Assembly: GCF_028464065.1 (NCBI RefSeq)
Contig: NZ_CP116808.1
Coordinates: 2,249,501 to 2,313,500, forward strand
Length of the DNA stretch: 64,000 nucleotides
DNA from: Saprospira sp. CCB-QB6
GTDB lineage: Bacteria; Bacteroidota; Bacteroidia; Chitinophagales; Saprospiraceae
Reading direction: 5' to 3'
Below the pieces are notes generated by a model. The model did no database searches. It was not told the DNA's origin and saw only the letters and a program-made list of their open reading frames with translations. A program made the translations under genes and the position numbers. This document shows, piece after piece, positions 1-64,000 of the stretch; position 1 is the stretch's first letter; every line of letters begins with the position of its first letter.

Positions 1-1094
<1,094 letters not shown>

Positions 1095-1116
1095 GAATAA
1101 CTTACTTTGAATATAC

Positions 1117-1150
1117 AAAGTTGGGTGCTAAAAGCACCCAACTTTTATAC
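1117..1150 (+). terminator. Hairpin after tuf
   Basis: A perfect 12-bp stem (AAAGTTGGGTGC against GCACCCAACTTT, 1117-1128 and 1134-1145) with a 5-base loop, followed by a short T-poor tail (TATAC). It sits between the tuf stop and tRNA-Trp. It may terminate, or it may be a processing site separating tuf mRNA from the tRNA-secE transcript. Confidence 0.65.
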
Positions 1151-1223
1151 ACGGGTGTGGCTCAATTGGTAGAGCAGCGGTCTCCAAAACCGCAGGTTGG
1201 GGGTTCGAGTCCCTCCGCCCGTG
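1151..1223 (+). tRNA. tRNA-Trp (anticodon CCA)
   Basis: The cloverleaf can be folded by eye. The acceptor stem is ACGGGTG with CGCCCGT (one G-T pair). The D arm is GCTCAATTGGTAGAGC. The anticodon stem GCGGT/ACCGC encloses the loop CTCCAAA with anticodon CCA. The T arm is GGGGG-TTCGAGT-CCCTC. The discriminator base is G, as expected for Trp. The 3' CCA is not encoded (CAA follows). It lies 24 bases upstream of secE. Confidence 0.96.
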
Positions 1224-1247
1224 CAAAATCCTTAAATAGGAGGCAAA

Positions 1248-1442
1248 ATGAATGATATCGTACAATATTTCCGCGACAGTTATAATGAGCTGAAGCATAA
1301 GGTGACTTGGCCAGCATGGAACGAGTTAGAACAAACCACTGTGGTAGTAATTGTTGCCTCCATTCTTTTGGCATTGCTATTATATGGTATGGACAAACTT
1401 GTAGTCTTTGTTCTGGAAGTCTTTTATAGCCTCGGTGGCTAG
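1248..1442 (+). CDS. secE: Preprotein translocase subunit SecE
   Basis: Small clamp subunit of the SecYEG inner-membrane translocon. 64 residues, the short single-membrane-segment form. The cytoplasmic amphipathic helix (residues 1-30, with NELKHKVTWPAWNE carrying the conserved K.V.WP signature) leads into one membrane helix at about 33-57. The start is supported by AGGAGG ten bases upstream, one of the few clear Shine-Dalgarno sequences in this window. It lies directly between tRNA-Trp and nusG. Confidence 0.95.
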   Translation: MNDIVQYFRDSYNELKHKVTWPAWNELEQTTVVVIVASILLALLLYGMDKLVVFVLEVFYSLGG

Positions 1443-1498
1443 CTTAGATTTATCCTTAGGAAAAGCTACGACTACAAATCAAGAGAATTAAAGCTGTC

Positions 1499-2041
1499 AT
1501 GTCTACAAATTGGTATTGCCTTAGAGTAATTTCAAATAAAGAACGAAAAATCAAAGAGCGTTTAGATGCGCATATTGAACGTTCTAACTGGAGGGAGATT
1601 GTCCCCCACATTATTGTTCCCACTGAAAAAATTTATAAGATCCGCAATGGAAAGAAAGTAATTCAGGAACGTACATTAACTCCTGGTTACATTATGGTAG
1701 AAGCGGATCCACATCGTTTTACTGTTGAAATCATCCAAGCTATTGCTAATAGCAAGGATGTTATTCATTTTTTGGGCCGAGATAATCCAGAGCCTATGAA
1801 AGAGCATGAAGTAAAACGAATGCTTTCTCAGGTAGATTCTTCAGAGGAAGAAGGTGAGTCACTAGCAGATCCATTTATTATTGGAGAGGATGTAAAAGTG
1901 ATTGAAGGACCATTCCAAAACTTTATTGGTACTATCCAAGAAGTGAATGAAGAGAAGAAAAAGCTAAAGCTAATTATTAAAGTCTTTGGCCGGGGAACAG
2001 AAGTTGAATTGAATTTTATGCAAGTTGAAAAACAATCTTAA
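1499..2041 (+). CDS. nusG: Transcription termination/antitermination factor NusG
   Basis: RNA polymerase processivity factor that also links polymerase to Rho or the ribosome. 180 residues, normal length. The N-terminal NGN domain is visible as [19 protein letters not shown] at the start and [11 protein letters not shown] near residue 62. The C-terminal KOW domain starts near residue 124 with [18 protein letters not shown]. The rplK start follows the stop after only two bases, so the two genes are almost certainly cotranscribed. Confidence 0.97.
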
Positions 2042-2043
2042 TA

Positions 2044-2502
2044 ATGGCGAAAGAAGTCGAAACCCTCATTAAATTGCAGGTGAAAGGCGGACAAGCCAAC
2101 CCAGCTCCTCCCGTAGGTCCCGCTTTAGGTGCCAAAGGAGTGAACATCATGGAGTTCTGCAAGCGTTTTAATGCAGAAACCCAAGATAAAATGGGCCAAG
2201 TTTGTCCTGTGATTATCACAGTCTTCAAAGACAAGTCCTTTACATTTGTAATTAAAACAGCCCCTGCTGCTGTTCAGCTAAAAGAGGCCGCTGGCCTTAA
2301 GGGTAAGCCCGGTTCTTCACAGCCCAACTTGATGAAAGTTGGATCTGTAACATGGGACCAAGTCCGTGCAATCGCAGAAGACAAAATGGCTGACCTTAAC
2401 TGCTTCACAGTAGAATCAGGTATGCGCATGGTCGCAGGTACTGCTCGCTCTATGGGTCTTACAGTAGAAGGCACCGCACCCTGGGAAGAGGCTCAGGCGT
2501 AA
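2044..2502 (+). CDS. rplK: 50S ribosomal protein L11
   Basis: Binds 23S rRNA at the GTPase-associated centre. 152 residues, slightly longer than the common 141-147. The N-terminal signature [20 protein letters not shown] is intact. The C-terminal rRNA-binding half contains [20 protein letters not shown] and ends with the conserved [12 protein letters not shown]. Two bases after nusG; rplA follows 73 bases later. Confidence 0.97.
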
Positions 2503-2575
2503 GCAGTAAACAAAATTATTTAAGTCTCTATTTGAACCTCTAAGTAGAGATAACTATTCAAACACAATTTATCAA

Positions 2576-3268
2576 ATGGCTCGATTGAGTAAGAAAAAAG
2601 CCGAAGCGCTTAAAAAAGTTGATGCCGAAAAATTGTACACACTAGAGGAAGCAATGACACTTCTCCAAGAAGTGAACTATGCGAAGTTTAATGCTTCTGT
2701 AGATTTGCACATCAGACTCGGGGTTGACCCTCGTAAAGCTGATCAGAATCTACGAGGTACCATCTCTCTCCCTAACGGTACAGGTAAAGAAAAGAAGGTT
2801 CTTGTTTTCTGTACACCTGATAAAGAACAGGAGGCTCTAGAGGCGGGCGCAGACTACGCTGGTTTACAGGAATACATCACTAAAATCCAAGAAGGTTGGA
2901 CCGATGTTGATGTAGTAGTGGCAATGCCTAGTGTGATGGCTCAAGTAGGTCGTTTAGGTCGTGTTCTAGGTCCCCGTGGCCTCATGCCTAACCCTAAAAC
3001 AGGAACTGTAACACCTAATGTTGGTGATGCTGTTCGCGAAATTAAAAAAGGAAAGACCTCCTTCCGGGTAGATAAGTACGGTATCGTTCACACTTCTGTT
3101 GGACGCGTAGAATTTCAACCCAATCAACTTGTAGAAAATGCTCAAGAAGTAATCGAAACCCTTTCTCGCATGAAGCCTTCTTCTGCAAAAGGTACTTACT
3201 TCAAAAGCATTACTGTGGCCTCTACTATGAGCCCCGGTATCAAAATCGACCCTAAGTCGGCTCGATAA
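2576..3268 (+). CDS. rplA: 50S ribosomal protein L1
   Basis: Forms the L1 stalk over the E site, and in many bacteria represses its own mRNA. 230 residues, as usual. Seen: [19 protein letters not shown], the central [20 protein letters not shown] loop that contacts RNA, and the C-terminal [17 protein letters not shown]. The 73-base spacer before it and the 42-base spacer after it show no long hairpin, so I cannot point to an L1-binding operator. Confidence 0.97.
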
Positions 3269-3310
3269 TTTAAATTCAACTATTGGTAAGGTCTTTAAAA
3301 TAGCAATATA

Positions 3311-3847
3311 ATGACACGCGAACAGAAAACTGCGGTGATCGAAGAGCTAGCTAGCCAATTCCAAGATTCTAAGTATTTCTATATCACAGATACTTCTGAG
3401 CTAACTGTTGAAAAAACAAACCAGCTCCGTCGTAAGTGCTTCGAAAGCGGCATCCAAATGAAGGTAGTTAAAAATACCCTCATTCGTAAAGCTTTAGAAC
3501 GTGCTGCCGATGCTAATGAAGAAAACTATACAGAGATTTACTCTGCCCTTAAAGGCTTCTCTGCTGTGATGTTTACTGAGACTGGAAACGTTCCCGCTAA
3601 ACTCATTAAAGAGTTCCGTAAAGAGAATGATAAGCCGCTACTAAAAGCAGCTTTTATCGACTCTTCAGTATATATCGGAGACGATCAAGTAGAAGCACTC
3701 ACTCAGATTAAATCTAAAGAAGAACTTCTTGGTGAACTCATCGGTTTACTCGAATCTCCTATCAAAAATGTTATGGGCGCTCTCCAATCTGGAGGCAATA
3801 CCATTACAGGACTCCTCAAAGCGCTTGAAGAGCGTGAGTCTGCCTAA
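3311..3847 (+). CDS. rplJ: 50S ribosomal protein L10
   Basis: Base of the ribosomal stalk that anchors L7/L12 dimers. 178 residues. The N-terminal rRNA-binding domain (REQKTAVIEELASQFQDSKY, then LRRKCFESGIQMKVVKNTL) and the C-terminal helix that carries L12 (near GALQSGGNTITGLLKALEER) are both present. It is followed by a 73-base spacer and rplL. Confidence 0.96.
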   Translation: MTREQKTAVIEELASQFQDSKYFYITDTSELTVEKTNQLRRKCFESGIQMKVVKNTLIRKALERAADANEENYTEIYSALKGFSAVMFTETGNVPAKLIKEFRKENDKPLLKAAFIDSSVYIGDDQVEALTQIKSKEELLGELIGLLESPIKNVMGALQSGGNTITGLLKALEERESA

Positions 3848-3920
3848 AGATTTTGGCTTCCACCAACATCACCCATATATCCAACATTCCTTTTAACAAC
3901 AATCTCTAAAAGCTAATAAA

Positions 3921-4295
3921 ATGGCTGATCTAAATCAACTAGCAGAACAACTAGTTAACCTAACCGTTAAAGAAGTAAAAGACTTGGCTGACATCCTTAA
4001 GGATGAGTATGGTATCGAACCTGCTGCTGCCGCTGTTGCTGTTGCTGGCCCTGCTGCTGGTGGCGAAGCTGCTGCTGCTGAGCAAACTGAATTTGACGTA
4101 ATTCTTAAGTCTGCTGGTGCTGCTAAACTACAAGTAGTTAAGGCTGTTAAAACTCTTCTTGGTGTAGGCCTAAAAGAAGCTAAAGCTATCGTTGACGGTG
4201 CTCCCGCTCCTGTAAAAGAGAAAGCCTCTAAAGAAGAAGCTGAGCAAATCAAAGCTGAACTAGAAGGCGCCGGTGCTGAAGTAGAAGTGAAGTAA
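3921..4295 (+). CDS. rplL: 50S ribosomal protein L7/L12
   Basis: Stalk protein present in several copies per ribosome, which recruits translation factors. 124 residues with the N-terminal dimerisation helices ([20 protein letters not shown]), an Ala-rich hinge at about 36-58, and the C-terminal factor-binding domain with [19 protein letters not shown]. The hinge makes the DNA repetitive (GCT codons), which produces a long spurious frame on the other strand. A strong hairpin at 4344-4373 separates it from rpoB. Confidence 0.97.
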
Positions 4296-4343
4296 GTACA
4301 TACTGCGTTCGCATAATTAGCATGCGCTCGTATCTATATTTAA

Positions 4344-4373
4344 GGCTTAGTTACAGCTTGCTGTAACTAAGCC
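4344..4373 (+). promoter_or_regulatory. Hairpin between rplL and rpoB
   Basis: Perfect 13-bp stem GGCTTAGTTACAG / CTGTAACTAAGCC with a four-base loop CTTG, without a T run after it. By position it matches the partial attenuator/RNA-processing region that lowers rpoBC expression relative to ribosomal proteins in other bacteria. That role is inferred from position only. Confidence 0.6.
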
Positions 4374-4460
4374 TATTCAGCTATTATACTACCTTCTATA
4401 AATCTTGCTACTTTGCTCGAAATCAGACAATAAGTAGTCGACCTAAATTTAAAAGGCTAA

Positions 4461-7400
4461 ATGGCAAAAAGTACAACTCTTACTCCCAAAAGACCAGAAC
4501 GCTTTAGTTTCGGTAAAATCCAACATGATTCTCATTATCCGGATTTTCTCGAAATTCAAGTCAAGTCTTTTGAGGAGTTTTTTCAGTTAGAGACCACCCC
4601 TGAAAGTCGCTTTAATGAGGGACTCTATCAGGTGTTCCAAGAAAATTTTCCAATCACAGATGCACGCAACATCTTTGTTCTGGAATTCCTCAACTATTTT
4701 ATTGATCCTCCTCGCTATACTATCGATGAATGTATGGAGAGAGGACTTACCTATAGCGTCCCACTCAAAGCAAAACTTCGCCTGTCTTGTAATGATGAAG
4801 AACATGTCGACTTTGAGCAAACTGTACAAGATGTATTCTTAGGCAATATTCCTTACATGACGCCTAAAGGTACATTCGTAATCAATGGCGCTGAACGTGT
4901 AATCGTTTCTCAACTGCACCGATCTCCAGGTGTATTTTTTGGCCAAAGCCGCCACCCTAACGGTACAAAAATTTATTCTGCTCGTGTTATTCCTTTCAAA
5001 GGAGCATGGATGGAATTTGCTACCGATATTAACTCGGTTATGTATGCCTACATTGACCGTAAAAAGAAGTTTCCTGTAACTACTCTTCTCCGCGCTATCG
5101 GATATGATGGCGACCGCGATATTCTTGGCCTCTTTGGCCTTGCTGATGAAGTAGAAGCTACTCAGGAAGCATTAGAACAACACCTAGGCCGTAAACTCGC
5201 TGCCCGCGTACTCCGCTCTTGGGTAGAAGACTTCGTAGATGAAGATACTGGCGAAGTGGTGTCTATCGAACGTAATGAGGTAATCCTCGAACGTGACGTA
5301 ATCCTTGATGAAGATAATATTCAAGAGGTTATCGACATCGGAGTAGATAAAGTGATCCTCCAAAGAGAAAATGTAGAAGATGATTATAGCATTATCTACA
5401 ATACTCTACAAAAAGATACTTCTAACTCTGAAATCGAAGCCGTTCAACATATCTATCGCCAATTGCGTGGATCTGATCCACCCGATGACGAAACTGCTCG
5501 CGGTATTATCGACAAACTCTTCTTCTCTGATAAGCGCTATAGCCTAGGTGAAGTCGGTCGATATAAAATTAACCGCAAACTAGAACTTGACGAAAGTAAC
5601 GATACTTCTGTCCTCACAAAAGAGGATATTATCGCTATCGTGAAGTATCTAGTAAAGTTGATCAACCAAAAAGCTGAGATCGATGATATCGACCACCTCA
5701 GCAATCGTCGTGTCCGTACTGTAGGCGAACAACTTTATGCCCAGTTTGGTGTAGGTCTTGCCCGTATGGCTCGCACGATCCGTGAAAGAATGAATGTTCG
5801 CGATAATGAAGTGTTTACTCCGGTAGATCTTATCAATGCAAGAACGCTTTCTTCTGTAATCAACTCTTTCTTTGGTACTAGCCAACTTTCTCAGTTCCTC
5901 GACCAAACTAACCCGCTTTCAGAAATTACACACAAACGTAGAATTTCTGCACTCGGTCCAGGTGGTCTCTCTAGAGAAAGAGCAGGCTTTGAGGTACGTG
6001 ACGTTCACTACTCTCACTATGGCCGCCTTTGTACTATTGAAACTCCTGAAGGTCCTAACATTGGTCTAATCTCTACACTATGTGTACACGCCAAGATCAA
6101 TAAAATGGGCTTTATCGAAACTCCCTACCGTAGCGTAGCTAAAGGAGGTAAGGTCGATCTCAAAAATGATCCCGTTTATCTCTCTGCAGAAGAGGAGGAT
6201 TTTAAAACGATCGCCCAGGCCAATACAGCTATTAACAAGAAAGGTGTTTTCGATACAGATCGCGTGAAATGTCGTAACCATGGCGATTTCCCCGTTCTTG
6301 ATCCTAATGAAGACGAAATCGAATTTATCGATATCGCTCCTAACCAAATTGTAGGGGTCTCTGCCTCTATGATTCCTTTCCTCTCTCATGATGATGCGAA
6401 CCGTGCACTCATGGGCTCTAACATGCAGCGCCAAGCGGTGCCTCTTCTTCGTCCTTCAGCCCCTACCGTGGGAACTGGCCTAGAAGCTAAAGTAGCTCAA
6501 GATTCTCGTATGCTTATCAATGCAGAAGGATCTGGAGTAGTCGAATATGTAGATGCACGCAAAATTGTTATCCGATACGACAGAACCGATGAGCAACGTC
6601 TCACTTCTTTCGATGACGATTTGACAACATATAACTTGGTGAAGTTCCGCAGAACTAACCAGAGTACTTGTATCAATATCAAACCTATCGTCCGCAAAGG
6701 CGAAAAGGTCCACAAAGGCAAAATTCTTTGTGAAGGTTATGCTACCGATAATGGCGAACTCGCCCTCGGCCAAAACCTTAAAGTGGCCTTTATGCCCTGG
6801 AAAGGATATAACTTTGAGGATGCAATCGTACTTTCTCAACGTGTAGTTCGTGAAGATATCTTTACTTCTCTTCATATCGAAGAGTTTGAACTCGATGTCC
6901 GCGACACAAAACTAGGTGAAGAAGAATTTACCAACGATATCCCCAACGTTTCTGAAGAGGCCACTAAAGACTTGGATGAAAACGGTATCGTGCGCACCGG
7001 CGCATGGGTCCGCGATGGCGATATTATCATCGGTAAAATTACTCCTAAAGGAGAATCTGATCCTACTCCAGAAGAAAAATTGCTCCGCGCAATTTTTGGC
7101 GACAAAGCTGGCGACGTAAAAGATGCCTCGCTGAAAATGTCACCCTCTGCTAAAGGAGTTATCATTGGCTCTCGCCTCTTCGTCCGCGCCAAAAAGGATA
7201 AGGTCCAAAAGGCAAAAGACAAGCAAATGCTCGACAAACTAGAGCAGGAGCACAACCAAGAGGTAAAAGACCATACTCAAGTTCTCGTAGAGAAATTGAT
7301 GCAGGTCCTAGAAGGTCAAAATTCTGCTGGTGTACGTAGTATTTATGCCGAATTGCTTATCCCTCAAGGTGCACCTTTCACGCAAAGAGCACTTAAGGAT

Positions 7401-8291
7401 ATCGATTATAGCGCCGTAGATTACTCGAACTGGACAGAAGACGATACCGTAAACAAACAGGTCCGCACGCTCTTGCACAATTATACCATTAAGCTCAATA
7501 AGAAGATTAGTGTGTATAAGCGTAAGAAGTTTGCCATCAATATCGGTGATGAACTACCCGCTGGTGTCCTCAAATTGGCTAAAGTATATATGGCCAAAAA
7601 GCGCAAGCTGAAAGTAGGGGATAAGTTGGCCGGTCGTCACGGTAACAAAGGTATTGTGGCCCGCATCGTTCGTGATGAAGATATGCCTTTCCTCGAAGAT
7701 GGAACACCCATGGACATCGTCCTTAACCCCCTAGGGGTACCCTCTCGTATGAACCTCGGACAGATCTTTGAAACTGTTCTAGGTTGGGCGGGCGAAAAAC
7801 TCAACATGACTTTCGCTACTCCCGTATTCGATGAGGCAAAGGTGCACCAAATTGAGGAATACGTACAAAAAGCTGGCTTGCCTAGCTATGGTGAAACTTA
7901 TCTCTATGACGGAGAAACTGGCGATCGCTTCCACCAAAAAGCAACAGTCGGTGTGATCTACATGTTGAAACTTTCTCACATGGTAGACGATAAGATGCAT
8001 GCCCGTTCTATCGGTCCTTACTCACTCATTACGCAACAGCCCCTCGGTGGTAAAGCCCAGTTTGGTGGTCAGCGTTTTGGTGAAATGGAGGTTTGGGCCC
8101 TAGAAGCATTTGGCGCCTCGCATATCCTACAAGAAATCTTGACGATCAAATCTGACGATATTATCGGACGCGCCAAAGCTTACGAAACAATCGTTAAAGG
8201 CGATAACTTACCTACTCCCGGTATTCCGGAATCATTCAATGTACTGGTACACGAACTTAGAGGTTTGGCCCTAGAAGTCAAATTTGACTAA
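4461..8291 (+). CDS. rpoB: RNA polymerase subunit beta
   Basis: Catalytic core subunit of RNA polymerase. 1276 residues, normal for Bacteroidota. The rifampicin-pocket segment [20 protein letters not shown] followed by [16 protein letters not shown] is intact, with the drug-contacting Q, D, H and S residues of the sensitive form. Further marks are [11 protein letters not shown], the active-site [25 protein letters not shown] and the C-terminal clamp region [19 protein letters not shown]. The 165-base gap before it holds the hairpin noted above. The downstream gap to rpoC is unusually long and repeat-filled. Confidence 0.98.
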
Positions 8292-8323
8292 GCCTTCCTT
8301 TTTGTTCACTCTGCTTTTTATTT

Positions 8324-8457
8324 GGGGCCTCCTGCCCAACTTGGCCTTTGGCCAAGACGGGCAGGCGCTACGTTCCGCAGCTCGCTGTTCGCTCGGCCCT
8401 GCGCCAGCAAGCTGGCTAGGTCTGGCGCTTCGCGCCACTGCTGCACATCGCTAGGCC
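8324..8457 (+). repeat. Dispersed structured repeat R1 (type 1)
   Basis: First of 21 copies of one intergenic family. Type 1 layout: GGGGCCTCC, a hairpin arm, GCTACG, GCTCGCTGTTCGCTCGGCCCT (core, 8381-8401), a variable hairpin, GGTCTGG, a second variable hairpin, and an end close to CATCGCTAGGCC. Variable arms here are GCCAGCAAGCTGGC and GGCGCTTCGCGCC. Preceded by a T-rich stretch, as in nearly all copies. Open frames across it are by-products of its GC-rich composition. Confidence 0.85.
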
Positions 8458-8540
8458 TCCTTATAAAAAGCAGAGCCTTGCTTTTATCTTCTTTTAATTG
8501 CTCTTCCTTGTTTAGCTAGCTAATGGGCCAGAAGCCCCTT

Positions 8541-8661
8541 GGCCTAGCGCTGTGGAGGGGGGCGGCAAAGCCGCCGACCCAGCCGCTTTAGCGGCGCAGG
8601 GCCGAGCAGACCTGCGAGCCCCGCAACATAGCGCCGACGAGCGCAGCGAGGCGGAGGCCCC
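8541..8661 (-). repeat. Dispersed structured repeat R2 (type 1)
   Basis: Type 1 element on the minus strand, facing R1, so that the GGGGC ends are outermost (8324 and 8661). Hairpin arms are GGCGGCAAAGCCGCC and GCCGCTTTAGCGGC. Core AGGGCCGAGC is present. Together R1 and R2 fill most of the 440-base rpoB-rpoC gap. Confidence 0.85.
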
Positions 8662-8731
8662 AAAAGAATATAAAAGTCTATCCTATTAAATGCCTCTTGC
8701 TGGCCCCTAGCCAGCCTAAATTTGTCTTCTT

Positions 8732-11700
8732 ATGCCATTTAAGAAAAATAGTACCAACAAAATTAAAAACGACTTCGATAGCATCACGCTAAGTTTGGCC
8801 TCTCCAGATTTGATTTTGGAGCGTTCTTACGGGGAAGTCCTCAAGCCAGAAACCATCAACTACCGCTCGTATAAGCCCGAGCGCGATGGTCTTTTCTGCG
8901 AACGTATCTTTGGCCCTGTCAAGGATTATGAATGTTTTTGTGGAAAATACAAGCGTATCCGTTATAAAGGAATCGTTTGTGACCGCTGTGGAGTAGAAGT
9001 GACCGAAAAGAAAGTGCGCCGTGAACGCATGGGGCATATCCGCCTAGTTGTTCCTGTGGTACATATTTGGTACTTCAAGTCTTTGCCCAATAAAATTGGT
9101 TACCTACTCGGTTTCTCTTCTAAGAAACTGGAGTCTATTATTTACTACGAGCGCTATGTGGTGATTCAGCCTGGTGCCGTAGCAGAAAGAGGAATTACAG
9201 GTAGTGAAGAGCGTGATTTGCTCACAGAAGAAGAGTATCTCGATATTTTGGAGTCACTTCCTCGCGAAAACCAAATGTTGCCCGATGATGATCCCAATAA
9301 GTTCATTGCTAAAATGGGTGCAGAAGGTGTTCGTCATCTTCTTTCTCGTGTAGATTTGGAGAAATTATCTTATGATCTACGCCATAAAGCCGCCACAGAA
9401 AACTCTCAGCAGCGTAAATCAGAAGCGCTTAAGCGTCTTCGCGTTGTAGAGGCGTTCCGTGAGGGCCAAAAAAATATTGAAAACAAGCCCGAGTGGATGG
9501 TTATTGACTATCTGCCCGTTATTCCACCAGAACTCCGTCCTCTAGTGCCTCTAGATGGTGGTCGTTTTGCTTCTTCAGATCTCAATGACCTTTATCGTCG
9601 TGTGATCATTCGTAACAACCGTTTGAAGCGTCTACTTGAAATCAAGGCGCCTGAGGTAATTCTTCGCAATGAAAAGCGGATGTTGCAAGAGGCGGTGGAT
9701 TCACTTTTCGATAACTCTCGTAAGTCTAATGCGGTTAAGGCAGAAGGTGGTCGCGCCCTCAAGTCATTGAGTGATGTACTCAAAGGTAAGCAGGGACGTT
9801 TCCGTCAGAACCTTTTGGGTAAGCGTGTTGACTACTCTGGTCGTTCGGTTATCGTGGTAGGGCCTACGCTCAAATTGCATGAGTGTGGATTACCTAAAAA
9901 CATGGCAGCTGAGCTCTTCAAGCCATTTGTGATTCGCAAATTGATTGAGCGAGGTATCGTGAAAACTGTAAAATCAGCCAAGAAATTGGTTGATCGTAAA
10001 GATCCAATTATTTGGGACATTTTGGAGAATGTGCTTAAAGGGCATCCAGTTCTCCTCAACCGGGCTCCCACACTTCACCGTTTGTCAATTCAGTCGTTCC
10101 AGCCTACACTAATTGAAGGAAAAGCGATTCAGCTTCACCCTCTTGTTTGTTCGGCCTTTAATGCGGATTTTGATGGTGACCAAATGGCGGTACACGTACC
10201 CTTGAGCAATCAAGCTATTTTGGAAGCCCAGATTTTGATGCTTTCTGCACACAATATGCTCAACCCTCAGAATGGTACGCCGATCACGCTGCCTTCTCAG
10301 GATATGGTTTTGGGTCTCTATTATATTACAAAGGAGCGTAAGCATATTCCAGAAAACCCTGTAAAAGGGGAGGGAAGTAGATTCTATTCTCCAGAAGAGG
10401 TAATCATTGCTTACAATGAAGGTCGTTTGGACCTACACGCAATCATTAAAGTTCGTGTTCCTGTAGAGGATGAAGAAGGAAACTTGGTTATCCGTCTTAC
10501 AGAGACAACAACTGGTCGCGTACTCTTCAATCAAGTTCGTCCTAAGAGCTTGCCCTATATGGATGAGCTACTTTCTAAGAAGAATTTGAAGCGCGTAATT
10601 GCAGATATCTTGAAAAGAACAAACGTGCCTACGGCGGCCAAGTTCTTGGATGATATTAAGGATATGGGATTCTACTGGGCTTATCGTGGTGGTTTGTCTT
10701 TCAACCTTCCCGATTTGATCACGCCTACTGTTCGTGCCGAACGCCTACAAGCTGCTCATGAAGTAGTAGATGGTATTTGGGATAACTACAACATGGGATT
10801 GATTACCAATAACGAGCGCTATAACCAGATCATTGATGAATGGACCCAGGCGGATAACTACATCACCAATACTTTGATGAAGGAGATGGCAGAACACAAG
10901 CAAGGGTTTAACTCAGTATACATGATGCTTGATTCTGGAGCTCGTGGTTCTAAACAGCAGATTAAGCAGCTTTGTGGTCTTCGTGGTCTAATGGCCAAGC
11001 CTCGTAAATCTGGTGATACTGGAGGGGCAATTATTGAAAACCCGATTCTTTCAAACTTTGTAGCGGGACTTTCGGTACTAGAGTACTTTATCTCTACCCA
11101 CGGTGCCCGTAAAGGTTTGGCGGATACGGCCCTTAAAACAGCGGATGCGGGTTACTTGACTCGTCGTCTTGTTGATGTGGCTCAAGATGTGGTGGTTAAT
11201 ATTTACGATTGTGGAACACTCCGTGGTGTTGAAGTTAGCGCCTTGGTAGAAAATGACAAAATCGTTCAACCCCTTTCTGAGCGCATTGAAGGTCGCTTCC
11301 CACTTTATGATATCTTCCATCCTGAAACAGAAGAGTTGATTGCTTCAGCAGAAGAAGTGATTACTCCTGAATTGGCTAAGGAAATTGAAGAAGCAGAAGT
11401 AGAAGCCGTAGAAGTTCGTTCGGTACTTACCTGCGAAGCTCGCCGAGGTTGTTGTGCTATGTGCTATGGTAAAAATACGGCCACAGGACGTGCTTCAGAG
11501 CAAGGGGATGCTGTGGGTATTATCGCTGCCCAGTCTATTGGTGAACCGGGTACTCAGCTCACACTGCGTACCTTCCACGTAGGGGGTGTAGCTTCATATA
11601 CTGCGGAAGAATCTGAACTTCGCTCTAAGTTTGAAGGTCGCCTAGAGTTTGACTCTGTAACTACCGTTGAACTTTATGATAAGGAGAAAGATGAAAAACG

Positions 11701-12994
11701 CGATGTGGTAATTTCTCGTACTGGTGAACTTCGCATCATCGATGATAAGACCAACCGTGTCCTTTCTACTGCCCACTTGATGTATGGTTCTTCTCTCTTT
11801 GTGAAAGATGGCCAAGAAATCAAGAAAGGAGATAAGATCTCTGAATGGGATGCTTATAACGCCTCAATCATTACAGAATTTGATGGTACACTAGAATTCG
11901 AAAACATTGAGGAAGGCTTTACTTACCGCATTGAGCGTGACGAACAAACTGGTTTCGAGCAAAAGGTAGTTGTAGAGTCTAAAAACAAAAAACAAGTACC
12001 TACGATCAAGGTAGTAGACAACAAGGGAGAGGTGCTTCGTGCTTACTCTATTCCTGTGGGCGCTTACATTAGTGTAAATGATGCGCAGGAAGTGACTAAG
12101 GGTATGACACTGGTTAAGATTCCTCGTACAATGGGTAAGATTCAGGATATTACTGGGGGTCTCCCTCGTGTAACTGAGCTTTTCGAGGCTCGTCGTCCTT
12201 CTAACCCTGCAGTTGTTGCCGAGATTGATGGTATTGTAAGCTACGGACGAATCAAGCGGGGTAACCGTGAGGTGATTGTAGAGGCCAAGGATGGTCAGAA
12301 ACGTCGCTACCTCATTGGTCTATCTAAGCACATTCTTGTACAAGAGGGTGACTTTGTTCGTGCGGGTACACAACTCTCTAACGGAGCAACTTCTCCACAG
12401 GATATTCTCTCTATTATGGGAACTGGAGCGGTACAACAGTACGTGCTCAATGGTATCCAAGAGGTATATCGCGCACAGGGTATTACGATTAATGATAAGC
12501 ATATTGAGGTAATCGTTCGTCAAATGATGCGTAAGGTCCAAATTATGGATGCTGGAGATACTAAATTCTTGGAAAAAGAAGCGGTGAACAAGTTTGACTT
12601 CTTGGAAGAGAATGACCGTATCTATGATAAGTTGTTGGTTGAGGATGCTGGAGAATCTAGCAAGTACTTCGCAGGGCAGTTCATTACTGAGCGTCAATTG
12701 CGTGAGGAAAACTCGGCGCTTCGTCGTGATGACAAGAAAATCATGTCAGCTCGTCCTTCAATTGCAGCGACATCTAAACCTGTTTTGCAGGGGATTACTA
12801 AATCTTCATTGGGTACTGACAGCTGGATTTCAGCTGCGTCTTTCCAAGAGACCACTAAGGTATTGAGCACAGCGGCTATTTCGGCTTCTAGCGATAACCT
12901 CATGGGCTTGAAAGAGAACGTAATTGTTGGTAAACGCATTCCTGCAGGTACAGGTCTCCGTATCTATGACGATTTGATCGTGAAAGAAAAGTAG
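8732..12994 (+). CDS. rpoC: RNA polymerase subunit beta'
   Basis: Catalytic subunit of RNA polymerase. 1420 residues. The N-terminal zinc site is [20 protein letters not shown]. The active-site magnesium motif [12 protein letters not shown] is intact. The second zinc site lies in [15 protein letters not shown], and the trigger-loop region reads [20 protein letters not shown]. It is followed by a good terminator. It normally shares an operon with rpoB; here 440 bases of repeat DNA separate them, with no clear promoter that I could identify. Confidence 0.98.
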
Positions 12995-13022
12995 GCAGTA
13001 TCTTGACTACTTAACTATATAG

Positions 13023-13055
13023 AGGTCCACTTCTTTAAGAAGTGGGCCTTTTTTT
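13023..13055 (+). terminator. Terminator of the rpoBC transcript
   Basis: 12-bp stem AGGTCCACTTCT / AGAAGTGGGCCT with one G-T pair and a three-base loop, followed by seven T. It sits 28 bases after the rpoC stop and ends the cluster. Confidence 0.85.
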
Positions 13056-13069
13056 GTGCATTTTAGAGG

Positions 13070-13218
13070 GGGCGAAGCCGCCGCAAAGGAGCGAAGCGAC
13101 GCGGCTGAGGGATGGGCAGCAGTGGCCGAAGGCCAGACCTAGCCAGCTTGCTGGCGCAGGGCCGAGCGAATAGCGAGCTGCGAAACAGCCCGACCTGAGC
13201 GAAGCGAGGGGCAGCCCC
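13070..13218 (-). repeat. Dispersed structured repeat R3 (type 2)
   Basis: Type 2 copy, minus strand. Type 2 elements begin GGGGCTGCCCC, carry GTCGGGCTGT before the shared core GCTCGCTGTTCGCTCGGCCC, and end near CCATCCCTCAGCC. Arms here: GGCGAAGCCGCC, GGCCGAAGGCC, GCCAGCTTGCTGGC. It lies between convergent rpoC and the E1 gene. Confidence 0.85.
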
Positions 13219-13286
13219 AAAATAAAAACAGGAAGAACGACTAGAATCGCTCCTCCTGTTTTGCGTTAAGCTAAAGACTTATTGGC

Positions 13287-15698
13287 CTAATAAATAGCGG
13301 GGAAGTCTGAGGGGCGAGCCTCGCGCATGAGTGCATAAATTTGCTCTACCACATCATCTGCCGAGGGTTTGATGCTATAATCGGCATCGGAGCCATAGCC
13401 TGGGCGCACTGCTTTGGCGCTAATCGTGAGAGGCTCTGAATCTAGGTGATAATAAGCTTTTTGTTCCACCATAAGCTGTTGCAACAAATAAGCAGAAGCG
13501 CCGCCGGGCAGGTCTTCATCTAGAATGACCAGGCGGTTAGTTTTCTTTACAGATTCGACGACCATCTGGTTAATATCAAAAGGAAGTAAAGTTTGGGCAT
13601 CGATTAATTCTACTGAAATGCCCATTTCTTTGAGTTCCTCCATGGCTTCTTCGGCAATGCGGACCGATGAGCCGTAAGTGAGCAGCGTAACATCTTGGCC
13701 TTCTTCAAGGACCTCAGGAATACCCAAAGGCAGTTTGAATTCGGCTAAATTGCTAGGCATTTTCTCTTTGAGGCGGTAGCCGTTAAGGCATTCGATCATG
13801 AGGCAGGGATCGTCGCTATCGAGCATCGTATTGTAGAAACCTACGGCCTGCGTCATATTGCGGGGCGTAAGAATATAGATTCCTCGGAGGCTATTGAGCA
13901 AGAGGCCAATGGGGGAGCCCGAGTGCCAAATTCCCTCTAGGCGGTGGCCACGGGTACGGATAATGGCGGGGGCTTTTTGTTGGCCATTGGAGCGGTATTG
14001 CAGGGTAGCCAAATCATCAGAAAGGGCCGAAATGGCATAAATGAGGTAATCGAGATATTGGATTTCGGCTAAGGGGCGAAGGCCGCGCATGGCCATCCCG
14101 ATAGCTTGACCGATAATGGTCCACTCGCGGATTCCCGTATCAAAAACACGGGCTTCTCCATACTTCTCTTGCATATTCATGAAGCCTTGGTTCACATCGC
14201 CAATTTGGCCTACGTCTTCGCCAAAAGCAAAGAATTGAGGGTTATTTTGGAGGTGTAAATCAAAGCAGGCATTGAGGATTTCATAGCCGCTTTTGAGCTC
14301 GGCATCTTCTGCGTATTGAGCGGGAACGCCAGTTTGTTTGAGGGCTGATTTTGGCCCTTCACTATAAAGCTTAGAGGTATAGCGTTCGTTTTGCAGGGCT
14401 ATTTTTTCCTCTAGGGCTTGAGCTAGGCTATTCTTTGCGGCTGATTGTTCGCCACGCATTAGGCGGAGCGCCTTGCGCATCGCTTGCAAAATATCTTTGC
14501 GAACGGGATTGTAGGCCGAGCCCAAAGCATTAGCTAGAGCTTCTATTTTTGCTTTTTGGTTAGCAGAAGCGGCAGCCTGGCGCAAAAGTTCTTGGGCTTG
14601 CTTGAGTTCTTGTTGAATAGGATCATTAAAGTTGTTCCAAGCCTTGCGAATAGCGGCTTTCACTTCTTTTTTGATTTCTTTGCGAATGGCTTTGAGTTCT
14701 TCTTCTGTGGCTACGTCCATTTCGATTAACCAAGCCTGCAATTTTTCAATGCCATCCTGTTCTTTTTCCCAAATTAGGCGATTTTCGTCCTTATAGCGTT
14801 CATGAGAGCCAGAAGTCGAGTGGCCTTGGGGTTGCGTGCATTCTTCTACATGAATGAGGCAGGGACTATGAGCTTCTCGGCAAAGCGCAATCGCTTCGGC
14901 AAAAGCTTGGCGCATGCCCAAATAATCCCAACCTTTTACTTTAATAATGCGAACGCCATTTTGGCCTTCTGCTGTGGGGTGGAATCCCTTTAGCGCCTCA
15001 GAAATGCTGCCCTTCGTCGTTTGGTACTCTCTGGGTACCGAAATACCATAACCATCATCCCAAACAAAAACAGCTAAGGGGAGCTGCTGTACGCCAGCAG
15101 CATTCAAGGTTTCCCAAAAAACACCCTCAGAAGTAGAGGCATCGCCAATTGTACAAAAGCTTACTTCATTTCCATGGACAGAGAAATTATTGGCCAAATC
15201 ACCAATCTGATCGGCGCATTCGCGATATTTTTTAGAAGCCAAGGCCAAGCCCAAAGCTCTAGCCATTTGGCCGCCAGTAGGCGAAATATCGGCACTAATG
15301 TTCTTGAGTTCTGTATGATTGAGCCATTCGCCCTGAGCATTGATTAATGGAGAGGCAAAATGCGAGTTCATTTGTCGACCAGCAGAAAAAGGATCATTTT
15401 CAGGATCTGCATAAAGCTGGGCATAAAGTTGCTCTACAGTAGCTAATCCTGTAGCCAAGGCAAAGGTTTGATCGCGATAATAACCCGAACGAAAATCTCC
15501 CTTTTGGAAAACTCGAGCCATCGCTAATTGAGCCAATTCTTTACCCGCACCAAAAATACCAAACTTGGCCTTGCCAGAAAGCACTTCGCGGCGGCCATTA
15601 AGGCTGGCTTCGCGGCTCATGCAAGCCAACCGAAAATCTTGCAAGGCCTCTTCTAAAAATTCCTTGCTAGGGGGTGTTTTCAAATGAACTTCAGTCAT
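13287..15698 (-). CDS. Fused 2-oxoacid dehydrogenase E1 (alpha-beta)
   Basis: Thiamine-diphosphate-dependent E1 component of a pyruvate/branched-chain 2-oxoacid dehydrogenase type complex, with both subunits in one 803-residue chain. The alpha half (about 1-430) carries the cofactor site GDASTSEG (185-192) to DDGYGIS (214-220), with the preceding GGQMARALGLALA. The beta half starts near 460 with FFAFGEDVG and continues through IREWTIIGQAIGMAMRGLRP and a transketolase C-terminal domain (ILDEDLPGGASA). A charged linker rich in Lys, Glu and Gln joins the halves. No E2 or E3 gene is adjacent. Substrate cannot be fixed from sequence; a branched-chain acyl substrate is the usual assignment of this fused family. 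Confidence 0.88.
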   Translation of the reverse strand: MTEVHLKTPPSKEFLEEALQDFRLACMSREASLNGRREVLSGKAKFGIFGAGKELAQLAMARVFQKGDFRSGYYRDQTFALATGLATVEQLYAQLYADPENDPFSAGRQMNSHFASPLINAQGEWLNHTELKNISADISPTGGQMARALGLALASKKYRECADQIGDLANNFSVHGNEVSFCTIGDASTSEGVFWETLNAAGVQQLPLAVFVWDDGYGISVPREYQTTKGSISEALKGFHPTAEGQNGVRIIKVKGWDYLGMRQAFAEAIALCREAHSPCLIHVEECTQPQGHSTSGSHERYKDENRLIWEKEQDGIEKLQAWLIEMDVATEEELKAIRKEIKKEVKAAIRKAWNNFNDPIQQELKQAQELLRQAAASANQKAKIEALANALGSAYNPVRKDILQAMRKALRLMRGEQSAAKNSLAQALEEKIALQNERYTSKLYSEGPKSALKQTGVPAQYAEDAELKSGYEILNACFDLHLQNNPQFFAFGEDVGQIGDVNQGFMNMQEKYGEARVFDTGIREWTIIGQAIGMAMRGLRPLAEIQYLDYLIYAISALSDDLATLQYRSNGQQKAPAIIRTRGHRLEGIWHSGSPIGLLLNSLRGIYILTPRNMTQAVGFYNTMLDSDDPCLMIECLNGYRLKEKMPSNLAEFKLPLGIPEVLEEGQDVTLLTYGSSVRIAEEAMEELKEMGISVELIDAQTLLPFDINQMVVESVKKTNRLVILDEDLPGGASAYLLQQLMVEQKAYYHLDSEPLTISAKAVRPGYGSDADYSIKPSADDVVEQIYALMREARPSDFPAIY

Positions 15699-16089
15699 AT
15701 ATAGTTGTCTATTTAATATGCTAAAATCAAGCAGAAGAACTACCGCTGTTAAATGTAGTTTTTTTGCCTGTTTTGTGACATCCTAAAAGTTGGGTTAGCC
15801 AAAAAATAGGACATCTGTATTAAGATGTTGTTTGGGCCTTAAAATACAAAAAAAAGGAGGCAGGCAGCTATTCCACTGCATTTTTCGCATAGACAAACAA
15901 TAAGTTTAATAATGAGTTTACAAAAAAAAAGGCTTTGGCACGGCAGTTGGAAATGCTAGTAATCAATGGCTATTACCGTTTTATTGATTATTAACTAAAC
16001 TTTTAGTTGGTCTAATTTTCAAAATTGCTAAAAAAAGCCTACTATTGTATAGAACATTCTGCTCATCTTAAATTAAAATCGAGAATTAT
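15699..16089. other. Divergent intergenic region, no gene seen
   Basis: 391 AT-rich bases between the divergent E1 and DUF1573 genes. No open frame, repeat or strong hairpin. It must hold both promoters. The best guess on the plus strand is TACTATTG near 16041, one mismatch from the Bacteroidota -7 box TAnnTTTG, but no matching -33 box at the right distance was found. Confidence 0.5.
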
Positions 16090-16503
16090 ATGAGAACCTT
16101 ATTCGCTTGTCTCGCCTTTGTTGCTCTATTTGCTACTAGCTCATTTGCACAAAACATTGATTTCGAGACCAAAGAAGTTAATTATGGCAGCATCGAGAAA
16201 GGTGCCAACGGTGTCCGCTTATTCAAGTTTACCAACTCTGGCGATGCACCTTTGATTATTAGCCAAGCTAAAGGAAGCTGTGGTTGTACGGTACCTACTT
16301 ACCCCAAAGAGCCGATCATGCCTGGTGAAAGTGCCGAGATTAAGGTAAAGTATGACACTAACCGCCAAGGTCCTTTTACTAAATATGTTACTTTGACTAC
16401 GAATGCCAAAAATGAAAGCACTACTCGCTTGAAAATCTTTGGTGAAGTGAAGCGCGAAGCAGCTCCTACTCCTAAGAGCAAAGACAATATGTTCAACCAC
16501 TAA
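16090..16503 (+). CDS. Secreted DUF1573 family protein
   Basis: 137 residues: a signal peptide (1-20, cleavage after FATSSFAQ), then one immunoglobulin-like DUF1573 domain. The family signature is visible as FDYGSIEKG-type start (VNYGSIEKGANG), FTNSGDAPLIIS, the cysteine motif GSCGCTVPTYP and the closing KIFGEVKRE. Such proteins are very common in Bacteroidota and act in the periplasm or at the surface; no enzymatic function is established. Single gene with its own terminator. Confidence 0.9.
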   Translation: MRTLFACLAFVALFATSSFAQNIDFETKEVNYGSIEKGANGVRLFKFTNSGDAPLIISQAKGSCGCTVPTYPKEPIMPGESAEIKVKYDTNRQGPFTKYVTLTTNAKNESTTRLKIFGEVKREAAPTPKSKDNMFNH

Positions 16504-16530
16504 ACTGCTGAACAAAGTCGAAATAATAGT

Positions 16531-16562
16531 AGCTCCTATCTTTAGATAGGGGCTTTTTTTTT
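16531..16562 (+). terminator. Terminator of the DUF1573 gene
   Basis: 11-bp stem AGCTCCTATCT / AGATAGGGGCT (one wobble pair) with a two-base gap, then nine T. Classic intrinsic terminator, 28 bases after the stop. Confidence 0.85.
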
Positions 16563-16579
16563 ATCCAGATATATTTTTT

Positions 16580-16710
16580 GGGGCCCGCGGCCGGCTCGGC
16601 TTCGCCTCGGTCGGCCGCCGCTATGCTGCGGGGCTCGCAGGTCTGTTCGGCCCTGCGCCGGCTGCGCCGGCTGGGTCTGGCCTGCGGCCACCCCTCCGCA
16701 GCGCTGGGCC
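16580..16710 (+). repeat. Dispersed structured repeat R4 (type 3)
   Basis: Type 3 copies begin GGGGCCCGCGGCC, contain GCCGCTATGCTGCGGGGCTCG before the core and end CCTCCGCAGCGCTGGGCC. Hairpin arms here are GCCGGCTGCGCCGGC and GGCCTGCGGCC. Core has TTCGGCCCT rather than CTCGGCCCT. Between convergent genes. Confidence 0.85.
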
Positions 16711-16804
16711 AATGGACCATTTTGCCCAAAGCTGTTTTGGACCACAAAAAAATGCGTCATACAAAGTTGTACAACGCATTTTACTATTTTCCGATTAGTT
16801 GAGC

Positions 16805-17149
16805 TTACCTACTTAAGGGCGCATTACTAATCGCTAAAGTCTCCGCAGAAGCCTTAACTTTAATTTTGGCCTGACTAATTTTTAGCTGCTCATTAGGCGC
16901 AAATTCATCTACGGGAATACTCCAGCTTTTCACTTCTATAGAGCCAGCATACTCACCACTAGCATCAAAAATGTCAATTTGAGCCGAAATGAGCTCTAGT
17001 TTATCATTGAGCACTTGCTTGCTCCCTTTATCAATAGCCTCAATTGTTTTTTTGGCCAAATTGATTTTAAATTCAAGTTGTTCTGCAGTTTGGGCCTGTA
17101 GCGCTAATTGAGCTACAAAAAAGAAAAAGAAAATTTGGATGTACTGCAT
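16805..17149 (-). CDS. Small secreted protein, unknown
   Basis: 114 residues. The N-terminus MQYIQIFFFFFVAQLALQAQ is a signal peptide with an unusually Phe-rich core. The remainder is a mix of amphipathic and beta-prone segments with the phrase LELISAQIDIFDASGEYAGS. I recognise no family. The start at ATG 17149 is well supported by the signal peptide. It is convergent with the DUF1573 gene and separated from it by R4. Confidence 0.65.
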   Translation of the reverse strand: MQYIQIFFFFFVAQLALQAQTAEQLEFKINLAKKTIEAIDKGSKQVLNDKLELISAQIDIFDASGEYAGSIEVKSWSIPVDEFAPNEQLKISQAKIKVKASAETLAISNAPLSR

Positions 17150-17271
17150 AATCGAAAAGTTTTATAGTGTGCCCTCCATTGGGCAAAGCTTATACCAAAT
17201 TTAACAAAAAATTTTGAAGAGGAAAATCCTCTTTACTAAAGCTAAGTGACTAAAATTAAACTAACTATATT

Positions 17272-17302
17272 TTTAAGAAGCAGCAAAAAAATGCTACTTT
17301 TA
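17272..17302 (+). promoter_or_regulatory. Possible promoter of the glucosaminidase gene
   Basis: TTTA, 19 bases, TACTTTTA, which differs from the Bacteroidota consensus TTTG-N19-TAnnTTTG at one base in each box. It would give a leader of about 125 bases containing a small hairpin (ACTCTCT / AGAGAGT, 17371-17392). Confidence 0.3.
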
Positions 17303-17434
17303 CGAGGTCCAGACAGAAAAATCAACTACCATTTACCGCAAGATCACATTCACTATCAAGTGATTGACCTACTCTCTAACGATAGAGAGAGTCTGCTTCG
17401 TTTATAAAAAGGGCTCTTTCTTAAAGTTTCGCAT

Positions 17435-18868
17435 ATGATTTTCAGACCCCTACTACTTGGTTTAGGCTTGCTTTGTATAGCCCCTCAACTCTCTGCGGCA
17501 GAGGGAAGTGACCCTCTTTTGCCCCTAGAGCTGCAAGAAGAGGAAAACTTAAAAGCCCAAGCTTATATCCGCAGTTATTTAGCTATCGCCATTGAGGAAA
17601 TGAACCGAAGTGGCATCCCGGCTAGTATTACTTTGGCTCAAGGGATGCTGGAATCTAACTACGGTCGTAGTGAACTAGCTAATCAGGCAAATAATCATTT
17701 CGGAATTAAATGCGGCAAAGATTGGTCTAGTGATACTTACTATAAGCAAACGCTAGAACAAACAGCATACGGCACAGAACGTACAGAAATGGCTTGTTTC
17801 CGCTCTTATGAAACTGTGGAAGAGTCCTATAAGGATCACACTAACTTTTTGTACTCTCGCAAACCCTATCGCGATCTTTTTGCCGCAAGAAATATGGATT
17901 ATCGCTTTTGGGCCAAAGGTCTAAAAGAAGCCAACTACGCCACAGATGTCAATTACGCACATAAGCTGATTGATGTAATTGAAAAATTTGATTTAGCACA
18001 ATATGATAGAGTCTCTACACAGTATCAACTTCCTTCCAATACAGATTTAAGTGCCTATCGAGCAGATCCAAATCTCGATATGGGCGAAGACCTTTCTACG
18101 GTCCGCAATAGAGTAGAACGCCTAGAAAATAGTTTGCAACAAGCACTAGCCCATCAAGTAGAGTTACAAATAGAGCTAAAGGAGATGAATCGTCAGCTTA
18201 ATCAAATGGCTCAGCGAGATGATCGCCTCAATGGTAAGATTAACTATGTTGGTACCGCTTTAGAAAACCAAAAAACGGTGATTGAAGAACTACAAGTTGA
18301 ACTTAACACCGTGAGTAGTATTCAGCGCCAAATGTTGACTCTTGATCCTTTCCGCGATCTCTTTGATCCAGAAACAGGGATGAAAAAACAATTGGTCATT
18401 TTTCCTACTCAACATCATAATCAAAAGGGCGTTTTTTATAAGAATAGCCGTAGAGCCACCACCTTACGAGAAGGCATGACCTTAGATGATATTGCTGAAG
18501 AACATCAAGTGGAGCTCAAAAATTTACGCCGCTACAATGATCTTTCTATGGGAGAAGAAGATAATCTACCTCCCAATTGCTATATCTATTTGGAGGCCAA
18601 AGGGAATATGGTGGAAGATGCACAAGGTCCACATAAAGTAAATGAAGGAGAAAGCATGTACACGATCTCTCAGCTTTACGGAATTAAATTATCTAAGCTA
18701 TATAAGCGAAATCGCCTAGAAGAAGGCGAAGAACCCGCAGTGAATGAGTTTATTTTCCTCAATGAAACCTGCGATAATAAACCCGCTTTGCGTGGAGCTA
18801 ATCCTTATCAAGTAGGAGAAACCCAACCGAATGTTGATCTTTTTGGTGGGGGAGGAGCTAAAAAATAA
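17435..18868 (+). CDS. Glucosaminidase (GH73) with coiled coil and LysM
   Basis: Secreted peptidoglycan hydrolase, 477 residues. Signal peptide 1-22. The GH73 domain covers about 40-190 with ITLAQGMLESNYGRSELANQ, where Glu73 is the expected catalytic acid, then NNHFGIKC and a typical FRSYETVEESYKDH. Residues about 215-300 form a coiled coil of Glu/Gln/Leu heptads. Two LysM-like modules follow (about 345-385, with TLREGMTLDDIAEEHQV, and 395-440, with KVNEGESMYTISQLYGI). The layout fits a cell-wall-bound hydrolase acting in growth or division. It has its own terminator. Confidence 0.88.
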   Translation: MIFRPLLLGLGLLCIAPQLSAAEGSDPLLPLELQEEENLKAQAYIRSYLAIAIEEMNRSGIPASITLAQGMLESNYGRSELANQANNHFGIKCGKDWSSDTYYKQTLEQTAYGTERTEMACFRSYETVEESYKDHTNFLYSRKPYRDLFAARNMDYRFWAKGLKEANYATDVNYAHKLIDVIEKFDLAQYDRVSTQYQLPSNTDLSAYRADPNLDMGEDLSTVRNRVERLENSLQQALAHQVELQIELKEMNRQLNQMAQRDDRLNGKINYVGTALENQKTVIEELQVELNTVSSIQRQMLTLDPFRDLFDPETGMKKQLVIFPTQHHNQKGVFYKNSRRATTLREGMTLDDIAEEHQVELKNLRRYNDLSMGEEDNLPPNCYIYLEAKGNMVEDAQGPHKVNEGESMYTISQLYGIKLSKLYKRNRLEEGEEPAVNEFIFLNETCDNKPALRGANPYQVGETQPNVDLFGGGGAKK

Positions 18869-18888
18869 TTGGCCCCAAGCCCAAAATG

Positions 18889-18925
18889 AAAAGCGCCTTT
18901 CTTTTTATAAGAAAGGCGCTTTTTT
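18889..18925 (+). terminator. Terminator of the glucosaminidase gene
   Basis: Stem AAAAGCGCCTTTCTT / AAGAAAGGCGCTTTT with a five-base loop TTTAT and a T run. Near-symmetric, so it could also stop minus-strand transcription. Confidence 0.85.
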
Positions 18926-18938
18926 GGTCCAAGAAAAA

Positions 18939-19088
18939 GGCGGCGAAGCCGCCGCAAAGGCGCGTAGCGCCTCGGCTGAGGGATGGACAGCAGTGGCCGA
19001 AGGCCAGACCAAAGCGCGTAGCGCTGCAGGGCCGAGCGAATAGCGAGCTGCGAAACAGCCCGACCCGCCCTGTGGGCGGGGCAGCCCC
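18939..19088 (-). repeat. Dispersed structured repeat R5 (type 2)
   Basis: Minus-strand type 2 copy. Arms GGCGGCGAAGCCGCC, GGCCGAAGGCC, GCGCGTAGCGC and CCCGCCCTGTGGGCGGG. Ends GGGGCAGCCCC followed by nine A. Sits ten bases from the stop of the DUF3137 gene. Confidence 0.85.
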
Positions 19089-19097
19089 AAAAAAAAA

Positions 19098-20006
19098 TTA
19101 GTGACGCAAATCAAAGTCTTCTACCAATTGGGTAAAGACAAAAAGCTCCTCATAATAGGCTGAAATCAACTCAAAATCGACATTGGTGCTAAATAGATGG
19201 GCATCCAATAATTCATAGGGTTCGGCTACCGCCAAATAAAAATGGCTTCCCATAAAAGAGGCGTAAATTTCTTGGCCCGAACGTTCGTGATAGCTGTTGA
19301 GGGTATTGAGCAAGTCAGGGGTTAAAATGTCCTCATATTTCATTTTTCGGTCAATATAAACCAGAAAGTCCTCATCAAAGCGAGGGTTGCCCGTATCCTT
19401 GAGCTCATAACCGCCATAACGCGTGAGCCGCTTGAAGGTCCGAATGAATTTTTGGGCTTGTACTCTAGGGATAATGACCATTTGGCCCTCTGCCCGAAAG
19501 TTGAATTTGGTGTGAAAAAAGACCCCATTGAGCCAAGTTTCCAAACGGTCTGTTACATCAGAAGTATGCATGACTTTGAGCTCACACATCTCAAAATAAA
19601 CCTCCCCAATTTTGCCCATGATATAATCTTCTCCGCTATAAATATGCGGATTGAAGGGGAATATATGCGCTCGATTAAAGCTATCCTTGGGAATGAAATC
19701 CTTATGATAATAGCGCAAACGAGGATCAATAAATTGCAAAATAGACTGCACCACTAAGGGCTTAAAACGAGATTTGAAGCGATCGATCCAACGCAGAAAA
19801 AAGTTGTAGATAAACCAATAGGGCAAAATGAGCAGGAAAATAATGGGGAAAAGCTCAAAGGCCAAAACCGCCAAAACCAAACCCAATCCAGTCAATATCG
19901 CTAATCCAATACTAATGATGAGGGCCCAACGCTGCCGCTCAAATGCTTGCAAATCAGCATGCAGATGATTGTTGTAGTAGCGACGAAATTCTTGGAGCTC
20001 TTGCAT
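19098..20006 (-). CDS. DUF3137 family membrane protein
   Basis: 302 residues. A short N-terminal helical part (1-25) is followed by two adjacent membrane helices (about 27-50 and 52-72), then a long cytoplasmic domain. The domain shows the DUF3137 features: a SGEDYIMGKIGEVYFEMCEL segment near 124, FHTKFNFRAEGQMVIIP near 164 and the C-terminal MGSHFYLAVA. Function is unknown in the family. It is divergent from the Nramp-like gene with only 81 bases between the starts. Confidence 0.72.
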   Translation of the reverse strand: MQELQEFRRYYNNHLHADLQAFERQRWALIISIGLAILTGLGLVLAVLAFELFPIIFLLILPYWFIYNFFLRWIDRFKSRFKPLVVQSILQFIDPRLRYYHKDFIPKDSFNRAHIFPFNPHIYSGEDYIMGKIGEVYFEMCELKVMHTSDVTDRLETWLNGVFFHTKFNFRAEGQMVIIPRVQAQKFIRTFKRLTRYGGYELKDTGNPRFDEDFLVYIDRKMKYEDILTPDLLNTLNSYHERSGQEIYASFMGSHFYLAVAEPYELLDAHLFSTNVDFELISAYYEELFVFTQLVEDFDLRH

Positions 20007-20087
20007 GAGGCTAGGAAATAAAAGGCTTGCTGGAATCAGTCAAAAATAAGTATCTTCCAGTTTTATTTTGATATTCCGCTCTATTTT

Positions 20088-21305
20088 ATGCAAAATCTAT
20101 CTCAACGTTGGGCACGCTTAGGCCCTGGTTTGCTCTTTGCCGCAGCGGCCATTGGCGTTTCGCATTTGGTCCTTTCTACTCAAGCGGGGGGACAATATGG
20201 ATTTGGGTTGTTTTGGCTACTCATTTTGGCCCATTTGGCCAAATATCCCTTTTTTGAATTTGCCCTGCGCTATGCCCAAAAAACGGGAAAAACGCTTTTG
20301 CAAGGTTATCAGGAGCTGGGCCAATGGGTGCTTTTGCTTTTTATTGGGCTTACTTTAGGGACCATGTTTAGCGTGCAGGCTGCAGTCAGTTTTGTCTCTG
20401 CCGCTTTGGCGGGCCCCATTTTGGGCCTGAATCAACCGCTTTATATGTCGGCTGGACTCTTAGTTTTTGCCGCTGTCATTCTCTTATGGGGCCAATATAA
20501 ACTGTTGGACCAGCTGATGAAATATATGGTCTTTTCCCTCTCCATTTTGACGCTTTTGGCCCTACTTCGCCTACTTTTTCGGCCTTTGCCAGAGATAGAT
20601 TATATGCCTTTTTTCTCTTTAGAAGCTAGCCATTTGGCCTTTATTATTGCCTTTGCAGGCTGGATGCCCGCGCCCCTAGATCTTTCGGTCTGGCAATCGA
20701 TCTGGACCCTAGAAAAGAAGAAAAATCAAGCAGATTTTGGCTGGAAAGAAGCCCAGTTTGATTTCCAATTGGGCTATGGCGTGAGCATTTTTTTGGCCTG
20801 TTGTTTTATGGCTTTGGGCGCTATTTTATTAGCTGGTAGCGACTTTCCCCAAAAGGCGCTCGCTTTTGCCCAACAATTGCTCAAGGTATATGAGGAGGCG
20901 CTAGGCCCTTGGGCCGCCATTTGGGTAAGCTGGGCCGCCTTTATCTGCATGTTTAGTACCCTGATTACTTGCCTAGATGCCCTGAGCCGAACGATGGGCC
21001 AAGCTATGGAATTAGCTTTCCCAAACTCGTCTTTTTGGCATCGGCAGGGACTCTGGATCGCCGTCTTAATTGGAGGCGCTTTGCTCATCATTTTTGCCTT
21101 TTTACAAGCTATGGGACAGCTGATTTTTATCGCTACCGCGCTCTCTTTTCTCAGTACGCCATTTTTTGCCTGGGCCAATAGCCGCCTAGCTTTCAGTCTG
21201 CCCAAAGAAGATGCACCCAGCCCAAAATTTCGCTATTTAGCCTATTTCGCTGGGGGCTTCCTCCTGCTCTTTTGCGGCCTCTATTTGTTCTCTTTGTTGG
21301 GCTAA
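20088..21305 (+). CDS. Nramp-related transporter lacking the canonical metal motif
   Basis: Polytopic membrane protein, 405 residues, about 11 membrane helices. The fold is recognised from the start GPGLLFAAAAIGVSHLVLST and the following QAGGQYGFGLFWLLILAHLA, characteristic of Nramp/SLC11 proteins. In classical Nramp, helix 1 carries DPGN and helix 6 carries MPH as metal ligands. Here the helix 1 position reads GVSH and helix 6 reads AGWMPAPLDLS, so Asp, Asn and His are absent while Met and Pro remain. Transport is likely; the substrate should not be assumed to be manganese or iron. The 3' end overlaps the convergent downstream gene by 69 bases. Confidence 0.75.
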   Translation: MQNLSQRWARLGPGLLFAAAAIGVSHLVLSTQAGGQYGFGLFWLLILAHLAKYPFFEFALRYAQKTGKTLLQGYQELGQWVLLLFIGLTLGTMFSVQAAVSFVSAALAGPILGLNQPLYMSAGLLVFAAVILLWGQYKLLDQLMKYMVFSLSILTLLALLRLLFRPLPEIDYMPFFSLEASHLAFIIAFAGWMPAPLDLSVWQSIWTLEKKKNQADFGWKEAQFDFQLGYGVSIFLACCFMALGAILLAGSDFPQKALAFAQQLLKVYEEALGPWAAIWVSWAAFICMFSTLITCLDALSRTMGQAMELAFPNSSFWHRQGLWIAVLIGGALLIIFAFLQAMGQLIFIATALSFLSTPFFAWANSRLAFSLPKEDAPSPKFRYLAYFAGGFLLLFCGLYLFSLLG

Positions 21306-21563
21306 AATGGGCAGCAATTCGGTCCAAAATTTTTGCAAATTTTCTGAAAGCTCTACCTCTTCAGATAAACCGACTTGGGCCAAAATATCAAGCAAAGACT
21401 GAATACGCGCCTCGGTCGTATAAAATTTATTCATCACAATTTGCCGCTGCTGCTTGACCAAGCAATAACCCGACTGAAATTGGCCCTTTTCATAGCGAAT
21501 CCGATAATCCGCCGCCTTGAGCAGCTCTTCTAATTTTTTTAAGGTGGTTTTGTTGTACTTCAC
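21237..21563 (-). CDS. Conserved small protein, unknown
   Basis: 108 residues, soluble, no signal peptide. Begins MKYNKTTLKKLEELLKAADY, with RYEKGQFQSGYCLVKQQRQI in the middle and a Glu/Gln-rich tail. This pattern is familiar to me from small conserved Bacteroidota proteins of unknown role. The 3' end overlaps the Nramp-like gene by 69 bases; the overlapping part is only its low-complexity tail. Confidence 0.7.
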   Translation of the reverse strand: MKYNKTTLKKLEELLKAADYRIRYEKGQFQSGYCLVKQQRQIVMNKFYTTEARIQSLLDILAQVGLSEEVELSENLQKFWTELLPILAQQREQIEAAKEQEEAPSEIG

Positions 21564-21591
21564 GCTTCTATTTTTCTAATGATTTTTTTTA

Positions 21592-21702
21592 GGGGCCTCC
21601 TGCCTTCGGCAGGCGCTACGTTTCGCAGCTCGCTGTTCGCTCGGCCCTGCAGCGCTACGCGCTTTGGTCTGGCCTGCGGCCACTGCTACACATCGCTAGG
21701 CC
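21592..21702 (+). repeat. Dispersed structured repeat R6 (type 1)
   Basis: Compact type 1 copy of 111 bases with arms CCTGCCTTCGGCAGG, AGCGCTACGCGCT and GGCCTGCGGCC, ending CATCGCTAGGCC. Preceded by eight T. A useful reference for the minimal element. Confidence 0.85.
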
Positions 21703-21732
21703 GGCTCGACAAAGCTGCGGCCAAGGCCGCAG

Positions 21733-22416
21733 TTAGCTGGCGGGTGGAGCAGGGTAGAGGGTTTCAAATTTAGCTTGCAACTGCGGCAATTCGGCTTTCA
21801 TTTTGGCCTCTGCAGCTTCTAGGTCTAGGCCGCGAAGCTGGCTGCTATCGCCTTCTTCCAAAATTTGGATAAAACCCTGAGCATAGCGATTGACATCATC
21901 TACGGGGGCCCGCTCATTAAAGCGTTCCATCATAAAGATGGCGGAATTAAGGGCGGCATGCAAATAATAATGGGCTTTCTCGATTTCGGGTTGGAATCCT
22001 TGGCCCTGGCCCGCAGGCAATTGGGCAAAGCGGCTAGGATCGGTTTTATGGAGCAGCATCAAGCGAGTAAGTGCCAAGGGATTGAGATAATTGTCCGCTA
22101 CTTTTTCCATGATGTTTAAGCCCAAATCAAAAGAATCTTGCTGAAAGTATTTTTGGCCCAAAAAATAAAGGCCAAAAGAAGCTTCTAGGGCTTGAATTCC
22201 TGGCCGCTCTAAGCGTGTTTTGATGCCTGTAATATCTGTTTCATCTAATTCTTGGCAGAGCAAAAGAAGATCGGGATCTTGCTCGACGGGCAACTGCAAT
22301 TGATTTTGCGGATTGTCTAAGAGCTCGGCTACCGTATAGCTTTTGGCTAGTTGGTCTGAGCAACTAAAAAGGCCCAAAGAAAAGAAGGCAAGAAGAAAAA
22401 AAGCATAATGATTCAT
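21733..22416 (-). CDS. Lipoprotein, unknown
   Basis: 227 residues from the start chosen at ATG 22416, because MNHYAFFLLAFFSLGLFSC gives a clean lipoprotein signal with the acylated Cys at 19; the frame could extend nine codons upstream, but that would spoil the signal. The mature part is mostly helical, with TPR-like phrases (FLGQKYFQQDSFDLGLNIME and HYYLHAALNSAIFMMERF), which suggests a short helical repeat protein at a membrane. No specific family recognised. Confidence 0.65.
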   Translation of the reverse strand: MNHYAFFLLAFFSLGLFSCSDQLAKSYTVAELLDNPQNQLQLPVEQDPDLLLLCQELDETDITGIKTRLERPGIQALEASFGLYFLGQKYFQQDSFDLGLNIMEKVADNYLNPLALTRLMLLHKTDPSRFAQLPAGQGQGFQPEIEKAHYYLHAALNSAIFMMERFNERAPVDDVNRYAQGFIQILEEGDSSQLRGLDLEAAEAKMKAELPQLQAKFETLYPAPPAS

Positions 22417-22458
22417 AGATAAAGGTTTTGGCGGAAAACGCAATTTTCTGGTCCAGAA

Positions 22459-22594
22459 GGCGGGCGCAGCCCGCCTGGCCTAGCGATGTGCAGGGGTGGC
22501 CGAAGGCCAGACCCAGGCGGCAAAGCCGCCGCAGGGCCGAGCGAGCAGCGAGCCCCGAAACGTAGCGCCGACGAGCAGAGCGAGGCGGAGGCCC
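22459..22594 (-). repeat. Dispersed structured repeat R7 (type 1)
   Basis: Minus-strand type 1 copy in a divergent promoter region. Arms GCGGGCGCAGCCCGC, GGCCGAAGGCC and GGCGGCAAAGCCGCC. Ends GGAGGCCC followed by A-rich DNA. Confidence 0.85.
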
Positions 22595-22627
22595 AAAAAT
22601 AATAAAAGAAAAAAACATACGGTAAGG

Positions 22628-22659
22628 GTTGATTTTGTAAACTTGTAGTTATATCTTTA
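22628..22659 (+). promoter_or_regulatory. Candidate promoter of the injection-system gene
   Basis: GTTG, 20 bases, TATCTTTA: one mismatch in each box to TTTG-N19/20-TAnnTTTG. The start codon at 22692 lies 33 bases downstream. Confidence 0.45.
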
Positions 22660-22691
22660 GTGTAAACATTTTTAACTAAAGACAAAAGATT

Positions 22692-23636
22692 ATGCAGCAA
22701 CCATTTCCGGCGGGGACCGCCATGAGTAAACTGTGCATTAAGGCCTATGCTTTGGCGGATTATGATGAGCGCAGTTATATTGGGCAAATTTATTTGGCGA
22801 TCAATCCGGCTAGTTTTGATATTTCCTATAAGGTGAAGAGTACGGAGGAGTTGGCGAATGTGGCGCAATCGGAGGAAAAGCCACAGGCGAGCAAAGAAAC
22901 TTTGGCGCATCGTCCTGAGTATTTGATTCCAGAAATCAAGTTTGGGAATATTTTGGTGGATGCGACGGGGGCCTATCATCAGGGGAGTCAGCAGGATAAG
23001 GCCTTGTTGAAGAACAAAAATAACAAGCCTTCGGTGGCGCCATATATTAAGGCCTTGAAAGCTTTGATTTACGATTATAATGAGCAGGCGAATGGGCCCG
23101 CTTATTTGAAATTGGAGTGGGGGGAGATTTTGCCCAGCAATGATTCTCGGAAGGAGGCCAGTGCGCATACTTTCAACTGTATTATTTCGTCCATGGACAT
23201 CAACTACTCTTTATTTTCCTTTGAGGGTTTGCCCATTCGGGCGGAATTAAGTTTATCCTTTTGGGGGCGTTCGCCATTTCGGCAGCAGCAAAAATGGGAT
23301 CAGTCGGCAGTGCGGCAAGAATTGGTCAAATATGAGTATCACGACATTCAGCAGGGGGATAATTTGGGCAAGATTTCAATGCGTTATTTTGGCAGTTTAG
23401 CTTATTATTTATTGTTGGCGCAATACAATGGTTTGACGAGTTTATATCAGTTGCCCGTTGGGCAGCGCTTAATGATTCCGCCCAAAAGAGTGTTGTTAAA
23501 TTGGTCTAAAATGAGGCAACAAAAGCGGAAGCGAATAGGGCGTAAGCTGCGCAAAACGGCTAGAGAAGAAGGCAAGGCGCGTTTGCGTCGAGAGATATCG
23601 GAGGCTATGCGTCGGGCGAGTAGGCGGTTATTTTAG
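22692..23636 (+). CDS. Contractile injection system tube/hub protein with LysM
   Basis: 314 residues. The N-terminal 200 residues match the family of contractile injection system (CIS) inner-tube or hub-adaptor proteins (Afp7/Pvc7, gp53-like): the FNP-type opening AINPASFDISYKVKSTEE, then KALKALIYDYNEQANGPAYL, LKLEWGEILP and the closing SFEGLPIRAELSLSFWGRSP. A LysM module follows (about 222-265: HDIQQGDNLGKISMRYFGSL to LPVGQRLMIPP). The last 45 residues are strongly basic, with about half Lys or Arg. In related systems this protein joins the tube to the baseplate. No other CIS gene is in the window. An internal start at 22722 is possible. The stop interlocks with that of the next gene. Confidence 0.8.
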   Translation: MQQPFPAGTAMSKLCIKAYALADYDERSYIGQIYLAINPASFDISYKVKSTEELANVAQSEEKPQASKETLAHRPEYLIPEIKFGNILVDATGAYHQGSQQDKALLKNKNNKPSVAPYIKALKALIYDYNEQANGPAYLKLEWGEILPSNDSRKEASAHTFNCIISSMDINYSLFSFEGLPIRAELSLSFWGRSPFRQQQKWDQSAVRQELVKYEYHDIQQGDNLGKISMRYFGSLAYYLLLAQYNGLTSLYQLPVGQRLMIPPKRVLLNWSKMRQQKRKRIGRKLRKTAREEGKARLRREISEAMRRASRRLF

Positions 23637-26600
23637 AAAATGGCTCGCAACTGCATTCGGCCGAGGTGGACCATTTGGGCTTCGCCTGTTTTACGGCCTT
23701 CATAGCTGAGGGAGAGTTGCAAAAACTTGCTAAGCGCTTGTTGGACCTCCAGGGTCCATAAAAAATTACTTCCCGCTTGCAGGCCTTCCGTCAAGGCAAA
23801 TTGGCTAGGGCTATTTTGTTCGCCCTCATATTGAAGCTCGACCCAACTGAGTTTCAGGCGGATGTTTCTGCGTTTTCCCTTGCTGCTAAACCATTTGCCT
23901 TCTAGGCCCAACTCTTGGAGTTGGGCCTTTTCTATGCCTAGGCGGTTCTCGCTATCTTTTTGGCGATAATTGAGGCTTAGACGGAGGTCGCTTCCTCTTA
24001 GGTAGCTCAGTTTGGGAATAAGCTCCCAAGAATCGAGTAAATAATTGCGTTGGCTATAAAAATCGGAGCGATTTTCATTTTGGGCCAGATTGCTCTCCGT
24101 TTCAAAGCGGAGAAAAGGCTTAATTTGCCACCAGCTCGAAAAGCTATAGCTTGTTTTTCGTTGGCTATCGAAGCCGAGATTTAAAAGGCGTTTGCTTCGG
24201 CTATCGCTTTGTTGTAAAATGAGGCGAAACTTGCGTCCTCTTCGGTCCCAATAAAGGGCATTGCTCATATTGGAAGAGATAGAAAGCAGGCTACTATCGG
24301 CAATATCGAGTTCAAAGGGATTGAAGGCGGCCAGTTCTTCTTGGGCTAGCGTTTTGCGTTCTAGCTTGAAGATAGATCGGCTAGAGATTTTTTTGAGCCA
24401 GCTTTTGGGGCCTGTTTTGGCGGCCCGCCAAAGGCGGGCGGGATCAATTTCTATACTTTGGTTGAAGGCCAATTGGTTGGCGCGGACAAACTCGCCAGTG
24501 AGCACTCGTAATTGAATAAAATTAGCTTGATCTTGAAAGGGGGCCTCTTCAAATTCATCTTGTTCTTGGATGCTATTTTCGTTGCGATCGATCCAAACAT
24601 GCGTGCCTTGTCCAATATCTACCTCTAAATAGTTGTAGGCATATTTTTGCTCTTGTCCAGCCCCCAACTCATAAATCGTTTGCCATTTAATCAGGCCCTT
24701 TCTCCATTGGGCATCATAGGCAATGCGGCCTAGATAAGTGTTTTTGGGGTCTTGGCTGCTCAGGCTGCTATCTAAGACCATTAATTTACGATAATTGAGG
24801 TTGAAGCTCAGGTTTTCTTTGGCCCCCAATTGCCAATGTCCCTGTAATTGAGCTTCTTGAGCTAGGGTCACATCCAATAGATTTTCCCCCAAAGGCAGGC
24901 GGTCTAGTCGTTGACTAGCCGAGAGCTTCAGCGAAAACTGCTCTGTAGTAGGCAGCTCCGCACTAAAGCGATAGAGCTGATACTGAAAACTATTGGCGGC
25001 TAAGCTATCTGTATTAATCCGTTGTTGTTTGTTTTCTTCTTCATAGTAGGCCGAAATGCGCAAGCCTTTTTGGAAGCGGTAGCCCAATTGTAAACGAGGG
25101 CGCCAAAACTGGCTATTGGATTGAGAAAGGTAACTGCCTTGGCCCGTTAGTTCCCAGCCCTTATGCTGAAGCTGCAGGTTTGCGCTCTGTTGCCAGTTTT
25201 GGCTGCTATCTCTGAGCAGGCCACTTAGTTTGTAGCTAATATTTCCTAGTCCCTGCTGTTGGGCATTTAGGCCCAGCCAAAAGAGTTGTTCTTGGCTACT
25301 GCTGCTATCTAGTCCCCAATCTCGACTAAATTCTCGATTCCGATAGGGTTCTATGGTTTTAAAATTAGCGCTGAGCTGCTCATAATGGGCGTTGATGCCT
25401 AGGCTCCTTCGGAGGGTGTCCACCCTCTGGCTATCTACTTTTAACCGATAGCCCAAGCTCAATTCCTGCTGATAGCTTAGCCGCAGAGCTACGCCCTGAT
25501 TATCTTCATTGTCTATATTAGAAAAGCGGTTGAGGTCCTCTTGACTAATCGCTAGATTGGCCATTAATTGTCCTGTTTTTCCAAAGTTATAATAGCTACT
25601 AATTTCCGATAGCTGCTTTTTCTCTGGCGCCTTGAGTAGCCTAAGGGGGGCATATTGCCCGCGACTCTGCCCAGTTATGGGATCAGGAGCAATCCAAATA
25701 TATACACTGCCATTAATTTGTCCCTCTTCCCGAATATAATCGCCGCCCTGGCTCACTGCCCTAAAACTGACCGAATAGAAATTGCTATCACTGGCATTGC
25801 TGCTAGCATAAACCAAAACTGAATCATAGTTGATTCCATTAACAATACTATCAATAAGTTGGTAAGCCACCAAGCCCGATAATCCATCTGCTTCATTAAT
25901 GCTTTGGCCGCCCCATATCTGGGCGGTTTGATCCCCTGCTCGACTCAAGCTGGCTTGGGCCGAATCACTTAGGGGATTGGTCGGTTGGTTTTTGGCATCT
26001 TGTTCTTGATAGTGAAAAAAGCGCAGCCCCCATTTTTTGTCTTCATAATGGCCATTAATGGCGGAAATGCTGCGGAGATACTCTAGGTCCGAATAGCTAA
26101 ATTCAACCTGTATGCGCTTGTCTTTTGTGATGAGGACCTTATTGGTAAATTGGATTTCCCCTAAGTTATAGTCAATCGTATAATCTTTATCGGAGCCCCT
26201 TTCTAGTTGCTGCCCATCAATAAATACGCGCTCACTTCCCGCCAGTATAATCAGTAATTGCTCGCCATCATTGCCCTCTAAACGATAGGGACCTTGGTTG
26301 CCCTCTTGGCCCATAAAGCTATTGCGGGCAAAGGTTCCTCTAGAAATGGCAAAACTGCCTTGTCCCCCCCATTTTGCCCCCGATTTCAGTTGGCCCGAAC
26401 TTCCAAATTGGCCCCCCTGCAAGCGCTTGAAATGATTGAGGAAGTAGCTGTTTTTGGGCTGCTCCAAATCATAATCCCCAGCCAAAAGGTAATGTTCATC
26501 TACCTTGAATTGAATGAAAACCCGATCAAAATCTTGCAGCTCTTGGCTATTGCCCTCAGGTTGGACTGGAATGTTATTATCCGATAAAGCCCCCGTAATC

Positions 26601-27136
26601 TCTACGCCCCCAACTTCTCCCGCCAATTGTAGATTGAAGCTAGAATTAAGGATGAGGTCTTGCTGATTCCCCAAGGAAATCCCTCTCGCAAAGCTGCCAT
26701 TATAATCCAATCCCTTCAGATCGCCTTCTTTGCCGCCCTGCCGCTGTACCTGATAGCCATAGGATTGGCCCAAAACGATATCTTCCCCCAACTGCATTTG
26801 AGGCTGCAACAATCGCCGATCTTTTCGCTCCCGCCTGCGGTGAATGGGCAAGGGCAACCGCTTATAGCTCAAACAGAGACTATCTTGCTGCAATAAGGCT
26901 CCCTTGGGGAAAAAATAACTGCCCTGCAGCCGATATAAACTGTCCGCTAAAGGTTGCCCCCGCCAATGTAAACTGCCTGGCAAGACCCATAAACTATCAA
27001 GCAGTATACTATCCGCCAAGACATAACAGTCCGACTGCCGCAACTGCTGCTGTTGCAAACTATCTAGCTGGGACAATGTCTGCGCCCCAAGCTGCCCAAA
27101 AAAGAAAAGACCGCAAAATAAAAGCAGTAAGCGCAA
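23633..27136 (-). CDS. Large outer-membrane protein, unknown
   Basis: 1167 residues. Signal peptide 1-18 (MRLLLLFCGLFFFGQLGAQ). An N-terminal periplasmic region is followed by a long series of amphipathic beta strands with many aromatic and Gln residues. Conserved-looking phrases are GSFARGISLGNQQDLILNSS, ALSDNNIPVQPEGNSQELQD and HYLLAGDYDLEQPKNSYFLN. The C-terminus ends MQLRAIF, as expected for a barrel recognised by the BAM machinery. I know similar uncharacterised proteins from many Bacteroidota; they are not TonB receptors, as no plug or TonB box is visible. Its stop shares four bases with the convergent CIS gene. Confidence 0.75.
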   Translation of the reverse strand: MRLLLLFCGLFFFGQLGAQTLSQLDSLQQQQLRQSDCYVLADSILLDSLWVLPGSLHWRGQPLADSLYRLQGSYFFPKGALLQQDSLCLSYKRLPLPIHRRRERKDRRLLQPQMQLGEDIVLGQSYGYQVQRQGGKEGDLKGLDYNGSFARGISLGNQQDLILNSSFNLQLAGEVGGVEITGALSDNNIPVQPEGNSQELQDFDRVFIQFKVDEHYLLAGDYDLEQPKNSYFLNHFKRLQGGQFGSSGQLKSGAKWGGQGSFAISRGTFARNSFMGQEGNQGPYRLEGNDGEQLLIILAGSERVFIDGQQLERGSDKDYTIDYNLGEIQFTNKVLITKDKRIQVEFSYSDLEYLRSISAINGHYEDKKWGLRFFHYQEQDAKNQPTNPLSDSAQASLSRAGDQTAQIWGGQSINEADGLSGLVAYQLIDSIVNGINYDSVLVYASSNASDSNFYSVSFRAVSQGGDYIREEGQINGSVYIWIAPDPITGQSRGQYAPLRLLKAPEKKQLSEISSYYNFGKTGQLMANLAISQEDLNRFSNIDNEDNQGVALRLSYQQELSLGYRLKVDSQRVDTLRRSLGINAHYEQLSANFKTIEPYRNREFSRDWGLDSSSSQEQLFWLGLNAQQQGLGNISYKLSGLLRDSSQNWQQSANLQLQHKGWELTGQGSYLSQSNSQFWRPRLQLGYRFQKGLRISAYYEEENKQQRINTDSLAANSFQYQLYRFSAELPTTEQFSLKLSASQRLDRLPLGENLLDVTLAQEAQLQGHWQLGAKENLSFNLNYRKLMVLDSSLSSQDPKNTYLGRIAYDAQWRKGLIKWQTIYELGAGQEQKYAYNYLEVDIGQGTHVWIDRNENSIQEQDEFEEAPFQDQANFIQLRVLTGEFVRANQLAFNQSIEIDPARLWRAAKTGPKSWLKKISSRSIFKLERKTLAQEELAAFNPFELDIADSSLLSISSNMSNALYWDRRGRKFRLILQQSDSRSKRLLNLGFDSQRKTSYSFSSWWQIKPFLRFETESNLAQNENRSDFYSQRNYLLDSWELIPKLSYLRGSDLRLSLNYRQKDSENRLGIEKAQLQELGLEGKWFSSKGKRRNIRLKLSWVELQYEGEQNSPSQFALTEGLQAGSNFLWTLEVQQALSKFLQLSLSYEGRKTGEAQMVHLGRMQLRAIF

Positions 27137-27206
27137 AAGTATGGCGTTTTGGTGTTCTTTAAGATAACGCTAAACTACTGCTTTTGGCTGGTGGGGGAAA
27201 GAGAAA

Positions 27207-27232
27207 GGGAAGAAGCTGCGGGGCTTCTTCCC
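27207..27232 (-). terminator. Hairpin after pssA (minus strand)
   Basis: 10-bp stem GGGAAGAAGC / GCTTCTTCCC with a six-base loop. On the minus strand it is followed by TTTCTCTTT, so weak termination after pssA is plausible. Confidence 0.5.
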
Positions 27233-27271
27233 TGGGGTGGACGCTGTTTAAAAACCTACCTTCCCACATCC

Positions 27272-28018
27272 CTACTCCCCCAAACGCAAGTCCCCCACCA
27301 CAATAGCCACCACCGACAACAACAAGTAGAGCAGAATCCCCGCAGGCAGGGCTAAGCCCAAGGGCAAAAAGATCAGCAAGGGTAAGATGCCCAAGATGAG
27401 CAGAAAACGCCAACGGTTGGGCTGCCACGCCAAGGACTTAAACTTGAAGCTGAGCAAGGGAATCTCCGCAATGAGGAGGTAGCAAAGCAAAGCCAGCAAG
27501 CCATAAAGCAAGGGCGGCCAAAGTAAGTATTGCTCCAATCCATAGAGCTGCTGCTGTACGGTCCAAAAGTAACCAAAGACAAAGAGGGTGGTGGCCGGGG
27601 TGTTCAAACCAATAAAGCTTTCCGATTGCCGACTATCCGTATTGAATTTGGCCAAACGCAGGGCCGAAAACAAGAGCAACAAAAAAGGCAACAAGAGCAG
27701 GTAGCTCTCCCGCTGCCCCCATTGCAATCCCTCTGGCAGCTCCAAGGCTTGCATGAAGAGCTGATACAACATGGCGGCCGGAAAAAAACCAAAGGAAATC
27801 AGATCCGCTAAAGAGTCGAGCTCTTTGCCCAAAGGCGATTGCGCTTTGAGCAAACGCGCCAATAAGCCATCTCCAAAGTCAGCCATTAGGGAAACCAAGA
27901 GGCAGTAGGGCAAAACCTCCCATTGTCCAGAAAATAGACTGATGATGGCCGCCGCCCCCGCCCAGGCATTCAATAAGGTGACCGAATTGGGGATTTGTTG
28001 CTTGATGCTTGTCCACAT
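27272..28018 (-). CDS. pssA: CDP-diacylglycerol-serine O-phosphatidyltransferase
   Basis: Membrane enzyme making phosphatidylserine, the precursor of phosphatidylethanolamine. 248 residues from ATG 28018 (MWTSIKQQIPNSVTLLN, the usual start); the upstream extension is rejected. The CDP-alcohol phosphotransferase signature D-x2-DG-x2-AR-x8-G-x3-D-x3-D is complete: DFGDGLLARLLKAQSPLGKE followed by LDSLAD. About seven to eight membrane helices follow. The serine specificity is inferred from length and from the NSVTLLN start typical of bacterial PssA. Phosphatidylglycerophosphate synthase is the alternative. Confidence 0.85.
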   Translation of the reverse strand: MWTSIKQQIPNSVTLLNAWAGAAAIISLFSGQWEVLPYCLLVSLMADFGDGLLARLLKAQSPLGKELDSLADLISFGFFPAAMLYQLFMQALELPEGLQWGQRESYLLLLPFLLLLFSALRLAKFNTDSRQSESFIGLNTPATTLFVFGYFWTVQQQLYGLEQYLLWPPLLYGLLALLCYLLIAEIPLLSFKFKSLAWQPNRWRFLLILGILPLLIFLPLGLALPAGILLYLLLSVVAIVVGDLRLGE

Positions 28019-28086
28019 AAATTGATGTTTTGTTTTTCCCAAAAAGGTATCGGCCTTTAAGAGAATTCTAATCATTAGCTGTTAGG

Positions 28087-28117
28087 CAAAGATAGCAGAA
28101 AAAAAAATCTAGCTTTG
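28087..28117. promoter_or_regulatory. Divergent -7 boxes for pssA and the DMT gene
   Basis: On the minus strand TATCTTTG (28087-28094) and on the plus strand TAGCTTTG (28110-28117): both are exact matches to the Bacteroidota -7 box TAnnTTTG, pointing to pssA and to the transporter respectively. I found no good TTTG box at 19-21 bases for either. Confidence 0.4.
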
Positions 28118-28150
28118 CGCAATTTTTTGCCGCACTCAAAACGACTGTCT

Positions 28151-29062
28151 ATGCCTAATCGCCTTTTTGCCGCCCATTTGGCCCTCTTTACAGTGGCCCT
28201 GTTGTATGGTGCAAATTACTCTATTGCCAAAATCGCTATGCCCGAGCCGATTCCTCCCGCCGCCTTTATTATGCTTAGGGCCCTAGCCGCTAGCCTGCTG
28301 TTTTGGATCGCTAGCTTTTGGCTCAAGGAAAAGGTCGCTAAGGCCGATATTCTGCGTCTAGCTATCGCCTCTGCCTTTGGCGTGGCTTGCAATCAGTTGC
28401 TCTTTTTTAAGGGATTAGAAATGACTAGCCCCATTAGCGCATCGCTCATTATGCTGACGGTCCCTATTGTGGTCCTTTTATTCTCGGTTTTCTTCTTGAA
28501 TGAGCGCCTCAATAGCTTGAAAATAAGCGGAATCGCCCTGGGCATTATCGGCGCGGCTTACCTGATCCTCAACACGGGCAGCTCTACGGCTTTCAAGGCG
28601 ACAAACCCTATGCTGGGCAATTTGTTTATCGGCGGCAATGCTATTGCCTACTCGATTTACCTGATTATGATTAAACCCTTGGCCCAAAAATACCAAGCCA
28701 TTACGCTGCTCAAATGGGTTTTCCTCTTTGGCTGTTTTTATGTCTTGCCCTTTGGCGGCCCCGGCGCTTGGGCCATTGATTATCATGAGTTGTCTGCCGA
28801 AATATGGGCGGTGCTGGCTTTTGTCCTCATTGGCGTGACTTTCTTTGCCTATCTACTCAATGCTTGGGCCCTACAACGCCTGCCCGCTTCGGTGGTGAGT
28901 AGCTATATTTATTTGCAACCCCTACTAGCCGCCTTGATCGCTATCCTCCTCGGTGCCGACGAGCTGCGGCCCGCCCTTTTTATCTCGGCTGCCTTTATCT
29001 TCTCTGGCCTCTTCCTGATCTCTTATAAGAAGAAGCCTAAATTAAATCAGGAAGCGACTTAG
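28151..29062 (+). CDS. EamA/DMT family transporter
   Basis: Inner-membrane permease of the drug/metabolite transporter superfamily, ten membrane helices in two EamA repeats. 303 residues from ATG 28151 (MPNRLFAAHLALFTVALLYG); the TTG at 28115 is not a start. The first repeat has AAFIMLRALAASLLFWIASF and ISASLIMLTVPIVVLLFSVF. The second repeat has FAYLLNAWALQRLPASVVSS and YLQPLLAALIAILLGADEL. Likely exporter of metabolites; the substrate cannot be told. Confidence 0.85.
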   Translation: MPNRLFAAHLALFTVALLYGANYSIAKIAMPEPIPPAAFIMLRALAASLLFWIASFWLKEKVAKADILRLAIASAFGVACNQLLFFKGLEMTSPISASLIMLTVPIVVLLFSVFFLNERLNSLKISGIALGIIGAAYLILNTGSSTAFKATNPMLGNLFIGGNAIAYSIYLIMIKPLAQKYQAITLLKWVFLFGCFYVLPFGGPGAWAIDYHELSAEIWAVLAFVLIGVTFFAYLLNAWALQRLPASVVSSYIYLQPLLAALIAILLGADELRPALFISAAFIFSGLFLISYKKKPKLNQEAT

Positions 29063-29070
29063 TGTTTTTC

Positions 29071-29217
29071 GGGGCCTCCCGCCTTCGGCGGGCGCTACGC
29101 TTCAGGGCTCGCTGTTACTTGCTTCGCTGCGTCGGCTCCCGTTGGTCGGGTCGCTCGGCCCTGCGGCCTGACGGCCTTGGTCTGCGGCTTCGCCGCCCCC
29201 TTTCGCATCGCTAGGCC
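29071..29217 (+). repeat. Dispersed structured repeat R8 (type 1)
   Basis: Type 1 copy with arms CCCGCCTTCGGCGGG, GGCCTGACGGCC and GCGGCTTCGCCGC. The core is interrupted: about 38 extra bases separate GCTCGCTG from GCTCGGCCCT. Ends CATCGCTAGGCC. Confidence 0.8.
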
Positions 29218-29221
29218 GATA

Positions 29222-29420
29222 CTGTGGGTTGAAACCCACAGCAAGGATGCTATTGCTTCGCAATGTTTTATGGAATGAGGGTTAAAACCCTCATTGATTT
29301 AAATCTTTTGGCCTTAGAACTGGCTGTTTTCATCTAGTTATGGGCTGAAGGTTTTAACCTTCGGCCCATTTTATTAGGTCCAGCATGGCCTCCCTTTTTG
29401 CTGTGGGTTTTAACCCACAG
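29222..29420. repeat. Cluster of short palindromes
   Basis: Four palindromes in 200 bases. 29222-29241 and 29401-29420 are CTGTGGGTT-NN-AACCCACAG. 29275-29294 is ATGAGGGTT-AA-AACCCTCAT. 29341-29368 is a 28-base version, TGGGCTGAAGGTT with its complement. A small hairpin ATTGC-TTC-GCAAT lies at 29252-29264. The first three are exactly 20 bases, nine-base arms around a two-base centre. Same family at 37388, 44330, 47816, 47985 and 53957. Confidence 0.85.
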
Positions 29421-29680
29421 GCCTATAGGATAGAAACTTTGCCCCTAAGGGCCAATACACAAAATTATGTCTGGGCCTAATTGACCAATAGAGCCAAACA
29501 AAAAGCCCCCTCCAAGGAGGGGGCGACTACTACTATTAGCCTAGGGGCTTGCCCCTAGGGTAAAATGACAAGCGCTTAAATACAAGGGTTTTCAATATGT
29601 TGTTTTTAAGCCCTTTTAGCTAAACTGTTGTAGGGTCGGTCCAGAAAAAAAAGATAGGGCCTTATACAGCTATCCCAAGC
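29421..29680. other. Non-coding stretch before the 41-bp array
   Basis: 260 bases with no credible reading frame. It contains the minus-strand terminator-like hairpin at 29505-29524 and a second perfect hairpin CCTAGGGGC-TT-GCCCCTAGG at 29540-29559. Nothing else recognisable. Confidence 0.6.
29500..29524 (-). terminator. Minus-strand terminator downstream of the 41-bp array
   Basis: 9-bp GC-rich stem GCCCCCTCC / GGAGGGGGC with a two-base AA gap. Read on the minus strand it is followed by TTTTTGTTTGG, an intrinsic terminator. The thioredoxin gene to the right already has its own terminator at 30400-30435, so this one seems to serve a separate minus-strand transcript. Confidence 0.6.
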
Positions 29681-30125
29681 TAATCGGAAAAATCCAAACG
29701 GCCTGGGGAATTTCCCCACGTTAATCGGAAAAATCCAAACGGCCTGGGGAATTTCCCCACGTTAATCGGAAAAATCCAAACGGCCTGGGGAATTTCCCCA
29801 AGCTAATCGGAAAAATCCAAACGGCCTGGGGAATTTCCCCACGTTAATCGGAAAAATCCAATCGCCATGGGGGATTTCCCCAAGCTAATCGGAAAAATCC
29901 AAACGGCCTGGGGAATTTCCCCAAGCTAATCGGAAAAATCCAAACGGCCTGGGGAATTTCCCCACGTTAATCGGAAAAATCCAAACGCCTTGGGGAATTT
30001 CCCCAAGCTAATCGGAAAAATCCAAACGCCATGGGGGATTTCCCCACGCTAATCGGAAAAATCCAAACGCCTTGGGGAATTTCCCCACGCTAATTTGCCG
30101 CCTCCGATTGCCATGGGGAAATCCT
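29681..30125. repeat. Tandem array, ten 41-bp units plus a degenerate eleventh
   Basis: Units start at 29681, 29722, 29763, 29804, 29845, 29886, 29927, 29968, 30009 and 30050, each exactly 41 bases, with a degenerate remnant at 30091-30125. Each unit begins TAATCGGAAAAATCCAAACG and contains TGGGGAATTTCCCCA, a 7-bp inverted repeat with a one-base centre. Unit-to-unit differences are confined to the base pairs around the palindrome and to the last four bases (ACGT, AAGC or ACGC). 41 is not a multiple of three, and stops occur in every frame on both strands, so the array is non-coding. There are no spacers, so it is not CRISPR. Confidence 0.95.
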
Positions 30126-30136
30126 TAGAGGAGATG

Positions 30137-30169
30137 GGAAGCTAAACTTTGGTCCAAATCAGCAGCAAA
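30137..30169 (-). promoter_or_regulatory. Possible minus-strand promoter reading into the 41-bp array
   Basis: On the minus strand TTTG (30169-30166), 21 bases, TAGCTTCC (30144-30137). The -33 box is exact; the -7 box has two mismatches to TAnnTTTG. Transcription from here to the terminator at 29500 would give an RNA of about 620 bases spanning the whole array. Weak on its own; the paired terminator makes it worth recording. Confidence 0.25.
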
Positions 30170-30255
30170 GCGGCAATGCTCTTTTGTTTTTAGTCATTAT
30201 TGGAGGGGATAGAGCAGCAATACCGCTTCCAAGGCTGGGGGAACCCCAGCCTATC

Positions 30256-30380
30256 GGCTGAGGGATGGTAGCGGGTGGCCGAAGGCCAGACCAAGCTTTT
30301 GAGCGCAGCGAAAAAGCGCAGGGCCGAGCGAATAGCGAGCCCGCGCACAGCCCGACCCGACCGAAGGGAGGGGCAGCCCC
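30256..30380 (-). repeat. Dispersed structured repeat R9 (type 2)
   Basis: Minus-strand type 2 copy, ending GGGGCAGCCCC. Arms GGCCGAAGGCC and CTTTTGAGCGCAGCGAAAAAG. An extra hairpin GGCTGGGG-GAA-CCCCAGCC lies just before it at 30233-30251. R9 separates the array from the thioredoxin terminator. Confidence 0.85.
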
Positions 30381-30399
30381 AAATCATTGGAAAAACACA

Positions 30400-30435
30400 T
30401 AAAAAAAGCAGCTTCCCCATAATGGGAAAGCTGCT
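30400..30435 (-). terminator. Terminator of the double-thioredoxin gene
   Basis: Minus-strand stem AGCAGCTT / AAGCTGCT extended by a GGG/CCC segment, followed by seven T on the minus strand. Starts about 23 bases after the stop. Confidence 0.8.
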
Positions 30436-30458
30436 CAGTAGCGTAAAAGGCAGATAAT

Positions 30459-32765
30459 TTAGCCCTTAATTTTTTCAATCAAGGCCTCTGTTTCCGTGGT
30501 TTCCATATCTGCGGATTTGGCAAAACTTATGGCCTTTTCGGCAGTGGCAAGGGCCTCTTTCTTCTTGCCCAATTCATAGAGCAGATTGGCTTTGGTATCT
30601 AGATTATAGTAGTTTTCCTCTAGGGCAATAGATTTATCAATCCATTTGAGGGCTGCTTTGAGTTCTTTTTTAGAGCTATTCGCTAGGTAATAGGCCCAAG
30701 CGACTTCATTAAGCTCTGCCCAGTTGTCTGTATGATCGAGTAACAGAATATTGAGATACTTAAACTCTTTCTTGGTCCCGCTATAAATAATATTATTGAG
30801 CGTAGCGATATAATAAGCGGCTGATTTCTCAGAAAGGGTAGTATTGAGTTGTTCGACTAGCTGCTTATACTCTTCGTCTTTGGTACCTTGTCCATTGAGG
30901 CGTTCTCCAAGCGAATGAATTTTAGTCATGAGGCCTTTTTCTAGGTATTCCTCAACTGTCTCGGCCCCATTTTGTATGACAAACTCTTTTTTGTGGGCCA
31001 GAACATAGTCAAAGTACTTTTGCTCATAGCCCACTTCAGTCATGCTGATAATCTCGAAGTTTTCGCTTTGCTTCCAGTCTTCTTCCTTAATAAGGTCTAG
31101 ATAAGTGCGGGCCTCTTCGCTATTGTTTTCATAGGCAGCAGAAAGGGCCAGGATATAATTGCGTAAAAACTCGGGTTGGCGGTCGCCTTTCTCATAGCGT
31201 TTTTTGAGGCTAAAGAGCTGTTTGTTGGGGTCCAAAGCCGTTTGGCTTTCGGCAATGAGCTGTTGGGCATCGGGTGCACCCACTGATTTGTGGAGAAGTT
31301 CGCCATCGGCAGAGAAGAATAGAAGAGTGGGGTAGGCTTTAACCCCATGTTTTTCGGCAAACTCTAGTCCCTCGCCTTTTTCCATATCTAACTTGTAGCT
31401 AATATAATTTGCATCGAAGTGCTGGCCTACTTGTGGCTGGGTAAATACCGTTTTGCTCAACCATTTGCAGGGGCCGCACCAAACGGCATAGGCATCGACA
31501 AAGATCATTTTGTTTTCTTTGAGGGCAAGGGCTTTGATCTCCTCCCAGCTGCCTTCGGTAAAGCTGATCCCATTGGCAGATTTGGGCATTTTTTCCTCAA
31601 TCTTTTTGAGCAGGGCTTCAGTCTCGCTGACATCATCGCCATTTTCTTTGCCTAGGGCAATAGACTTCTCGGCGGCCTTTTTGGCCTCTCCGTAACGCTT
31701 GAGTTTAAAGGCGAGGTTGGCTTCTGTATCTGCATTGGCAAATCCAGGGGCTAGGGCTACTGATTTTTTGGCCCAGCTATAGGCCATGCTCAAGAGATTT
31801 TCTTCTTCCTTTTGCTCAAAATAGCTCCAAGCGTAGCTATTTAGCATTTGGGCATTATCGCAATGCTCATTGAGGTAGACATGTAGATATTTATCGCGTT
31901 GGGGGGTGCGGAAATAATACTGTAGGTCCAAAAGGGCAATAGTTGAGGCCGCTTGTTTTTCGCCCAAAACGCTTTTGATCCGCTCTTTATAGAGCTCATA
32001 GGGTTTTTGCTGCTGTTCTTGCGCAATTTTGCGCATCCCTGCCTCTAGTCCAGTTTTGAGGTAGTCATTAACCGTTTCCTCGCCCAAGACTTTTACAAAG
32101 TTGGCCTTTTTCGCCAATACTTTATCATAGATAGGGCTGCTTTGGTCGGCAAAAAGTTCTTGGATGAGGCTAAAGTATTCCTCTTGGGTCCAGTTCACTT
32201 CCTCTGCTTCTTCTAGTTGTTTTTGGGCTACTTCCTGCGCGCCGGCATAATCGCCGCCATTCATCAAAGCATCCAAATAATTTTTGACCTCCTTTTTGGG
32301 CAAGCCCTTTTTAGATTGATACTGCTTTTGGAGGGTATAAAGTTGTTTTTTGGGGTCAATAGCGGCCTTGCCATCTTCTAGTAGGGCTTCGGCATCTTTG
32401 GCGCCCATCACCTTATGAACGAGCTTGCCCTCTGCAGAGAAAAACAGCAGGGTAGGGTAGGCTTGTACTTTATGGGTATTGGCAAATTCGGGCCCTTCGC
32501 CTTTTTCCATGTCAAACTTATAGTTGACAAAATTGGCGTTGAAATGTTGGCCCACGGCCTCATCGGGAAAGCTATTTTTAGCCATCCATTTGCAGGGGCC
32601 ACACCAAACGGCATAGGCATCGACAAAGATCATTTTCTTTTCCTTTTTGGCCTTGGCCAAAATATCGGCCCATTGGCCTTCAGAGAATTGAATGCCCTGT
32701 GCCCAGCTTTGGCCAGTACTAAAGAGCATAAAGAGCGCTAGGCTCCAAGAAATTAATTGTTTCAT
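30459..32765 (-). CDS. Secreted protein with two thioredoxin domains and TPR-like regions
   Basis: 768 residues from ATG 32765, chosen because MKQLISWSLALFMLFSTGQS is a signal peptide (to AWAQ); the 49 upstream codons run into repeat R10 and are rejected. Two thioredoxin-like domains carry the same active site DAYAVWCGPCKW, with cysteines near 55/58 and 430/433, each followed by a cis-proline region AYPTLLFFSA. Each domain is followed by about 270 residues of helical, TPR-like sequence. The two halves are related along their whole length, a tandem duplication with a period of about 375 residues. A periplasmic disulfide oxidoreductase or chaperone role is likely; the partner is unknown. Confidence 0.88.
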   Translation of the reverse strand: MKQLISWSLALFMLFSTGQSWAQGIQFSEGQWADILAKAKKEKKMIFVDAYAVWCGPCKWMAKNSFPDEAVGQHFNANFVNYKFDMEKGEGPEFANTHKVQAYPTLLFFSAEGKLVHKVMGAKDAEALLEDGKAAIDPKKQLYTLQKQYQSKKGLPKKEVKNYLDALMNGGDYAGAQEVAQKQLEEAEEVNWTQEEYFSLIQELFADQSSPIYDKVLAKKANFVKVLGEETVNDYLKTGLEAGMRKIAQEQQQKPYELYKERIKSVLGEKQAASTIALLDLQYYFRTPQRDKYLHVYLNEHCDNAQMLNSYAWSYFEQKEEENLLSMAYSWAKKSVALAPGFANADTEANLAFKLKRYGEAKKAAEKSIALGKENGDDVSETEALLKKIEEKMPKSANGISFTEGSWEEIKALALKENKMIFVDAYAVWCGPCKWLSKTVFTQPQVGQHFDANYISYKLDMEKGEGLEFAEKHGVKAYPTLLFFSADGELLHKSVGAPDAQQLIAESQTALDPNKQLFSLKKRYEKGDRQPEFLRNYILALSAAYENNSEEARTYLDLIKEEDWKQSENFEIISMTEVGYEQKYFDYVLAHKKEFVIQNGAETVEEYLEKGLMTKIHSLGERLNGQGTKDEEYKQLVEQLNTTLSEKSAAYYIATLNNIIYSGTKKEFKYLNILLLDHTDNWAELNEVAWAYYLANSSKKELKAALKWIDKSIALEENYYNLDTKANLLYELGKKKEALATAEKAISFAKSADMETTETEALIEKIKG

Positions 32766-32805
32766 ATTATTATAATTATGAATGAGCGGGTAAATTTTTT
32801 CTTTT

Positions 32806-32951
32806 GGGGCTGCCCCTCCCTGCGGTCGGGTCGGGCTGTGCGGGGGCTCGCAGTTCTGCTCGGCCCTTCGCTTTTTCGCTGTGCTCAAAAGCTCGGTCTG
32901 GCCTTCGGCCACCCCCTACCATCCCTCAGCCGATGCGGGCGCTTCGCGCCC
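32806..32951 (+). repeat. Dispersed structured repeat R10 (type 2)
   Basis: Plus-strand type 2 copy. Arms CTTTTTCGCTGTGCTCAAAAG-like (imperfect), GGCCTTCGGCC and GGGCGCTTCGCGCCC; contains CCATCCCTCAGCC. It lies upstream of the thioredoxin gene and 20 bases from the rdgB stop. Confidence 0.85.
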
Positions 32952-32970
32952 TGCTAGATGCAGCAGTACC

Positions 32971-33558
32971 TTATAGTTGGGCCAAAAACAGACTCAATTG
33001 GCGAACGGCTTGGCCTCTGTGGCTAAGCTGTTGCTTCTCTTCTAGAGTCATTTGGGCAAAGCTGCGTTCATAGCCTTGGGGAACAAAAATGGGATCGTAG
33101 CCAAAGCCTTTTTCGCCTAGGCGTTGGGGGGCAATTTGGCCGGGGGCGATACCTTCAAAGTAGTGGATATCATCTGGACCGAGGTAGAGGCAAATGACGG
33201 TTCGGAATTGAGCGCTACGATCTTTGGCCGCCGCCAATTGCTGCAGCAGTAAATCCATATTGTCATCGGGATTTTTTTGTGGACCAGCATAGCGGGCGGT
33301 ATAAACCCCTGGTGCGCCATTTAGGGCGGCTACTTCTAGGCCGGTATCCTCAGAAAAGCAGGCATAGCCATAATGTTCCCAAACGTATTGGGCCTTTTGT
33401 AGGGCATTGCCTTGCAGGCTATCTTGTTCTTCGGGAATATCTTCTAGGCAGCCAATATCGGTCAAAGACAAAAAGTCGAATTGCTCGCCCAATTGGGCCT
33501 TAATTTCACGGATCTTGCCCGCATTGGCGGTAGCCATGACTAATTTTTTCTTTTGCAT
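32971..33558 (-). CDS. rdgB: dITP/XTP pyrophosphatase (RdgB/HAM1)
   Basis: House-cleaning enzyme hydrolysing non-canonical purine NTPs (dITP, XTP) to monophosphates. 195 residues from ATG 33558 (MQKKKLVMATANAGKIREIK), the usual length; the in-frame upstream extension overlaps the neighbouring gene and is rejected. Signatures: TANAGKIREIK (substrate loop), FSEDTGLEVAALNGAPGVYT with the catalytic Asp, and GFGYDPIFVPQGYERSFAQM. It begins eight bases after the preceding gene, so the two form an operon. Confidence 0.93.
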   Translation of the reverse strand: MQKKKLVMATANAGKIREIKAQLGEQFDFLSLTDIGCLEDIPEEQDSLQGNALQKAQYVWEHYGYACFSEDTGLEVAALNGAPGVYTARYAGPQKNPDDNMDLLLQQLAAAKDRSAQFRTVICLYLGPDDIHYFEGIAPGQIAPQRLGEKGFGYDPIFVPQGYERSFAQMTLEEKQQLSHRGQAVRQLSLFLAQL

Positions 33559-33565
33559 CTGTTCT

Positions 33566-33991
33566 CTAGCTATTTTTTGCAGGGAAAATTTCTTGTAAAG
33601 CCCGCCAAAGGGCCAGTTTATGATTCTTTTGCTGGGCAATTTGTCTGGGGGCCAAGCCTTGCAGCAATTGCCAGTTCTTATAATGGACCAATTGATAAAG
33701 GGGGAGTTCCAAATGCAACCCCAAAACCTCTGGCGAAACCCCAAAGAAAAAACAAGGAGCCAAAGGAATGTTTGAAATTTGAACGCTTTGCTTTGGGGGA
33801 GTTGTCAAGAGCTGAACATCTTCCTTAAGCTGCAAGCCTACAGCCTGCATCACCTTGGTCAAAAAGTCGAGCTCTTCCTCACTATATTCTTGGCCCAAGA
33901 ATATATAAGCCTTGCGGCCCTCCTCTATAGAAAGAGGCTTACTTGGAATTTGATACAACTCGCTTTCAAAGAAATTTAGATTAAACTTCAT
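33566..33991 (-). CDS. Conserved protein upstream of rdgB, unknown
   Basis: 141 residues, cytosolic. Contains CFFFGVSPEVLGLHLELPLY in the second half and ends KLALWRALQEIFPAKNS. This ending (a FG.SP segment and a K.ALW.AL helix) looks like a small conserved Bacteroidota family, but I cannot name its function. A diverged DNA polymerase III psi-like protein is only a guess. Cotranscribed with rdgB. Confidence 0.65.
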   Translation of the reverse strand: MKFNLNFFESELYQIPSKPLSIEEGRKAYIFLGQEYSEEELDFLTKVMQAVGLQLKEDVQLLTTPPKQSVQISNIPLAPCFFFGVSPEVLGLHLELPLYQLVHYKNWQLLQGLAPRQIAQQKNHKLALWRALQEIFPAKNS

Positions 33992-34208
33992 TCTATTAGC
34001 TTTTATGGAAACCCAGAGGGCTTTATTGGGCGATTATAATAGTCTTTGCCCAAAATATTAAAAATAAGGGCGTAGCCCCTTGGCCAAAAATATAATGGTT
34101 TAATTGTACTGGGCCCAAAACAATGCAGGAGGTTTAAAACTATTAGACAGAATATTATTCCTATATATGGCTTATTGTTTAATGTTTATTCTAAACAAAT
34201 GTTAATAG

Positions 34209-34239
34209 TTTTCTGTTGACAAAATTTTTTGTATCTTCA
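34209..34239 (+). promoter_or_regulatory. Candidate promoter of ilvE
   Basis: TTTT, 19 bases, TATCTTCA: one mismatch to TTTG and two to TAnnTTTG. It would give a leader of about 165 bases before ilvE. Confidence 0.4.
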
Positions 34240-34288
34240 CGATCCGAAAGCCATAGGCTAGTCCCAGAAGAAGTGATGTGTTTTGATT

Positions 34289-34345
34289 AGGAAGTATCAA
34301 TGGTAGTTTTCTTTTTCCGTTAGGGTTCCAAAAGTACGGAAAAAG
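34289..34345 (+). promoter_or_regulatory. Leader mini-ORF and hairpin before ilvE
   Basis: AGGAAG at 34289-34294 precedes an ATG at 34300 that opens a seven-codon frame (Met-Val-Val-Phe-Phe-Phe-Arg, stop at 34321). The frame runs into a perfect 10-bp stem CTTTTTCCGT / ACGGAAAAAG (34311-34320 and 34336-34345). A competing pairing TTAGG (34320) with CCTAA (34346) is possible. The design resembles an attenuator with a leader peptide, but no T run follows the stem. Confidence 0.35.
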
Positions 34346-34410
34346 CCTAAGAGTTTGGACTATTTGCAAGGCTGCGGCAATCATCTTTAACCTCATCTAA
34401 TATATATTGT

Positions 34411-35499
34411 ATGAAATATCCAATTTCAGTGGAGCTGACGAAGCAATCTCGTCTGGCCGAGGTAGATTTTGATAACTTGGTTTTTGGGCGTGTGATGTCA
34501 GATCACATGTTTGTAGCTGACTACATCGATGGTGAGTGGACAGACTGTAGAATCATTCCTTATGGTCCTATGCCTATGAGCCCTGCTATTATGGGTTTGC
34601 ATTATGGTCAGGCCATTTTTGAGGGAATGAAGGCAAATATATCGGCCAAAACTGGCGAGCCTATTCTCTTCCGTCCCGAATTGCATGTAGAGCGTCTAAA
34701 TCGTTCTGCCAAGCGTTTGGCCATGCCTGAAATTCCTGCAGAGATTTTCTTAGAGGGGGTACATCGCTTAGTAGATTTGGACCGCAACTTTATTCCTGAT
34801 TTTGAAGGCTCGGCTCTTTATCTTCGTCCACATATGTTTGCTACAGATGCCTATTTGGGTGTGCGTGCAAGTGATTCTTACCGTTTTGTGATTATGAGCT
34901 GCCCTGTGGGACCTTATTATCCAAAACCCGTAAAAATTAAGGTAGCAGAGAAATACGTTCGCGCTTTTCCTGGTGGAGTAGGTTTTGCTAAGGCTGCTGG
35001 AAACTATGCCGCTACTTTGGCTCCCGCTCTAGAAGCTAAGGAGCAGGGCTTTGACCAAATCCTTTGGTTGGATGGTAAAGAGTTTAAATATCTGCAAGAG
35101 TGTGGGACCATGAACATCTTTGTGGTCATTGATGGCAAAATCATTACGCCTCCTACTACAGATGCTATCTTGGCGGGTATTACTCGCGATAGCTTGATCC
35201 ACTTGCTAAAAGACAAAGGGTTTGAGGTAGAGGAGCGCAATATTTCTATTCAAGAAGTAATTGAGGCCCATCAAGCAGGTAAACTAGACGAAATGTTTGG
35301 TTCTGGAACTGCAGCGGTTATTTCTCATATCTCTGACTTTAGCTACAAAGGCAAAAACTTTGAGTTGTCTCCCATCGAGGGCCGCAAAGTTGGTCCCATG
35401 GCTAAAAAGTTGATCCAAGATTATAAAGTAGATGCTGTAGAAGATACATTTGATTGGTTGGTGCCTGTGCGCAGCAGTAAGAAAGAGTTTTCTAAGTAA
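34411..35499 (+). CDS. ilvE: Branched-chain amino-acid aminotransferase
   Basis: PLP enzyme that interconverts Val, Leu and Ile with their 2-oxoacids. 362 residues, the longer (eukaryote-like, BCAT2) form of fold type IV. Visible: MGLHYGQAIFEGMKANISAK near 61, the phosphate/substrate region ALYLRPHMFATDAYLGV, the Schiff-base lysine Lys194 in GFAKAAGNYA, LQECGTMNIFVV (conserved E.GTMN) and FGSGTAAVISHI. Single-gene transcript with a strong terminator. Confidence 0.95.
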   Translation: MKYPISVELTKQSRLAEVDFDNLVFGRVMSDHMFVADYIDGEWTDCRIIPYGPMPMSPAIMGLHYGQAIFEGMKANISAKTGEPILFRPELHVERLNRSAKRLAMPEIPAEIFLEGVHRLVDLDRNFIPDFEGSALYLRPHMFATDAYLGVRASDSYRFVIMSCPVGPYYPKPVKIKVAEKYVRAFPGGVGFAKAAGNYAATLAPALEAKEQGFDQILWLDGKEFKYLQECGTMNIFVVIDGKIITPPTTDAILAGITRDSLIHLLKDKGFEVEERNISIQEVIEAHQAGKLDEMFGSGTAAVISHISDFSYKGKNFELSPIEGRKVGPMAKKLIQDYKVDAVEDTFDWLVPVRSSKKEFSK

Positions 35500-35520
35500 G
35501 GATAAACTACGAGCAGATAA

Positions 35521-35561
35521 AAAGAGCGGCTTCTCTACCTAGAGAAGTCGCTCTTTGTTTT
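35521..35561 (+). terminator. Terminator of ilvE
   Basis: 16-bp stem AAAGAGCGGCTTCTCT / AGAGAAGTCGCTCTTT with one wobble pair and a four-base loop, followed by GTTTTGG. Confidence 0.85.
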
Positions 35562-35645
35562 GGACCCAAGGCAAAAAAAAAGAGGCATTTCTTTAAGGGC
35601 CTAGATAAAAAGTTATTTTTGTAGCATCTTGCTTTGGAGCGAGCA

Positions 35646-35742
35646 GGCGGCGAAGCCGCCGCAGGCCACAACAAACCCTTTAGGGGGCAGTTCGACGACC
35701 AAAGGGAGTAACCGCCGACGAGCGCAGCGAGGCGGAGGCCCC
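35646..35742 (-). repeat. Degenerate structured repeat R11 (type 1)
   Basis: Only the ends match: GGCGGCGAAGCCGCC and the distal GACGAGCGCAGCGAGGCGG with GGCCCC. The core AGGGCCGAGC has been replaced by unrelated sequence (about 35666-35710). The most decayed copy in the window. Confidence 0.7.
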
Positions 35743-35813
35743 AAAAAATAAAAAACTAAATCTTCATCATTCGGCCTCTTTGGGCCAATTACTCATTGAT
35801 ACTGCTATTCTGT

Positions 35814-36812
35814 ATGGATTTCATGACAATTTTCTTTCTCATTATTGGCTTTGTATTGCTCATCAAGGGAGCCGATTATCTGGTAGATGGGGCTTCGGCT
35901 GTGGCCAAGCGCTTTGGTATTCCAGATATTATTATTGGTTTGACGGTGGTGTCTATGGGGACCTCTGCGCCCGAGTTGGTGGTTAGTGTGGGTTCTGCCA
36001 TGCAAGGTTCTACGGGTTTGGTTTTTGCCAATGTGATTGGGAGTAACATCTCGAACACTTGTTTGATTTTGGGTGTGGCGGGTTTGATTGTGCCCTTGGT
36101 GGTGCAGTCGACTACCGTAAAATATGAGTTGCCCTTATCGATTTTGATTATTCCCCTGCTCTTTGTTTTGTCTAATGACAGTATGCTTTGGGGAGCCGAA
36201 ACAAGTACGCTTAGCCGCATAGATGGCTTTATCTTATTGACCTTATTTGCGGGCTTTTTGTACTATGTTTTCCGTTCTGCCAAGAACAATCCCGAGGAAG
36301 TAGAGGCAATTGATCCTTTGCCTGCATGGAAATCGGCCATCTTTATTGTGGGCGGTATTGCAGCCTTGGTTATTGGTGGCGATTGGGTAGTGAGTTCGGC
36401 CAAAGATATCGCTAAAGCATTTGGTATGACGGAGCGTTTGGTGGGCTTGACCGTTGTGGCAGTAGGGACCTCTTTGCCAGAGCTAGCCACCTCTGTGGTA
36501 GCCGCCATGAAGCGCAATTCTGATATTGCGATTGGCAATGTGGTGGGCTCTAATATCTTTAATGTGCTTTTGGTTTTGGGAACGAGTGCAGCCATTATGC
36601 CCACCAACTACGAATTGGCCATCAACTTTGATTTATACTTCTTGATGGCGGTCAGTTTTGTCTTATTTGCTTTCTTTTTTGTGGGCACTTTGCGCAAAGA
36701 GAACCTCTATACCTTAGATCGTTGGGAGGCCGCCTTGTTGTTGATCGCCATCATTGGCTACTTTGCCTATATTATCGTCAATGATCCTGGCACAGCGGCA
36801 GCTGTAGGTTAG
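35814..36812 (+). CDS. Calcium/sodium antiporter (CaCA family, YrbG-like)
   Basis: Inner-membrane cation exchanger with ten membrane helices in two inverted repeats. 332 residues from ATG 35814; ATG 35823 is an alternative. The two alpha repeats are clear: GLTVVSMGTSAPELVVSV followed by NVIGSNISNTCLILG, and GLTVVAVGTSLPELATSV followed by GNVVGSNIFNVLLVLG. Both carry the ion-binding Glu in the PEL motif and the GSN.(F/S)N motif. Probably exports Ca using the Na or H gradient. The stop shares TTAG with the convergent lipoprotein gene. Confidence 0.9.
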   Translation: MDFMTIFFLIIGFVLLIKGADYLVDGASAVAKRFGIPDIIIGLTVVSMGTSAPELVVSVGSAMQGSTGLVFANVIGSNISNTCLILGVAGLIVPLVVQSTTVKYELPLSILIIPLLFVLSNDSMLWGAETSTLSRIDGFILLTLFAGFLYYVFRSAKNNPEEVEAIDPLPAWKSAIFIVGGIAALVIGGDWVVSSAKDIAKAFGMTERLVGLTVVAVGTSLPELATSVVAAMKRNSDIAIGNVVGSNIFNVLLVLGTSAAIMPTNYELAINFDLYFLMAVSFVLFAFFFVGTLRKENLYTLDRWEAALLLIAIIGYFAYIIVNDPGTAAAVG

Positions 36813-37255
36813 GGTTTTTGCCAAAGGCTATCGATGCCGGGACATTCTTTTTGGGCCCAGCGCCATAGCCGTTTTTCCCAGCGCTTCAGGGCTTTATTTT
36901 GGAGTTGATGGGCCTGCCAATGGGCAGAAAAAATTAAAGAATCGCCTTGATAAAAGGCCATAGAAGAAACTGGCGCTCCTGGCATAGGGGGCGGCAGTTC
37001 TTTTGTTTGGGGGCTAGGGGCTTTGGGGCCTAATTTATTTGGTCCTTTGGTCAGCAATTCATCTTGTTGGTGGGCTGATTTACGAACAATTTGCAGGCCT
37101 TGGCTATCGAGCTGCATCCGCACCGATTGCTGATGGGGCGGGGGCAGGCTCGGATTCCCATGATAATATTCTAGCCGATCCCAATTGGGCCCCTTATGGC
37201 AAGCAAAAAGCAGCAGACAGGCAAGCAGACAGCCGCCAAAATTCTTGAAATGCAT
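36809..37255 (-). CDS. Small lipoprotein, unknown
   Basis: 148 residues with a lipoprotein signal (MHFKNFGGCLLACLLLFACH, acylated Cys at about 19). Pro-rich middle (residues 70-95), and a basic C-terminal part with several Trp. No family recognised. Interlocked stop with the antiporter. Confidence 0.6.
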   Translation of the reverse strand: MHFKNFGGCLLACLLLFACHKGPNWDRLEYYHGNPSLPPPHQQSVRMQLDSQGLQIVRKSAHQQDELLTKGPNKLGPKAPSPQTKELPPPMPGAPVSSMAFYQGDSLIFSAHWQAHQLQNKALKRWEKRLWRWAQKECPGIDSLWQKP

Positions 37256-37322
37256 AAAACTGGATTTAATGAAGGTCTAAGTTAAGAAGTTGTTTGAATA
37301 TTCAGGGAAGCATATTTTTTTT

Positions 37323-37553
37323 GGGCTGCCCCTCCCGCCGAGTTGAAACCCAGTGCAAAGCGGTATCGCTTTGCGAAGCTATACAAAATGAGGGTTAACA
37401 CCCTCATGAGTTTTCGCTCGGGTCGGGCTCTGTCGTGGCTCGCTGTTCGCTCGGCCCTTCACAAAATTTCGCTGCGCTCATTTTGCTCGGTCTGGCCTTC
37501 GGCCACCACTTTCCATCCCTCAGCCTGCGGGCGCAAAGCGCCCTGTCCACCGC
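37323..37553 (+). repeat. Dispersed structured repeat R12 (type 2, long form)
   Basis: 231-base type 2 copy. Compared with short copies it has an extra segment of about 75 bases between GGGCTGCCCC and GTCGGGCT. That segment contains a hairpin GCAAAGCG-GTAT-CGCTTTGC (37355-37374) and a palindrome ATGAGGGT-TAAC-ACCCTCAT (37388-37407). Further arms: AAAATTTCGCTGCGCTCATTTT-like, GGCCTTCGGCC, GGGCGCAAAGCGCCC. The same long form is R18. Confidence 0.85.
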
Positions 37554-37770
37554 AGAAAAAAAGTTGGGCCAAAGGACTTTGAAAAAGGAACTAAAAAAGA
37601 ATTCCTCTAAACAAAATTTAACGATAGTTAAAACCTAGCAAAAGAAATTAAATTTTGGGCAAGTTATATTTCTCTTATATAAAAGCTAGTAAAGCTATCA
37701 TTTACTGCTAAAAGCTTCTAATTGAAGCAACTGCAGTATAGAAACTGGGGGCTAAAAAAAATAAAATTCC

Positions 37771-37801
37771 TTTGCATAGGTGGCGAAACTGCATATCTTT
37801 G
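37771..37801 (+). promoter_or_regulatory. Promoter of the atp operon
   Basis: TTTG (37771-37774), exactly 19 bases, TATCTTTG (37794-37801): a perfect match to the Bacteroidota primary-sigma consensus TTTG-N19-TAnnTTTG. Transcription would start about 7 bases downstream, leaving a leader of about 30 bases before atpB. Confidence 0.85.
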
Positions 37802-37837
37802 CAGCGAATTTAAGAAAACCATCATAAGCTAAACAGC

Positions 37838-39103
37838 ATGCTTAAGAAAATTTACAGCCTTCTAGTAATTGCGATTTTGGGCCTTTTGGGAGGTCAGAAT
37901 CAGGCTTATGCTTCTGGGGGAGATGACCCCATTGAGGCGGTCATGCACCACATTGGCGACGCACATCAATTTCACATTGTAGGCGATATGTATTTGCCCT
38001 TGCCTTGTATTGCTTATAGCGATGCAGGTTTTTTCTTTAGCCTATCTTCTGCTTTTGAGTATAGCCATGCCAATCACATGAGCCTCAAAGCTATCGACGG
38101 ATATGTATTGTATCATGACGAGTTGATGCGCATCAAAGGAGATTTTCCTGCTGGTGTTGTAGAGCTAAAAACAGATGGTCATGTTGATGCACACTCTGAT
38201 CAGCCGATGCCTGGCCATAGCGATGCTCATGGCGAAAAGCAGGTAGTCGATGAGCATGGTGTTCATACAGAGGGTGGTCACGATCGTGACGAAGTGCATA
38301 CTATGCACCAAATTACGCATGATGGAAAAACGTATGAGCTAGAGTCGGCTAGCAAGCTACAAGCGATGACTAGCTGGTATGATTTCTCGGTAACGAAGAA
38401 TGTATTTTCTATGTTTTTGGCCTTCTTGCTATTGGTAGTCATCTTTAGCTCAGTAGCCAAAGCTTATAAAAAGAATCAAGGAAAAGCGCCCAAAGGCCTT
38501 CAGTCTTTGCTTGAGCCTGTCTTTGTATTTATGCGCGACGAAGTAATTGAGCCTGCAATTGGCCACAAATGGGAAAAATTCTTTCCTTTCTTGATGTCGC
38601 TATTCTTCTTTATCTTGTTTTCTAACTTGTTGGGCCTCATTCCTTTCTTTCCTGGAAGTGCCAACATCACAGGAAACTTGGGCGTTACTTTGGTACTCGC
38701 CGCCTTCACTTTCTTGGTCACTAACATTAGCGGAAATGGCCACTACTGGCGCCACGTCTTTGCTATGCCTGGTGTACCTCTTCCCATCTTGATTTTGTTG
38801 ACGCCTATTGAGGTAGTTGGTTTATTTATTAAGCCAATTACGCTCTTGATTCGTTTGTTTGCGAACATTACGGCAGGTCACATTATCATCCTTTCATTGG
38901 TTAGCTTGATTTTCATCTTCTCTAATGGAGGCGAAAACACAGGCGGTGCCGTAGGAGGTGGAGCAATTGCAGTTCCTTTTGTATTTGCCATGAACTTCTT
39001 GGAGCTCTTCGTAGCTTTCTTGCAAGCCTTCATCTTTACTTTGCTTTCTTCTATTTATATCGGTGCAGCTGTAGAAGAGCACCACCATGAAGAAGCACAC
39101 TAG
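37838..39103 (+). CDS. atpB: ATP synthase subunit a, with N-terminal extension
   Basis: Proton channel subunit of F0. 421 residues, far longer than the 240-270 of most bacteria. A signal-like helix (1-25) is followed by about 165 residues of extra-membrane sequence, including a His/Asp-rich stretch (about 108-165; HVDAHSDQPMPGHSDAHGEK and more, with over a dozen His). The channel domain follows from about 190, with the conserved helix LFANITAGHIIILSL that carries neighbours of the essential Arg (LLIRLFANI) and a final helix rich in Phe. Long N-termini are usual in Bacteroidota; the His-rich part is what stands out here. Confidence 0.93.
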   Translation: MLKKIYSLLVIAILGLLGGQNQAYASGGDDPIEAVMHHIGDAHQFHIVGDMYLPLPCIAYSDAGFFFSLSSAFEYSHANHMSLKAIDGYVLYHDELMRIKGDFPAGVVELKTDGHVDAHSDQPMPGHSDAHGEKQVVDEHGVHTEGGHDRDEVHTMHQITHDGKTYELESASKLQAMTSWYDFSVTKNVFSMFLAFLLLVVIFSSVAKAYKKNQGKAPKGLQSLLEPVFVFMRDEVIEPAIGHKWEKFFPFLMSLFFFILFSNLLGLIPFFPGSANITGNLGVTLVLAAFTFLVTNISGNGHYWRHVFAMPGVPLPILILLTPIEVVGLFIKPITLLIRLFANITAGHIIILSLVSLIFIFSNGGENTGGAVGGGAIAVPFVFAMNFLELFVAFLQAFIFTLLSSIYIGAAVEEHHHEEAH

Positions 39104-39146
39104 ATTTCGACTAACGATTATTATTTATATTTTTTTCATTCTTTAA

Positions 39147-39353
<207 letters not shown>

Positions 39354-39365
39354 TTTTAACTCTTC

Positions 39366-39411
39366 AAGCTGACTCGACAACGATTGGTTGTCGAGCAGCT
39401 TCTTTTCTTTT
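39366..39411 (+). terminator. Partial terminator after atpE
   Basis: Stem CTCGACAAC / GTTGTCGAG (39373-39381, 39387-39395) extended by AGCT/AGCT ends, followed by TCTTTTCTTTT. It lies inside the atp operon, so it probably terminates only part of the transcripts and favours the c subunit. Confidence 0.55.
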
Positions 39412-39454
39412 AGAATTTTACTATTTCTTATAATACACATATATACTCTGCCTT

Positions 39455-39976
39455 ATGCTTTATCTAGCAGACTTCTCTGTGATGAATCCAAGCTTCGGCT
39501 TGTTGTTCTGGACCAGCATCATCTTCATCTTGGTATGGTTGGTTATCGGCCGCTTTTTCAAGAGTATCAAGAATGCGCTTAAAGATCGTGAAACCGATAT
39601 CCAGTCGGCTCTAGATCAGGCCAAATTGGCTCGTGAAGAAATGGCTCAACTAAAATCTGAGCATGACGTATTGTTGAAAAAAGCTCGTGAAGAGCGCTTG
39701 AAAATTATTGCTGATGCTGAGGCCGCTCGCGAGCAAATTGTAGAAGAAGCCAAAGCTAAAGCAGACCAAAGCAGCCGTCAAATGATTGAGGCCGCTAAAC
39801 AAGAAATTGAGAACCGCCGCAAAGAAATGGAGGTGGAGCTCTTTAACGAACTCGGTCAACTTTCTGTACATCTTGCAGAACAACTCATTGGCCGTGAACT
39901 TGAAAGTAAGCATGAGGATTTCATTCAGTCTAAAGTGACTGAGTTGAAAAATACAGACCTCGCCCAGCTCAACTAA
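39455..39976 (+). CDS. atpF: ATP synthase subunit b
   Basis: Peripheral stalk of F0. 173 residues: one membrane helix (about 17-37, FWTSIIFILVWLVIGRFF) followed by a long charged helix (KNALKDRETDIQSALDQAKL and so on) ending in the delta-binding region with QLIGREL. Start ATG 39455. Confidence 0.94.
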   Translation: MLYLADFSVMNPSFGLLFWTSIIFILVWLVIGRFFKSIKNALKDRETDIQSALDQAKLAREEMAQLKSEHDVLLKKAREERLKIIADAEAAREQIVEEAKAKADQSSRQMIEAAKQEIENRRKEMEVELFNELGQLSVHLAEQLIGRELESKHEDFIQSKVTELKNTDLAQLN

Positions 39977-40004
39977 TTTTTTCTTCCTCTAACTTTTAGC
40001 TATT

Positions 40005-40565
40005 ATGTCTATTAGCCGTATTGCCGCTCGCTACGCCCAATCACTCTTTGATTTGGCCCAACAAGAGCAAGCACTCGATCAAATTCATGAGGATGTAAAA
40101 AGTATTGAGCAGGTGGTAGAATTGCCCGATTTTGAGGCAGTCATGAGAAACCCACTGATCTCTACCGAGAAAAAAGAAAACATCTTCGAAGCCGTGTTCA
40201 AAGGGAAAATTCATCCCCTCGCCCTCAATACCTTGATGGTAATGGCTGAACACAAAAGAGAACGCTACCTTAGCGCTTTCTGCCACTTCTTCCACAACCT
40301 CTACACTGAGTATAAAGAGGTTTCTATCGTTAAACTGACCACGGCCACTGCCGTTAGCCAAGCCGCTATTGACAATATTTTGGCTGGCTTTCAAGAAAAA
40401 GGCCTAATCAAAAAAGATATTGAACTAGAGGTGGCTGTAGATCCTAGCCTCGTTGCTGGATTTGTGCTCGAGTTTAATGATAAAGTATATAATGCCTCTG
40501 TGGCGCAAAAGCTCTCTGAGCTGAGAACCAAATTTAGTCAAAACCTCTATACTAAAAATATTTAA
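40005..40565 (+). CDS. atpH: ATP synthase subunit delta
   Basis: Joins the b stalk to the alpha subunits. 186 residues with the N-terminal helical domain ([20 protein letters not shown]) and the C-terminal signature [20 protein letters not shown]-type motif near 150. Its stop is four bases before the atpA start. Confidence 0.94.
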
Positions 40566-40569
40566 AGAT

Positions 40570-42174
40570 ATGGTTGACGTAAGACCGGACGAGATCTCCG
40601 CAATATTGAAAGAGCAAATTACTGGTTTTGGCGCCGGTGCAACGCTCGAAGAAGAAGGTACCGTATTGGAAGTGGGTGATGGTATCGCCCGTATCTATGG
40701 TTTAACAAATGTAGCGGCCGGTGAATTGGTCGAATTCAAAGATAAAGGGGTTCAAGCTATCGCCCTTAACTTGGAAGAAGACAACGTAGGGGTTGTACTT
40801 ATGGGTGCTTCTGAAAAGATTAAAGAGGGAGACAAAGTAAAACGTACTGGCCGTATCGCTTCTATCGATGTAGGAGAAGGTATGCTTGGCCGCGTAATCA
40901 ATCCTTTGGGCCAGCCGCTAGACGGACGTGGTGCTATCAAAGGAGAACGCTATGCTATGCCCCTAGAGCGTAAAGCTCCTGGTGTAATTTACCGTCAGCC
41001 TGTAAATGAGCCTCTCCAAACAGGAATCAAAGCTATCGATGCCATGATTCCAATCGGACGTGGACAACGTGAGTTGATTATCGGTGACCGCCAAACTGGT
41101 AAAACAGCTATCGCCATCGATACTATTCTCAACCAAAAAGAATTTTACGATCGCAATGAGCCCGTATACTGTATCTACGTTGCCGTAGGTCAAAAAGCTT
41201 CTACTGTAGCTATGGTAGCTAAAACACTAGAAGAAAATGGCGCTCTTCCTTATACTGTAATCGTTTCTGCAGCAGCTTCTGATCCTGCTCCCCTCCAGTT
41301 CTACGCTCCCTTTGCTGGTGCCGCTGTAGGTGAGTTCTTCCGCGATACAGGACGCCCCGCTCTTATTGTTTATGATGATTTGTCTAAGCAGGCTGTAGCC
41401 TACCGTGAGGTATCTCTACTTCTACGTCGTCCTCCCGGACGTGAGGCTTATCCTGGTGACGTTTTCTACCTTCACTCTCGCTTGCTAGAGCGCGCAGCTA
41501 AGGTGATCAACAACGATGATATCGCTCGTGAAATGAACGATTTGCCCGATTCACTCAAAAACGCTAAGGATGCTCAAGGTAATCCTATCGTGAAAGGTGG
41601 TGGATCACTTACGGCTCTTCCTATCATCGAGACACAAGCAGCCGACGTTTCTGCTTATATCCCAACTAACGTAATTTCTATTACCGATGGTCAGATCTTC
41701 CTAGAGTCTAACCTTTTCAACGCTGGTGTACGTCCCGCTATTAACGTAGGGGTTTCTGTATCTCGCGTAGGGGGGTCTGCTCAGATCAAACCCATGAAAA
41801 AGGTATCTGGTACCCTTAAGTTGGACCAAGCACAGTACCGCGAATTGGAGGCTTTTGCCAAGTTTGGCTCTGACCTCGATGCCGCTACTAAACTTGTTCT
41901 TGACAAAGGTGCTCGTAACGTAGAAATCCTAAAACAACCTCAGTACTCTCCCGTTTCTGTAGAGAAGCAGGTAGCTATTATCTACTGTGGTACTAAAGGC
42001 CTTTTGCGTAATGTTCCTGTGGATCGCGTTAAAGAATTTGAGCGCCTATTCTTGCTCGAACTCGACCGCCGTCTACCCGAAGTACTCACTGCCTTCCGCA
42101 ACGGTAAGTACAACAAAGAAGATCTCGCTAAGATCGAAGGACTTGCCGCCGAAATGACGCAGCAATTCGCTTAA
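40570..42174 (+). CDS. atpA: ATP synthase subunit alpha
   Basis: Regulatory nucleotide-binding subunit of F1. 534 residues, about 20 longer than E. coli because of extra residues around [18 protein letters not shown] near 315. P-loop GDRQTGKTA (172-180), [20 protein letters not shown] (Walker B) and the signature [17 protein letters not shown] are intact. The partner beta subunit (atpD) and epsilon (atpC) are not in the window, as usual for this phylum. Confidence 0.97.
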
Positions 42175-42191
42175 TATATACCTTCTAGGGA

Positions 42192-42216
42192 TTTGGGCTA
42201 GCCAAGCTAGCCCAAA
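42192..42216 (+). promoter_or_regulatory. Hairpin between atpA and atpG
   Basis: Perfect 11-bp stem TTTGGGCTAGC / GCTAGCCCAAA with a CAA loop, followed by CCCTTCTTTTC. Intra-operon; possibly an attenuator or RNA-processing site. Confidence 0.5.
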
Positions 42217-42254
42217 CCCTTCTTTTCTTATTTTCACCATCTAGATGTCTCGAA

Positions 42255-43160
42255 ATGGCCAACCTTAAAGAAGTACGTGACCGCATTCAGTCGGTAAACT
42301 CTACGCAGCAAATTACCAAAGCGATGAAGCTGGTAGCGGCCTCTAAGTTGCGTCGTGCCCAACAAGCTATCACGCAATTGCGCCCTTACTCAGAAAAACT
42401 CAATAGCATTTTGTCTAACATTATGCTCACTATTGAAGAAGGAGCAGATGAGTCTGGCTACTCTAATGAACGCCAAATCAATAAGGTCTGCCTAGTGGTG
42501 ATTAGCTCTAACCGTGGCCTTTGTGGTGCCTATAACTCTAATGTAATCAAACAGGTGATCGGCCTGCTAGAAGAAGGAGGAAAATACCACAAGCAATATG
42601 AAGCTGGCAATGTTTCTATGCTCTTCATTGGTAAAAAAGCATACGATATCCTCAAAAAGACCTATACGAAGGCTACCTTGATTACGGATTATCTCGAAAT
42701 CGTAGGCAAAAATTTCTCTTCTCAAGATTCTATGCCTATAGCCGAAATGCTTATGCAGCAGTATCTGGACACAGACTATGACGCTATTGATATCGTCTAT
42801 GCTAAGTTCCGCAATGCCGCTATGCAAGAGTTTGAAGTAGAACAGTTCCTCCCTATCGCCAAAGCAGAAGCCCCAGAAGGTCAAGAAGACTTTTCTGTAG
42901 ACTTTATCTTTGAGCCACCCAAAGAGGATTTGCTCGAATACCTCACGCCTACTATCCTCAAAACGCAGTTTCACAAAACTATCCTAGACTCTAATGCCTC
43001 TGAGCATGGTGCCCGTATGACGGCTATGGATAAAGCTTCTGAAAATGCCGATGAGCTCTTGCGTGAACTCAAAATTAACTATAACAAAGCCCGCCAAGAA
43101 GCAATTACTACCGAATTGGGAGAAATTGTGGGTGGTGCTGCCGCTCTCGAAAGCCAATAA
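42255..43160 (+). CDS. atpG: ATP synthase subunit gamma
   Basis: Central rotor shaft of F1. 301 residues. N-terminal helix LKEVRDRIQSVNSTQQITKA with the MKLVAASKLRRAQ motif; SSNRGLCGAYNSNVIK; C-terminal ARMTAMDKASENADELLREL and YNKARQEAITTELGEIVGGA are the family signatures. Last gene of the operon, ended by a perfect palindromic terminator. Confidence 0.96.
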   Translation: MANLKEVRDRIQSVNSTQQITKAMKLVAASKLRRAQQAITQLRPYSEKLNSILSNIMLTIEEGADESGYSNERQINKVCLVVISSNRGLCGAYNSNVIKQVIGLLEEGGKYHKQYEAGNVSMLFIGKKAYDILKKTYTKATLITDYLEIVGKNFSSQDSMPIAEMLMQQYLDTDYDAIDIVYAKFRNAAMQEFEVEQFLPIAKAEAPEGQEDFSVDFIFEPPKEDLLEYLTPTILKTQFHKTILDSNASEHGARMTAMDKASENADELLRELKINYNKARQEAITTELGEIVGGAAALESQ

Positions 43161-43181
43161 GGCAAACAGAGATATACAAAC

Positions 43182-43213
43182 AAAAAAAGGAAGCCAATTG
43201 GCTTCCTTTTTTT
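43182..43213. terminator. Bidirectional terminator between atpG and the next gene
   Basis: A perfect 32-base palindrome: seven A, AGGAAGCCAATTGGCTTCCT core overlap, seven T. It acts equally on both strands and stops the atp operon and the convergent secreted-protein gene. Confidence 0.9.
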
Positions 43214-43230
43214 ATGTAGCTAACTTAGTT

Positions 43231-43701
43231 CTAGTTTGCACCAGGACGACGCTTCTGAGAAGCCGCATCCTGAGTTGTTGTAGCACCAGAACGCTTTTTC
43301 TGAGCATCTGCATCCTGAGTTGTTGTGGCGCCGCCACGAGCTTTCTGAGGATCTTTAGTCACTCCACCAGAAGTAGCCTCTTCTGTAGGTGCAGTTGTTG
43401 AAGAACTCTCACTGCCAGAAGTAGCTGAACCACCTGCAGGAGCTGTAGGACGTGTGCTGTTTCCACCACTCTTTACAGTTTCCTCTACAGGAGCATCAGG
43501 ATTCTCTTCTTTGTACAAACGCATGGCCTCTTCATCAGCAGTTTCTTGGCATTTCTTGAACTGCTCGTCCATGAATTTAGTCTTTAGCTCTTCATATTTG
43601 GCGTCAATTTTCGCCTGCTCACCATCATCAAAAGAAGATAGCAAACCAAAAGCGCCCAAACCTAGACAGAAGGCACCTGCAAACAATAGTTGCTTTTTCA
43701 T
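43231..43701 (-). CDS. Secreted low-complexity protein, unknown
   Basis: 156 residues. Signal-type N-terminus (MKKQLLFAGAFCLGLGAFGL), a short helical charged segment (about 28-65) and a long Ser/Thr/Gly/Ala-rich, unstructured tail. The tail ends in near-repeats: GGATTTQDADAQKKR, then SGATTTQDAASQKRR. The helical segment resembles that of the next upstream gene (both have KCxE/KKCDE near an Asp/Glu-rich helix), so the two may be distant paralogues. No family recognised. Confidence 0.6.
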   Translation of the reverse strand: MKKQLLFAGAFCLGLGAFGLLSSFDDGEQAKIDAKYEELKTKFMDEQFKKCQETADEEAMRLYKEENPDAPVEETVKSGGNSTRPTAPAGGSATSGSESSSTTAPTEEATSGGVTKDPQKARGGATTTQDADAQKKRSGATTTQDAASQKRRPGAN

Positions 43702-43734
43702 AACTATATCGGTTTTATAAAAGTCAAAATAAAA

Positions 43735-43962
43735 TTACTGTTCAGCTTGCGCAGCCATAACCTGAGCAATTGAATCTTTTTTAGCCGCTACCAACTCGTC
43801 ACACTTTTTAGTGGCTTCTTCCATTAGGGTAGCTTCTTCTGTTTTTAGTTTTTCTTCCGCTTTCTTGGCAATGTCCGCCTCGCTAGAAGCTCCGCCGCCG
43901 CAGCTAACGACAGAAAAGGCCATAAGGCCTAGGCTCAAAGCGCCTACAATTAGTTTTTTCAT
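43735..43962 (-). CDS. Small lipoprotein, unknown
   Basis: 75 residues from ATG 43962, chosen because MKKLIVGALSLGLMAFSVVS followed by CGGG is a textbook lipoprotein signal; 25 extra upstream codons are rejected. The mature part is one charged amphipathic helix with a single Cys (ATKKCDELVAAKKDS). It precedes the low-complexity protein by 33 bases on the same strand, so probably an operon. Confidence 0.65.
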   Translation of the reverse strand: MKKLIVGALSLGLMAFSVVSCGGGASSEADIAKKAEEKLKTEEATLMEEATKKCDELVAAKKDSIAQVMAAQAEQ

Positions 43963-44161
43963 GATCTTGTACTTTTGATATATTGATTCGTGAATAGACT
44001 CAAAACTCTTCCAAAAAAGCCTTTTGAGCCTATACAAATTTAAGATAAAATATCATATATACAAGTGCAAAGCCCTGTTTTACTATGCTACAGCCTTTTG
44101 TTGCCTTTTTTTTGCCAATGCAATTGAAAAAGATGATAAATCTATTTTAGCTGGATATTTT

Positions 44162-44281
44162 GGGGCCCGCGGCCAGCAAAGCTGGCCGCCGCTATGCTGC
44201 GCCGCTCGCAGGTCTGCTCGGCCCTGCGTCGCTTTGCTCCTTGGTCTGGCGCTTCGCGCCACGGCTGCGCAGCGCTGGGCC
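44162..44281 (+). repeat. Dispersed structured repeat R13 (type 3)
   Basis: Type 3 copy with arms GGCCAGCAAAGCTGGCC and GGCGCTTCGCGCC, ending CAGCGCTGGGCC. Faces R14; the outer ends are 338 bases apart. Confidence 0.85.
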
Positions 44282-44329
44282 GCTCATCTATCTTTTTTCT
44301 TTTGGCCTTCTTCTTCGGCCGCTAATTTT

Positions 44330-44371
44330 ATGAGGGTTTCAACCCTCATTTATATATTATTGCGAAGCAAT
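44330..44371. repeat. Palindrome plus hairpin between R13 and R14
   Basis: ATGAGGGTT-TC-AACCCTCAT (44330-44349), then ATTGC-GAA-GCAAT (44359-44371). The same two-part module, with the order reversed, occurs at 29252-29294. Confidence 0.85.
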
Positions 44372-44390
44372 ACCATTATCGGCTTAGGGA

Positions 44391-44499
44391 TGGATAGGGG
44401 GGCGGCGCAGCCGCAGACCAAGGCGCTTTGCGCCGTAGGGCCGAGCAGAACTGCGAGCCCCGACACAGCCCGGCCCGCCCAAAGGGCGGGCAAGCCCCC
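44391..44499 (-). repeat. Dispersed structured repeat R14 (type 2)
   Basis: Minus-strand copy with arms GGCGGCGCAGCCGC, GGCGCTTTGCGCC and CCCGCCCAAAGGGCGGG. Ends CAAGCCCC followed by A-rich DNA; 40 bases upstream of the histidine-kinase start. Confidence 0.85.
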
Positions 44500-44538
44500 A
44501 AAAAAATGTAAATTCGTTGAGATTTTACCCATGTTATT

Positions 44539-46785
44539 ATGCCATATATTATTCCCCTCTTGCTCCTCTTTCTGAGCATTACCTATTGTCCTGCCCAAAC
44601 GGCTAGAATTGATAGTTTGTTGGCTGTAGCGCCTAGCGACCTAGAACAAGAGTTTATTCGCTATGAAGAGCTGATTAAGGCTTATGCGAGTATAGATAGC
44701 AGCCCTGCGCAATTATACTATATCCAAAAGGGGCAAGAGCGGGCCAAAGCCACAAAAAGCTGGGGGAAGTTGGCCGATTTTTGGGCGCAAAAAGGCCAGT
44801 TTTATCTAAAAAAAGATAGCTTACTGCAGGCAATGGAAGCTTTTGATAAAAGCCTAAAAATTAGCCGAACCCAACTGCAAGCCAATCAGGTCAATCAATA
44901 CCTTTATATCAATATTGGTAATCTCTATTTTCAAAAGGGCTATTGGACCGAGGCCAATCAGCATTTTAATTATGCCTTAGAAGGCTTTTTGAATAAAGAT
45001 GATTCGAGTGGAATCAATCTATCTTATCGAAATAAGGCCCTAGTATTTAACCGATTACGGCAGTTTGATTCGGTGATTTATTATACCAATTTAGCCCTGC
45101 CGTATATTCATGAAAATCAGTTGGAAGAGCAATTTTGGGCCTTGAGTTTATTGGGAACTGCCCATTCGGGCAAAGAGGAGTATAATAAGGCTTATTATTA
45201 TAAAGAAAAAGCGCTAGACTTGGCCCAAGAACATACAGAGGCTTTGGGGCAGTTGATCGGCTATGCACATTATAGTTTGGGTTATGTAGACTTTAAATTG
45301 GAGAACTACGAGCAGGCTATTCCACATTTTCAAACGGCTTTGCCTTATTATATGCCTAGGGATTTCAATGCGCTCTGGCAATTGATTCGCTGCCAAACTG
45401 CTGCGGGCCAACTCCAAGCAGCCAAAGAAAGCTTTGCCCCTTTTAAGGAAAAATATGCCTATCTCTTGGCCGACTCTATCCAAAATGATCCCAAACGAGA
45501 TCTTTATCTCTTGGCTAGTCAAGCTATTGCCGAAGCGGAAGGAGATTATAAAAAGGCTTTTGAATTGGTCAAAAAGATCAATAAAGATCTGCGCGAAGAA
45601 AGTCGAAAGGAAAAAGATAAAGACCAACTCATCCGTCTTGGACAATTGGCCTTTTCGCTGCGCAAGGATATTGAGCTGAAAAACCAAGAGCAGCAATTGA
45701 GCCATGAAAAAGAAGTTCGAGCGCAAAAAGAACGCCTTAACCAACTATATTTTTTGGGGCTGCTCATGCTGTTGCTGCTCTTGTTTGCTGGAACTTGGCT
45801 CTATTGGCAATTGGCCCAAAATCGAAAACTGCTGCATCAGAGCTATGCCGATTTACAAGAATATAGCGAAAATCAAGATGAGCTCTATGCCATTTTGGCC
45901 CATGATCTCCGCCGCCCTTTTGGCAACCTGCTAAGCGTCAACCAACGCCTGGCAGCTAGCCTCAATCAAAAAAAAGAAGGGGAATTGGCCCGAAAAGCAG
46001 AAGGGGCCAGCCAAGAACTCTATTTCCTTTTTGAGGACCTGCTCTCTTGGATCAAAGAACAAAATCAAGGCATTCAGGCCAACTACCATTATCATAGTTG
46101 GGCACAACTACAAGCCGATTTATTGGCGCCTCTTCAACTGGCCTTAGAGGAAAAAAATATTCAACTCCAAATCCGTACGGAGCTGTCAGAACTTTATACG
46201 GATAGCTATTTGCTCAATACCATTTTGCGCAACCTCTTGGCCAATGCTATTCGCTTTTCGCCCAAAGCAGGGCAAATTAGCTTGATTATTCAACAGAAAG
46301 ATAATTACTACCAAATCCAGTTGCAGGATCAAGGACCAGGTTTATCAGAAGAACAAATAGCCGCCTTATTTACCCCAAATAAAAAGGCCAAAAATGGCTT
46401 GGGCCTCCCCCTCGCTCAAAAGTTTGTCCAGCTGCTCGGCGGAGAAATAGAACTGCTATCTTCCTCTTCTACAGGACTCTGTTTTCAAATTAGCTTGCCG
46501 AAGCAAAGCCATAAAAACACTCAAGAAATACAAGAAGAAACCTTATCTTTTGCCAAGCCGTCTCCCCAACAACGCGCTCAAAATTATGATCCTAAGCTAT
46601 TGGCCCTTTTGGCTAAATTGCAAGCCCATCAAGTAGGGCAACTTTACGCCTTACAGCAAACTTATGCCCAAGACGCTTTTTTAAGAGAGGCCCTAAATGA
46701 ACTACTCGAATTGCCTTTTAGTGGAGAGGCCAACCGCTTTGAGGAAAAAAAAGCGGCTTTGCTACAGCAACTCCAACGACTTTAA
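44539..46785 (+). CDS. TPR sensor histidine kinase
   Basis: 748 residues. Signal peptide 1-20, a periplasmic TPR region (about 30-350; for example YLYINIGNLYFQKGYWTEAN and YAHYSLGYVDFKLENYEQAI), a coiled coil (about 355-400), one membrane helix (403-425), then the kinase. H box with phospho-acceptor His455 (ILAHDLRRPFGNLL), N box LNTILRNLLANAIRFSPKAG, G1 DQGPGLSEEQIAALF and G2 NGLGLPLAQKFVQLLGG. After the ATPase domain an extra tail of about 100 helical residues follows. The response regulator starts at the next base after its stop, so the two form a two-component pair. Confidence 0.9.
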   Translation: MPYIIPLLLLFLSITYCPAQTARIDSLLAVAPSDLEQEFIRYEELIKAYASIDSSPAQLYYIQKGQERAKATKSWGKLADFWAQKGQFYLKKDSLLQAMEAFDKSLKISRTQLQANQVNQYLYINIGNLYFQKGYWTEANQHFNYALEGFLNKDDSSGINLSYRNKALVFNRLRQFDSVIYYTNLALPYIHENQLEEQFWALSLLGTAHSGKEEYNKAYYYKEKALDLAQEHTEALGQLIGYAHYSLGYVDFKLENYEQAIPHFQTALPYYMPRDFNALWQLIRCQTAAGQLQAAKESFAPFKEKYAYLLADSIQNDPKRDLYLLASQAIAEAEGDYKKAFELVKKINKDLREESRKEKDKDQLIRLGQLAFSLRKDIELKNQEQQLSHEKEVRAQKERLNQLYFLGLLMLLLLLFAGTWLYWQLAQNRKLLHQSYADLQEYSENQDELYAILAHDLRRPFGNLLSVNQRLAASLNQKKEGELARKAEGASQELYFLFEDLLSWIKEQNQGIQANYHYHSWAQLQADLLAPLQLALEEKNIQLQIRTELSELYTDSYLLNTILRNLLANAIRFSPKAGQISLIIQQKDNYYQIQLQDQGPGLSEEQIAALFTPNKKAKNGLGLPLAQKFVQLLGGEIELLSSSSTGLCFQISLPKQSHKNTQEIQEETLSFAKPSPQQRAQNYDPKLLALLAKLQAHQVGQLYALQQTYAQDAFLREALNELLELPFSGEANRFEEKKAALLQQLQRL

Positions 46786-47640
46786 ATGAGCATTATGCAA
46801 AAGAAGATTCTCCTTGTCGATGACCAACCCCAAAATCTACATCAGGTCCTTAAAGCCCTCTACCCTAAAAAAGAGGAATACGAACTCTCTTTTGCCCCCA
46901 ATGGCGCCCAAGCTTTGGCACTGCTAGAAGATCTAAAGGTAGACCTCATTCTACTAGATTGGGAAATGCCCCTGATGGATGGTATCCAAACACTAGAAGC
47001 CCTTAAAAAAGAGGAGCGCTGGGCCAATATTCCCGTTATCATGTACACTGGGGTGCATACGGCTAGCCAAGCGCTACAAAAGGCCTTTGATTTAGGAGCT
47101 ATCGACTTTTTGCGCAAACCCGTAGACGAAACCGAATTGCTGGCCCGTATCCAAAATATTTTTTATATCCAGCAAACGCATGCACTGGAGCAAGAACGAA
47201 ATGAACTGGCCCTCAGCCTGAAACGCAAGGAGCTTTTGCATTATGCCATCTGGCTACAAGAAAAAAATGGCTTCCTCCAAAGCTTTGAACAAAAACTAAG
47301 CAGTTACCTACAAAAAAAATTACCCTACGATAAAGAAGGCCAAAGCCTCCTGCGCGAATTAGAACAGGAAATTGCCATCAAAAGTAAATGGGAAAACCTC
47401 CGCCAACAGGCCGATAATATTCACCAAGCTTTCATCCGCCGCTTTGAAGAGTCGCATCCCCAACTCTCCGCTGGCGATATCAAACTGGCCACCCTCATCC
47501 GCATCAAACAAACAAATCAAGAAATTGCAGATACCCCGGCCATCGCACTGAGCTCGGTAAGCAAAAAGAAGTTACGCTTACGCGATAAACTGGGCTTTGC
47601 TTCTGCTGCCGAACTAGAGGCGCATATTTTGACCTTTTAA
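46786..47640 (+). CDS. Response regulator with C-terminal helix-turn-helix
   Basis: 284 residues. Receiver domain 5-125: acidic pocket Asp12/Asp13, phospho-acceptor Asp58 (LILLDWEMPLMDG), Thr in MYTGVH and Lys in LRKPVDE. A long charged coiled coil follows (about 125-215). The C-terminus has a LuxR-like helix-turn-helix: LSAGDIKLATLIRIKQTNQE, then IADTPAIALSSVSKKKLRLR. The HTH and coiled coil resemble the cytoplasmic end of TPR-linked regulators common in this phylum. Zero bases separate it from the kinase; an internal ATG four codons in is the alternative start. Confidence 0.88.
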   Translation: MSIMQKKILLVDDQPQNLHQVLKALYPKKEEYELSFAPNGAQALALLEDLKVDLILLDWEMPLMDGIQTLEALKKEERWANIPVIMYTGVHTASQALQKAFDLGAIDFLRKPVDETELLARIQNIFYIQQTHALEQERNELALSLKRKELLHYAIWLQEKNGFLQSFEQKLSSYLQKKLPYDKEGQSLLRELEQEIAIKSKWENLRQQADNIHQAFIRRFEESHPQLSAGDIKLATLIRIKQTNQEIADTPAIALSSVSKKKLRLRDKLGFASAAELEAHILTF

Positions 47641-47648
47641 ATTATTCT

Positions 47649-47767
47649 GGGGCCCGCGGCCAGCAAGCTGGCCGCCGCTATGCTGCGGGGCTCACAAGAC
47701 TGTTCGGCCCTGCGCAGGCGACGCCGGCTTGGTCTGGCCTTCGGCCACCCCTCCGCAGCGCTGGGCC
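47649..47767 (+). repeat. Dispersed structured repeat R15 (type 3)
   Basis: Type 3 copy with arms GGCCAGCAAGCTGGCC and GGCCTTCGGCC; core TTCGGCCCT. Starts nine bases after the response-regulator stop and faces R16. Confidence 0.85.
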
Positions 47768-47815
47768 GCTCATCAGGGCGTTTTTCTTTTGGTCTTCTTC
47801 TTCGGCCTTTTGGGG

Positions 47816-48004
47816 CCATGGGCTGAAGCCCATGGTTGTGGGTCTATGCAAACTGGCGGGCTAAAGCCCTTGTTTGCTGGAAAATGGAAAAAAATTAGCT
47901 CCAAGAAAAAACAACCTTTGTTCAAAGCGGCAGAGGATTTTAATCCTCTCCACACTATAGATGTAGAATGGGATTGTTGTATGGCTGTGGGTTTCAACCC
48001 ACAG
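47816..48004. repeat. Palindromes between R15 and R16
   Basis: CCATGGGCT-GA-AGCCCATGG (47816-47835), GGGCT-AA-AGCCC (47858-47869), AGAGGATT-TT-AATCCTCT (47932-47949) and CTGTGGGTT-TC-AACCCACAG (47985-48004). Four short palindromes inside the interior of the R15/R16 pair, in a 250-base stretch without coding potential. Confidence 0.85.
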
Positions 48005-48022
48005 GTATATATCCATCCTAGA

Positions 48023-48155
48023 GGGCCGAAGGCCCGCAGGCTTAGGGATGGATAGGGGGGCGGCGAAGCGGCAGACCAAGGAGCAAAGCGACGCAGGGCC
48101 GAGCAGACCTGCGAGCCCCGACACAGCCCGGCCCGCCCAAAGGGCGGGAAAGCCC
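48023..48155 (-). repeat. Dispersed structured repeat R16 (type 2)
   Basis: Minus-strand copy, arms GGGCCGAAGGCCC, GGCGGCGAAGCGGC (imperfect) and CCCGCCCAAAGGGCGGG. Very close in sequence to R14. Forms the right half of the R15/R16 pair. Confidence 0.85.
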
Positions 48156-48196
48156 AAAAAAAATAAACCCTCAAAGATTAGATAGCTTCCCTAGCC

Positions 48197-48478
48197 CTAA
48201 AATTCTAAGCCGTAGAAGTAGTATAGAAAGAAGCCCAATAAAAGCAGATGTAAAAGAAAGGCGGCCCAAGCTCGCCAGAGAAAGGAGCGTTTTCGGGTTT
48301 TGTGTCGAAACCAATAAATGCCGGTTAAAAGGCCCAAGCTACCGCCCAAAAAACCTAGGCGCAACAGCTGTTTTTCGGGGACTCGCCAAGCGTCTTTTTG
48401 GGCCTGTCGTTTATCCCAATACATTTGAATCAGGGCATAAATATTCAGGCTAATGGGCAAGAGGAGAAGTAAAAGCAT
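48197..48478 (-). CDS. DUF1294 family membrane protein
   Basis: 93 residues, three membrane helices. The family signature is clear: MYWDKRQAQKDAWRVPE, then LLRLGFLGGSLGLLTGIYWF and RHKTRKRSF. Function unknown. It follows aroC by two bases, so it is in the aroC operon. Confidence 0.88.
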   Translation of the reverse strand: MLLLLLLPISLNIYALIQMYWDKRQAQKDAWRVPEKQLLRLGFLGGSLGLLTGIYWFRHKTRKRSFLWRAWAAFLLHLLLLGFFLYYFYGLEF

Positions 48479-48480
48479 AG

Positions 48481-49557
48481 CTATTGGCGAGACTGATGAA
48501 TAAAATAATGGTCTAAGATAACTAAAGCGGCCATGGCCTCCACAATGGGGACGGCTCTGGGGAGCACACAGGGGTCATGTCTTCCTTTTCCGTCTAAAGT
48601 AACGGCTTCTCCTTTCTGGTTAATTGTCTGTTGGGCTTGCATAAGGGTAGCCACGGGCTTAAAGGCCAAATTGCAATAAATGTCCATGCCATTAGAAATT
48701 CCGCCCTGTATTCCACCAGAATAATTAGTTGTAGTTTTGACCTGTCCATTTTCCATGACAAAGGGGTCATTATGTTGGCTGCCGCGCATTTTGGTCCCGG
48801 CAAAGCCAGAGCCGTATTCAAAGCCCTTACAGGCGTTGATGCTGAGCATGGCTTTGGCTAAATCGGCTTGGAGGCGATCGAAGACGGGTTCGCCTAAACC
48901 AGGGGGAACGCCCTCTATGACCAAAGTAATTTGGCCTCCGATGCTATCGCCTGCTTTTCGGACGGCTCGGATTAGGGTTTCCATGGCTTTGGCGCTTTGG
49001 GGGTCAGCTGCTCGAACGGGATTTCGTTCTACTTCAGAGGGGTCTAATTCCCAGTAGGGGCGAGTACATTCTAGTTCGCCTACTGCTTTTACATAGGCCC
49101 AAATCTTAATGCCATATTGGGCCAAAAGCTGCCGAGCGACGGCTCCAGCGGCTACCCTTGCGGCTGTTTCTCTGGCTGAAGAGCGGCCTCCACCGCGATA
49201 ATCTCTGATGCCATATTTGGCGGCATAGCTATAGTCGGCATGAGAGGGGCGATAAAGATCGGCCCAGCCGCTATAGTCCTTAGATTTAGCATTTTGGTTG
49301 GGGATGAAAATATGTAGGGGTGTGCCTGTAGTTTGGCCTTCAAAGAGGCCAGATAAAATTTGAAACGCTTCGGTTTCTTGGCGTTGGGTAACGATAGCGG
49401 ATTGGCCGGGTCTTCTGCGGGCCAAATCGCGGCGAATGAGGTCTAAATCTAGCAGGAGGCCAGAGGGGCAGCCGTCAATGATGACACCGATGCCCGCTCC
49501 ATGAGATTCTCCGTAAGTTGTAATTTTAAAAATTCGTCCGAAACTATTGCCCGCCAT
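48481..49557 (-). CDS. aroC: Chorismate synthase
   Basis: Last step of the shikimate pathway: EPSP to chorismate, needing reduced FMN. 358 residues from ATG 49557 ([20 protein letters not shown]), the universal start; an upstream in-frame start would extend into the previous gene. All three signatures are present: [16 protein letters not shown], the [20 protein letters not shown] segment and the C-terminal [20 protein letters not shown]. The start overlaps the end of the HD hydrolase gene by 14 bases. Confidence 0.96.
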
Positions 49558-50104
49558 CTTCTTCTCCGATATAGCTAGAGTAATCTTCAATTTTTTGGGC
49601 CAAGCGGGCCTCTAAATAAGGGTGGGTACCGCCCAGAACCTCTAAAATCATGCGGGCATCTTCTTGATAGGCCTTTCTGCGGTTGGGGGTCCAATAGTGA
49701 GGTGGGGGGCTCATATTTACGAGTCGGTCTGCTAATTTGACCAAACAGGCTTCTTTAGAGTTGGCTTTGATGCGGGCGAGGCAGTCGGCCATTTGTTTAG
49801 CTTTGGGCAGCTCTTTATTTTTGCTGAGGGTTTGCACGGCGGTGCAGACCTCATCGCCAAACTCGCGGGCTAGTTCTTCGGGTAGAATGTCCGTATCTTC
49901 TAAAACATCGTGTAGGACGCCCACTTGCAAGCAGAGGTTTTCATCAAAACCTGTTGCATCATTGGCTAGGGCGTAGTTGATTTCGGCTCCGACATGGGCC
50001 AAGTGAAGCAAATAAGGTAATTCGCTACCAGACATTTTTTGTTTAGCATGGGCACGAGCGGCAAAATCTAAAGCTCTACGGTAAACATCTACAGGCGTTG
50101 GCAT
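49544..50104 (-). CDS. HD-domain hydrolase, Mesh1/SpoT-like
   Basis: 186 residues forming a stand-alone HD domain. Metal ligands are visible: His34 in YLLHLAHV, His65-Asp66 in [10 protein letters not shown] and Asp126 in KLADRLVNM. The spacing is that of the hydrolase domain of RelA/SpoT and metazoan Mesh1, so ppGpp (or NADPH) pyrophosphohydrolase activity is plausible. No synthetase or TGS domain. Overlaps the aroC start by 14 bases, so translation is probably coupled. Confidence 0.8.
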
Positions 50105-50278
50105 ATTCTCTATCTTTAGGTCGTAAAGTATGAATTTAGGGCAAAAATACGGAAGAACTACTGAAAGTTAGTAAACTTCTGGCAAAATCAAGCCTTTTAG
50201 CCTAATAGAGCGTCTTTGGGCTGGGATTATTTTGGGCCATATTTTTTGCTGCCCTTGGGCAGCCTTGGTCAAGCTGAT

Positions 50279-50388
50279 GGCCCAGCGCTGCGGAGGGGTG
50301 GCCGAAGGCCAGACCGAGCCGGCTTCGCCTGCGCAGGGCCGAACAGTCTTGTGAGCCCCGCAGCGTAGCGCAGCGCAGCTGAGGCCCC
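50279..50388 (-). repeat. Dispersed structured repeat R17 (type 3)
   Basis: Minus-strand type 3 copy in a divergent region. Begins GGCCCAGCGCTGCGGAGGGG, arm GGCCGAAGGCC, core AGGGCCGAA, ends GAGGCCCC followed by A-rich DNA. The CCGGCTTCGCC arm is decayed on one side. Confidence 0.85.
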
Positions 50389-50416
50389 AAAAAAACATAA
50401 AAAAGTAAGAGCGGCT

Positions 50417-50448
50417 TTTGTTTGGCCCTACAAATAGCTGTAGCTTTC
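50417..50448 (+). promoter_or_regulatory. Candidate promoter of the PLD-like gene
   Basis: TTTG, 20 bases, TAGCTTTC: exact -33 box and one mismatch in the -7 box. The start codon is at 50475. Confidence 0.5.
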
Positions 50449-50474
50449 CAGTCGATTTAAAACCAACACTACTT

Positions 50475-52106
50475 ATGAAAACATTACTACCGATTCTTTT
50501 TGTATTGGCTTTTGCGCCTTGGGCTTCGGCTCAGTTTGTCATTTTTGGCGAGGCTGTGCAATCAAATATTAACAATTCTGGCTTTAGCGTTAGCTATACT
50601 ACTTCTCAGCCTGGCGAGGGAATTTTGGAATATGGGTTAACGCCTAGTTTGGAACTTGGTTTTTCTGCTGCGGGGGCCAATGGGAGCAGTCATCAAATTG
50701 TGCTTTCGGCTTTGCAGGCGGCGGAGATTTATTATGTGCGGCCTAGCCTTATTCGCAATGGGGACACGATTCCCTCTACCAAAACGGCGATTATGGCCAC
50801 GGCTTCTAATTCAACGGGCCAAATCAAAATTTTCTTCAATAAAAGTATTGATGCGAATGTATCGAATGGGACATTTCCAAACATCAATAACTCTTCAGCC
50901 GCAATTGTTGCCGAGTTGATTAAGCGGATTGATAGCGCCCAAGCCACTATTGACGTGGCGGCATATAATATCAATCAGAGCAATATTGTAACGGCTTTAA
51001 ATAATGCTCAAAATAGAGGAGTTGTTGTCCGTTACATTGCTAATGATGGGACCTCAAACACGGCTTTGAGCAATGCGAACTTTCCCAATCAGGAGGTGAA
51101 CACGACAGGCTTGATGCACAACAAATTTCTGGTTTTTGATGTGGGTTCCGTTTACGATAGTTATGTTTGGACAGGTTCAATGAACTTGACATCGGGAAAT
51201 ATCTACGATGACTTTAACAATGTCGTTTTGCTTCAGGACCAAACTTTGGCTAAAGCTTATACCCTTGAATTTAACGAGATGTGGGGGGGGACAAGTGCTA
51301 CTTTTAATGCGCTTACTAGCCGTGCTGGTAGCCAAAAAACAGACAACACCCCTCACCTTTTTATGATTGGGGGGAAATTGGTAGAGCAGTATTTTTCGCC
51401 TACAGATAACACCACCACGGCGATCAAAAATGCCATTCTTTCTGCAGGTGGAGACGTTTCTTTTGCCCTGCTTACCTTTACCAACAATGAGTTGAGAGAT
51501 GCTATTTTGGACCGTCAGCAGTCTGGAGAGCAAGTTGCTGGAGTCATTGAAAATATTGGCGATATCGGGAGTGATTATGCGGATCTCAATGCGGCAGGTG
51601 TAGATGTTTATGCAGATAACCAGCCTTTTGATATCCACCACAAATATGCAATTATTGATGCCAACACGCCTAACTCTGATCCTCAGGTTGTTACTGGCTC
51701 ACATAACTGGTCGCAAGGGGCCGAGGACGATAATGATGAAAATACGCTCATTATCCATGATGCCGAAATTGCAAACTGGTACCTCCAAGAATTTTCTGCT
51801 CGCTATTGTGCCAATGAAGGCAGTAGTAATTGTCAATATGATCCCGCTGTTTCGGTTTGGCAAACAGAACTCCATAGCTTTGAGGTTTATCCCAACCCTA
51901 GTCAAGGACAGATCCAGATTGAGTTGGACCAAGATCGCGCACTAGATTATCAAGTCCTCAATACGCTTGGCCAAACCATTCAAAATGGCCAAATTCAAGG
52001 ACAACAAGCAAGGCTTAACTTGAATCAATTGCCTAAAGGCAGCTACTATTTGGTCTTGTACCAAAATGGACAAGCTTGGGGCAGACAAATGATCCAGTTG
52101 TTTTAA
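50475..52106 (+). CDS. Secreted phospholipase-D-like enzyme with T9SS signal
   Basis: 543 residues from ATG 50475 (MKTLLPILFVLAFAPWASAQ, signal peptide). Residues about 25-110 resemble a fibronectin-type module. Two PLD half-sites follow: H215-x-K217-x4-D222 (MHNKFLVFD, then TGSMNLTSG) and H388-x-K390-x4-D395 (IHHKYAIID, then VTGSHNWS). The C-terminal 75 residues are a type IX secretion sorting domain (FEVYPNPSQGQIQIEL to the end, with LPKGSYYLVLYQNG). So it is a secreted or surface-attached phosphodiesterase, nuclease or lipase. Substrate is open. Confidence 0.9.
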   Translation: MKTLLPILFVLAFAPWASAQFVIFGEAVQSNINNSGFSVSYTTSQPGEGILEYGLTPSLELGFSAAGANGSSHQIVLSALQAAEIYYVRPSLIRNGDTIPSTKTAIMATASNSTGQIKIFFNKSIDANVSNGTFPNINNSSAAIVAELIKRIDSAQATIDVAAYNINQSNIVTALNNAQNRGVVVRYIANDGTSNTALSNANFPNQEVNTTGLMHNKFLVFDVGSVYDSYVWTGSMNLTSGNIYDDFNNVVLLQDQTLAKAYTLEFNEMWGGTSATFNALTSRAGSQKTDNTPHLFMIGGKLVEQYFSPTDNTTTAIKNAILSAGGDVSFALLTFTNNELRDAILDRQQSGEQVAGVIENIGDIGSDYADLNAAGVDVYADNQPFDIHHKYAIIDANTPNSDPQVVTGSHNWSQGAEDDNDENTLIIHDAEIANWYLQEFSARYCANEGSSNCQYDPAVSVWQTELHSFEVYPNPSQGQIQIELDQDRALDYQVLNTLGQTIQNGQIQGQQARLNLNQLPKGSYYLVLYQNGQAWGRQMIQLF

Positions 52107-52127
52107 GTTTCAACTATTAAATAAATA

Positions 52128-52165
52128 AGCGGCCAATTCTCTTCAGAGAGTTGGCCGCTGCTTTT
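52128..52165 (+). terminator. Terminator of the PLD-like gene
   Basis: Stem AGCGGCCAA / TTGGCCGCT extended by CTCT/AGAG, followed by GCTTTTTG. About 20 bases after the stop; also close to the end of the convergent gene. Confidence 0.8.
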
Positions 52166-52184
52166 TGTCTAGCTTAAAGGAAGT

Positions 52185-53195
52185 TTATTGTTGAATGATC
52201 GCTGCAATTTTATTAGAGAGGGCAAGGCCTTCGGGAGATAATGTTTTTAGAGGTTCTCCGCTAGCCGCATAGGCAAGAAAAGTAAAATTATCGGCTAGGA
52301 CCTCGTCGGGATGGATGGTGTAGTTTGTATTGCGGCCAATTTGCTCCCAATAATTATTCAGCTCTTTTTCTTCTATGCCTAAATCGGGGCTTTTGATGCG
52401 GTAGTGTCCAGCCTGAGGCAATTGCTCAAGCTCAAAAAACTGGAAGAGCATAGCCTTTAACATCGGAATACCCTTATAGGCGCCAAAGCGAGAGAAGATA
52501 AGTGGTGTCGCCAAAAACTCTTGTTGGTTGCTATCTTTTAGGCGGATGGCGTAATTTAAATCAAGGCCATCAGGATTATAGAAGATGCGCTTTTGCAGAA
52601 AATCCGATAAGGCTAAACTATCTATTTTTTGATAGCCAATGGCCGCATAAAGTGCGTCTCTCTTTTTGGGCGAATAGCGAGAATAAACATGGAAAATCTC
52701 ATGAATTAGGGTTTGCTCTAGCTTGCTGCTGCTAACAAGTTGGTCGGCTGGAATAACAATGCAGTTTTCTCGAGTATAATAAACCGAGGCCCCATAATAA
52801 CTGCCTAAGGTCTTAATGAGCCGCATTTTGGGCAGCTGAATATCAGGGGCAAAAGCTTGTATCCGATCTAGGGCCGATTGAAATTTATCATGCAGCAAAA
52901 CCCGCTCGCTCTCGCTAAATTCTTGTATATCTTTTTGCAGCATTTCTTTATAGAGGGGCAGTAGATCTAGGCGCTGGTTACTCGCCTTTTCTAATCTCAT
53001 CTGAATGGCCATTTCGAGGGCCTGGACCTTGTCGAAATAGCCCTCTTTTTGGTCCACTACAATTGCTTTTTTAGCCTCGTCTACCGATAGCAATTCATAG
53101 TCGCAAAGGGCATGTGTAGCCCTCATTTTTTTGGCGTTTTGTTGGCAACTGCAGAGCAAAATCAGCCCGAGGAAGGGGAAAAGGAAAAAGCGCAT
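52185..53195 (-). CDS. Lipoprotein with HExxH zinc-protease motif
   Basis: 336 residues from ATG 53195 (MRFFLFPFLGLILLCSC, lipoprotein signal, Cys at 17). The mature part has the zinc-binding HExxH in TLIHEIFHVYSR (His165, Glu166, His169) and a downstream acidic segment HPDEVLADNFTFL about 145 residues later that could supply the third ligand. This is the layout of gluzincin-type metallopeptidases, but I cannot place it in a named family. Cotranscribed with the WbqC gene (four bases apart). Confidence 0.7.
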   Translation of the reverse strand: MRFFLFPFLGLILLCSCQQNAKKMRATHALCDYELLSVDEAKKAIVVDQKEGYFDKVQALEMAIQMRLEKASNQRLDLLPLYKEMLQKDIQEFSESERVLLHDKFQSALDRIQAFAPDIQLPKMRLIKTLGSYYGASVYYTRENCIVIPADQLVSSSKLEQTLIHEIFHVYSRYSPKKRDALYAAIGYQKIDSLALSDFLQKRIFYNPDGLDLNYAIRLKDSNQQEFLATPLIFSRFGAYKGIPMLKAMLFQFFELEQLPQAGHYRIKSPDLGIEEKELNNYWEQIGRNTNYTIHPDEVLADNFTFLAYAASGEPLKTLSPEGLALSNKIAAIIQQ

Positions 53196-53199
53196 AAGG

Positions 53200-53835
53200 C
53201 TAAGGGGTTTTAAAATATTGAGCAAGATAATAAGGCGCCTCTGGCCCCATGCAAAACAAGAGATCCAAAGCCGATAAATGGGGCAAAAAGCCCAAGCGAT
53301 CCTCAAAAAGCTGAGGATAGGGTATTAACTCCAAATAAGGGTCTTTGGTTTTGGCTTGCTGCTGCGGCCGAATCTGATTCCGAAAATCTACGCCCTGCTC
53401 AAATTGATGCGAAAACTCCTGACTAAAACTAGGCTGCGCCAACTGAAAATGCTCCAACAAAAATTGCAAAGCGGCCCAATTGAGCTCAAATAAATGACTG
53501 GGCCGCTGCTCCAAAATAGCCCGAACTTCCTCCCCATAATAATCAAAAAAAGGCGCCTTGCCATAGGCCGTTTCTATTGTCCGCCAATGCTGCTTGGGCC
53601 AATCTTTTTTATAGTCAATTTTAACCTCTCGAACAGGCAATTGCTGATGCTTGCCTTTCTCCAAAGGGACCGAAAGCGCCAGCGGCCCCTGTGCCGTCGC
53701 CAAATGATAACGGTTGCGAAAAGATCCCTTGCGATAATGCTCCTCGCCCTCCAAAATAACCGAAAAGCCCTGCCATTTAGACAAATATTGCAAGCAGGGA
53801 AAAAGCTGTAATTCTATTAAAAGTGATTCTTGCAT
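53200..53835 (-). CDS. WbqC family protein
   Basis: 211 residues. Family marks: an N-terminal ELQLFPCLQYLSKWQG, then HYRKGSFRNRYHLATAQG and QHWRTIETAYGKAPFFDYYG. WbqC-like proteins are linked to O-antigen and glycan synthesis gene clusters in other bacteria, but their enzymatic role is not settled. Upstream partner of the HExxH lipoprotein gene. Confidence 0.88.
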   Translation of the reverse strand: MQESLLIELQLFPCLQYLSKWQGFSVILEGEEHYRKGSFRNRYHLATAQGPLALSVPLEKGKHQQLPVREVKIDYKKDWPKQHWRTIETAYGKAPFFDYYGEEVRAILEQRPSHLFELNWAALQFLLEHFQLAQPSFSQEFSHQFEQGVDFRNQIRPQQQAKTKDPYLELIPYPQLFEDRLGFLPHLSALDLLFCMGPEAPYYLAQYFKTP

Positions 53836-53890
53836 AAATAGTCGTGTTCAACAAAATTTGGACAAAGATAGTCTATTTATTAAATGATTT

Positions 53891-54110
53891 GGGGCTGCCC
53901 CTTCCGCCAGCTTGAACGCCAGCGCAAAGCGGTATCGCTTTGCGAAGCTCTACAAAATGAGGGTTAAAACCCTCATGAATTATCGGGCGGGTCGGGCTGT
54001 TCCGGGCTCGCTGTTCGCTCGGCCCTTCGCCAGCTTTGCTGCCTCGGTCTGGCCCTACGGGCCACTGCTGTCCATCCCTCAGCCTGCGGCCCTTCGGGCC
54101 TGTCCACCGC
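53891..54110 (+). repeat. Dispersed structured repeat R18 (type 2, long form)
   Basis: 220-base type 2 copy, the closest match to R12. It shares the inserted module of about 75 bases: GCAAAGCG-GTAT-CGCTTTGC (53924-53943) and ATGAGGGTT-AA-AACCCTCAT (53957-53976). Arms include GGCCCTACGGGCC and GGCCCTTCGGGCC. Confidence 0.85.
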
Positions 54111-54427
54111 AAAAATAGCTAACCTTAAGATGTGTTTAGATTGAATATAAATAAGTTGCTATGGGGCTAAACTTACATAAATATGACAGTAAAATGACGC
54201 TCTGACCGTACTTTTGTGGAGCTTTGCTGTTCACTACAAAAAGCTGTTTATGGGCCAATATCAATTACTTATAGCGGCCCGTCATTAACAGCCTCTGAAA
54301 ACTACCCGCTAGAATTTGCCGTACTTTCAGTAAGCAATGAGTTGAAGTAATTGCCCTGCTCCCTGCTCCCAAGCTGCTATCATCTGTTAGCGCCTCTCTT
54401 TCTTAACAGCTGCTTAAAGATCTCGCC
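54111..54427 (+). other. Upstream region of hemA
   Basis: 317 bases without a gene. It contains a -7 box match TACTTTTG at 54209-54216 (exact to TAnnTTTG) with no TTTG at the right distance, and a partial echo of the same block (CCGTACTTTC) at 54320. The promoter of hemA is probably here. Confidence 0.4.
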
Positions 54428-55687
54428 ATGAAGGCCATAGAACAATACAAAATTATCACATTTACTCATCGCCGAACCGATTTAAACGGGATTGGCCAAT
54501 TTGTACTTCGACCGAAAACAGAGGAGGAATCTGTTTTGGAACAACTGCACGCTTTTAAGCAGCAGATTGGCGCCAAAGAGATTTATTATCTCTCTACTTG
54601 TAATCGCATTCTGTTTTTGGTTTTGGCCCAAAAAGAAGATAAGGGCAAGGCTTTTAAGCAAAAGTTCATGCAGCGCTTATATGCGGACTTGAGTGAGGAG
54701 CTGCAGGCTAAGGCCATTAAAGAGGCCTTTTTGTATGAGGGCTTGGAGGCGATTGACCATTTCTTTCGGGTTTCGGCTTCTATGGATTCTTTGGTGGTGG
54801 GCGAGCGCGAGATTCTCCGCCAACTCAGAGAAGCTTATCAAGATAATTTGGAGCAAGGCCTTACGGGAGATGCCATTCGCTTACTTATGCGTTTTACGGT
54901 AGAAACAGCCAAAAGAGTGTATTCTTCTACTCGCATTGGCGAAAAGCCCGTTTCGGTGGTTTCTTTGGCCGTTTCTAAATTGATGCAGGCCCAATTGCCT
55001 CCAAGTTCACGCTTTTTGTTGTTGGGGGCGGGGCAGACCAACGCCCTTTTTGCCAAGTTTCTAAAAAAATACGGCTACAATAAAGTCACGGTCTTTAATC
55101 GCAGCCTAAAAAAGGCCGAGGAATTGGCCCAAGAATTTGATGGAGAGGGGTTACTATTGAGCCAGTTGAGCGAATATCGAAAGGGCTTTGATGTAGTTGT
55201 GGCCGCCACAGGCGCTAAATCAGCTTTATTGACCACTGAGCTTTATCAGCAGCTTTTGGGCGAAGAGGCGGCAACAAGCAGCAAACTACTGATCGATTTG
55301 AGTATCCCGAATAATATTGAGCCAGCCATTGCGGAGAAATATCCCAAGGCCCAATATGTTCCCATTGAGAGTTTGAGAGAATTGGCCCAAAAGAATTTGG
55401 CCTTTAGAGAGCAGGAATTGGAGCGGGCCAAAGAAGTTGTAGAAGAGCAGGTAGATATTTTTTATCAAGCCTTTAAGGAGCGTTTGATTGAGTTGGCCCT
55501 CAAAGAGGTGCCCATTCAGGTGAAGGCCATACGGCAGCATGCCCTCAACAATGTGTTCAAGAAAGAATTGGCTGATTTGGATGAGGAATCATTGGCCCTT
55601 TTGGATCGGATGATGGCTTATATGGAAAAGCGTTGCATTGCGATTCCCTTGCAGGTGGCCAAGCAAAATATGTTGAAAGAAGACTAG
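54428..55687 (+). CDS. hemA: Glutamyl-tRNA reductase
   Basis: First enzyme of the C5 route to heme: glutamyl-tRNA to glutamate-1-semialdehyde. 419 residues. Catalytic Cys58 in YYLSTCNRILFLV; SMDSLVVGEREILRQLREAY; the NADPH-binding domain around FLLLGAGQTNALFAKFLKKY; C-terminal dimerisation helices. It shows that this organism makes 5-aminolevulinate from glutamate. hemC follows 224 bases downstream on the same strand. Confidence 0.96.
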   Translation: MKAIEQYKIITFTHRRTDLNGIGQFVLRPKTEEESVLEQLHAFKQQIGAKEIYYLSTCNRILFLVLAQKEDKGKAFKQKFMQRLYADLSEELQAKAIKEAFLYEGLEAIDHFFRVSASMDSLVVGEREILRQLREAYQDNLEQGLTGDAIRLLMRFTVETAKRVYSSTRIGEKPVSVVSLAVSKLMQAQLPPSSRFLLLGAGQTNALFAKFLKKYGYNKVTVFNRSLKKAEELAQEFDGEGLLLSQLSEYRKGFDVVVAATGAKSALLTTELYQQLLGEEAATSSKLLIDLSIPNNIEPAIAEKYPKAQYVPIESLRELAQKNLAFREQELERAKEVVEEQVDIFYQAFKERLIELALKEVPIQVKAIRQHALNNVFKKELADLDEESLALLDRMMAYMEKRCIAIPLQVAKQNMLKED

Positions 55688-55704
55688 CCCTATTCGTCTA
55701 GAGT

Positions 55705-55856
55705 GGGCCCGAAGGGCCCGCAAAGGAGCGTAGCGACGCGGCTGAGGGATGGAGAGGGTGGCCCGTAGGGCCAGACCGAGGCAGCAAAGCTGCCGAAGGG
55801 CCGAGCGAATAGCGAGCCCGGAACAGCCCGACCCGGCCGTTGGCCGGGGCAGCCCC
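55705..55856 (-). repeat. Dispersed structured repeat R19 (type 2)
   Basis: Minus-strand copy between hemA and hemC. Arms GGGCCCGAAGGGCCC, GGCCCGTAGGGCC, GGCAGCAAAGCTGCC and CCGGCCGTTGGCCGG. Ends GGGGCAGCCCC followed by A-rich DNA. It sits inside what would otherwise be an ordinary operon gap. Confidence 0.85.
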
Positions 55857-55911
55857 AAAAAAAGAAATAGAAAAACTTCAGTATCTTGGCGGCGAACAGA
55901 ATAAATAGAAT

Positions 55912-56808
55912 ATGAGAAAATTGATCATTGGGACCAGAGGCAGCAAATTGGCGCTTTGGCAGGCCTATTATACGCAGGAGCAGCTCAAGGCGCTTGGTTT
56001 TGAGTCGGAATTGAAAATCATCAAGACGCAGGGCGATCGCATTCAGCACCTCAGCTTTGATAAGCTAGAAGGCAAGGGGTTTTTCACTAAAGAAATTGAG
56101 TCTGCTTTGTTGGAGGGCGAGATTGATTTGGCGGTGCATTCGATGAAAGACATGCCGACCACGCAGCCCAAAGGCTTAAAATTATCGGCTGTATCTTATC
56201 GGGATAAGGTGGCGGATTTGTTATTGATTCGCAAAGAAGTATTGGCGGAAAAAGAGCCCTTGGGTTTGCCGCTCAATGCGGTAGTTGGGACCTCTTCTGC
56301 GCGTAGAAAGGCCCAGATTTTAGATTTTCGTCCCGATTTGGAGATCAAGGATATTCGGGGCAATGTGCCTACTCGTTTGGCCAAGCTCAGAGAGGGGCAA
56401 TTTGATGCGATATTGTTGGCTGCGGCTGGCGTCAATCGTTTAGAAATACCCTTAGAGGAGTTTCAGGTATTTGAATTTGACCCTAGAGAATTTGTGCCTG
56501 CTCCGGCCCAGGGGGTTTTGGTTTGGCAGTGTCGTTTGGAGGATTTGCAAACGCAGCGGATTCTGGCCAAATTGCATAAAAAAGAGGTAGTTGCTTGTAC
56601 CAATGTAGAGCGTCGTTTGTTGCAGCTCTTTAATGGGGGCTGTCAGATGCCATTGGGGGCATATTGCTATAAAGAAAACGGCAGTTATCATGCTTATGCG
56701 GCAGTAGCCGAAAGCTGGAACAGTCCCGTAAAGCGGGTCCAACTATCGGCTTCTACCAATGCACAGTTAGCGGAGCGTTTATTTGCGCTCTTGCAAGAAG
56801 AAGTTTAG
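55912..56808 (+). CDS. hemC: Hydroxymethylbilane synthase
   Basis: Polymerises four porphobilinogen units into hydroxymethylbilane. 298 residues, usual length. Catalytic Asp80 in VHSMKDMPTT, dipyrromethane-binding Cys244 in NGGCQMPLGAYC and VGTSSARRKAQ are all present. Start at ATG 55912 (MRKLIIGTRGSKLALWQA). Same strand as hemA, separated by R19. Its stop shares TTAG with the convergent lipoprotein gene. Confidence 0.96.
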   Translation: MRKLIIGTRGSKLALWQAYYTQEQLKALGFESELKIIKTQGDRIQHLSFDKLEGKGFFTKEIESALLEGEIDLAVHSMKDMPTTQPKGLKLSAVSYRDKVADLLLIRKEVLAEKEPLGLPLNAVVGTSSARRKAQILDFRPDLEIKDIRGNVPTRLAKLREGQFDAILLAAAGVNRLEIPLEEFQVFEFDPREFVPAPAQGVLVWQCRLEDLQTQRILAKLHKKEVVACTNVERRLLQLFNGGCQMPLGAYCYKENGSYHAYAAVAESWNSPVKRVQLSASTNAQLAERLFALLQEEV

Positions 56809-57428
56809 TTTTGATAAATTGTATCGCTGCGAAGGGGGAGGAGCATATCGAGTTCATTGACCTTATAGCGGCGAATAACCACCATGGGCTTAGCGCTCAT
56901 AATAGGTTGTGAAGGGATCGCTAAAACCGATTCGGATGGTAAATAAATAAGATATTGGCCCAAAGTCTCTAGTGGATTTTGGGCCGCGTCTTTTTCTTCG
57001 GCCAAGAGTTGTCCTTCTCTTTCTCTAAAGACATGAAGTTGTTGGTTTTTGCCATCGAAGCTGCCACAAACAAAGAGCGAGTCGCTAAATTGGTGAATTG
57101 GGCGAAAATCGGCTTGTGGGGCCTCAAAGAGGAGAGCGGCCAGTTTTTTTTGTTGGCCTTTTAAGGCTAAGCGCAGGCTAAGGTTATTCTTTTGGACCCA
57201 AAGGCTATCTGCTTTAATGCTTAGCTGATAGCGATTGCGACCAATTAGGGTGTCGATACCTGCATTTTTTGTTGTTCGTTCTCCGGCTAGGCGAGGGGGC
57301 CTCTTTTGCTGATAACTACTGTCTTGGGTTAGCTCTTCTTTAAGAGCTTTGGCTTCTTGACTTCTATTTTGGCAAGAAAAAAGGGCTAAAATGAAAAAGC
57401 AAGAAAAAAGAGATCTAGCAAAAAGCAT
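56805..57428 (-). CDS. Lipoprotein, unknown
   Basis: 207 residues. Lipoprotein signal MLFARSLFSCFFILALFSCQ with Cys at about 19. The mature part looks beta-rich, with DSLFVCGSFDGKNQQLHVFR and a C-terminal VVIRRYKVNELDMLLPLRSD. No family recognised. It follows porZ by eight bases on the same strand, so it is probably in the porZ operon. Confidence 0.62.
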   Translation of the reverse strand: MLFARSLFSCFFILALFSCQNRSQEAKALKEELTQDSSYQQKRPPRLAGERTTKNAGIDTLIGRNRYQLSIKADSLWVQKNNLSLRLALKGQQKKLAALLFEAPQADFRPIHQFSDSLFVCGSFDGKNQQLHVFREREGQLLAEEKDAAQNPLETLGQYLIYLPSESVLAIPSQPIMSAKPMVVIRRYKVNELDMLLPLRSDTIYQN

Positions 57429-57436
57429 GAGATAAG

Positions 57437-59749
57437 TTAATTTACAATAAGAAATTTAGTGTTGAGTCGCTCTGTGCCGTCATCATTGACCGTGAATACC
57501 AAATAGACGCCAGGGCTAGCTTTTTGCCCTTGGTAGTCGTAGCCATCCCAGACGGCTTGACCGCCATAAGCTTCCTGTTCAAAGACCAGCTGACCATTTA
57601 CATCTGTAATCTTAACATTTGTATTCTCCACTAAACCTCTGATGGCAATAGGACCATCATAAGTTGGACGGACAGGGTTGGGATAGACTTGCACAGCCGA
57701 TTTATTGGCAAAGCTGCTGCCTTGGGTAGCCTCGGCTCTAAAGCCTTGTAGGCCACTTTCTGTGGCCATATACACTTGTCCTGATTCGGGATCTACGGCA
57801 ATGGCGCCTACGCGATTATTAAAGAGTGGACTATTTTCCTCGGTAAAATAATAAATTTGGCTGTAGTCTTCTCCATCTAGTAAAAAGACGCCATTATCGC
57901 TGGCAATCCATTTGCGGTTGGCGCCATCTACGGCAATGCTGCGAATATTTTCATTTTCGAGCAGACGACCATTAAAATCATCGGGATTGATAATTGGGCG
58001 AAGTCCTGGGCAGTTGCTATCAAAGACCGAACAATTGAAGATGGTCACTCCATCATCTGTACCGACCCAAATGCTTCCACTACGGTCACTAACCACACAG
58101 TTAACCTTACTAGAGGCTAGCTCGCTATTGCTGGGCGTCAGTACTTTATATTGTTCGTCGCCATCTACTTCTAGCTCACCACTATCAAAAACCAAGATAT
58201 TATTTCCTCGAAGCTGAACGATCCATTTGTAGCCAAACCGATCTACGGCAATTGGGCCAATTTCAGAAGTATAGGGGCTGGCAAAGCTTTTCCAATCGCC
58301 ATCTTCCGTTTTAACCACAATGGGCTGAACGGCTTTGTGGTTGCTCATCCACAGATTATTATCCTCGTCAAAGGCAAGCCCAGTAATACGGGTACGGCTA
58401 ATATCTCCTTCTGCCGCTTGTAGGGCTGTATTGGGGCTATCTTTATCCCAGACATAAATGCTGTCGTCTTTTGTGATCTGAACTAATCCCGCTAAAAAGG
58501 AGCCCATATATACACTGCGATCTTGAGGATGGATCGCCAAACAAGAAAGGTTATCCACCCCACTAAGTTCTGTGCGATTGGCAGGACGGTAGCTTTTCCA
58601 ATCAAAGTCTTCATAACGATAAGCACCAAGGCCATCAAAAAAAACAGTGATATAATCAAGCAGGCCACCTGTTGCCCAAAGTACGCCATAATCATCTACA
58701 CCCAAGCTCGAAATATTGGCATTAAAAGGTCCTTCGGGTTGATAAGCTGTTAGGCTACCATCTGCATTATTGCGATAGAGCCCGTTTCCTCCCGCTATCC
58801 AAATAGCCGAGCTACGGTCAGAAATAGCATCAGAAATATTTCCCGAAATATTCCCATCAAAAAAGTACTCATCTAGGGCTTCATGCTCAAAAAGAACCTC
58901 TACATAGTTGGTTCCTGTAGCAATCGTTAACCGACTATCAAAGGCGTTGAGCTGCATACGCAGCTTGGAACGCCCTGTATACATGTAGCTATTGCCATCA
59001 TATGGCAAATGACTAAACTGCTGTCCATCATAGCGCATCAGTGTATCGTTAATATCTGCATAGAGACGGCCGTTCATTTTCCCCAAGGCAAAACTCTCGT
59101 AAAAATCTACGGCCAGACCATCGGCAGTGCCTAGTTTTCGCCAGTTATTAAAGTCTTGCAAATTAGCACCAGTAGTAGATATTTTATAAATCCCCATAGC
59201 CGTTGCTATAAATAATTCTTCTGCAAGCCGCTCACTCGCATAAACCTCCATGCTCGTAAAAGTGGTTTGGGCAAACTCCCCACTTTCCTGATTAAAGCAG
59301 ACTAAGCCAAACTCTGTAGATAAATAAACTTGATTACTATCACAAAAAATATGGCGAATGCTGCGCCCGCTGCTAATATTGGCATTTTGCTTAATGGCGG
59401 GACGGTTCATGACGCTGCCATCTCTACCCAAAATATCTAGGTTGCCATTTTCATAACCAATAAAGATGCGTTGATAGGCTGGACTATAGGCTAAGGTGCT
59501 AATGCCTACATCAGACAGCCCCGTAATTTTATTATAAAGCGCAAATTCGCCACTAGCCTTAAAAACCGAAAACAGCCCATAGTCTGTAGCTGCATAAATA
59601 TGGTCTGGGGTCTCAATTAGTGCTTTTGTTTGCCCATAAGGCAAAAAAGACTCCCATTGTCCAACGCCCACTTTGGGTGCCAAAGATTGTGCGTGCAGCA
59701 GCGGCATACTGAACAGCAGCCCAAGGAAAAATATGATGATCGTTCGCAT
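57437..59749 (-). CDS. porZ: T9SS component PorZ
   Basis: Part of the type IX secretion system's surface attachment complex, which delivers anionic lipopolysaccharide to cargo. 770 residues. Signal peptide 1-20. Two seven-bladed propellers follow, made of two-component-regulator propeller repeats, visible as HIYAATDYGLFSVFK, QVYLSTEFGLVCFN, SIWVGTDDGVTIFN and RKWIASDNGVFLLD. The C-terminal sorting domain starts near residue 685 (VQVYPNPVRPTYDGPIAIRG). The N-terminal VGQWESFLPYGQTKALIE is typical of PorZ. The sorting domain is normal for PorZ itself. Confidence 0.85.
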   Translation of the reverse strand: MRTIIIFFLGLLFSMPLLHAQSLAPKVGVGQWESFLPYGQTKALIETPDHIYAATDYGLFSVFKASGEFALYNKITGLSDVGISTLAYSPAYQRIFIGYENGNLDILGRDGSVMNRPAIKQNANISSGRSIRHIFCDSNQVYLSTEFGLVCFNQESGEFAQTTFTSMEVYASERLAEELFIATAMGIYKISTTGANLQDFNNWRKLGTADGLAVDFYESFALGKMNGRLYADINDTLMRYDGQQFSHLPYDGNSYMYTGRSKLRMQLNAFDSRLTIATGTNYVEVLFEHEALDEYFFDGNISGNISDAISDRSSAIWIAGGNGLYRNNADGSLTAYQPEGPFNANISSLGVDDYGVLWATGGLLDYITVFFDGLGAYRYEDFDWKSYRPANRTELSGVDNLSCLAIHPQDRSVYMGSFLAGLVQITKDDSIYVWDKDSPNTALQAAEGDISRTRITGLAFDEDNNLWMSNHKAVQPIVVKTEDGDWKSFASPYTSEIGPIAVDRFGYKWIVQLRGNNILVFDSGELEVDGDEQYKVLTPSNSELASSKVNCVVSDRSGSIWVGTDDGVTIFNCSVFDSNCPGLRPIINPDDFNGRLLENENIRSIAVDGANRKWIASDNGVFLLDGEDYSQIYYFTEENSPLFNNRVGAIAVDPESGQVYMATESGLQGFRAEATQGSSFANKSAVQVYPNPVRPTYDGPIAIRGLVENTNVKITDVNGQLVFEQEAYGGQAVWDGYDYQGQKASPGVYLVFTVNDDGTERLNTKFLIVN

Positions 59750-59933
59750 AATTTTGAGTTTACAGCTAGCAAGTTCAAAAAAAAATAGGACAATGCCCCT
59801 TACAGCATTGCCCTATTCTAAAAAATCTAGTTCATTCTTGTTGTGTTATAGTTGCTCCTTACTTCAACTACACTTTTACAAACGCTTCCTTTCTCAAAAG
59901 GGTGGGGTAGCTTTTCCCTTTTTCTTCTTTTTT

Positions 59934-60088
59934 GGGGCTGCCCCGCCCTGCGGGCGGGTCGGGCTGTGTCGTGGCTCGCAGGCCTGCTCGGCCCTGCGGC
60001 GGCAAAGCCGCCTAGGTCTGGCCCTTCGGGCCACCACTTTCCATCCCTCAGCCGAGGCGCTGCGCGCCTTGTCGGCGGCTTCGCCGCC
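59934..60088 (+). repeat. Dispersed structured repeat R20 (type 2)
   Basis: Plus-strand type 2 copy between porZ and the TPR/PD40 gene. Arms CCCGCCCTGCGGGCGGG, GGCGGCAAAGCCGCC, GGCCCTTCGGGCC and GGCGGCTTCGCCGCC, all perfect. Confidence 0.85.
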
Positions 60089-60096
60089 TATCTGGA

Positions 60097-60132
60097 CCAA
60101 AAAAGCGCCCCAAACTACCGTTTGGGGCGCTT
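60097..60132 (-). terminator. Terminator of the TPR/PD40 gene
   Basis: 13-bp perfect stem AAGCGCCCCAAAC / GTTTGGGGCGCTT with a four-base loop. On the minus strand it is followed by TTTTGGTCC. Confidence 0.85.
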
Positions 60133-60143
60133 AGGGCCTTCTT

Positions 60144-62162
60144 CTATTTTGCAATCAGAGGCAAAACAGCAGGAATACTTTGGTCCTCATAGGCCTGCAT
60201 GGTCGCTACAGGAAGATTCCCGCCATAAAAACCAGCAGCTTCTGCTCGGATAATATACTTTTGATCTGGACGCAAAGGCAAACTGATTTTACCATTGGCA
60301 TCAGCTGTAAAGCGCTCTTCACTGCCATCTAACAAATTGGTCAAAACAATACTCGCCTGCCCAATGCCTTTTTGGTTGCTTTTCTGCACCACCTGCAAAT
60401 CAACAGTCAATTTCACTTTGACATCATCTTTGGTCTCCAACATGGGCGGATCTCCTTCTGTATTTTCATAGTTGTAGGGATCTTTCTCTGTTGCTGTATT
60501 TTCTCCATTGGGATCTACTTCAGGATCTTCAGGAAGAGCCCAAGGATTATAATCAGGATCATCTGGATCTTTAGGCTCATTTGGATCGCTCCAAGTTCCG
60601 TCAATTTGCCCATTATCCACCACTGCATCAGGATCAAAATTATCTGGGCTATTGGGGTTGGGGCTAGGTTGGCCTCCAGTTTCTTCATTTCCGTCAAGCT
60701 CTCCACCATCTTCTAACATGGCTAAGTCCATAGAATCCACCTTTTCTTTAGCGGTGGTTTCTTCTACGACGAAACCAGCATTGATGAGGCTGTCGATGAG
60801 TTTTTCGTCGTCGATGCCAGAATCGGCGAGGCTGTCGGTAAAATTTAGCTTTCCACGAGGGGCAATGCCAGGAGGCAAGTCCTGTGGTTCTTGTCCTGTC
60901 AAAATAAACTGATAAAGGTCGTCGCTTCCATTTCTAGAAGAAGAGAAAAAGCCTTTAGTTTGGTCGTCTCCCAATAAGAAATAAGTATCATCAAAGGCAG
61001 AGTTGAGGGGCTGGCCCAAATTCTCGGCTTCTGTCCAATCAATACCATTTCCAGTAGGTCGAGAGCGGAACAAGTCGTATCCACCATAACCAGCTTTGCC
61101 TTTAGAGGCATAATAAAGCGTGCCGTTGGGGTGGGCAAATGGAAAGGCTTCATTGGCTCGGCTATTAACGCCTTCCCCTAAGTTTTGGGGTTTAGACCAT
61201 TTATCGCCCATTTTGCGGCTCATCCAAACATCTGTTCCTCCTAATCCACCAGGCATATCCGATACAAAAAAGAGGACACGGCCATCAGCGGAGAGGCAGG
61301 GGTGCATAAATTGATAACCTTGCGTCACAAACTCTAGTACCAGGGGTTTGGTCCAATCGCCATCCACTAATTCACTGGCAAAAATTTGCAGGGTATAGGC
61401 TTCTGCCTCTGGAGTTTCCTTTACCGATCGGTTGTAAAAGCAGAGTTTTCCGTCTCGGCTAAAGCTAGCTGGACCATCATGTCGGCGGCTGCCATTGAGT
61501 TGGCGCGCAAAAGGGGCTGGTGCGGCTAGTTGTCCATCAGAGGCGAGTTCTGCAAAATAGAGATTGAGAAAAGAGCGTTCTTGCTCTCCCCAGTTGGCGC
61601 TAATATCGGCTGCTTGTATGCGGTCCGAGCTAAAGACGACCCCAGTACCATAAAAGGCAGGGCCAAATTCATCATTGATGCTATCATTGACTGCTGCCTG
61701 ATAGTTAATCTGCACATCGGGATAAACGGGAATAATCGACTCAATAGCATCTAGGCGTTTGAGTAGTTCTGCTGGGGCAGGATCTTCTGGGCGTTGGTCT
61801 GCATACTGCAAAAACTGCGAGCGAGCTTCATCGAATTTGCCCAAAGAGAGTAGAGATTGCCCGTAGGCCAGCAAAATATCGGGTCGTTCATCGGCATGGG
61901 GAAGCAGGTCCTCAAAAAGGGGCTCAGCCTTGTCTACATTGCCTGTTTCGTTATAGCTTTTGGCTAGATTGATGCGGGCGTCTACGCCCATTACACCTTG
62001 GCCAGAAGTTGTACCCATTAGAAGCTCATAAATTTCTTGAGCTTCTACATAACTCTCTTCATTAAAGAGGTTATTGGCTTTTCTAAGTTTGTTAATACGC
62101 TCTTGCCCAAAGCTGGCCCCACTAAAGGCAAAGAGCAAAAAGAGAAGTAAGTAAGTCCTCAT
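60144..62162 (-). CDS. TPR and PD40-propeller protein, PorE-like without OmpA domain
   Basis: 672 residues. Signal peptide 1-19. An N-terminal TPR region (about 20-150; ERINKLRKANNLFNEESYVE and so on) is followed by a PD40/WD40-like propeller (about 170-440; signatures HPCLSADGRVLFFVSDMPGG and AFPFAHPNGTLYYASKGK). Then comes a long acidic, Asp/Pro/Asn-rich linker (about 480-580), and a C-terminal carboxypeptidase-regulatory-like beta module (GIGQASIVLTNLLDGSEERF). This matches the first three domains of the T9SS protein PorE, but the C-terminal OmpA peptidoglycan-binding domain is absent; the protein ends at residue 672. A secretion-related or surface role is an inference. Confidence 0.78.
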   Translation of the reverse strand: MRTYLLLFLLFAFSGASFGQERINKLRKANNLFNEESYVEAQEIYELLMGTTSGQGVMGVDARINLAKSYNETGNVDKAEPLFEDLLPHADERPDILLAYGQSLLSLGKFDEARSQFLQYADQRPEDPAPAELLKRLDAIESIIPVYPDVQINYQAAVNDSINDEFGPAFYGTGVVFSSDRIQAADISANWGEQERSFLNLYFAELASDGQLAAPAPFARQLNGSRRHDGPASFSRDGKLCFYNRSVKETPEAEAYTLQIFASELVDGDWTKPLVLEFVTQGYQFMHPCLSADGRVLFFVSDMPGGLGGTDVWMSRKMGDKWSKPQNLGEGVNSRANEAFPFAHPNGTLYYASKGKAGYGGYDLFRSRPTGNGIDWTEAENLGQPLNSAFDDTYFLLGDDQTKGFFSSSRNGSDDLYQFILTGQEPQDLPPGIAPRGKLNFTDSLADSGIDDEKLIDSLINAGFVVEETTAKEKVDSMDLAMLEDGGELDGNEETGGQPSPNPNSPDNFDPDAVVDNGQIDGTWSDPNEPKDPDDPDYNPWALPEDPEVDPNGENTATEKDPYNYENTEGDPPMLETKDDVKVKLTVDLQVVQKSNQKGIGQASIVLTNLLDGSEERFTADANGKISLPLRPDQKYIIRAEAAGFYGGNLPVATMQAYEDQSIPAVLPLIAK

Positions 62163-62275
62163 AAATCGCTCATTTTTATTAGTCGCTGCTAAGTTAAGTA
62201 TTATTAAAGAAGTTCTGGTTGAACTCTTTTAAAACTTGTTTTAATCTAAGTATCTAGTGGGCTAAAGCGGCCCTA

Positions 62276-62414
62276 GCGGGCGAAGCCCGCTGGCCTAGCG
62301 CTGTGGAGGGGGGCGGCGCAGCCGCAGACCCAGCGGGCGAAGCCCGCGCAGGGCCGAGCAGCCTTGCGAGCCCCGCAACATAGCGCCGCAAGGCGAAGCC
62401 GCAGCGGAGGCCCC
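62276..62414 (-). repeat. Dispersed structured repeat R21 (type 1)
   Basis: Minus-strand type 1 copy with arm GCGGGCGAAGCCCGC present twice (62276-62290 and again near 62333), and GGCGGCGCAGCCGC. Its terminal CCCC ends at 62414, which is the last base of the stop codon of the next gene. Confidence 0.85.
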
Positions 62415-64000
62415 TAAAAATCTTTACCTAGAGATAGATAAAACTTGGGGCGTTGAATTTCGCCAGTTTCTACTCCCCAACCGTAATCTACTTTAATAAA
62501 ATAGCCAAAGACGACAGAGCGCAGGCCAAATCCGAAGCCTTGAACAATCGGGCGGCGGTAGTAATTGACGCGTAGGCGGATAGGTGAAACCACATTTACC
62601 CCAGCGGCGGGATCAATTGTTGTGCTGTTTAGGGGGTTATCTTTAGAGAAAGGTGAGCTCCCCTGCCAAGCGGTTCCGACATCGTAGAATCCGACTAGTT
62701 GTAGGTTACGGATAATGCTAGAGCTAGAGGGGGCGCTCATGTATTCAGCAATGGGAATGCGTAATTCTGCATTGATGAGGGCAAAAGAGCTACCGTTTCG
62801 GATATTAGCATCAAAGCCACGCATATTGGCGGCTACAGTTTGGTAGGCATAATCTTGTCCGTCGGGTAGGGGAATAGTTTCTGTTTGGCTACTAAAGAGC
62901 CAGTTTTCCATTCCGCCTAAGTTATATAGAATTTTTTGTTGGCCAAAAGAGCTAGCGCCTACGAAGCGGAAGGCCAGAATACTCTTATCATCCAATGAAA
63001 TATAGTGGCGTGCATCTAGGCCTAGGGCAAAAGTTGGTGTTTTAGCGGCCTGGCCGAGGCGCTCGCCAGTGCTAAAGGGGATACCTTGGAAATAATCTCC
63101 ATAGATCCGCATTCTAGAGCCTTTGCGTGCATTGAGTCCGATAATTACGCTATTATCATAGAGATATTCCAAACGAATTCCTAGGCGATTTTCGTCATAA
63201 ATAGGGACCTGCAAGCTGCTCAAGTCTTCGGGGCGGATAGATACTCTATCTGCCTGAAAACTTAGGGTAGATCGGATAGAGTGAAAGCGCCCCAAGGGGT
63301 AGCTAAACTGGGCCATTGCCAAATGTTTGAGCGTTCGGCCCTCTACCTGTTCTTGGATAGTTCCCGTGCTATCTTCAATAACATAATCTTCGCTAAAGCC
63401 TCTTCGGTAAAGGCTATATTTTTGGTCGATAAGATATTTGCGGTTCTCAAAGTTGAGAAAATACTCCATCCCATCAAAATCTAGTGGTAGACGAGCCCCT
63501 ACCTCTAAGCGGTAGTTTTCTAGTGCATCGGTAAAATTAACTTGGAAGTGAGCGGAAAGAGGGGGGAGACGGAAAGGGCCGCCTAAATAAAGGTCCATGC
63601 CATTATATAACACACTATTATCAAAAGTGAATTTGACCCCATCCACATAAAAGTTATTGCGGTAAGTTTGGCCTTGTCCCGCTTTAAATTGGGCTAGTTT
63701 ATATTGCGGCTTTTTAATAGTTGTTTCTTTGGGCGTTTCCTTTTCGACAATTTGGCCATTTTGTCCTTCTATTAGTTCAATGGCTTTGGGGGCTGTACTA
63801 TCTTTTCTATTGAGTTTTGGTGTTTCTACTTCTTCAAATTCTGTTTGAAACAGATAGTTGTCAATATCTACCTTGGCCGTATCGCTATTGTTTGGGGGGA
63901 GACTATCGGCTTTGATTTCTTGTTCTACAGCTTTGAGCTCCTCTTCGAGGCTTTTGTCTGTTTGTGGTTCTTGTTCTTTTTTAGGCTGTTCGACCTTTTT
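62414..64000 (-). CDS. Outer-membrane barrel protein, probably TolB-like, 5' end missing
   Basis: The reading frame is open on the minus strand from the right edge of the window, so the protein has at least 528 residues here and continues outside. The GTG at 63646 is internal (Val). The visible N-terminal part is a charged linker rich in Glu/Lys/Thr/Pro (KKVEQPKKEQE, VDIDNYLFQTEFEEVE), then a beta-barrel: GQGQTYRNNFYVDGVKFTFD, LYLGGPFRLPPLSAHFQVNF and the C-terminal FGYFIKVDYGWGVETGEI and YLSLGKDF. The pattern recalls the C-terminal barrel of large TolB/PD40-type proteins of this phylum, whose propeller would lie upstream. Confidence 0.65.
   Translation of the reverse strand, partial: KKVEQPKKEQEPQTDKSLEEELKAVEQEIKADSLPPNNSDTAKVDIDNYLFQTEFEEVETPKLNRKDSTAPKAIELIEGQNGQIVEKETPKETTIKKPQYKLAQFKAGQGQTYRNNFYVDGVKFTFDNSVLYNGMDLYLGGPFRLPPLSAHFQVNFTDALENYRLEVGARLPLDFDGMEYFLNFENRKYLIDQKYSLYRRGFSEDYVIEDSTGTIQEQVEGRTLKHLAMAQFSYPLGRFHSIRSTLSFQADRVSIRPEDLSSLQVPIYDENRLGIRLEYLYDNSVIIGLNARKGSRMRIYGDYFQGIPFSTGERLGQAAKTPTFALGLDARHYISLDDKSILAFRFVGASSFGQQKILYNLGGMENWLFSSQTETIPLPDGQDYAYQTVAANMRGFDANIRNGSSFALINAELRIPIAEYMSAPSSSSIIRNLQLVGFYDVGTAWQGSSPFSKDNPLNSTTIDPAAGVNVVSPIRLRVNYYRRPIVQGFGFGLRSVVFGYFIKVDYGWGVETGEIQRPKFYLSLGKDF

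Follow-up and report, generated by a model that had tools for sequence, protein, structure and literature searches.

Probable foldback DNA elements of Saprospira that alternate in orientation along the chromosome and keep their fold while changing their arms

The intergenic repeats of Saprospira sp. CCB-QB6 are best read as foldback DNA units whose bottom strand can fold into a branched cloverleaf. Over a contiguous 464 kb, the orientation flips from one copy to the next at 141 of 157 steps. Such a chromosome-long flip of orientation is unusual and may have to do with chromosome stability or organisation.

The element family

A covariance model from 40 copies finds 20 full copies in the window (the whole 64-kb stretch of DNA analysed), which also has one derivative, and 158–159 copies, 1 per 2.9 kb, in 464 kb of the same genome. 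By extrapolation the genome has about 1,450, well over a thousand. The first-pass annotation of the window had counted 21 copies; 20 stand as full copies and the 21st is probably the derivative at 35664–35742 (−), a site where each of the sister genomes G001, G002 and G005 carries a complete element. A strict pattern, GCTCGN{20,45}TCGGCCCT, has 236 matches in the genome and its reversed form none, which excludes a chance origin of the family.

Copies are present throughout the sampled genome and in the three sister genomes. The same fold with other sequences occurs patchily, among the matches listed, in other genera of the family (counts from the genome collection, for sister genomes and other genera alike, are at-least figures of this kind). 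The annotation's claim of one family of structured intergenic elements is upheld. A model from seven other genera only has 157 matches in the 464 kb where the first model has 158 and, judging by such cross-genus matches, the relatives in other genera are homologous to the Saprospira elements. Two genomes placed in the same genus, G003 (63% complete) and G004, have no element among the matches listed, and the element is thus dispensable. Rfam 15, run on the window with E up to 1, gave only tRNA and one match far below its cut-off, and a search of the open-access literature found no paper on these Saprospira repeats.

Copies had been described as all intergenic, which is nearly so: 10 of 159 overlap an open reading frame of at least 100 aa by more than 40 bp, and 7 of those 10 frames are shorter than 150 aa. 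[Two stretches, L023 and L024, overlap the contiguous 464 kb and were dropped from the alternation, H3-allele and neighbour counts.]

Anatomy and covariation of the fold

The trimmed unit is 104–161 nt long (134 trimmed copies, the regular-expression parse having left out 21 of 155 with unclear ends). It begins with GGGGC or a near variant behind a T-run; none follows the 3′ end. The ends pair with each other, GGGGCTG with CAGCC, GGGGCCT with AGGCC and GGGGCCC with GGGCC, to give an end stem (S1) of 5 bp within a larger fold that comprises a side hairpin H1, stems S2 and S3, and hairpins H2, H3 and H4. Three end types had been proposed, but there are more, GGGGCCTGC for instance being present in 17 of the 134 trimmed copies. 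The end pairing, the long-range stems, the bottom-strand loop signature and the alternation of orientation were absent from the first-pass annotation.

What it had reported, fixed blocks with interchangeable, self-complementary arms, is well borne out. The central hairpin H3 has 174 distinct versions in 268 parsed copies (the parse, by regular expressions, covered 268 of about 281), and a perfect H3 stem of at least 6 bp is found in 192 of the 268 versus 0 of 268 shuffled controls. The long-range 4-bp stem S3 is fully paired in 123 of 154 copies parsed by regular expressions, compared with a mean of 50 and a maximum of 68 on shuffling.

Covariation is strong. Alignment A1, of 40 copies (one row, window 19000–19088, is partial), was aligned by sequence, and its structure was drawn by hand from its own columns. 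Paired cells make up 91.4% of it versus 74.1% when shuffled, and its covariation score is 0.402 versus 0.137 (0 of 500 shuffles reach it), with slid controls at 0.034–0.121. For 138 own copies the score is 0.479 versus 0.141 shuffled, and for 49 copies of other genera 0.356 versus 0.108; in all three alignments none of the 500 shuffles and no slid control comes up to it. A lesser measure, the count of further pair types, does not stand out in the two alignments from this genome, where 113 and 102 of the 500 shuffles attain it. Alignments A2–A6 were fitted to a model, so that their pair counts lean towards the structure; the S3 count and A1 are independent of that. The GGTC of the block GGTCTG pairs with GGCC. 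Nearly invariant within the genus, it covaries across genera: of 43 cells from other genera, 7 have GC and 1 has CG in place of the fixed GU of GGCC/GGUC. A lack of covariation, or of copies elsewhere in the genome, would by the annotation's own account have refuted its reading, and neither occurred.

Table 1. Copies of the element in the window, scored in bits by covariance model R1, and parts of the exemplar copy
Feature	Position	Strand	R1 score (bits)	Remarks
Full copy, rpoB-rpoC gap, left half of convergent pair	8324..8457	+	109.3	
Full copy, rpoB-rpoC gap, right half of pair	8541..8661	-	90.7	
Full copy	13103..13218	-	112.8	
Full copy	16580..16710	+	72.4	
Full copy	18974..19088	-	109.7	
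Full copy	21592..21702	+	104.8	
Full copy	22477..22595	-	90.6	S3 sides both changed together versus G002 orthologue
Full copy, long H2 variant	29071..29217	+	69.4	
Full copy	30256..30380	-	95.3	0.929 identity to inverted neighbour at 32806
Full copy	32806..32931	+	97.6	
Derivative	35664..35742	-		Keeps GGGGCCTCC end and H1; inner domain is a GGTTACTCCC..GTCGTCGAACT.. module
Full copy	37391..37525	+	68.8	TGAGGG..CCCTCA hairpin in place of 5′ part (by eye)
Full copy, left half of convergent pair	44162..44281	+	89.7	
Full copy, right half of pair	44381..44498	-	109.5	
Full copy, left half of convergent pair	47649..47767	+	98.1	
Full copy, right half of pair	48039..48156	-	87.9	
Full copy	50279..50388	-	88.0	
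Full copy	53960..54084	+	80.0	5′ part replaced (by eye)
Full copy	55740..55856	-	106.9	Arms as in G001, unlike G002 and G005
Full copy, anatomy exemplar	59934..60053	+	119.5	Top score in the window
Full copy	62292..62414	-	89.5	
Exemplar S1, 5′ side	59936..59940	+		Pairs with 60049-60053; covariation, fold
Exemplar hairpin H1	59942..59958	+		Covariation, fold
Exemplar S3, 5′ side	59971..59974	+		Pairs with 60034-60037
Exemplar conserved block TCGGCCCT	59988..59995	+		
Exemplar variable hairpin H3	59998..60012	+		
Exemplar conserved block GGTCTG	60015..60020	+		Covariation
Exemplar hairpin H4	60020..60032	+		Bottom-strand loop GAA

Fixed sites and changing arms

The sites are old and their sequence content turns over fast. 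Most copies have a counterpart at the corresponding position of a sister genome of about 86% DNA identity; the copy at 8324–8457 is at the same site in G001, G002 and G005, with arms that differ. Between this genome and G002, 120 pairs of orthologous copies were mapped and 106 were usable; in 8 of these 106 the two H3 sequences are identical. Across 51 orthologous copies, 289 pairs have changed on both sides and are still paired, 106 have changed on one side, and 21 on both otherwise. An own H3 allele unlike that of the orthologue is present elsewhere in 55 of 98 cases, and copies having such an allele share H4 as well in 22% versus 6% expected. The earlier suggestion of selection or copying at the level of structure is right and can be made more precise: arm turnover includes copying between paralogues whose sites stay fixed.

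Whole-hairpin flips, considered as the main source of new arms, were rejected, there being 0 in 106 pairs between this genome and G002; a single flip, between G002 and G005, was noticed by eye. Conversion spreads arms and does not create them, so the 174 H3 alleles are not explained by it.

Nearest inverted copies share sequence, clearly in this genome and weakly in G002. H3 is shared by 11.3% of 106 pairs of T-run-facing neighbours versus 1.0% of random pairs. At 2–4 kb, 7 of 63 T-run-facing pairs have an identity of at least 0.9, while the figure is 0.9% for random pairs and 3 of 192 for second neighbours; 0 of 36 such pairs reach it in G002. A 29.5-kb inversion (278069–307605) has a ‘−’ copy 30 bp from one end and a ‘+’ copy 23 bp from the other. 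Only one of three inverted regions has copies near both ends, in inverted order, in this genome.

Alternating orientation

Alternation recurs in two other genera, at 24 of 28 steps in G306, where the spacing is about 7 kb, and at 49 of 55 in G052 with weak matches included (random strands for the 17 weak matches never reach 49 in 20,000 trials). When orientations were permuted between gaps that have one copy each and the same arrangement of genes, 85.9 ± 5.1 of 138 steps alternated, with a maximum of 106; the observed number is 122, and alternation thus holds regardless of gene directions. The gene on the 5′ side faces the copy or points away about equally often (79 and 70). Together these counts rule out that orientation is set by the direction of the adjacent gene. 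Avoidance of direct repeats by distance alone was also rejected, as copies 3–5 kb apart often share an orientation (36 ‘++’ and 31 ‘−−’ with all pairs counted).

The explanation preferred, tentatively, is that these are fixed foldback repeats, formerly mobile and now exchanging with their nearest inverted copies, whose alternation is kept against deletion. The elements would have spread long ago as non-autonomous units beside T-runs, via a putative enzyme for which no candidate was found, with no detectable movement since. When single-stranded, in replication or repair, copies would recombine with each other, chiefly with the nearest inverted copy. A conversion tract over both arms would swap a whole hairpin or a whole inner domain, so that sequence changes and pairing survives, and tracts that break pairing would be removed by selection on the fold. 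Alternation would be kept because crossing-over between adjacent inverted copies merely inverts the genes between, whereas adjacent direct copies would delete essential genes. Since same-orientation pairs are common at 3–5 kb, the risk of deletion would have to depend on adjacency and not on distance alone. In function, alternation would either protect intervening genes from deletion or mark directional domains. The weak neighbour excess in G002, the fit of only one inverted region in three, and the failure to find an enzyme, a clean empty site or a target duplication (10 of the unmatched sites looked at) are counted against this recombination model. It also leaves unexplained an asymmetry of spacing, the median being 1.2 kb for ‘+−’ and 3.6 kb for ‘−+’.

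It is more doubtful that copies are one-way boundaries for a DNA translocase, loop extruder, polymerase or supercoil, with T-run-in pairs enclosing 2–5-kb gene domains and the alternation a functional code. Alternation whatever the gene directions, and its recurrence in other genera, would be expected of such brackets, as would the finding that gene blocks are bracketed at both ends (58) or neither (38) rather than at one (16). However, the lack of listed matches in G003 and G004 speaks for dispensability, no binding protein is identified, and in G052 the matches of at least 40 bits alternate at only 25 of 38 steps (p 0.07). Held in equal doubt is a chromosome-wide directional code of sites that would have to open and close by turns, in which the fold would be read as single-stranded or extruded DNA while the sequence drifts by partner exchange.

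DNA or RNA

The stems S1 and S3 and hairpins H2, H3 and H4 have 13 G-U and 18 A-C in 3,242 cells (142 rows). H1 has 20 G-U versus 2 A-C, and S2 has 49 A-C versus 7 G-U. Of 278 own H4 loops, 249 read GNA or GNNA on the bottom strand and none does so on the top strand, and DNA folding energies favour the top strand over the bottom in only 12 of 100. This analysis kept the L023/L024 overlap, so that about a dozen copies enter it twice. The d(GNA) triloop with a closing C-G pair is a DNA loop of known stability (PMC5815330, in part). The rarity of wobble in most helices, together with H4 loops of this type on the bottom strand only, points to folding as DNA over RNA. The fixed GGCC/GGUC wobble and the G-U excess of H1 would suit a top-strand RNA, and the A-C excess of S2 would be in keeping with a fold of the bottom strand, whether RNA or DNA, or with misregister. 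Wobble intermediates were not found on one consistent strand, H1 leaning to the top and S2 to the bottom.

That the element acts as structured RNA in transcripts, in 3′ or 5′ UTR control, processing or termination, is therefore a reading judged unlikely on these sequence patterns. The strong covariation in three alignments, the GU-to-GC and -CG changes and the G-U pairs of H1 would agree with it, as would the placing of copies, convergent gaps being the richest (30 of 34 hold one). However, the other helices are poor in wobble pairs and the helices disagree on strand, the H4 loops are confined to the bottom strand, the gene on the 5′ side shows no preferred direction, and the T-run is on the wrong side. 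Intrinsic terminators were rejected specifically: the top strand has its T-run before the fold and none after it, and the bottom strand accordingly ends A-rich.

Relation to known repeats and mobile elements

In integron attC sites structure is conserved over sequence, the bottom strand is active as single-stranded DNA, and arrays share one orientation. The Saprospira elements resemble them in structure-level conservation and, by the fold proposed, in the role of the bottom strand, but their orientation alternates.

A non-autonomous mobile element of REP/RAYT or MITE type, still spreading, is distinctly unlikely. REP, BIME and REPIN are high-copy intergenic palindromes with inverted pairs and with stems that vary while pairing is kept, and orientation alternates locally in BIMEs (PMC2817692, PMC3733652 and PMC8266576, each in part). 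In all these respects of copy number, placing, stem variation and inverted pairs there is likeness, as far as those parts go. However, a REP is a 20–50-nt palindrome after a tetranucleotide, mostly GTAG, whereas the Saprospira element has several hairpins in a multi-branched unit, the GTAG/CGTC tag is not among its commonest ends (134 trimmed copies), and no Y1 gene of its own adjoins copies. Unlike that described for BIMEs in the parts cited, its alternation is chromosome-wide, at kilobase distances, with core genes between.

The first-pass annotation had found no transposase. That holds for the window as regards the Y1 family, the one searched, but the genome has three Y1 transposases, a point in favour of mobility. 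They are ringed by other hairpin repeat families. An element is about 0.9 kb from the Y1 gene at two of the three loci, on one side only, which is the usual spacing; at none of the three is the gene flanked by two inverted copies. Y1_Tnp is in 15 of 17 genomes, most of them drafts in which contigs may be missing. Among the matches listed, the patchy presence of elements over genera would suit mobility, but G018 and G065 have elements and no Y1_Tnp match, and G003 and G004 the reverse. RAYT as mobiliser is not supported, given the other repeats round the Y1 genes and this want of co-occurrence. Of the REP/RAYT analogy drawn earlier, a loose likeness is retained, while length, tag tetranucleotide, transposase association and co-occurrence fail.

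Copies unmatched between this genome and G002 number 73 (38 own, 35 in G002). None of the 10 looked at is a clean empty site, and the 7 that could be aligned all have derivatives or remnants (by eye), which counts against current spread. A duplicated target was not seen at these 10 sites either. Element-free G004 is syntenic only from the window start to rpoC, with two weak matches besides; its rpoB–rpoC gap, of about 110 bp and without an element, is too diverged for a target to be read. Of five gene adjacencies conserved with G052/G306, two have an element, both in this genome and absent from G052.

The BOX, RUP and SPRITE repeats of Streptococcus pneumoniae are modular, structured and now slow-moving. 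BOX has a mean of 122 per chromosome versus the extrapolated number here, and neither compensatory arm turnover at fixed sites nor alternation is described for the three in the portions of PMC3049150 drawn on. ERIC, bcr1 and other stem-loop families are intergenic with a common predicted structure, new families having 9 to 164 copies, and differ from the Saprospira element in host and sequence (PMC2267715, in part).

Terminal repeats of gene-carrying transposons, with ‘+[gene]−’ units as cargo, are very improbable and not supported: many convergent pairs (21 of 64) have one gene inside, one pair has about 2.6 kb more inside it in G002, and inside genes are slightly rarer in the G002 stretch (64 of 73 versus 175 of 181), but of 10 genes examined in ‘+−’ intervals (with 10 from ‘−+’ intervals as comparison set) several are housekeeping (PNPase, Era-like GTPase, RsgA, MeaB), a sample that leans towards core genes in most pairs.

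Significance

The usual view of dispersed repeats in bacteria is that they are mobile parasites or act as regulators locally. The Saprospira elements follow an orientation grammar across a contiguous stretch of at least 464 kb, a tendency that two other genera share, and they retain a complex fold while their sequence is overwritten. If the directional code were true, domains of 2–5 kb (about 7 kb in another genus) would be closed at both ends whatever the direction of their genes, and the elements would, in their logic alone, be the bacterial analogue of oriented loop anchors. The elements bring two questions together in one system: whether recombination load or the organisation of the chromosome has shaped the orientation of repeats, and how both sides of a paired stem come to change without visible intermediates.

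A fold kept while its arms change

The first-pass annotation described a family with fixed blocks and interchangeable hairpins, and this is what the copies show: they have in common a GGGGC end, GCTCGC..GCTCGGCCCT and GGTCTG, while the hairpins between vary, H3 being variable and the other arms differing from copy to copy. A column scan of A1, the alignment of 40 copies behind the covariance model, together with a structure count, gives as folded parts S1, hairpin H1, S2, S3, hairpin H2, a GGCC/GGUC helix, and hairpins H3 and H4 (Table). Paired cells make up 91.4% of A1 (74.1% after shuffling), and its covariation score is 0.402 versus 0.137 for shuffled alignments and 0.034–0.121 with the structure slid; further pair types are no more numerous than in shuffled alignments, 113 of 500 of which reach the observed number. 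Taken from raw sequence, S3 pairs along its whole length in 123 of 154 copies versus 50 by shuffling, with the partners GCAG/CTGC, GGGG/CCCC, AGGG/CCCT, GTGG/CCAC, GCGG/CCGC, CGGG/CCCG and GCCG/CGGC. Since S3 spans H2, H3 and H4, local copying of a single hairpin cannot account for its pairing.

Comparison with the sister genome G002 (chained DNA 86% identical) points the same way as the earlier claim that arms vary while pairing is kept. The sites are largely common: for 120 of 158 copies G002 has a copy at the same place and in the same orientation, and 31 of the other 38 are in intervals unaligned or of changed length. Within the window 18 of 20 copies have a counterpart (17 by mapping, with one counterpart serving two window copies, and 30256 by a single flank). 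The content differs. Arms have been replaced wholesale and jointly, as at rpoB-rpoC and three further sites (6, 12 and 14), and none of 51 orthologous copies is identical to its counterpart. In these 51, 289 base pairs are changed on both sides and still paired, 106 are changed on one side and 21 on both sides otherwise; the figures are 54 versus 8 for S3 and 44 versus 0 for H4. Over 106 orthologous copies, identity between counterparts is found for H3 in 8, for H4 in 19, for H2 in 22 and for S3 in 55; between random paralogues the rates are 0.7%, 5%, 13% and 29%.

A further inner module, also interchangeable and bearing a variable hairpin of its own (Table), is inserted in the element's inner domain or substitutes for it; the copy at 126045 is a cloverleaf here and this module in G002. 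The window pairs 44162/44381 and 47649/48039 are one pair in G002, where the 3.3 kb between them are absent. A candidate reading of this difference is gain or loss by recombination between convergent pairs.

DNA or RNA

An evolving RNA is expected to be rich in wobble pairs. S1, S3, H2, H3 and H4 hold 13 G-U and 18 A-C among 3,242 cells (142 rows). The remaining helices disagree among themselves on strand: H1 (20 G-U versus 2 A-C) points to the top strand, S2 (7 versus 49) to the bottom strand or misregister, and the GGCC/GGUC helix has a fixed G-U. The H4 top-strand loop TNC/TNNC, on the bottom strand C(GNA)G/C(GNNA)G, occurs in 249 of 278 cases and the reverse never; H3 loops are looser (93 of 263 of GNA/GNNA type on the bottom, one reverse), about a dozen copies being counted twice in this census. 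DNA energies make the top strand the more stable one in 12 of 100 copies, RNA energies in 41 of 100. PMC5815330 describes d(GNA) triloops closed by a C-G pair as a stable DNA family. With the helices in partial disagreement, this evidence is read as a fold acting as DNA rather than RNA.

Number, placement and orientation

The genome sampled is 4.24 Mb in two contigs (the window, C1 2249501-2313500, includes genes for RpoB, RpoC and a PorZ-like protein). Over the window and 20 spread stretches, together 464 kb, a model search found 159 copies, 82 versus 77 by strand; the family is not confined to the window, and the 400 kb adjoining it hold 138. By extrapolation the genome would carry about 1,450 copies, about 4% of its DNA. 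Among gaps of at least 150 bp between ORFs of at least 100 aa, those with one copy or more number 30 of 34 (convergent), 66 of 100 (co-oriented) and 19 of 39 (divergent). A T-run precedes the 5′ end (T at positions −4 to −1 in 77, 88, 96 and 81% of copies), and the 3′ end lacks one. The small second contigs of this genome, G002 and G005 also bear high-scoring elements.

Neighbouring copies alternate in orientation. Along 464 contiguous kb with 158 copies, 141 of 157 neighbour pairs do so (p 3.6e-26), as do 93 of 105 in 18 separate stretches and 135 of 157 in G002, which is not independent. When orientations were permuted within sets of single-copy gaps alike in gene arrangement, the mean was 85.9 of 138 and the maximum 106; 122 were observed. 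The median gap is 1.2 kb for 3′-facing and 3.6 kb for T-run-facing pairs. In other genera, G306 alternates in 24 of 28 pairs (spacing about 7 kb) and G052 in 49 of 55, or 25 of 38 without matches below 40 bits; these weak matches are probably real, because random strands given to the 17 of them never reached 49 in 20,000 trials. G018 (1/3), G288 (2/4) and G014 (1/1) have too few pairs to judge. Two informative gene adjacencies suggest that G052 carries its elements at other sites, so that alternation may have more than one origin.

Possible exchange between neighbours

H3 is common to 11.3% of 106 T-run-facing pairs, 5.3% of 113 3′-facing pairs and 1.0% of random pairs. Identity of at least 0.9 occurs in T-run-facing pairs at 1/7 (0.7-2 kb), 7/63 (2-4 kb) and 3/44 (>4 kb), and in 3′-facing pairs at 0/41 (<0.7 kb), then 2/50, 1/23 and 0/6 with distance; it is found in 1/28 adjacent same-orientation pairs, 3/192 second neighbours, 0/162 third neighbours and 0.9% of random pairs. 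Similar pairs are lacking below 0.7 kb, as instability of long perfect palindromes would predict. In G002 the T-run-facing excess is weak (0/36 at 2-4 kb, 1/22 above 4 kb). Three regions of the contiguous stretch are inverted relative to G002: one ends close to copies on both sides (Table), one has a copy near a single end and the third is flanked by '+' copies on either side. Of 104 synteny-block ends, 60 fall no more than 60 bp from a copy, a zone that takes up 8.2% of the sequence; this is due in part to poor alignment of the copies themselves.

Features of the element and associated loci
Feature	Location	Description
S1		end stem; GGCCY pairs with RGGCC
S2		stem containing mismatches
S3		long-range stem, 4 bp
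GGCC/GGUC		helix enclosing variable hairpin H3
Extra short hairpins	e.g. window 13066-13100	GCGTCGCTTCGCTCCTTTGCGGCGGCTTCGCCGCC type, often 3′ of element (by eye)
Inner module	window 35664-35742 and 13 places in contiguous 464 kb	GGTTACTCCC..GGTCGTCGAACTG..TTGTTGT
Two-gene 3.3-kb segment	window 44319-47649	between two similar convergent pairs; missing from G002 and G005
Tandem array	window 29592-30165	41-bp repeat between two elements
29.5-kb inversion versus G002	contiguous 278069-307605 (L145-L147)	ends 30 and 23 bp from '-' and '+' copy
Identical copies	L012 16689-16802, 19398-19511	adjacent, same orientation, 2.6 kb apart, 100% identical; may be a recent duplication
Y1 loci L001, L002, L003	G000:C1 2.877, 3.624, 3.945 Mb	hairpin repeats CTGTGGGTTTTAACCCACAG / GAGGGTTAAAACCCTC; CCATGGGCTAAAGCCCATGG; CCTAGGGCCAAGGCCCTAGG and AATCCCCTCGAATGAGGGGAT

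Relatives and known repeats

Within the GTDB genus this genome, G001, G002 and G005 each have at least 150 copies, and the model search found no match in G003 (63% complete) or G004. RpoC identity is 82-83% for these two and, against window RpoC, 99% for G005. Outside the genus the strict motif gave 1-5 matches in five genomes, coding-like by eye and overall not above a reversed-pattern control. The model, with stricter filters and the best 59 candidates scored per genome, matched at least 12 of 61 family genomes at E ≤0.001, 10 of them outside the genus and some by one match; among the best 150 scored, G018 had 146 matches and G014 59. Across the order, at E 1e-5 and with the best 12 candidates scored per genome, matches occur in at least 10 of 298 genomes, this genome and G002 included, all in the same family and, among the matches listed, in seven genera besides its own. 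In 49 matches from seven other genera the fold is kept with differing sequences (covariation score 0.356 versus 0.108 shuffled), the GGCC/GGUC position being GU in 33, GC in 7, CG in 1 and other in 2. A second model, built from other-genera copies only, found 157 matches in the 464 kb here, while 79 kb of G004 gave no match. The elements are taken as true homologues.

REP/RAYT elements had been offered as the nearest analogy. The mode of working is somewhat like that of REP/BIME systems, and BIMEs show local alternation of orientation (PMC2817692); the features tested for REP/RAYT membership do not hold for the element. A search of open-access literature found no earlier report on these repeats. 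[The genome has three Y1 (RAYT-like) transposase genes, each amid its own hairpin repeats (Table), which are candidate REPtrons.]

A reading of the copies as oriented boundary sites, in the manner of brackets, accounts for the alternation equally well as purging of adjacent direct copies, which we infer to be its source: such copies would be lost because they delete core genes. We read the family as foldback DNA repeats whose spread lies in the past and which are mostly fixed at present; the copies recombine with inverted neighbours, the two arms of a pair being transferred jointly or maintained through selection on the fold, and the alternation would be what purging has left.
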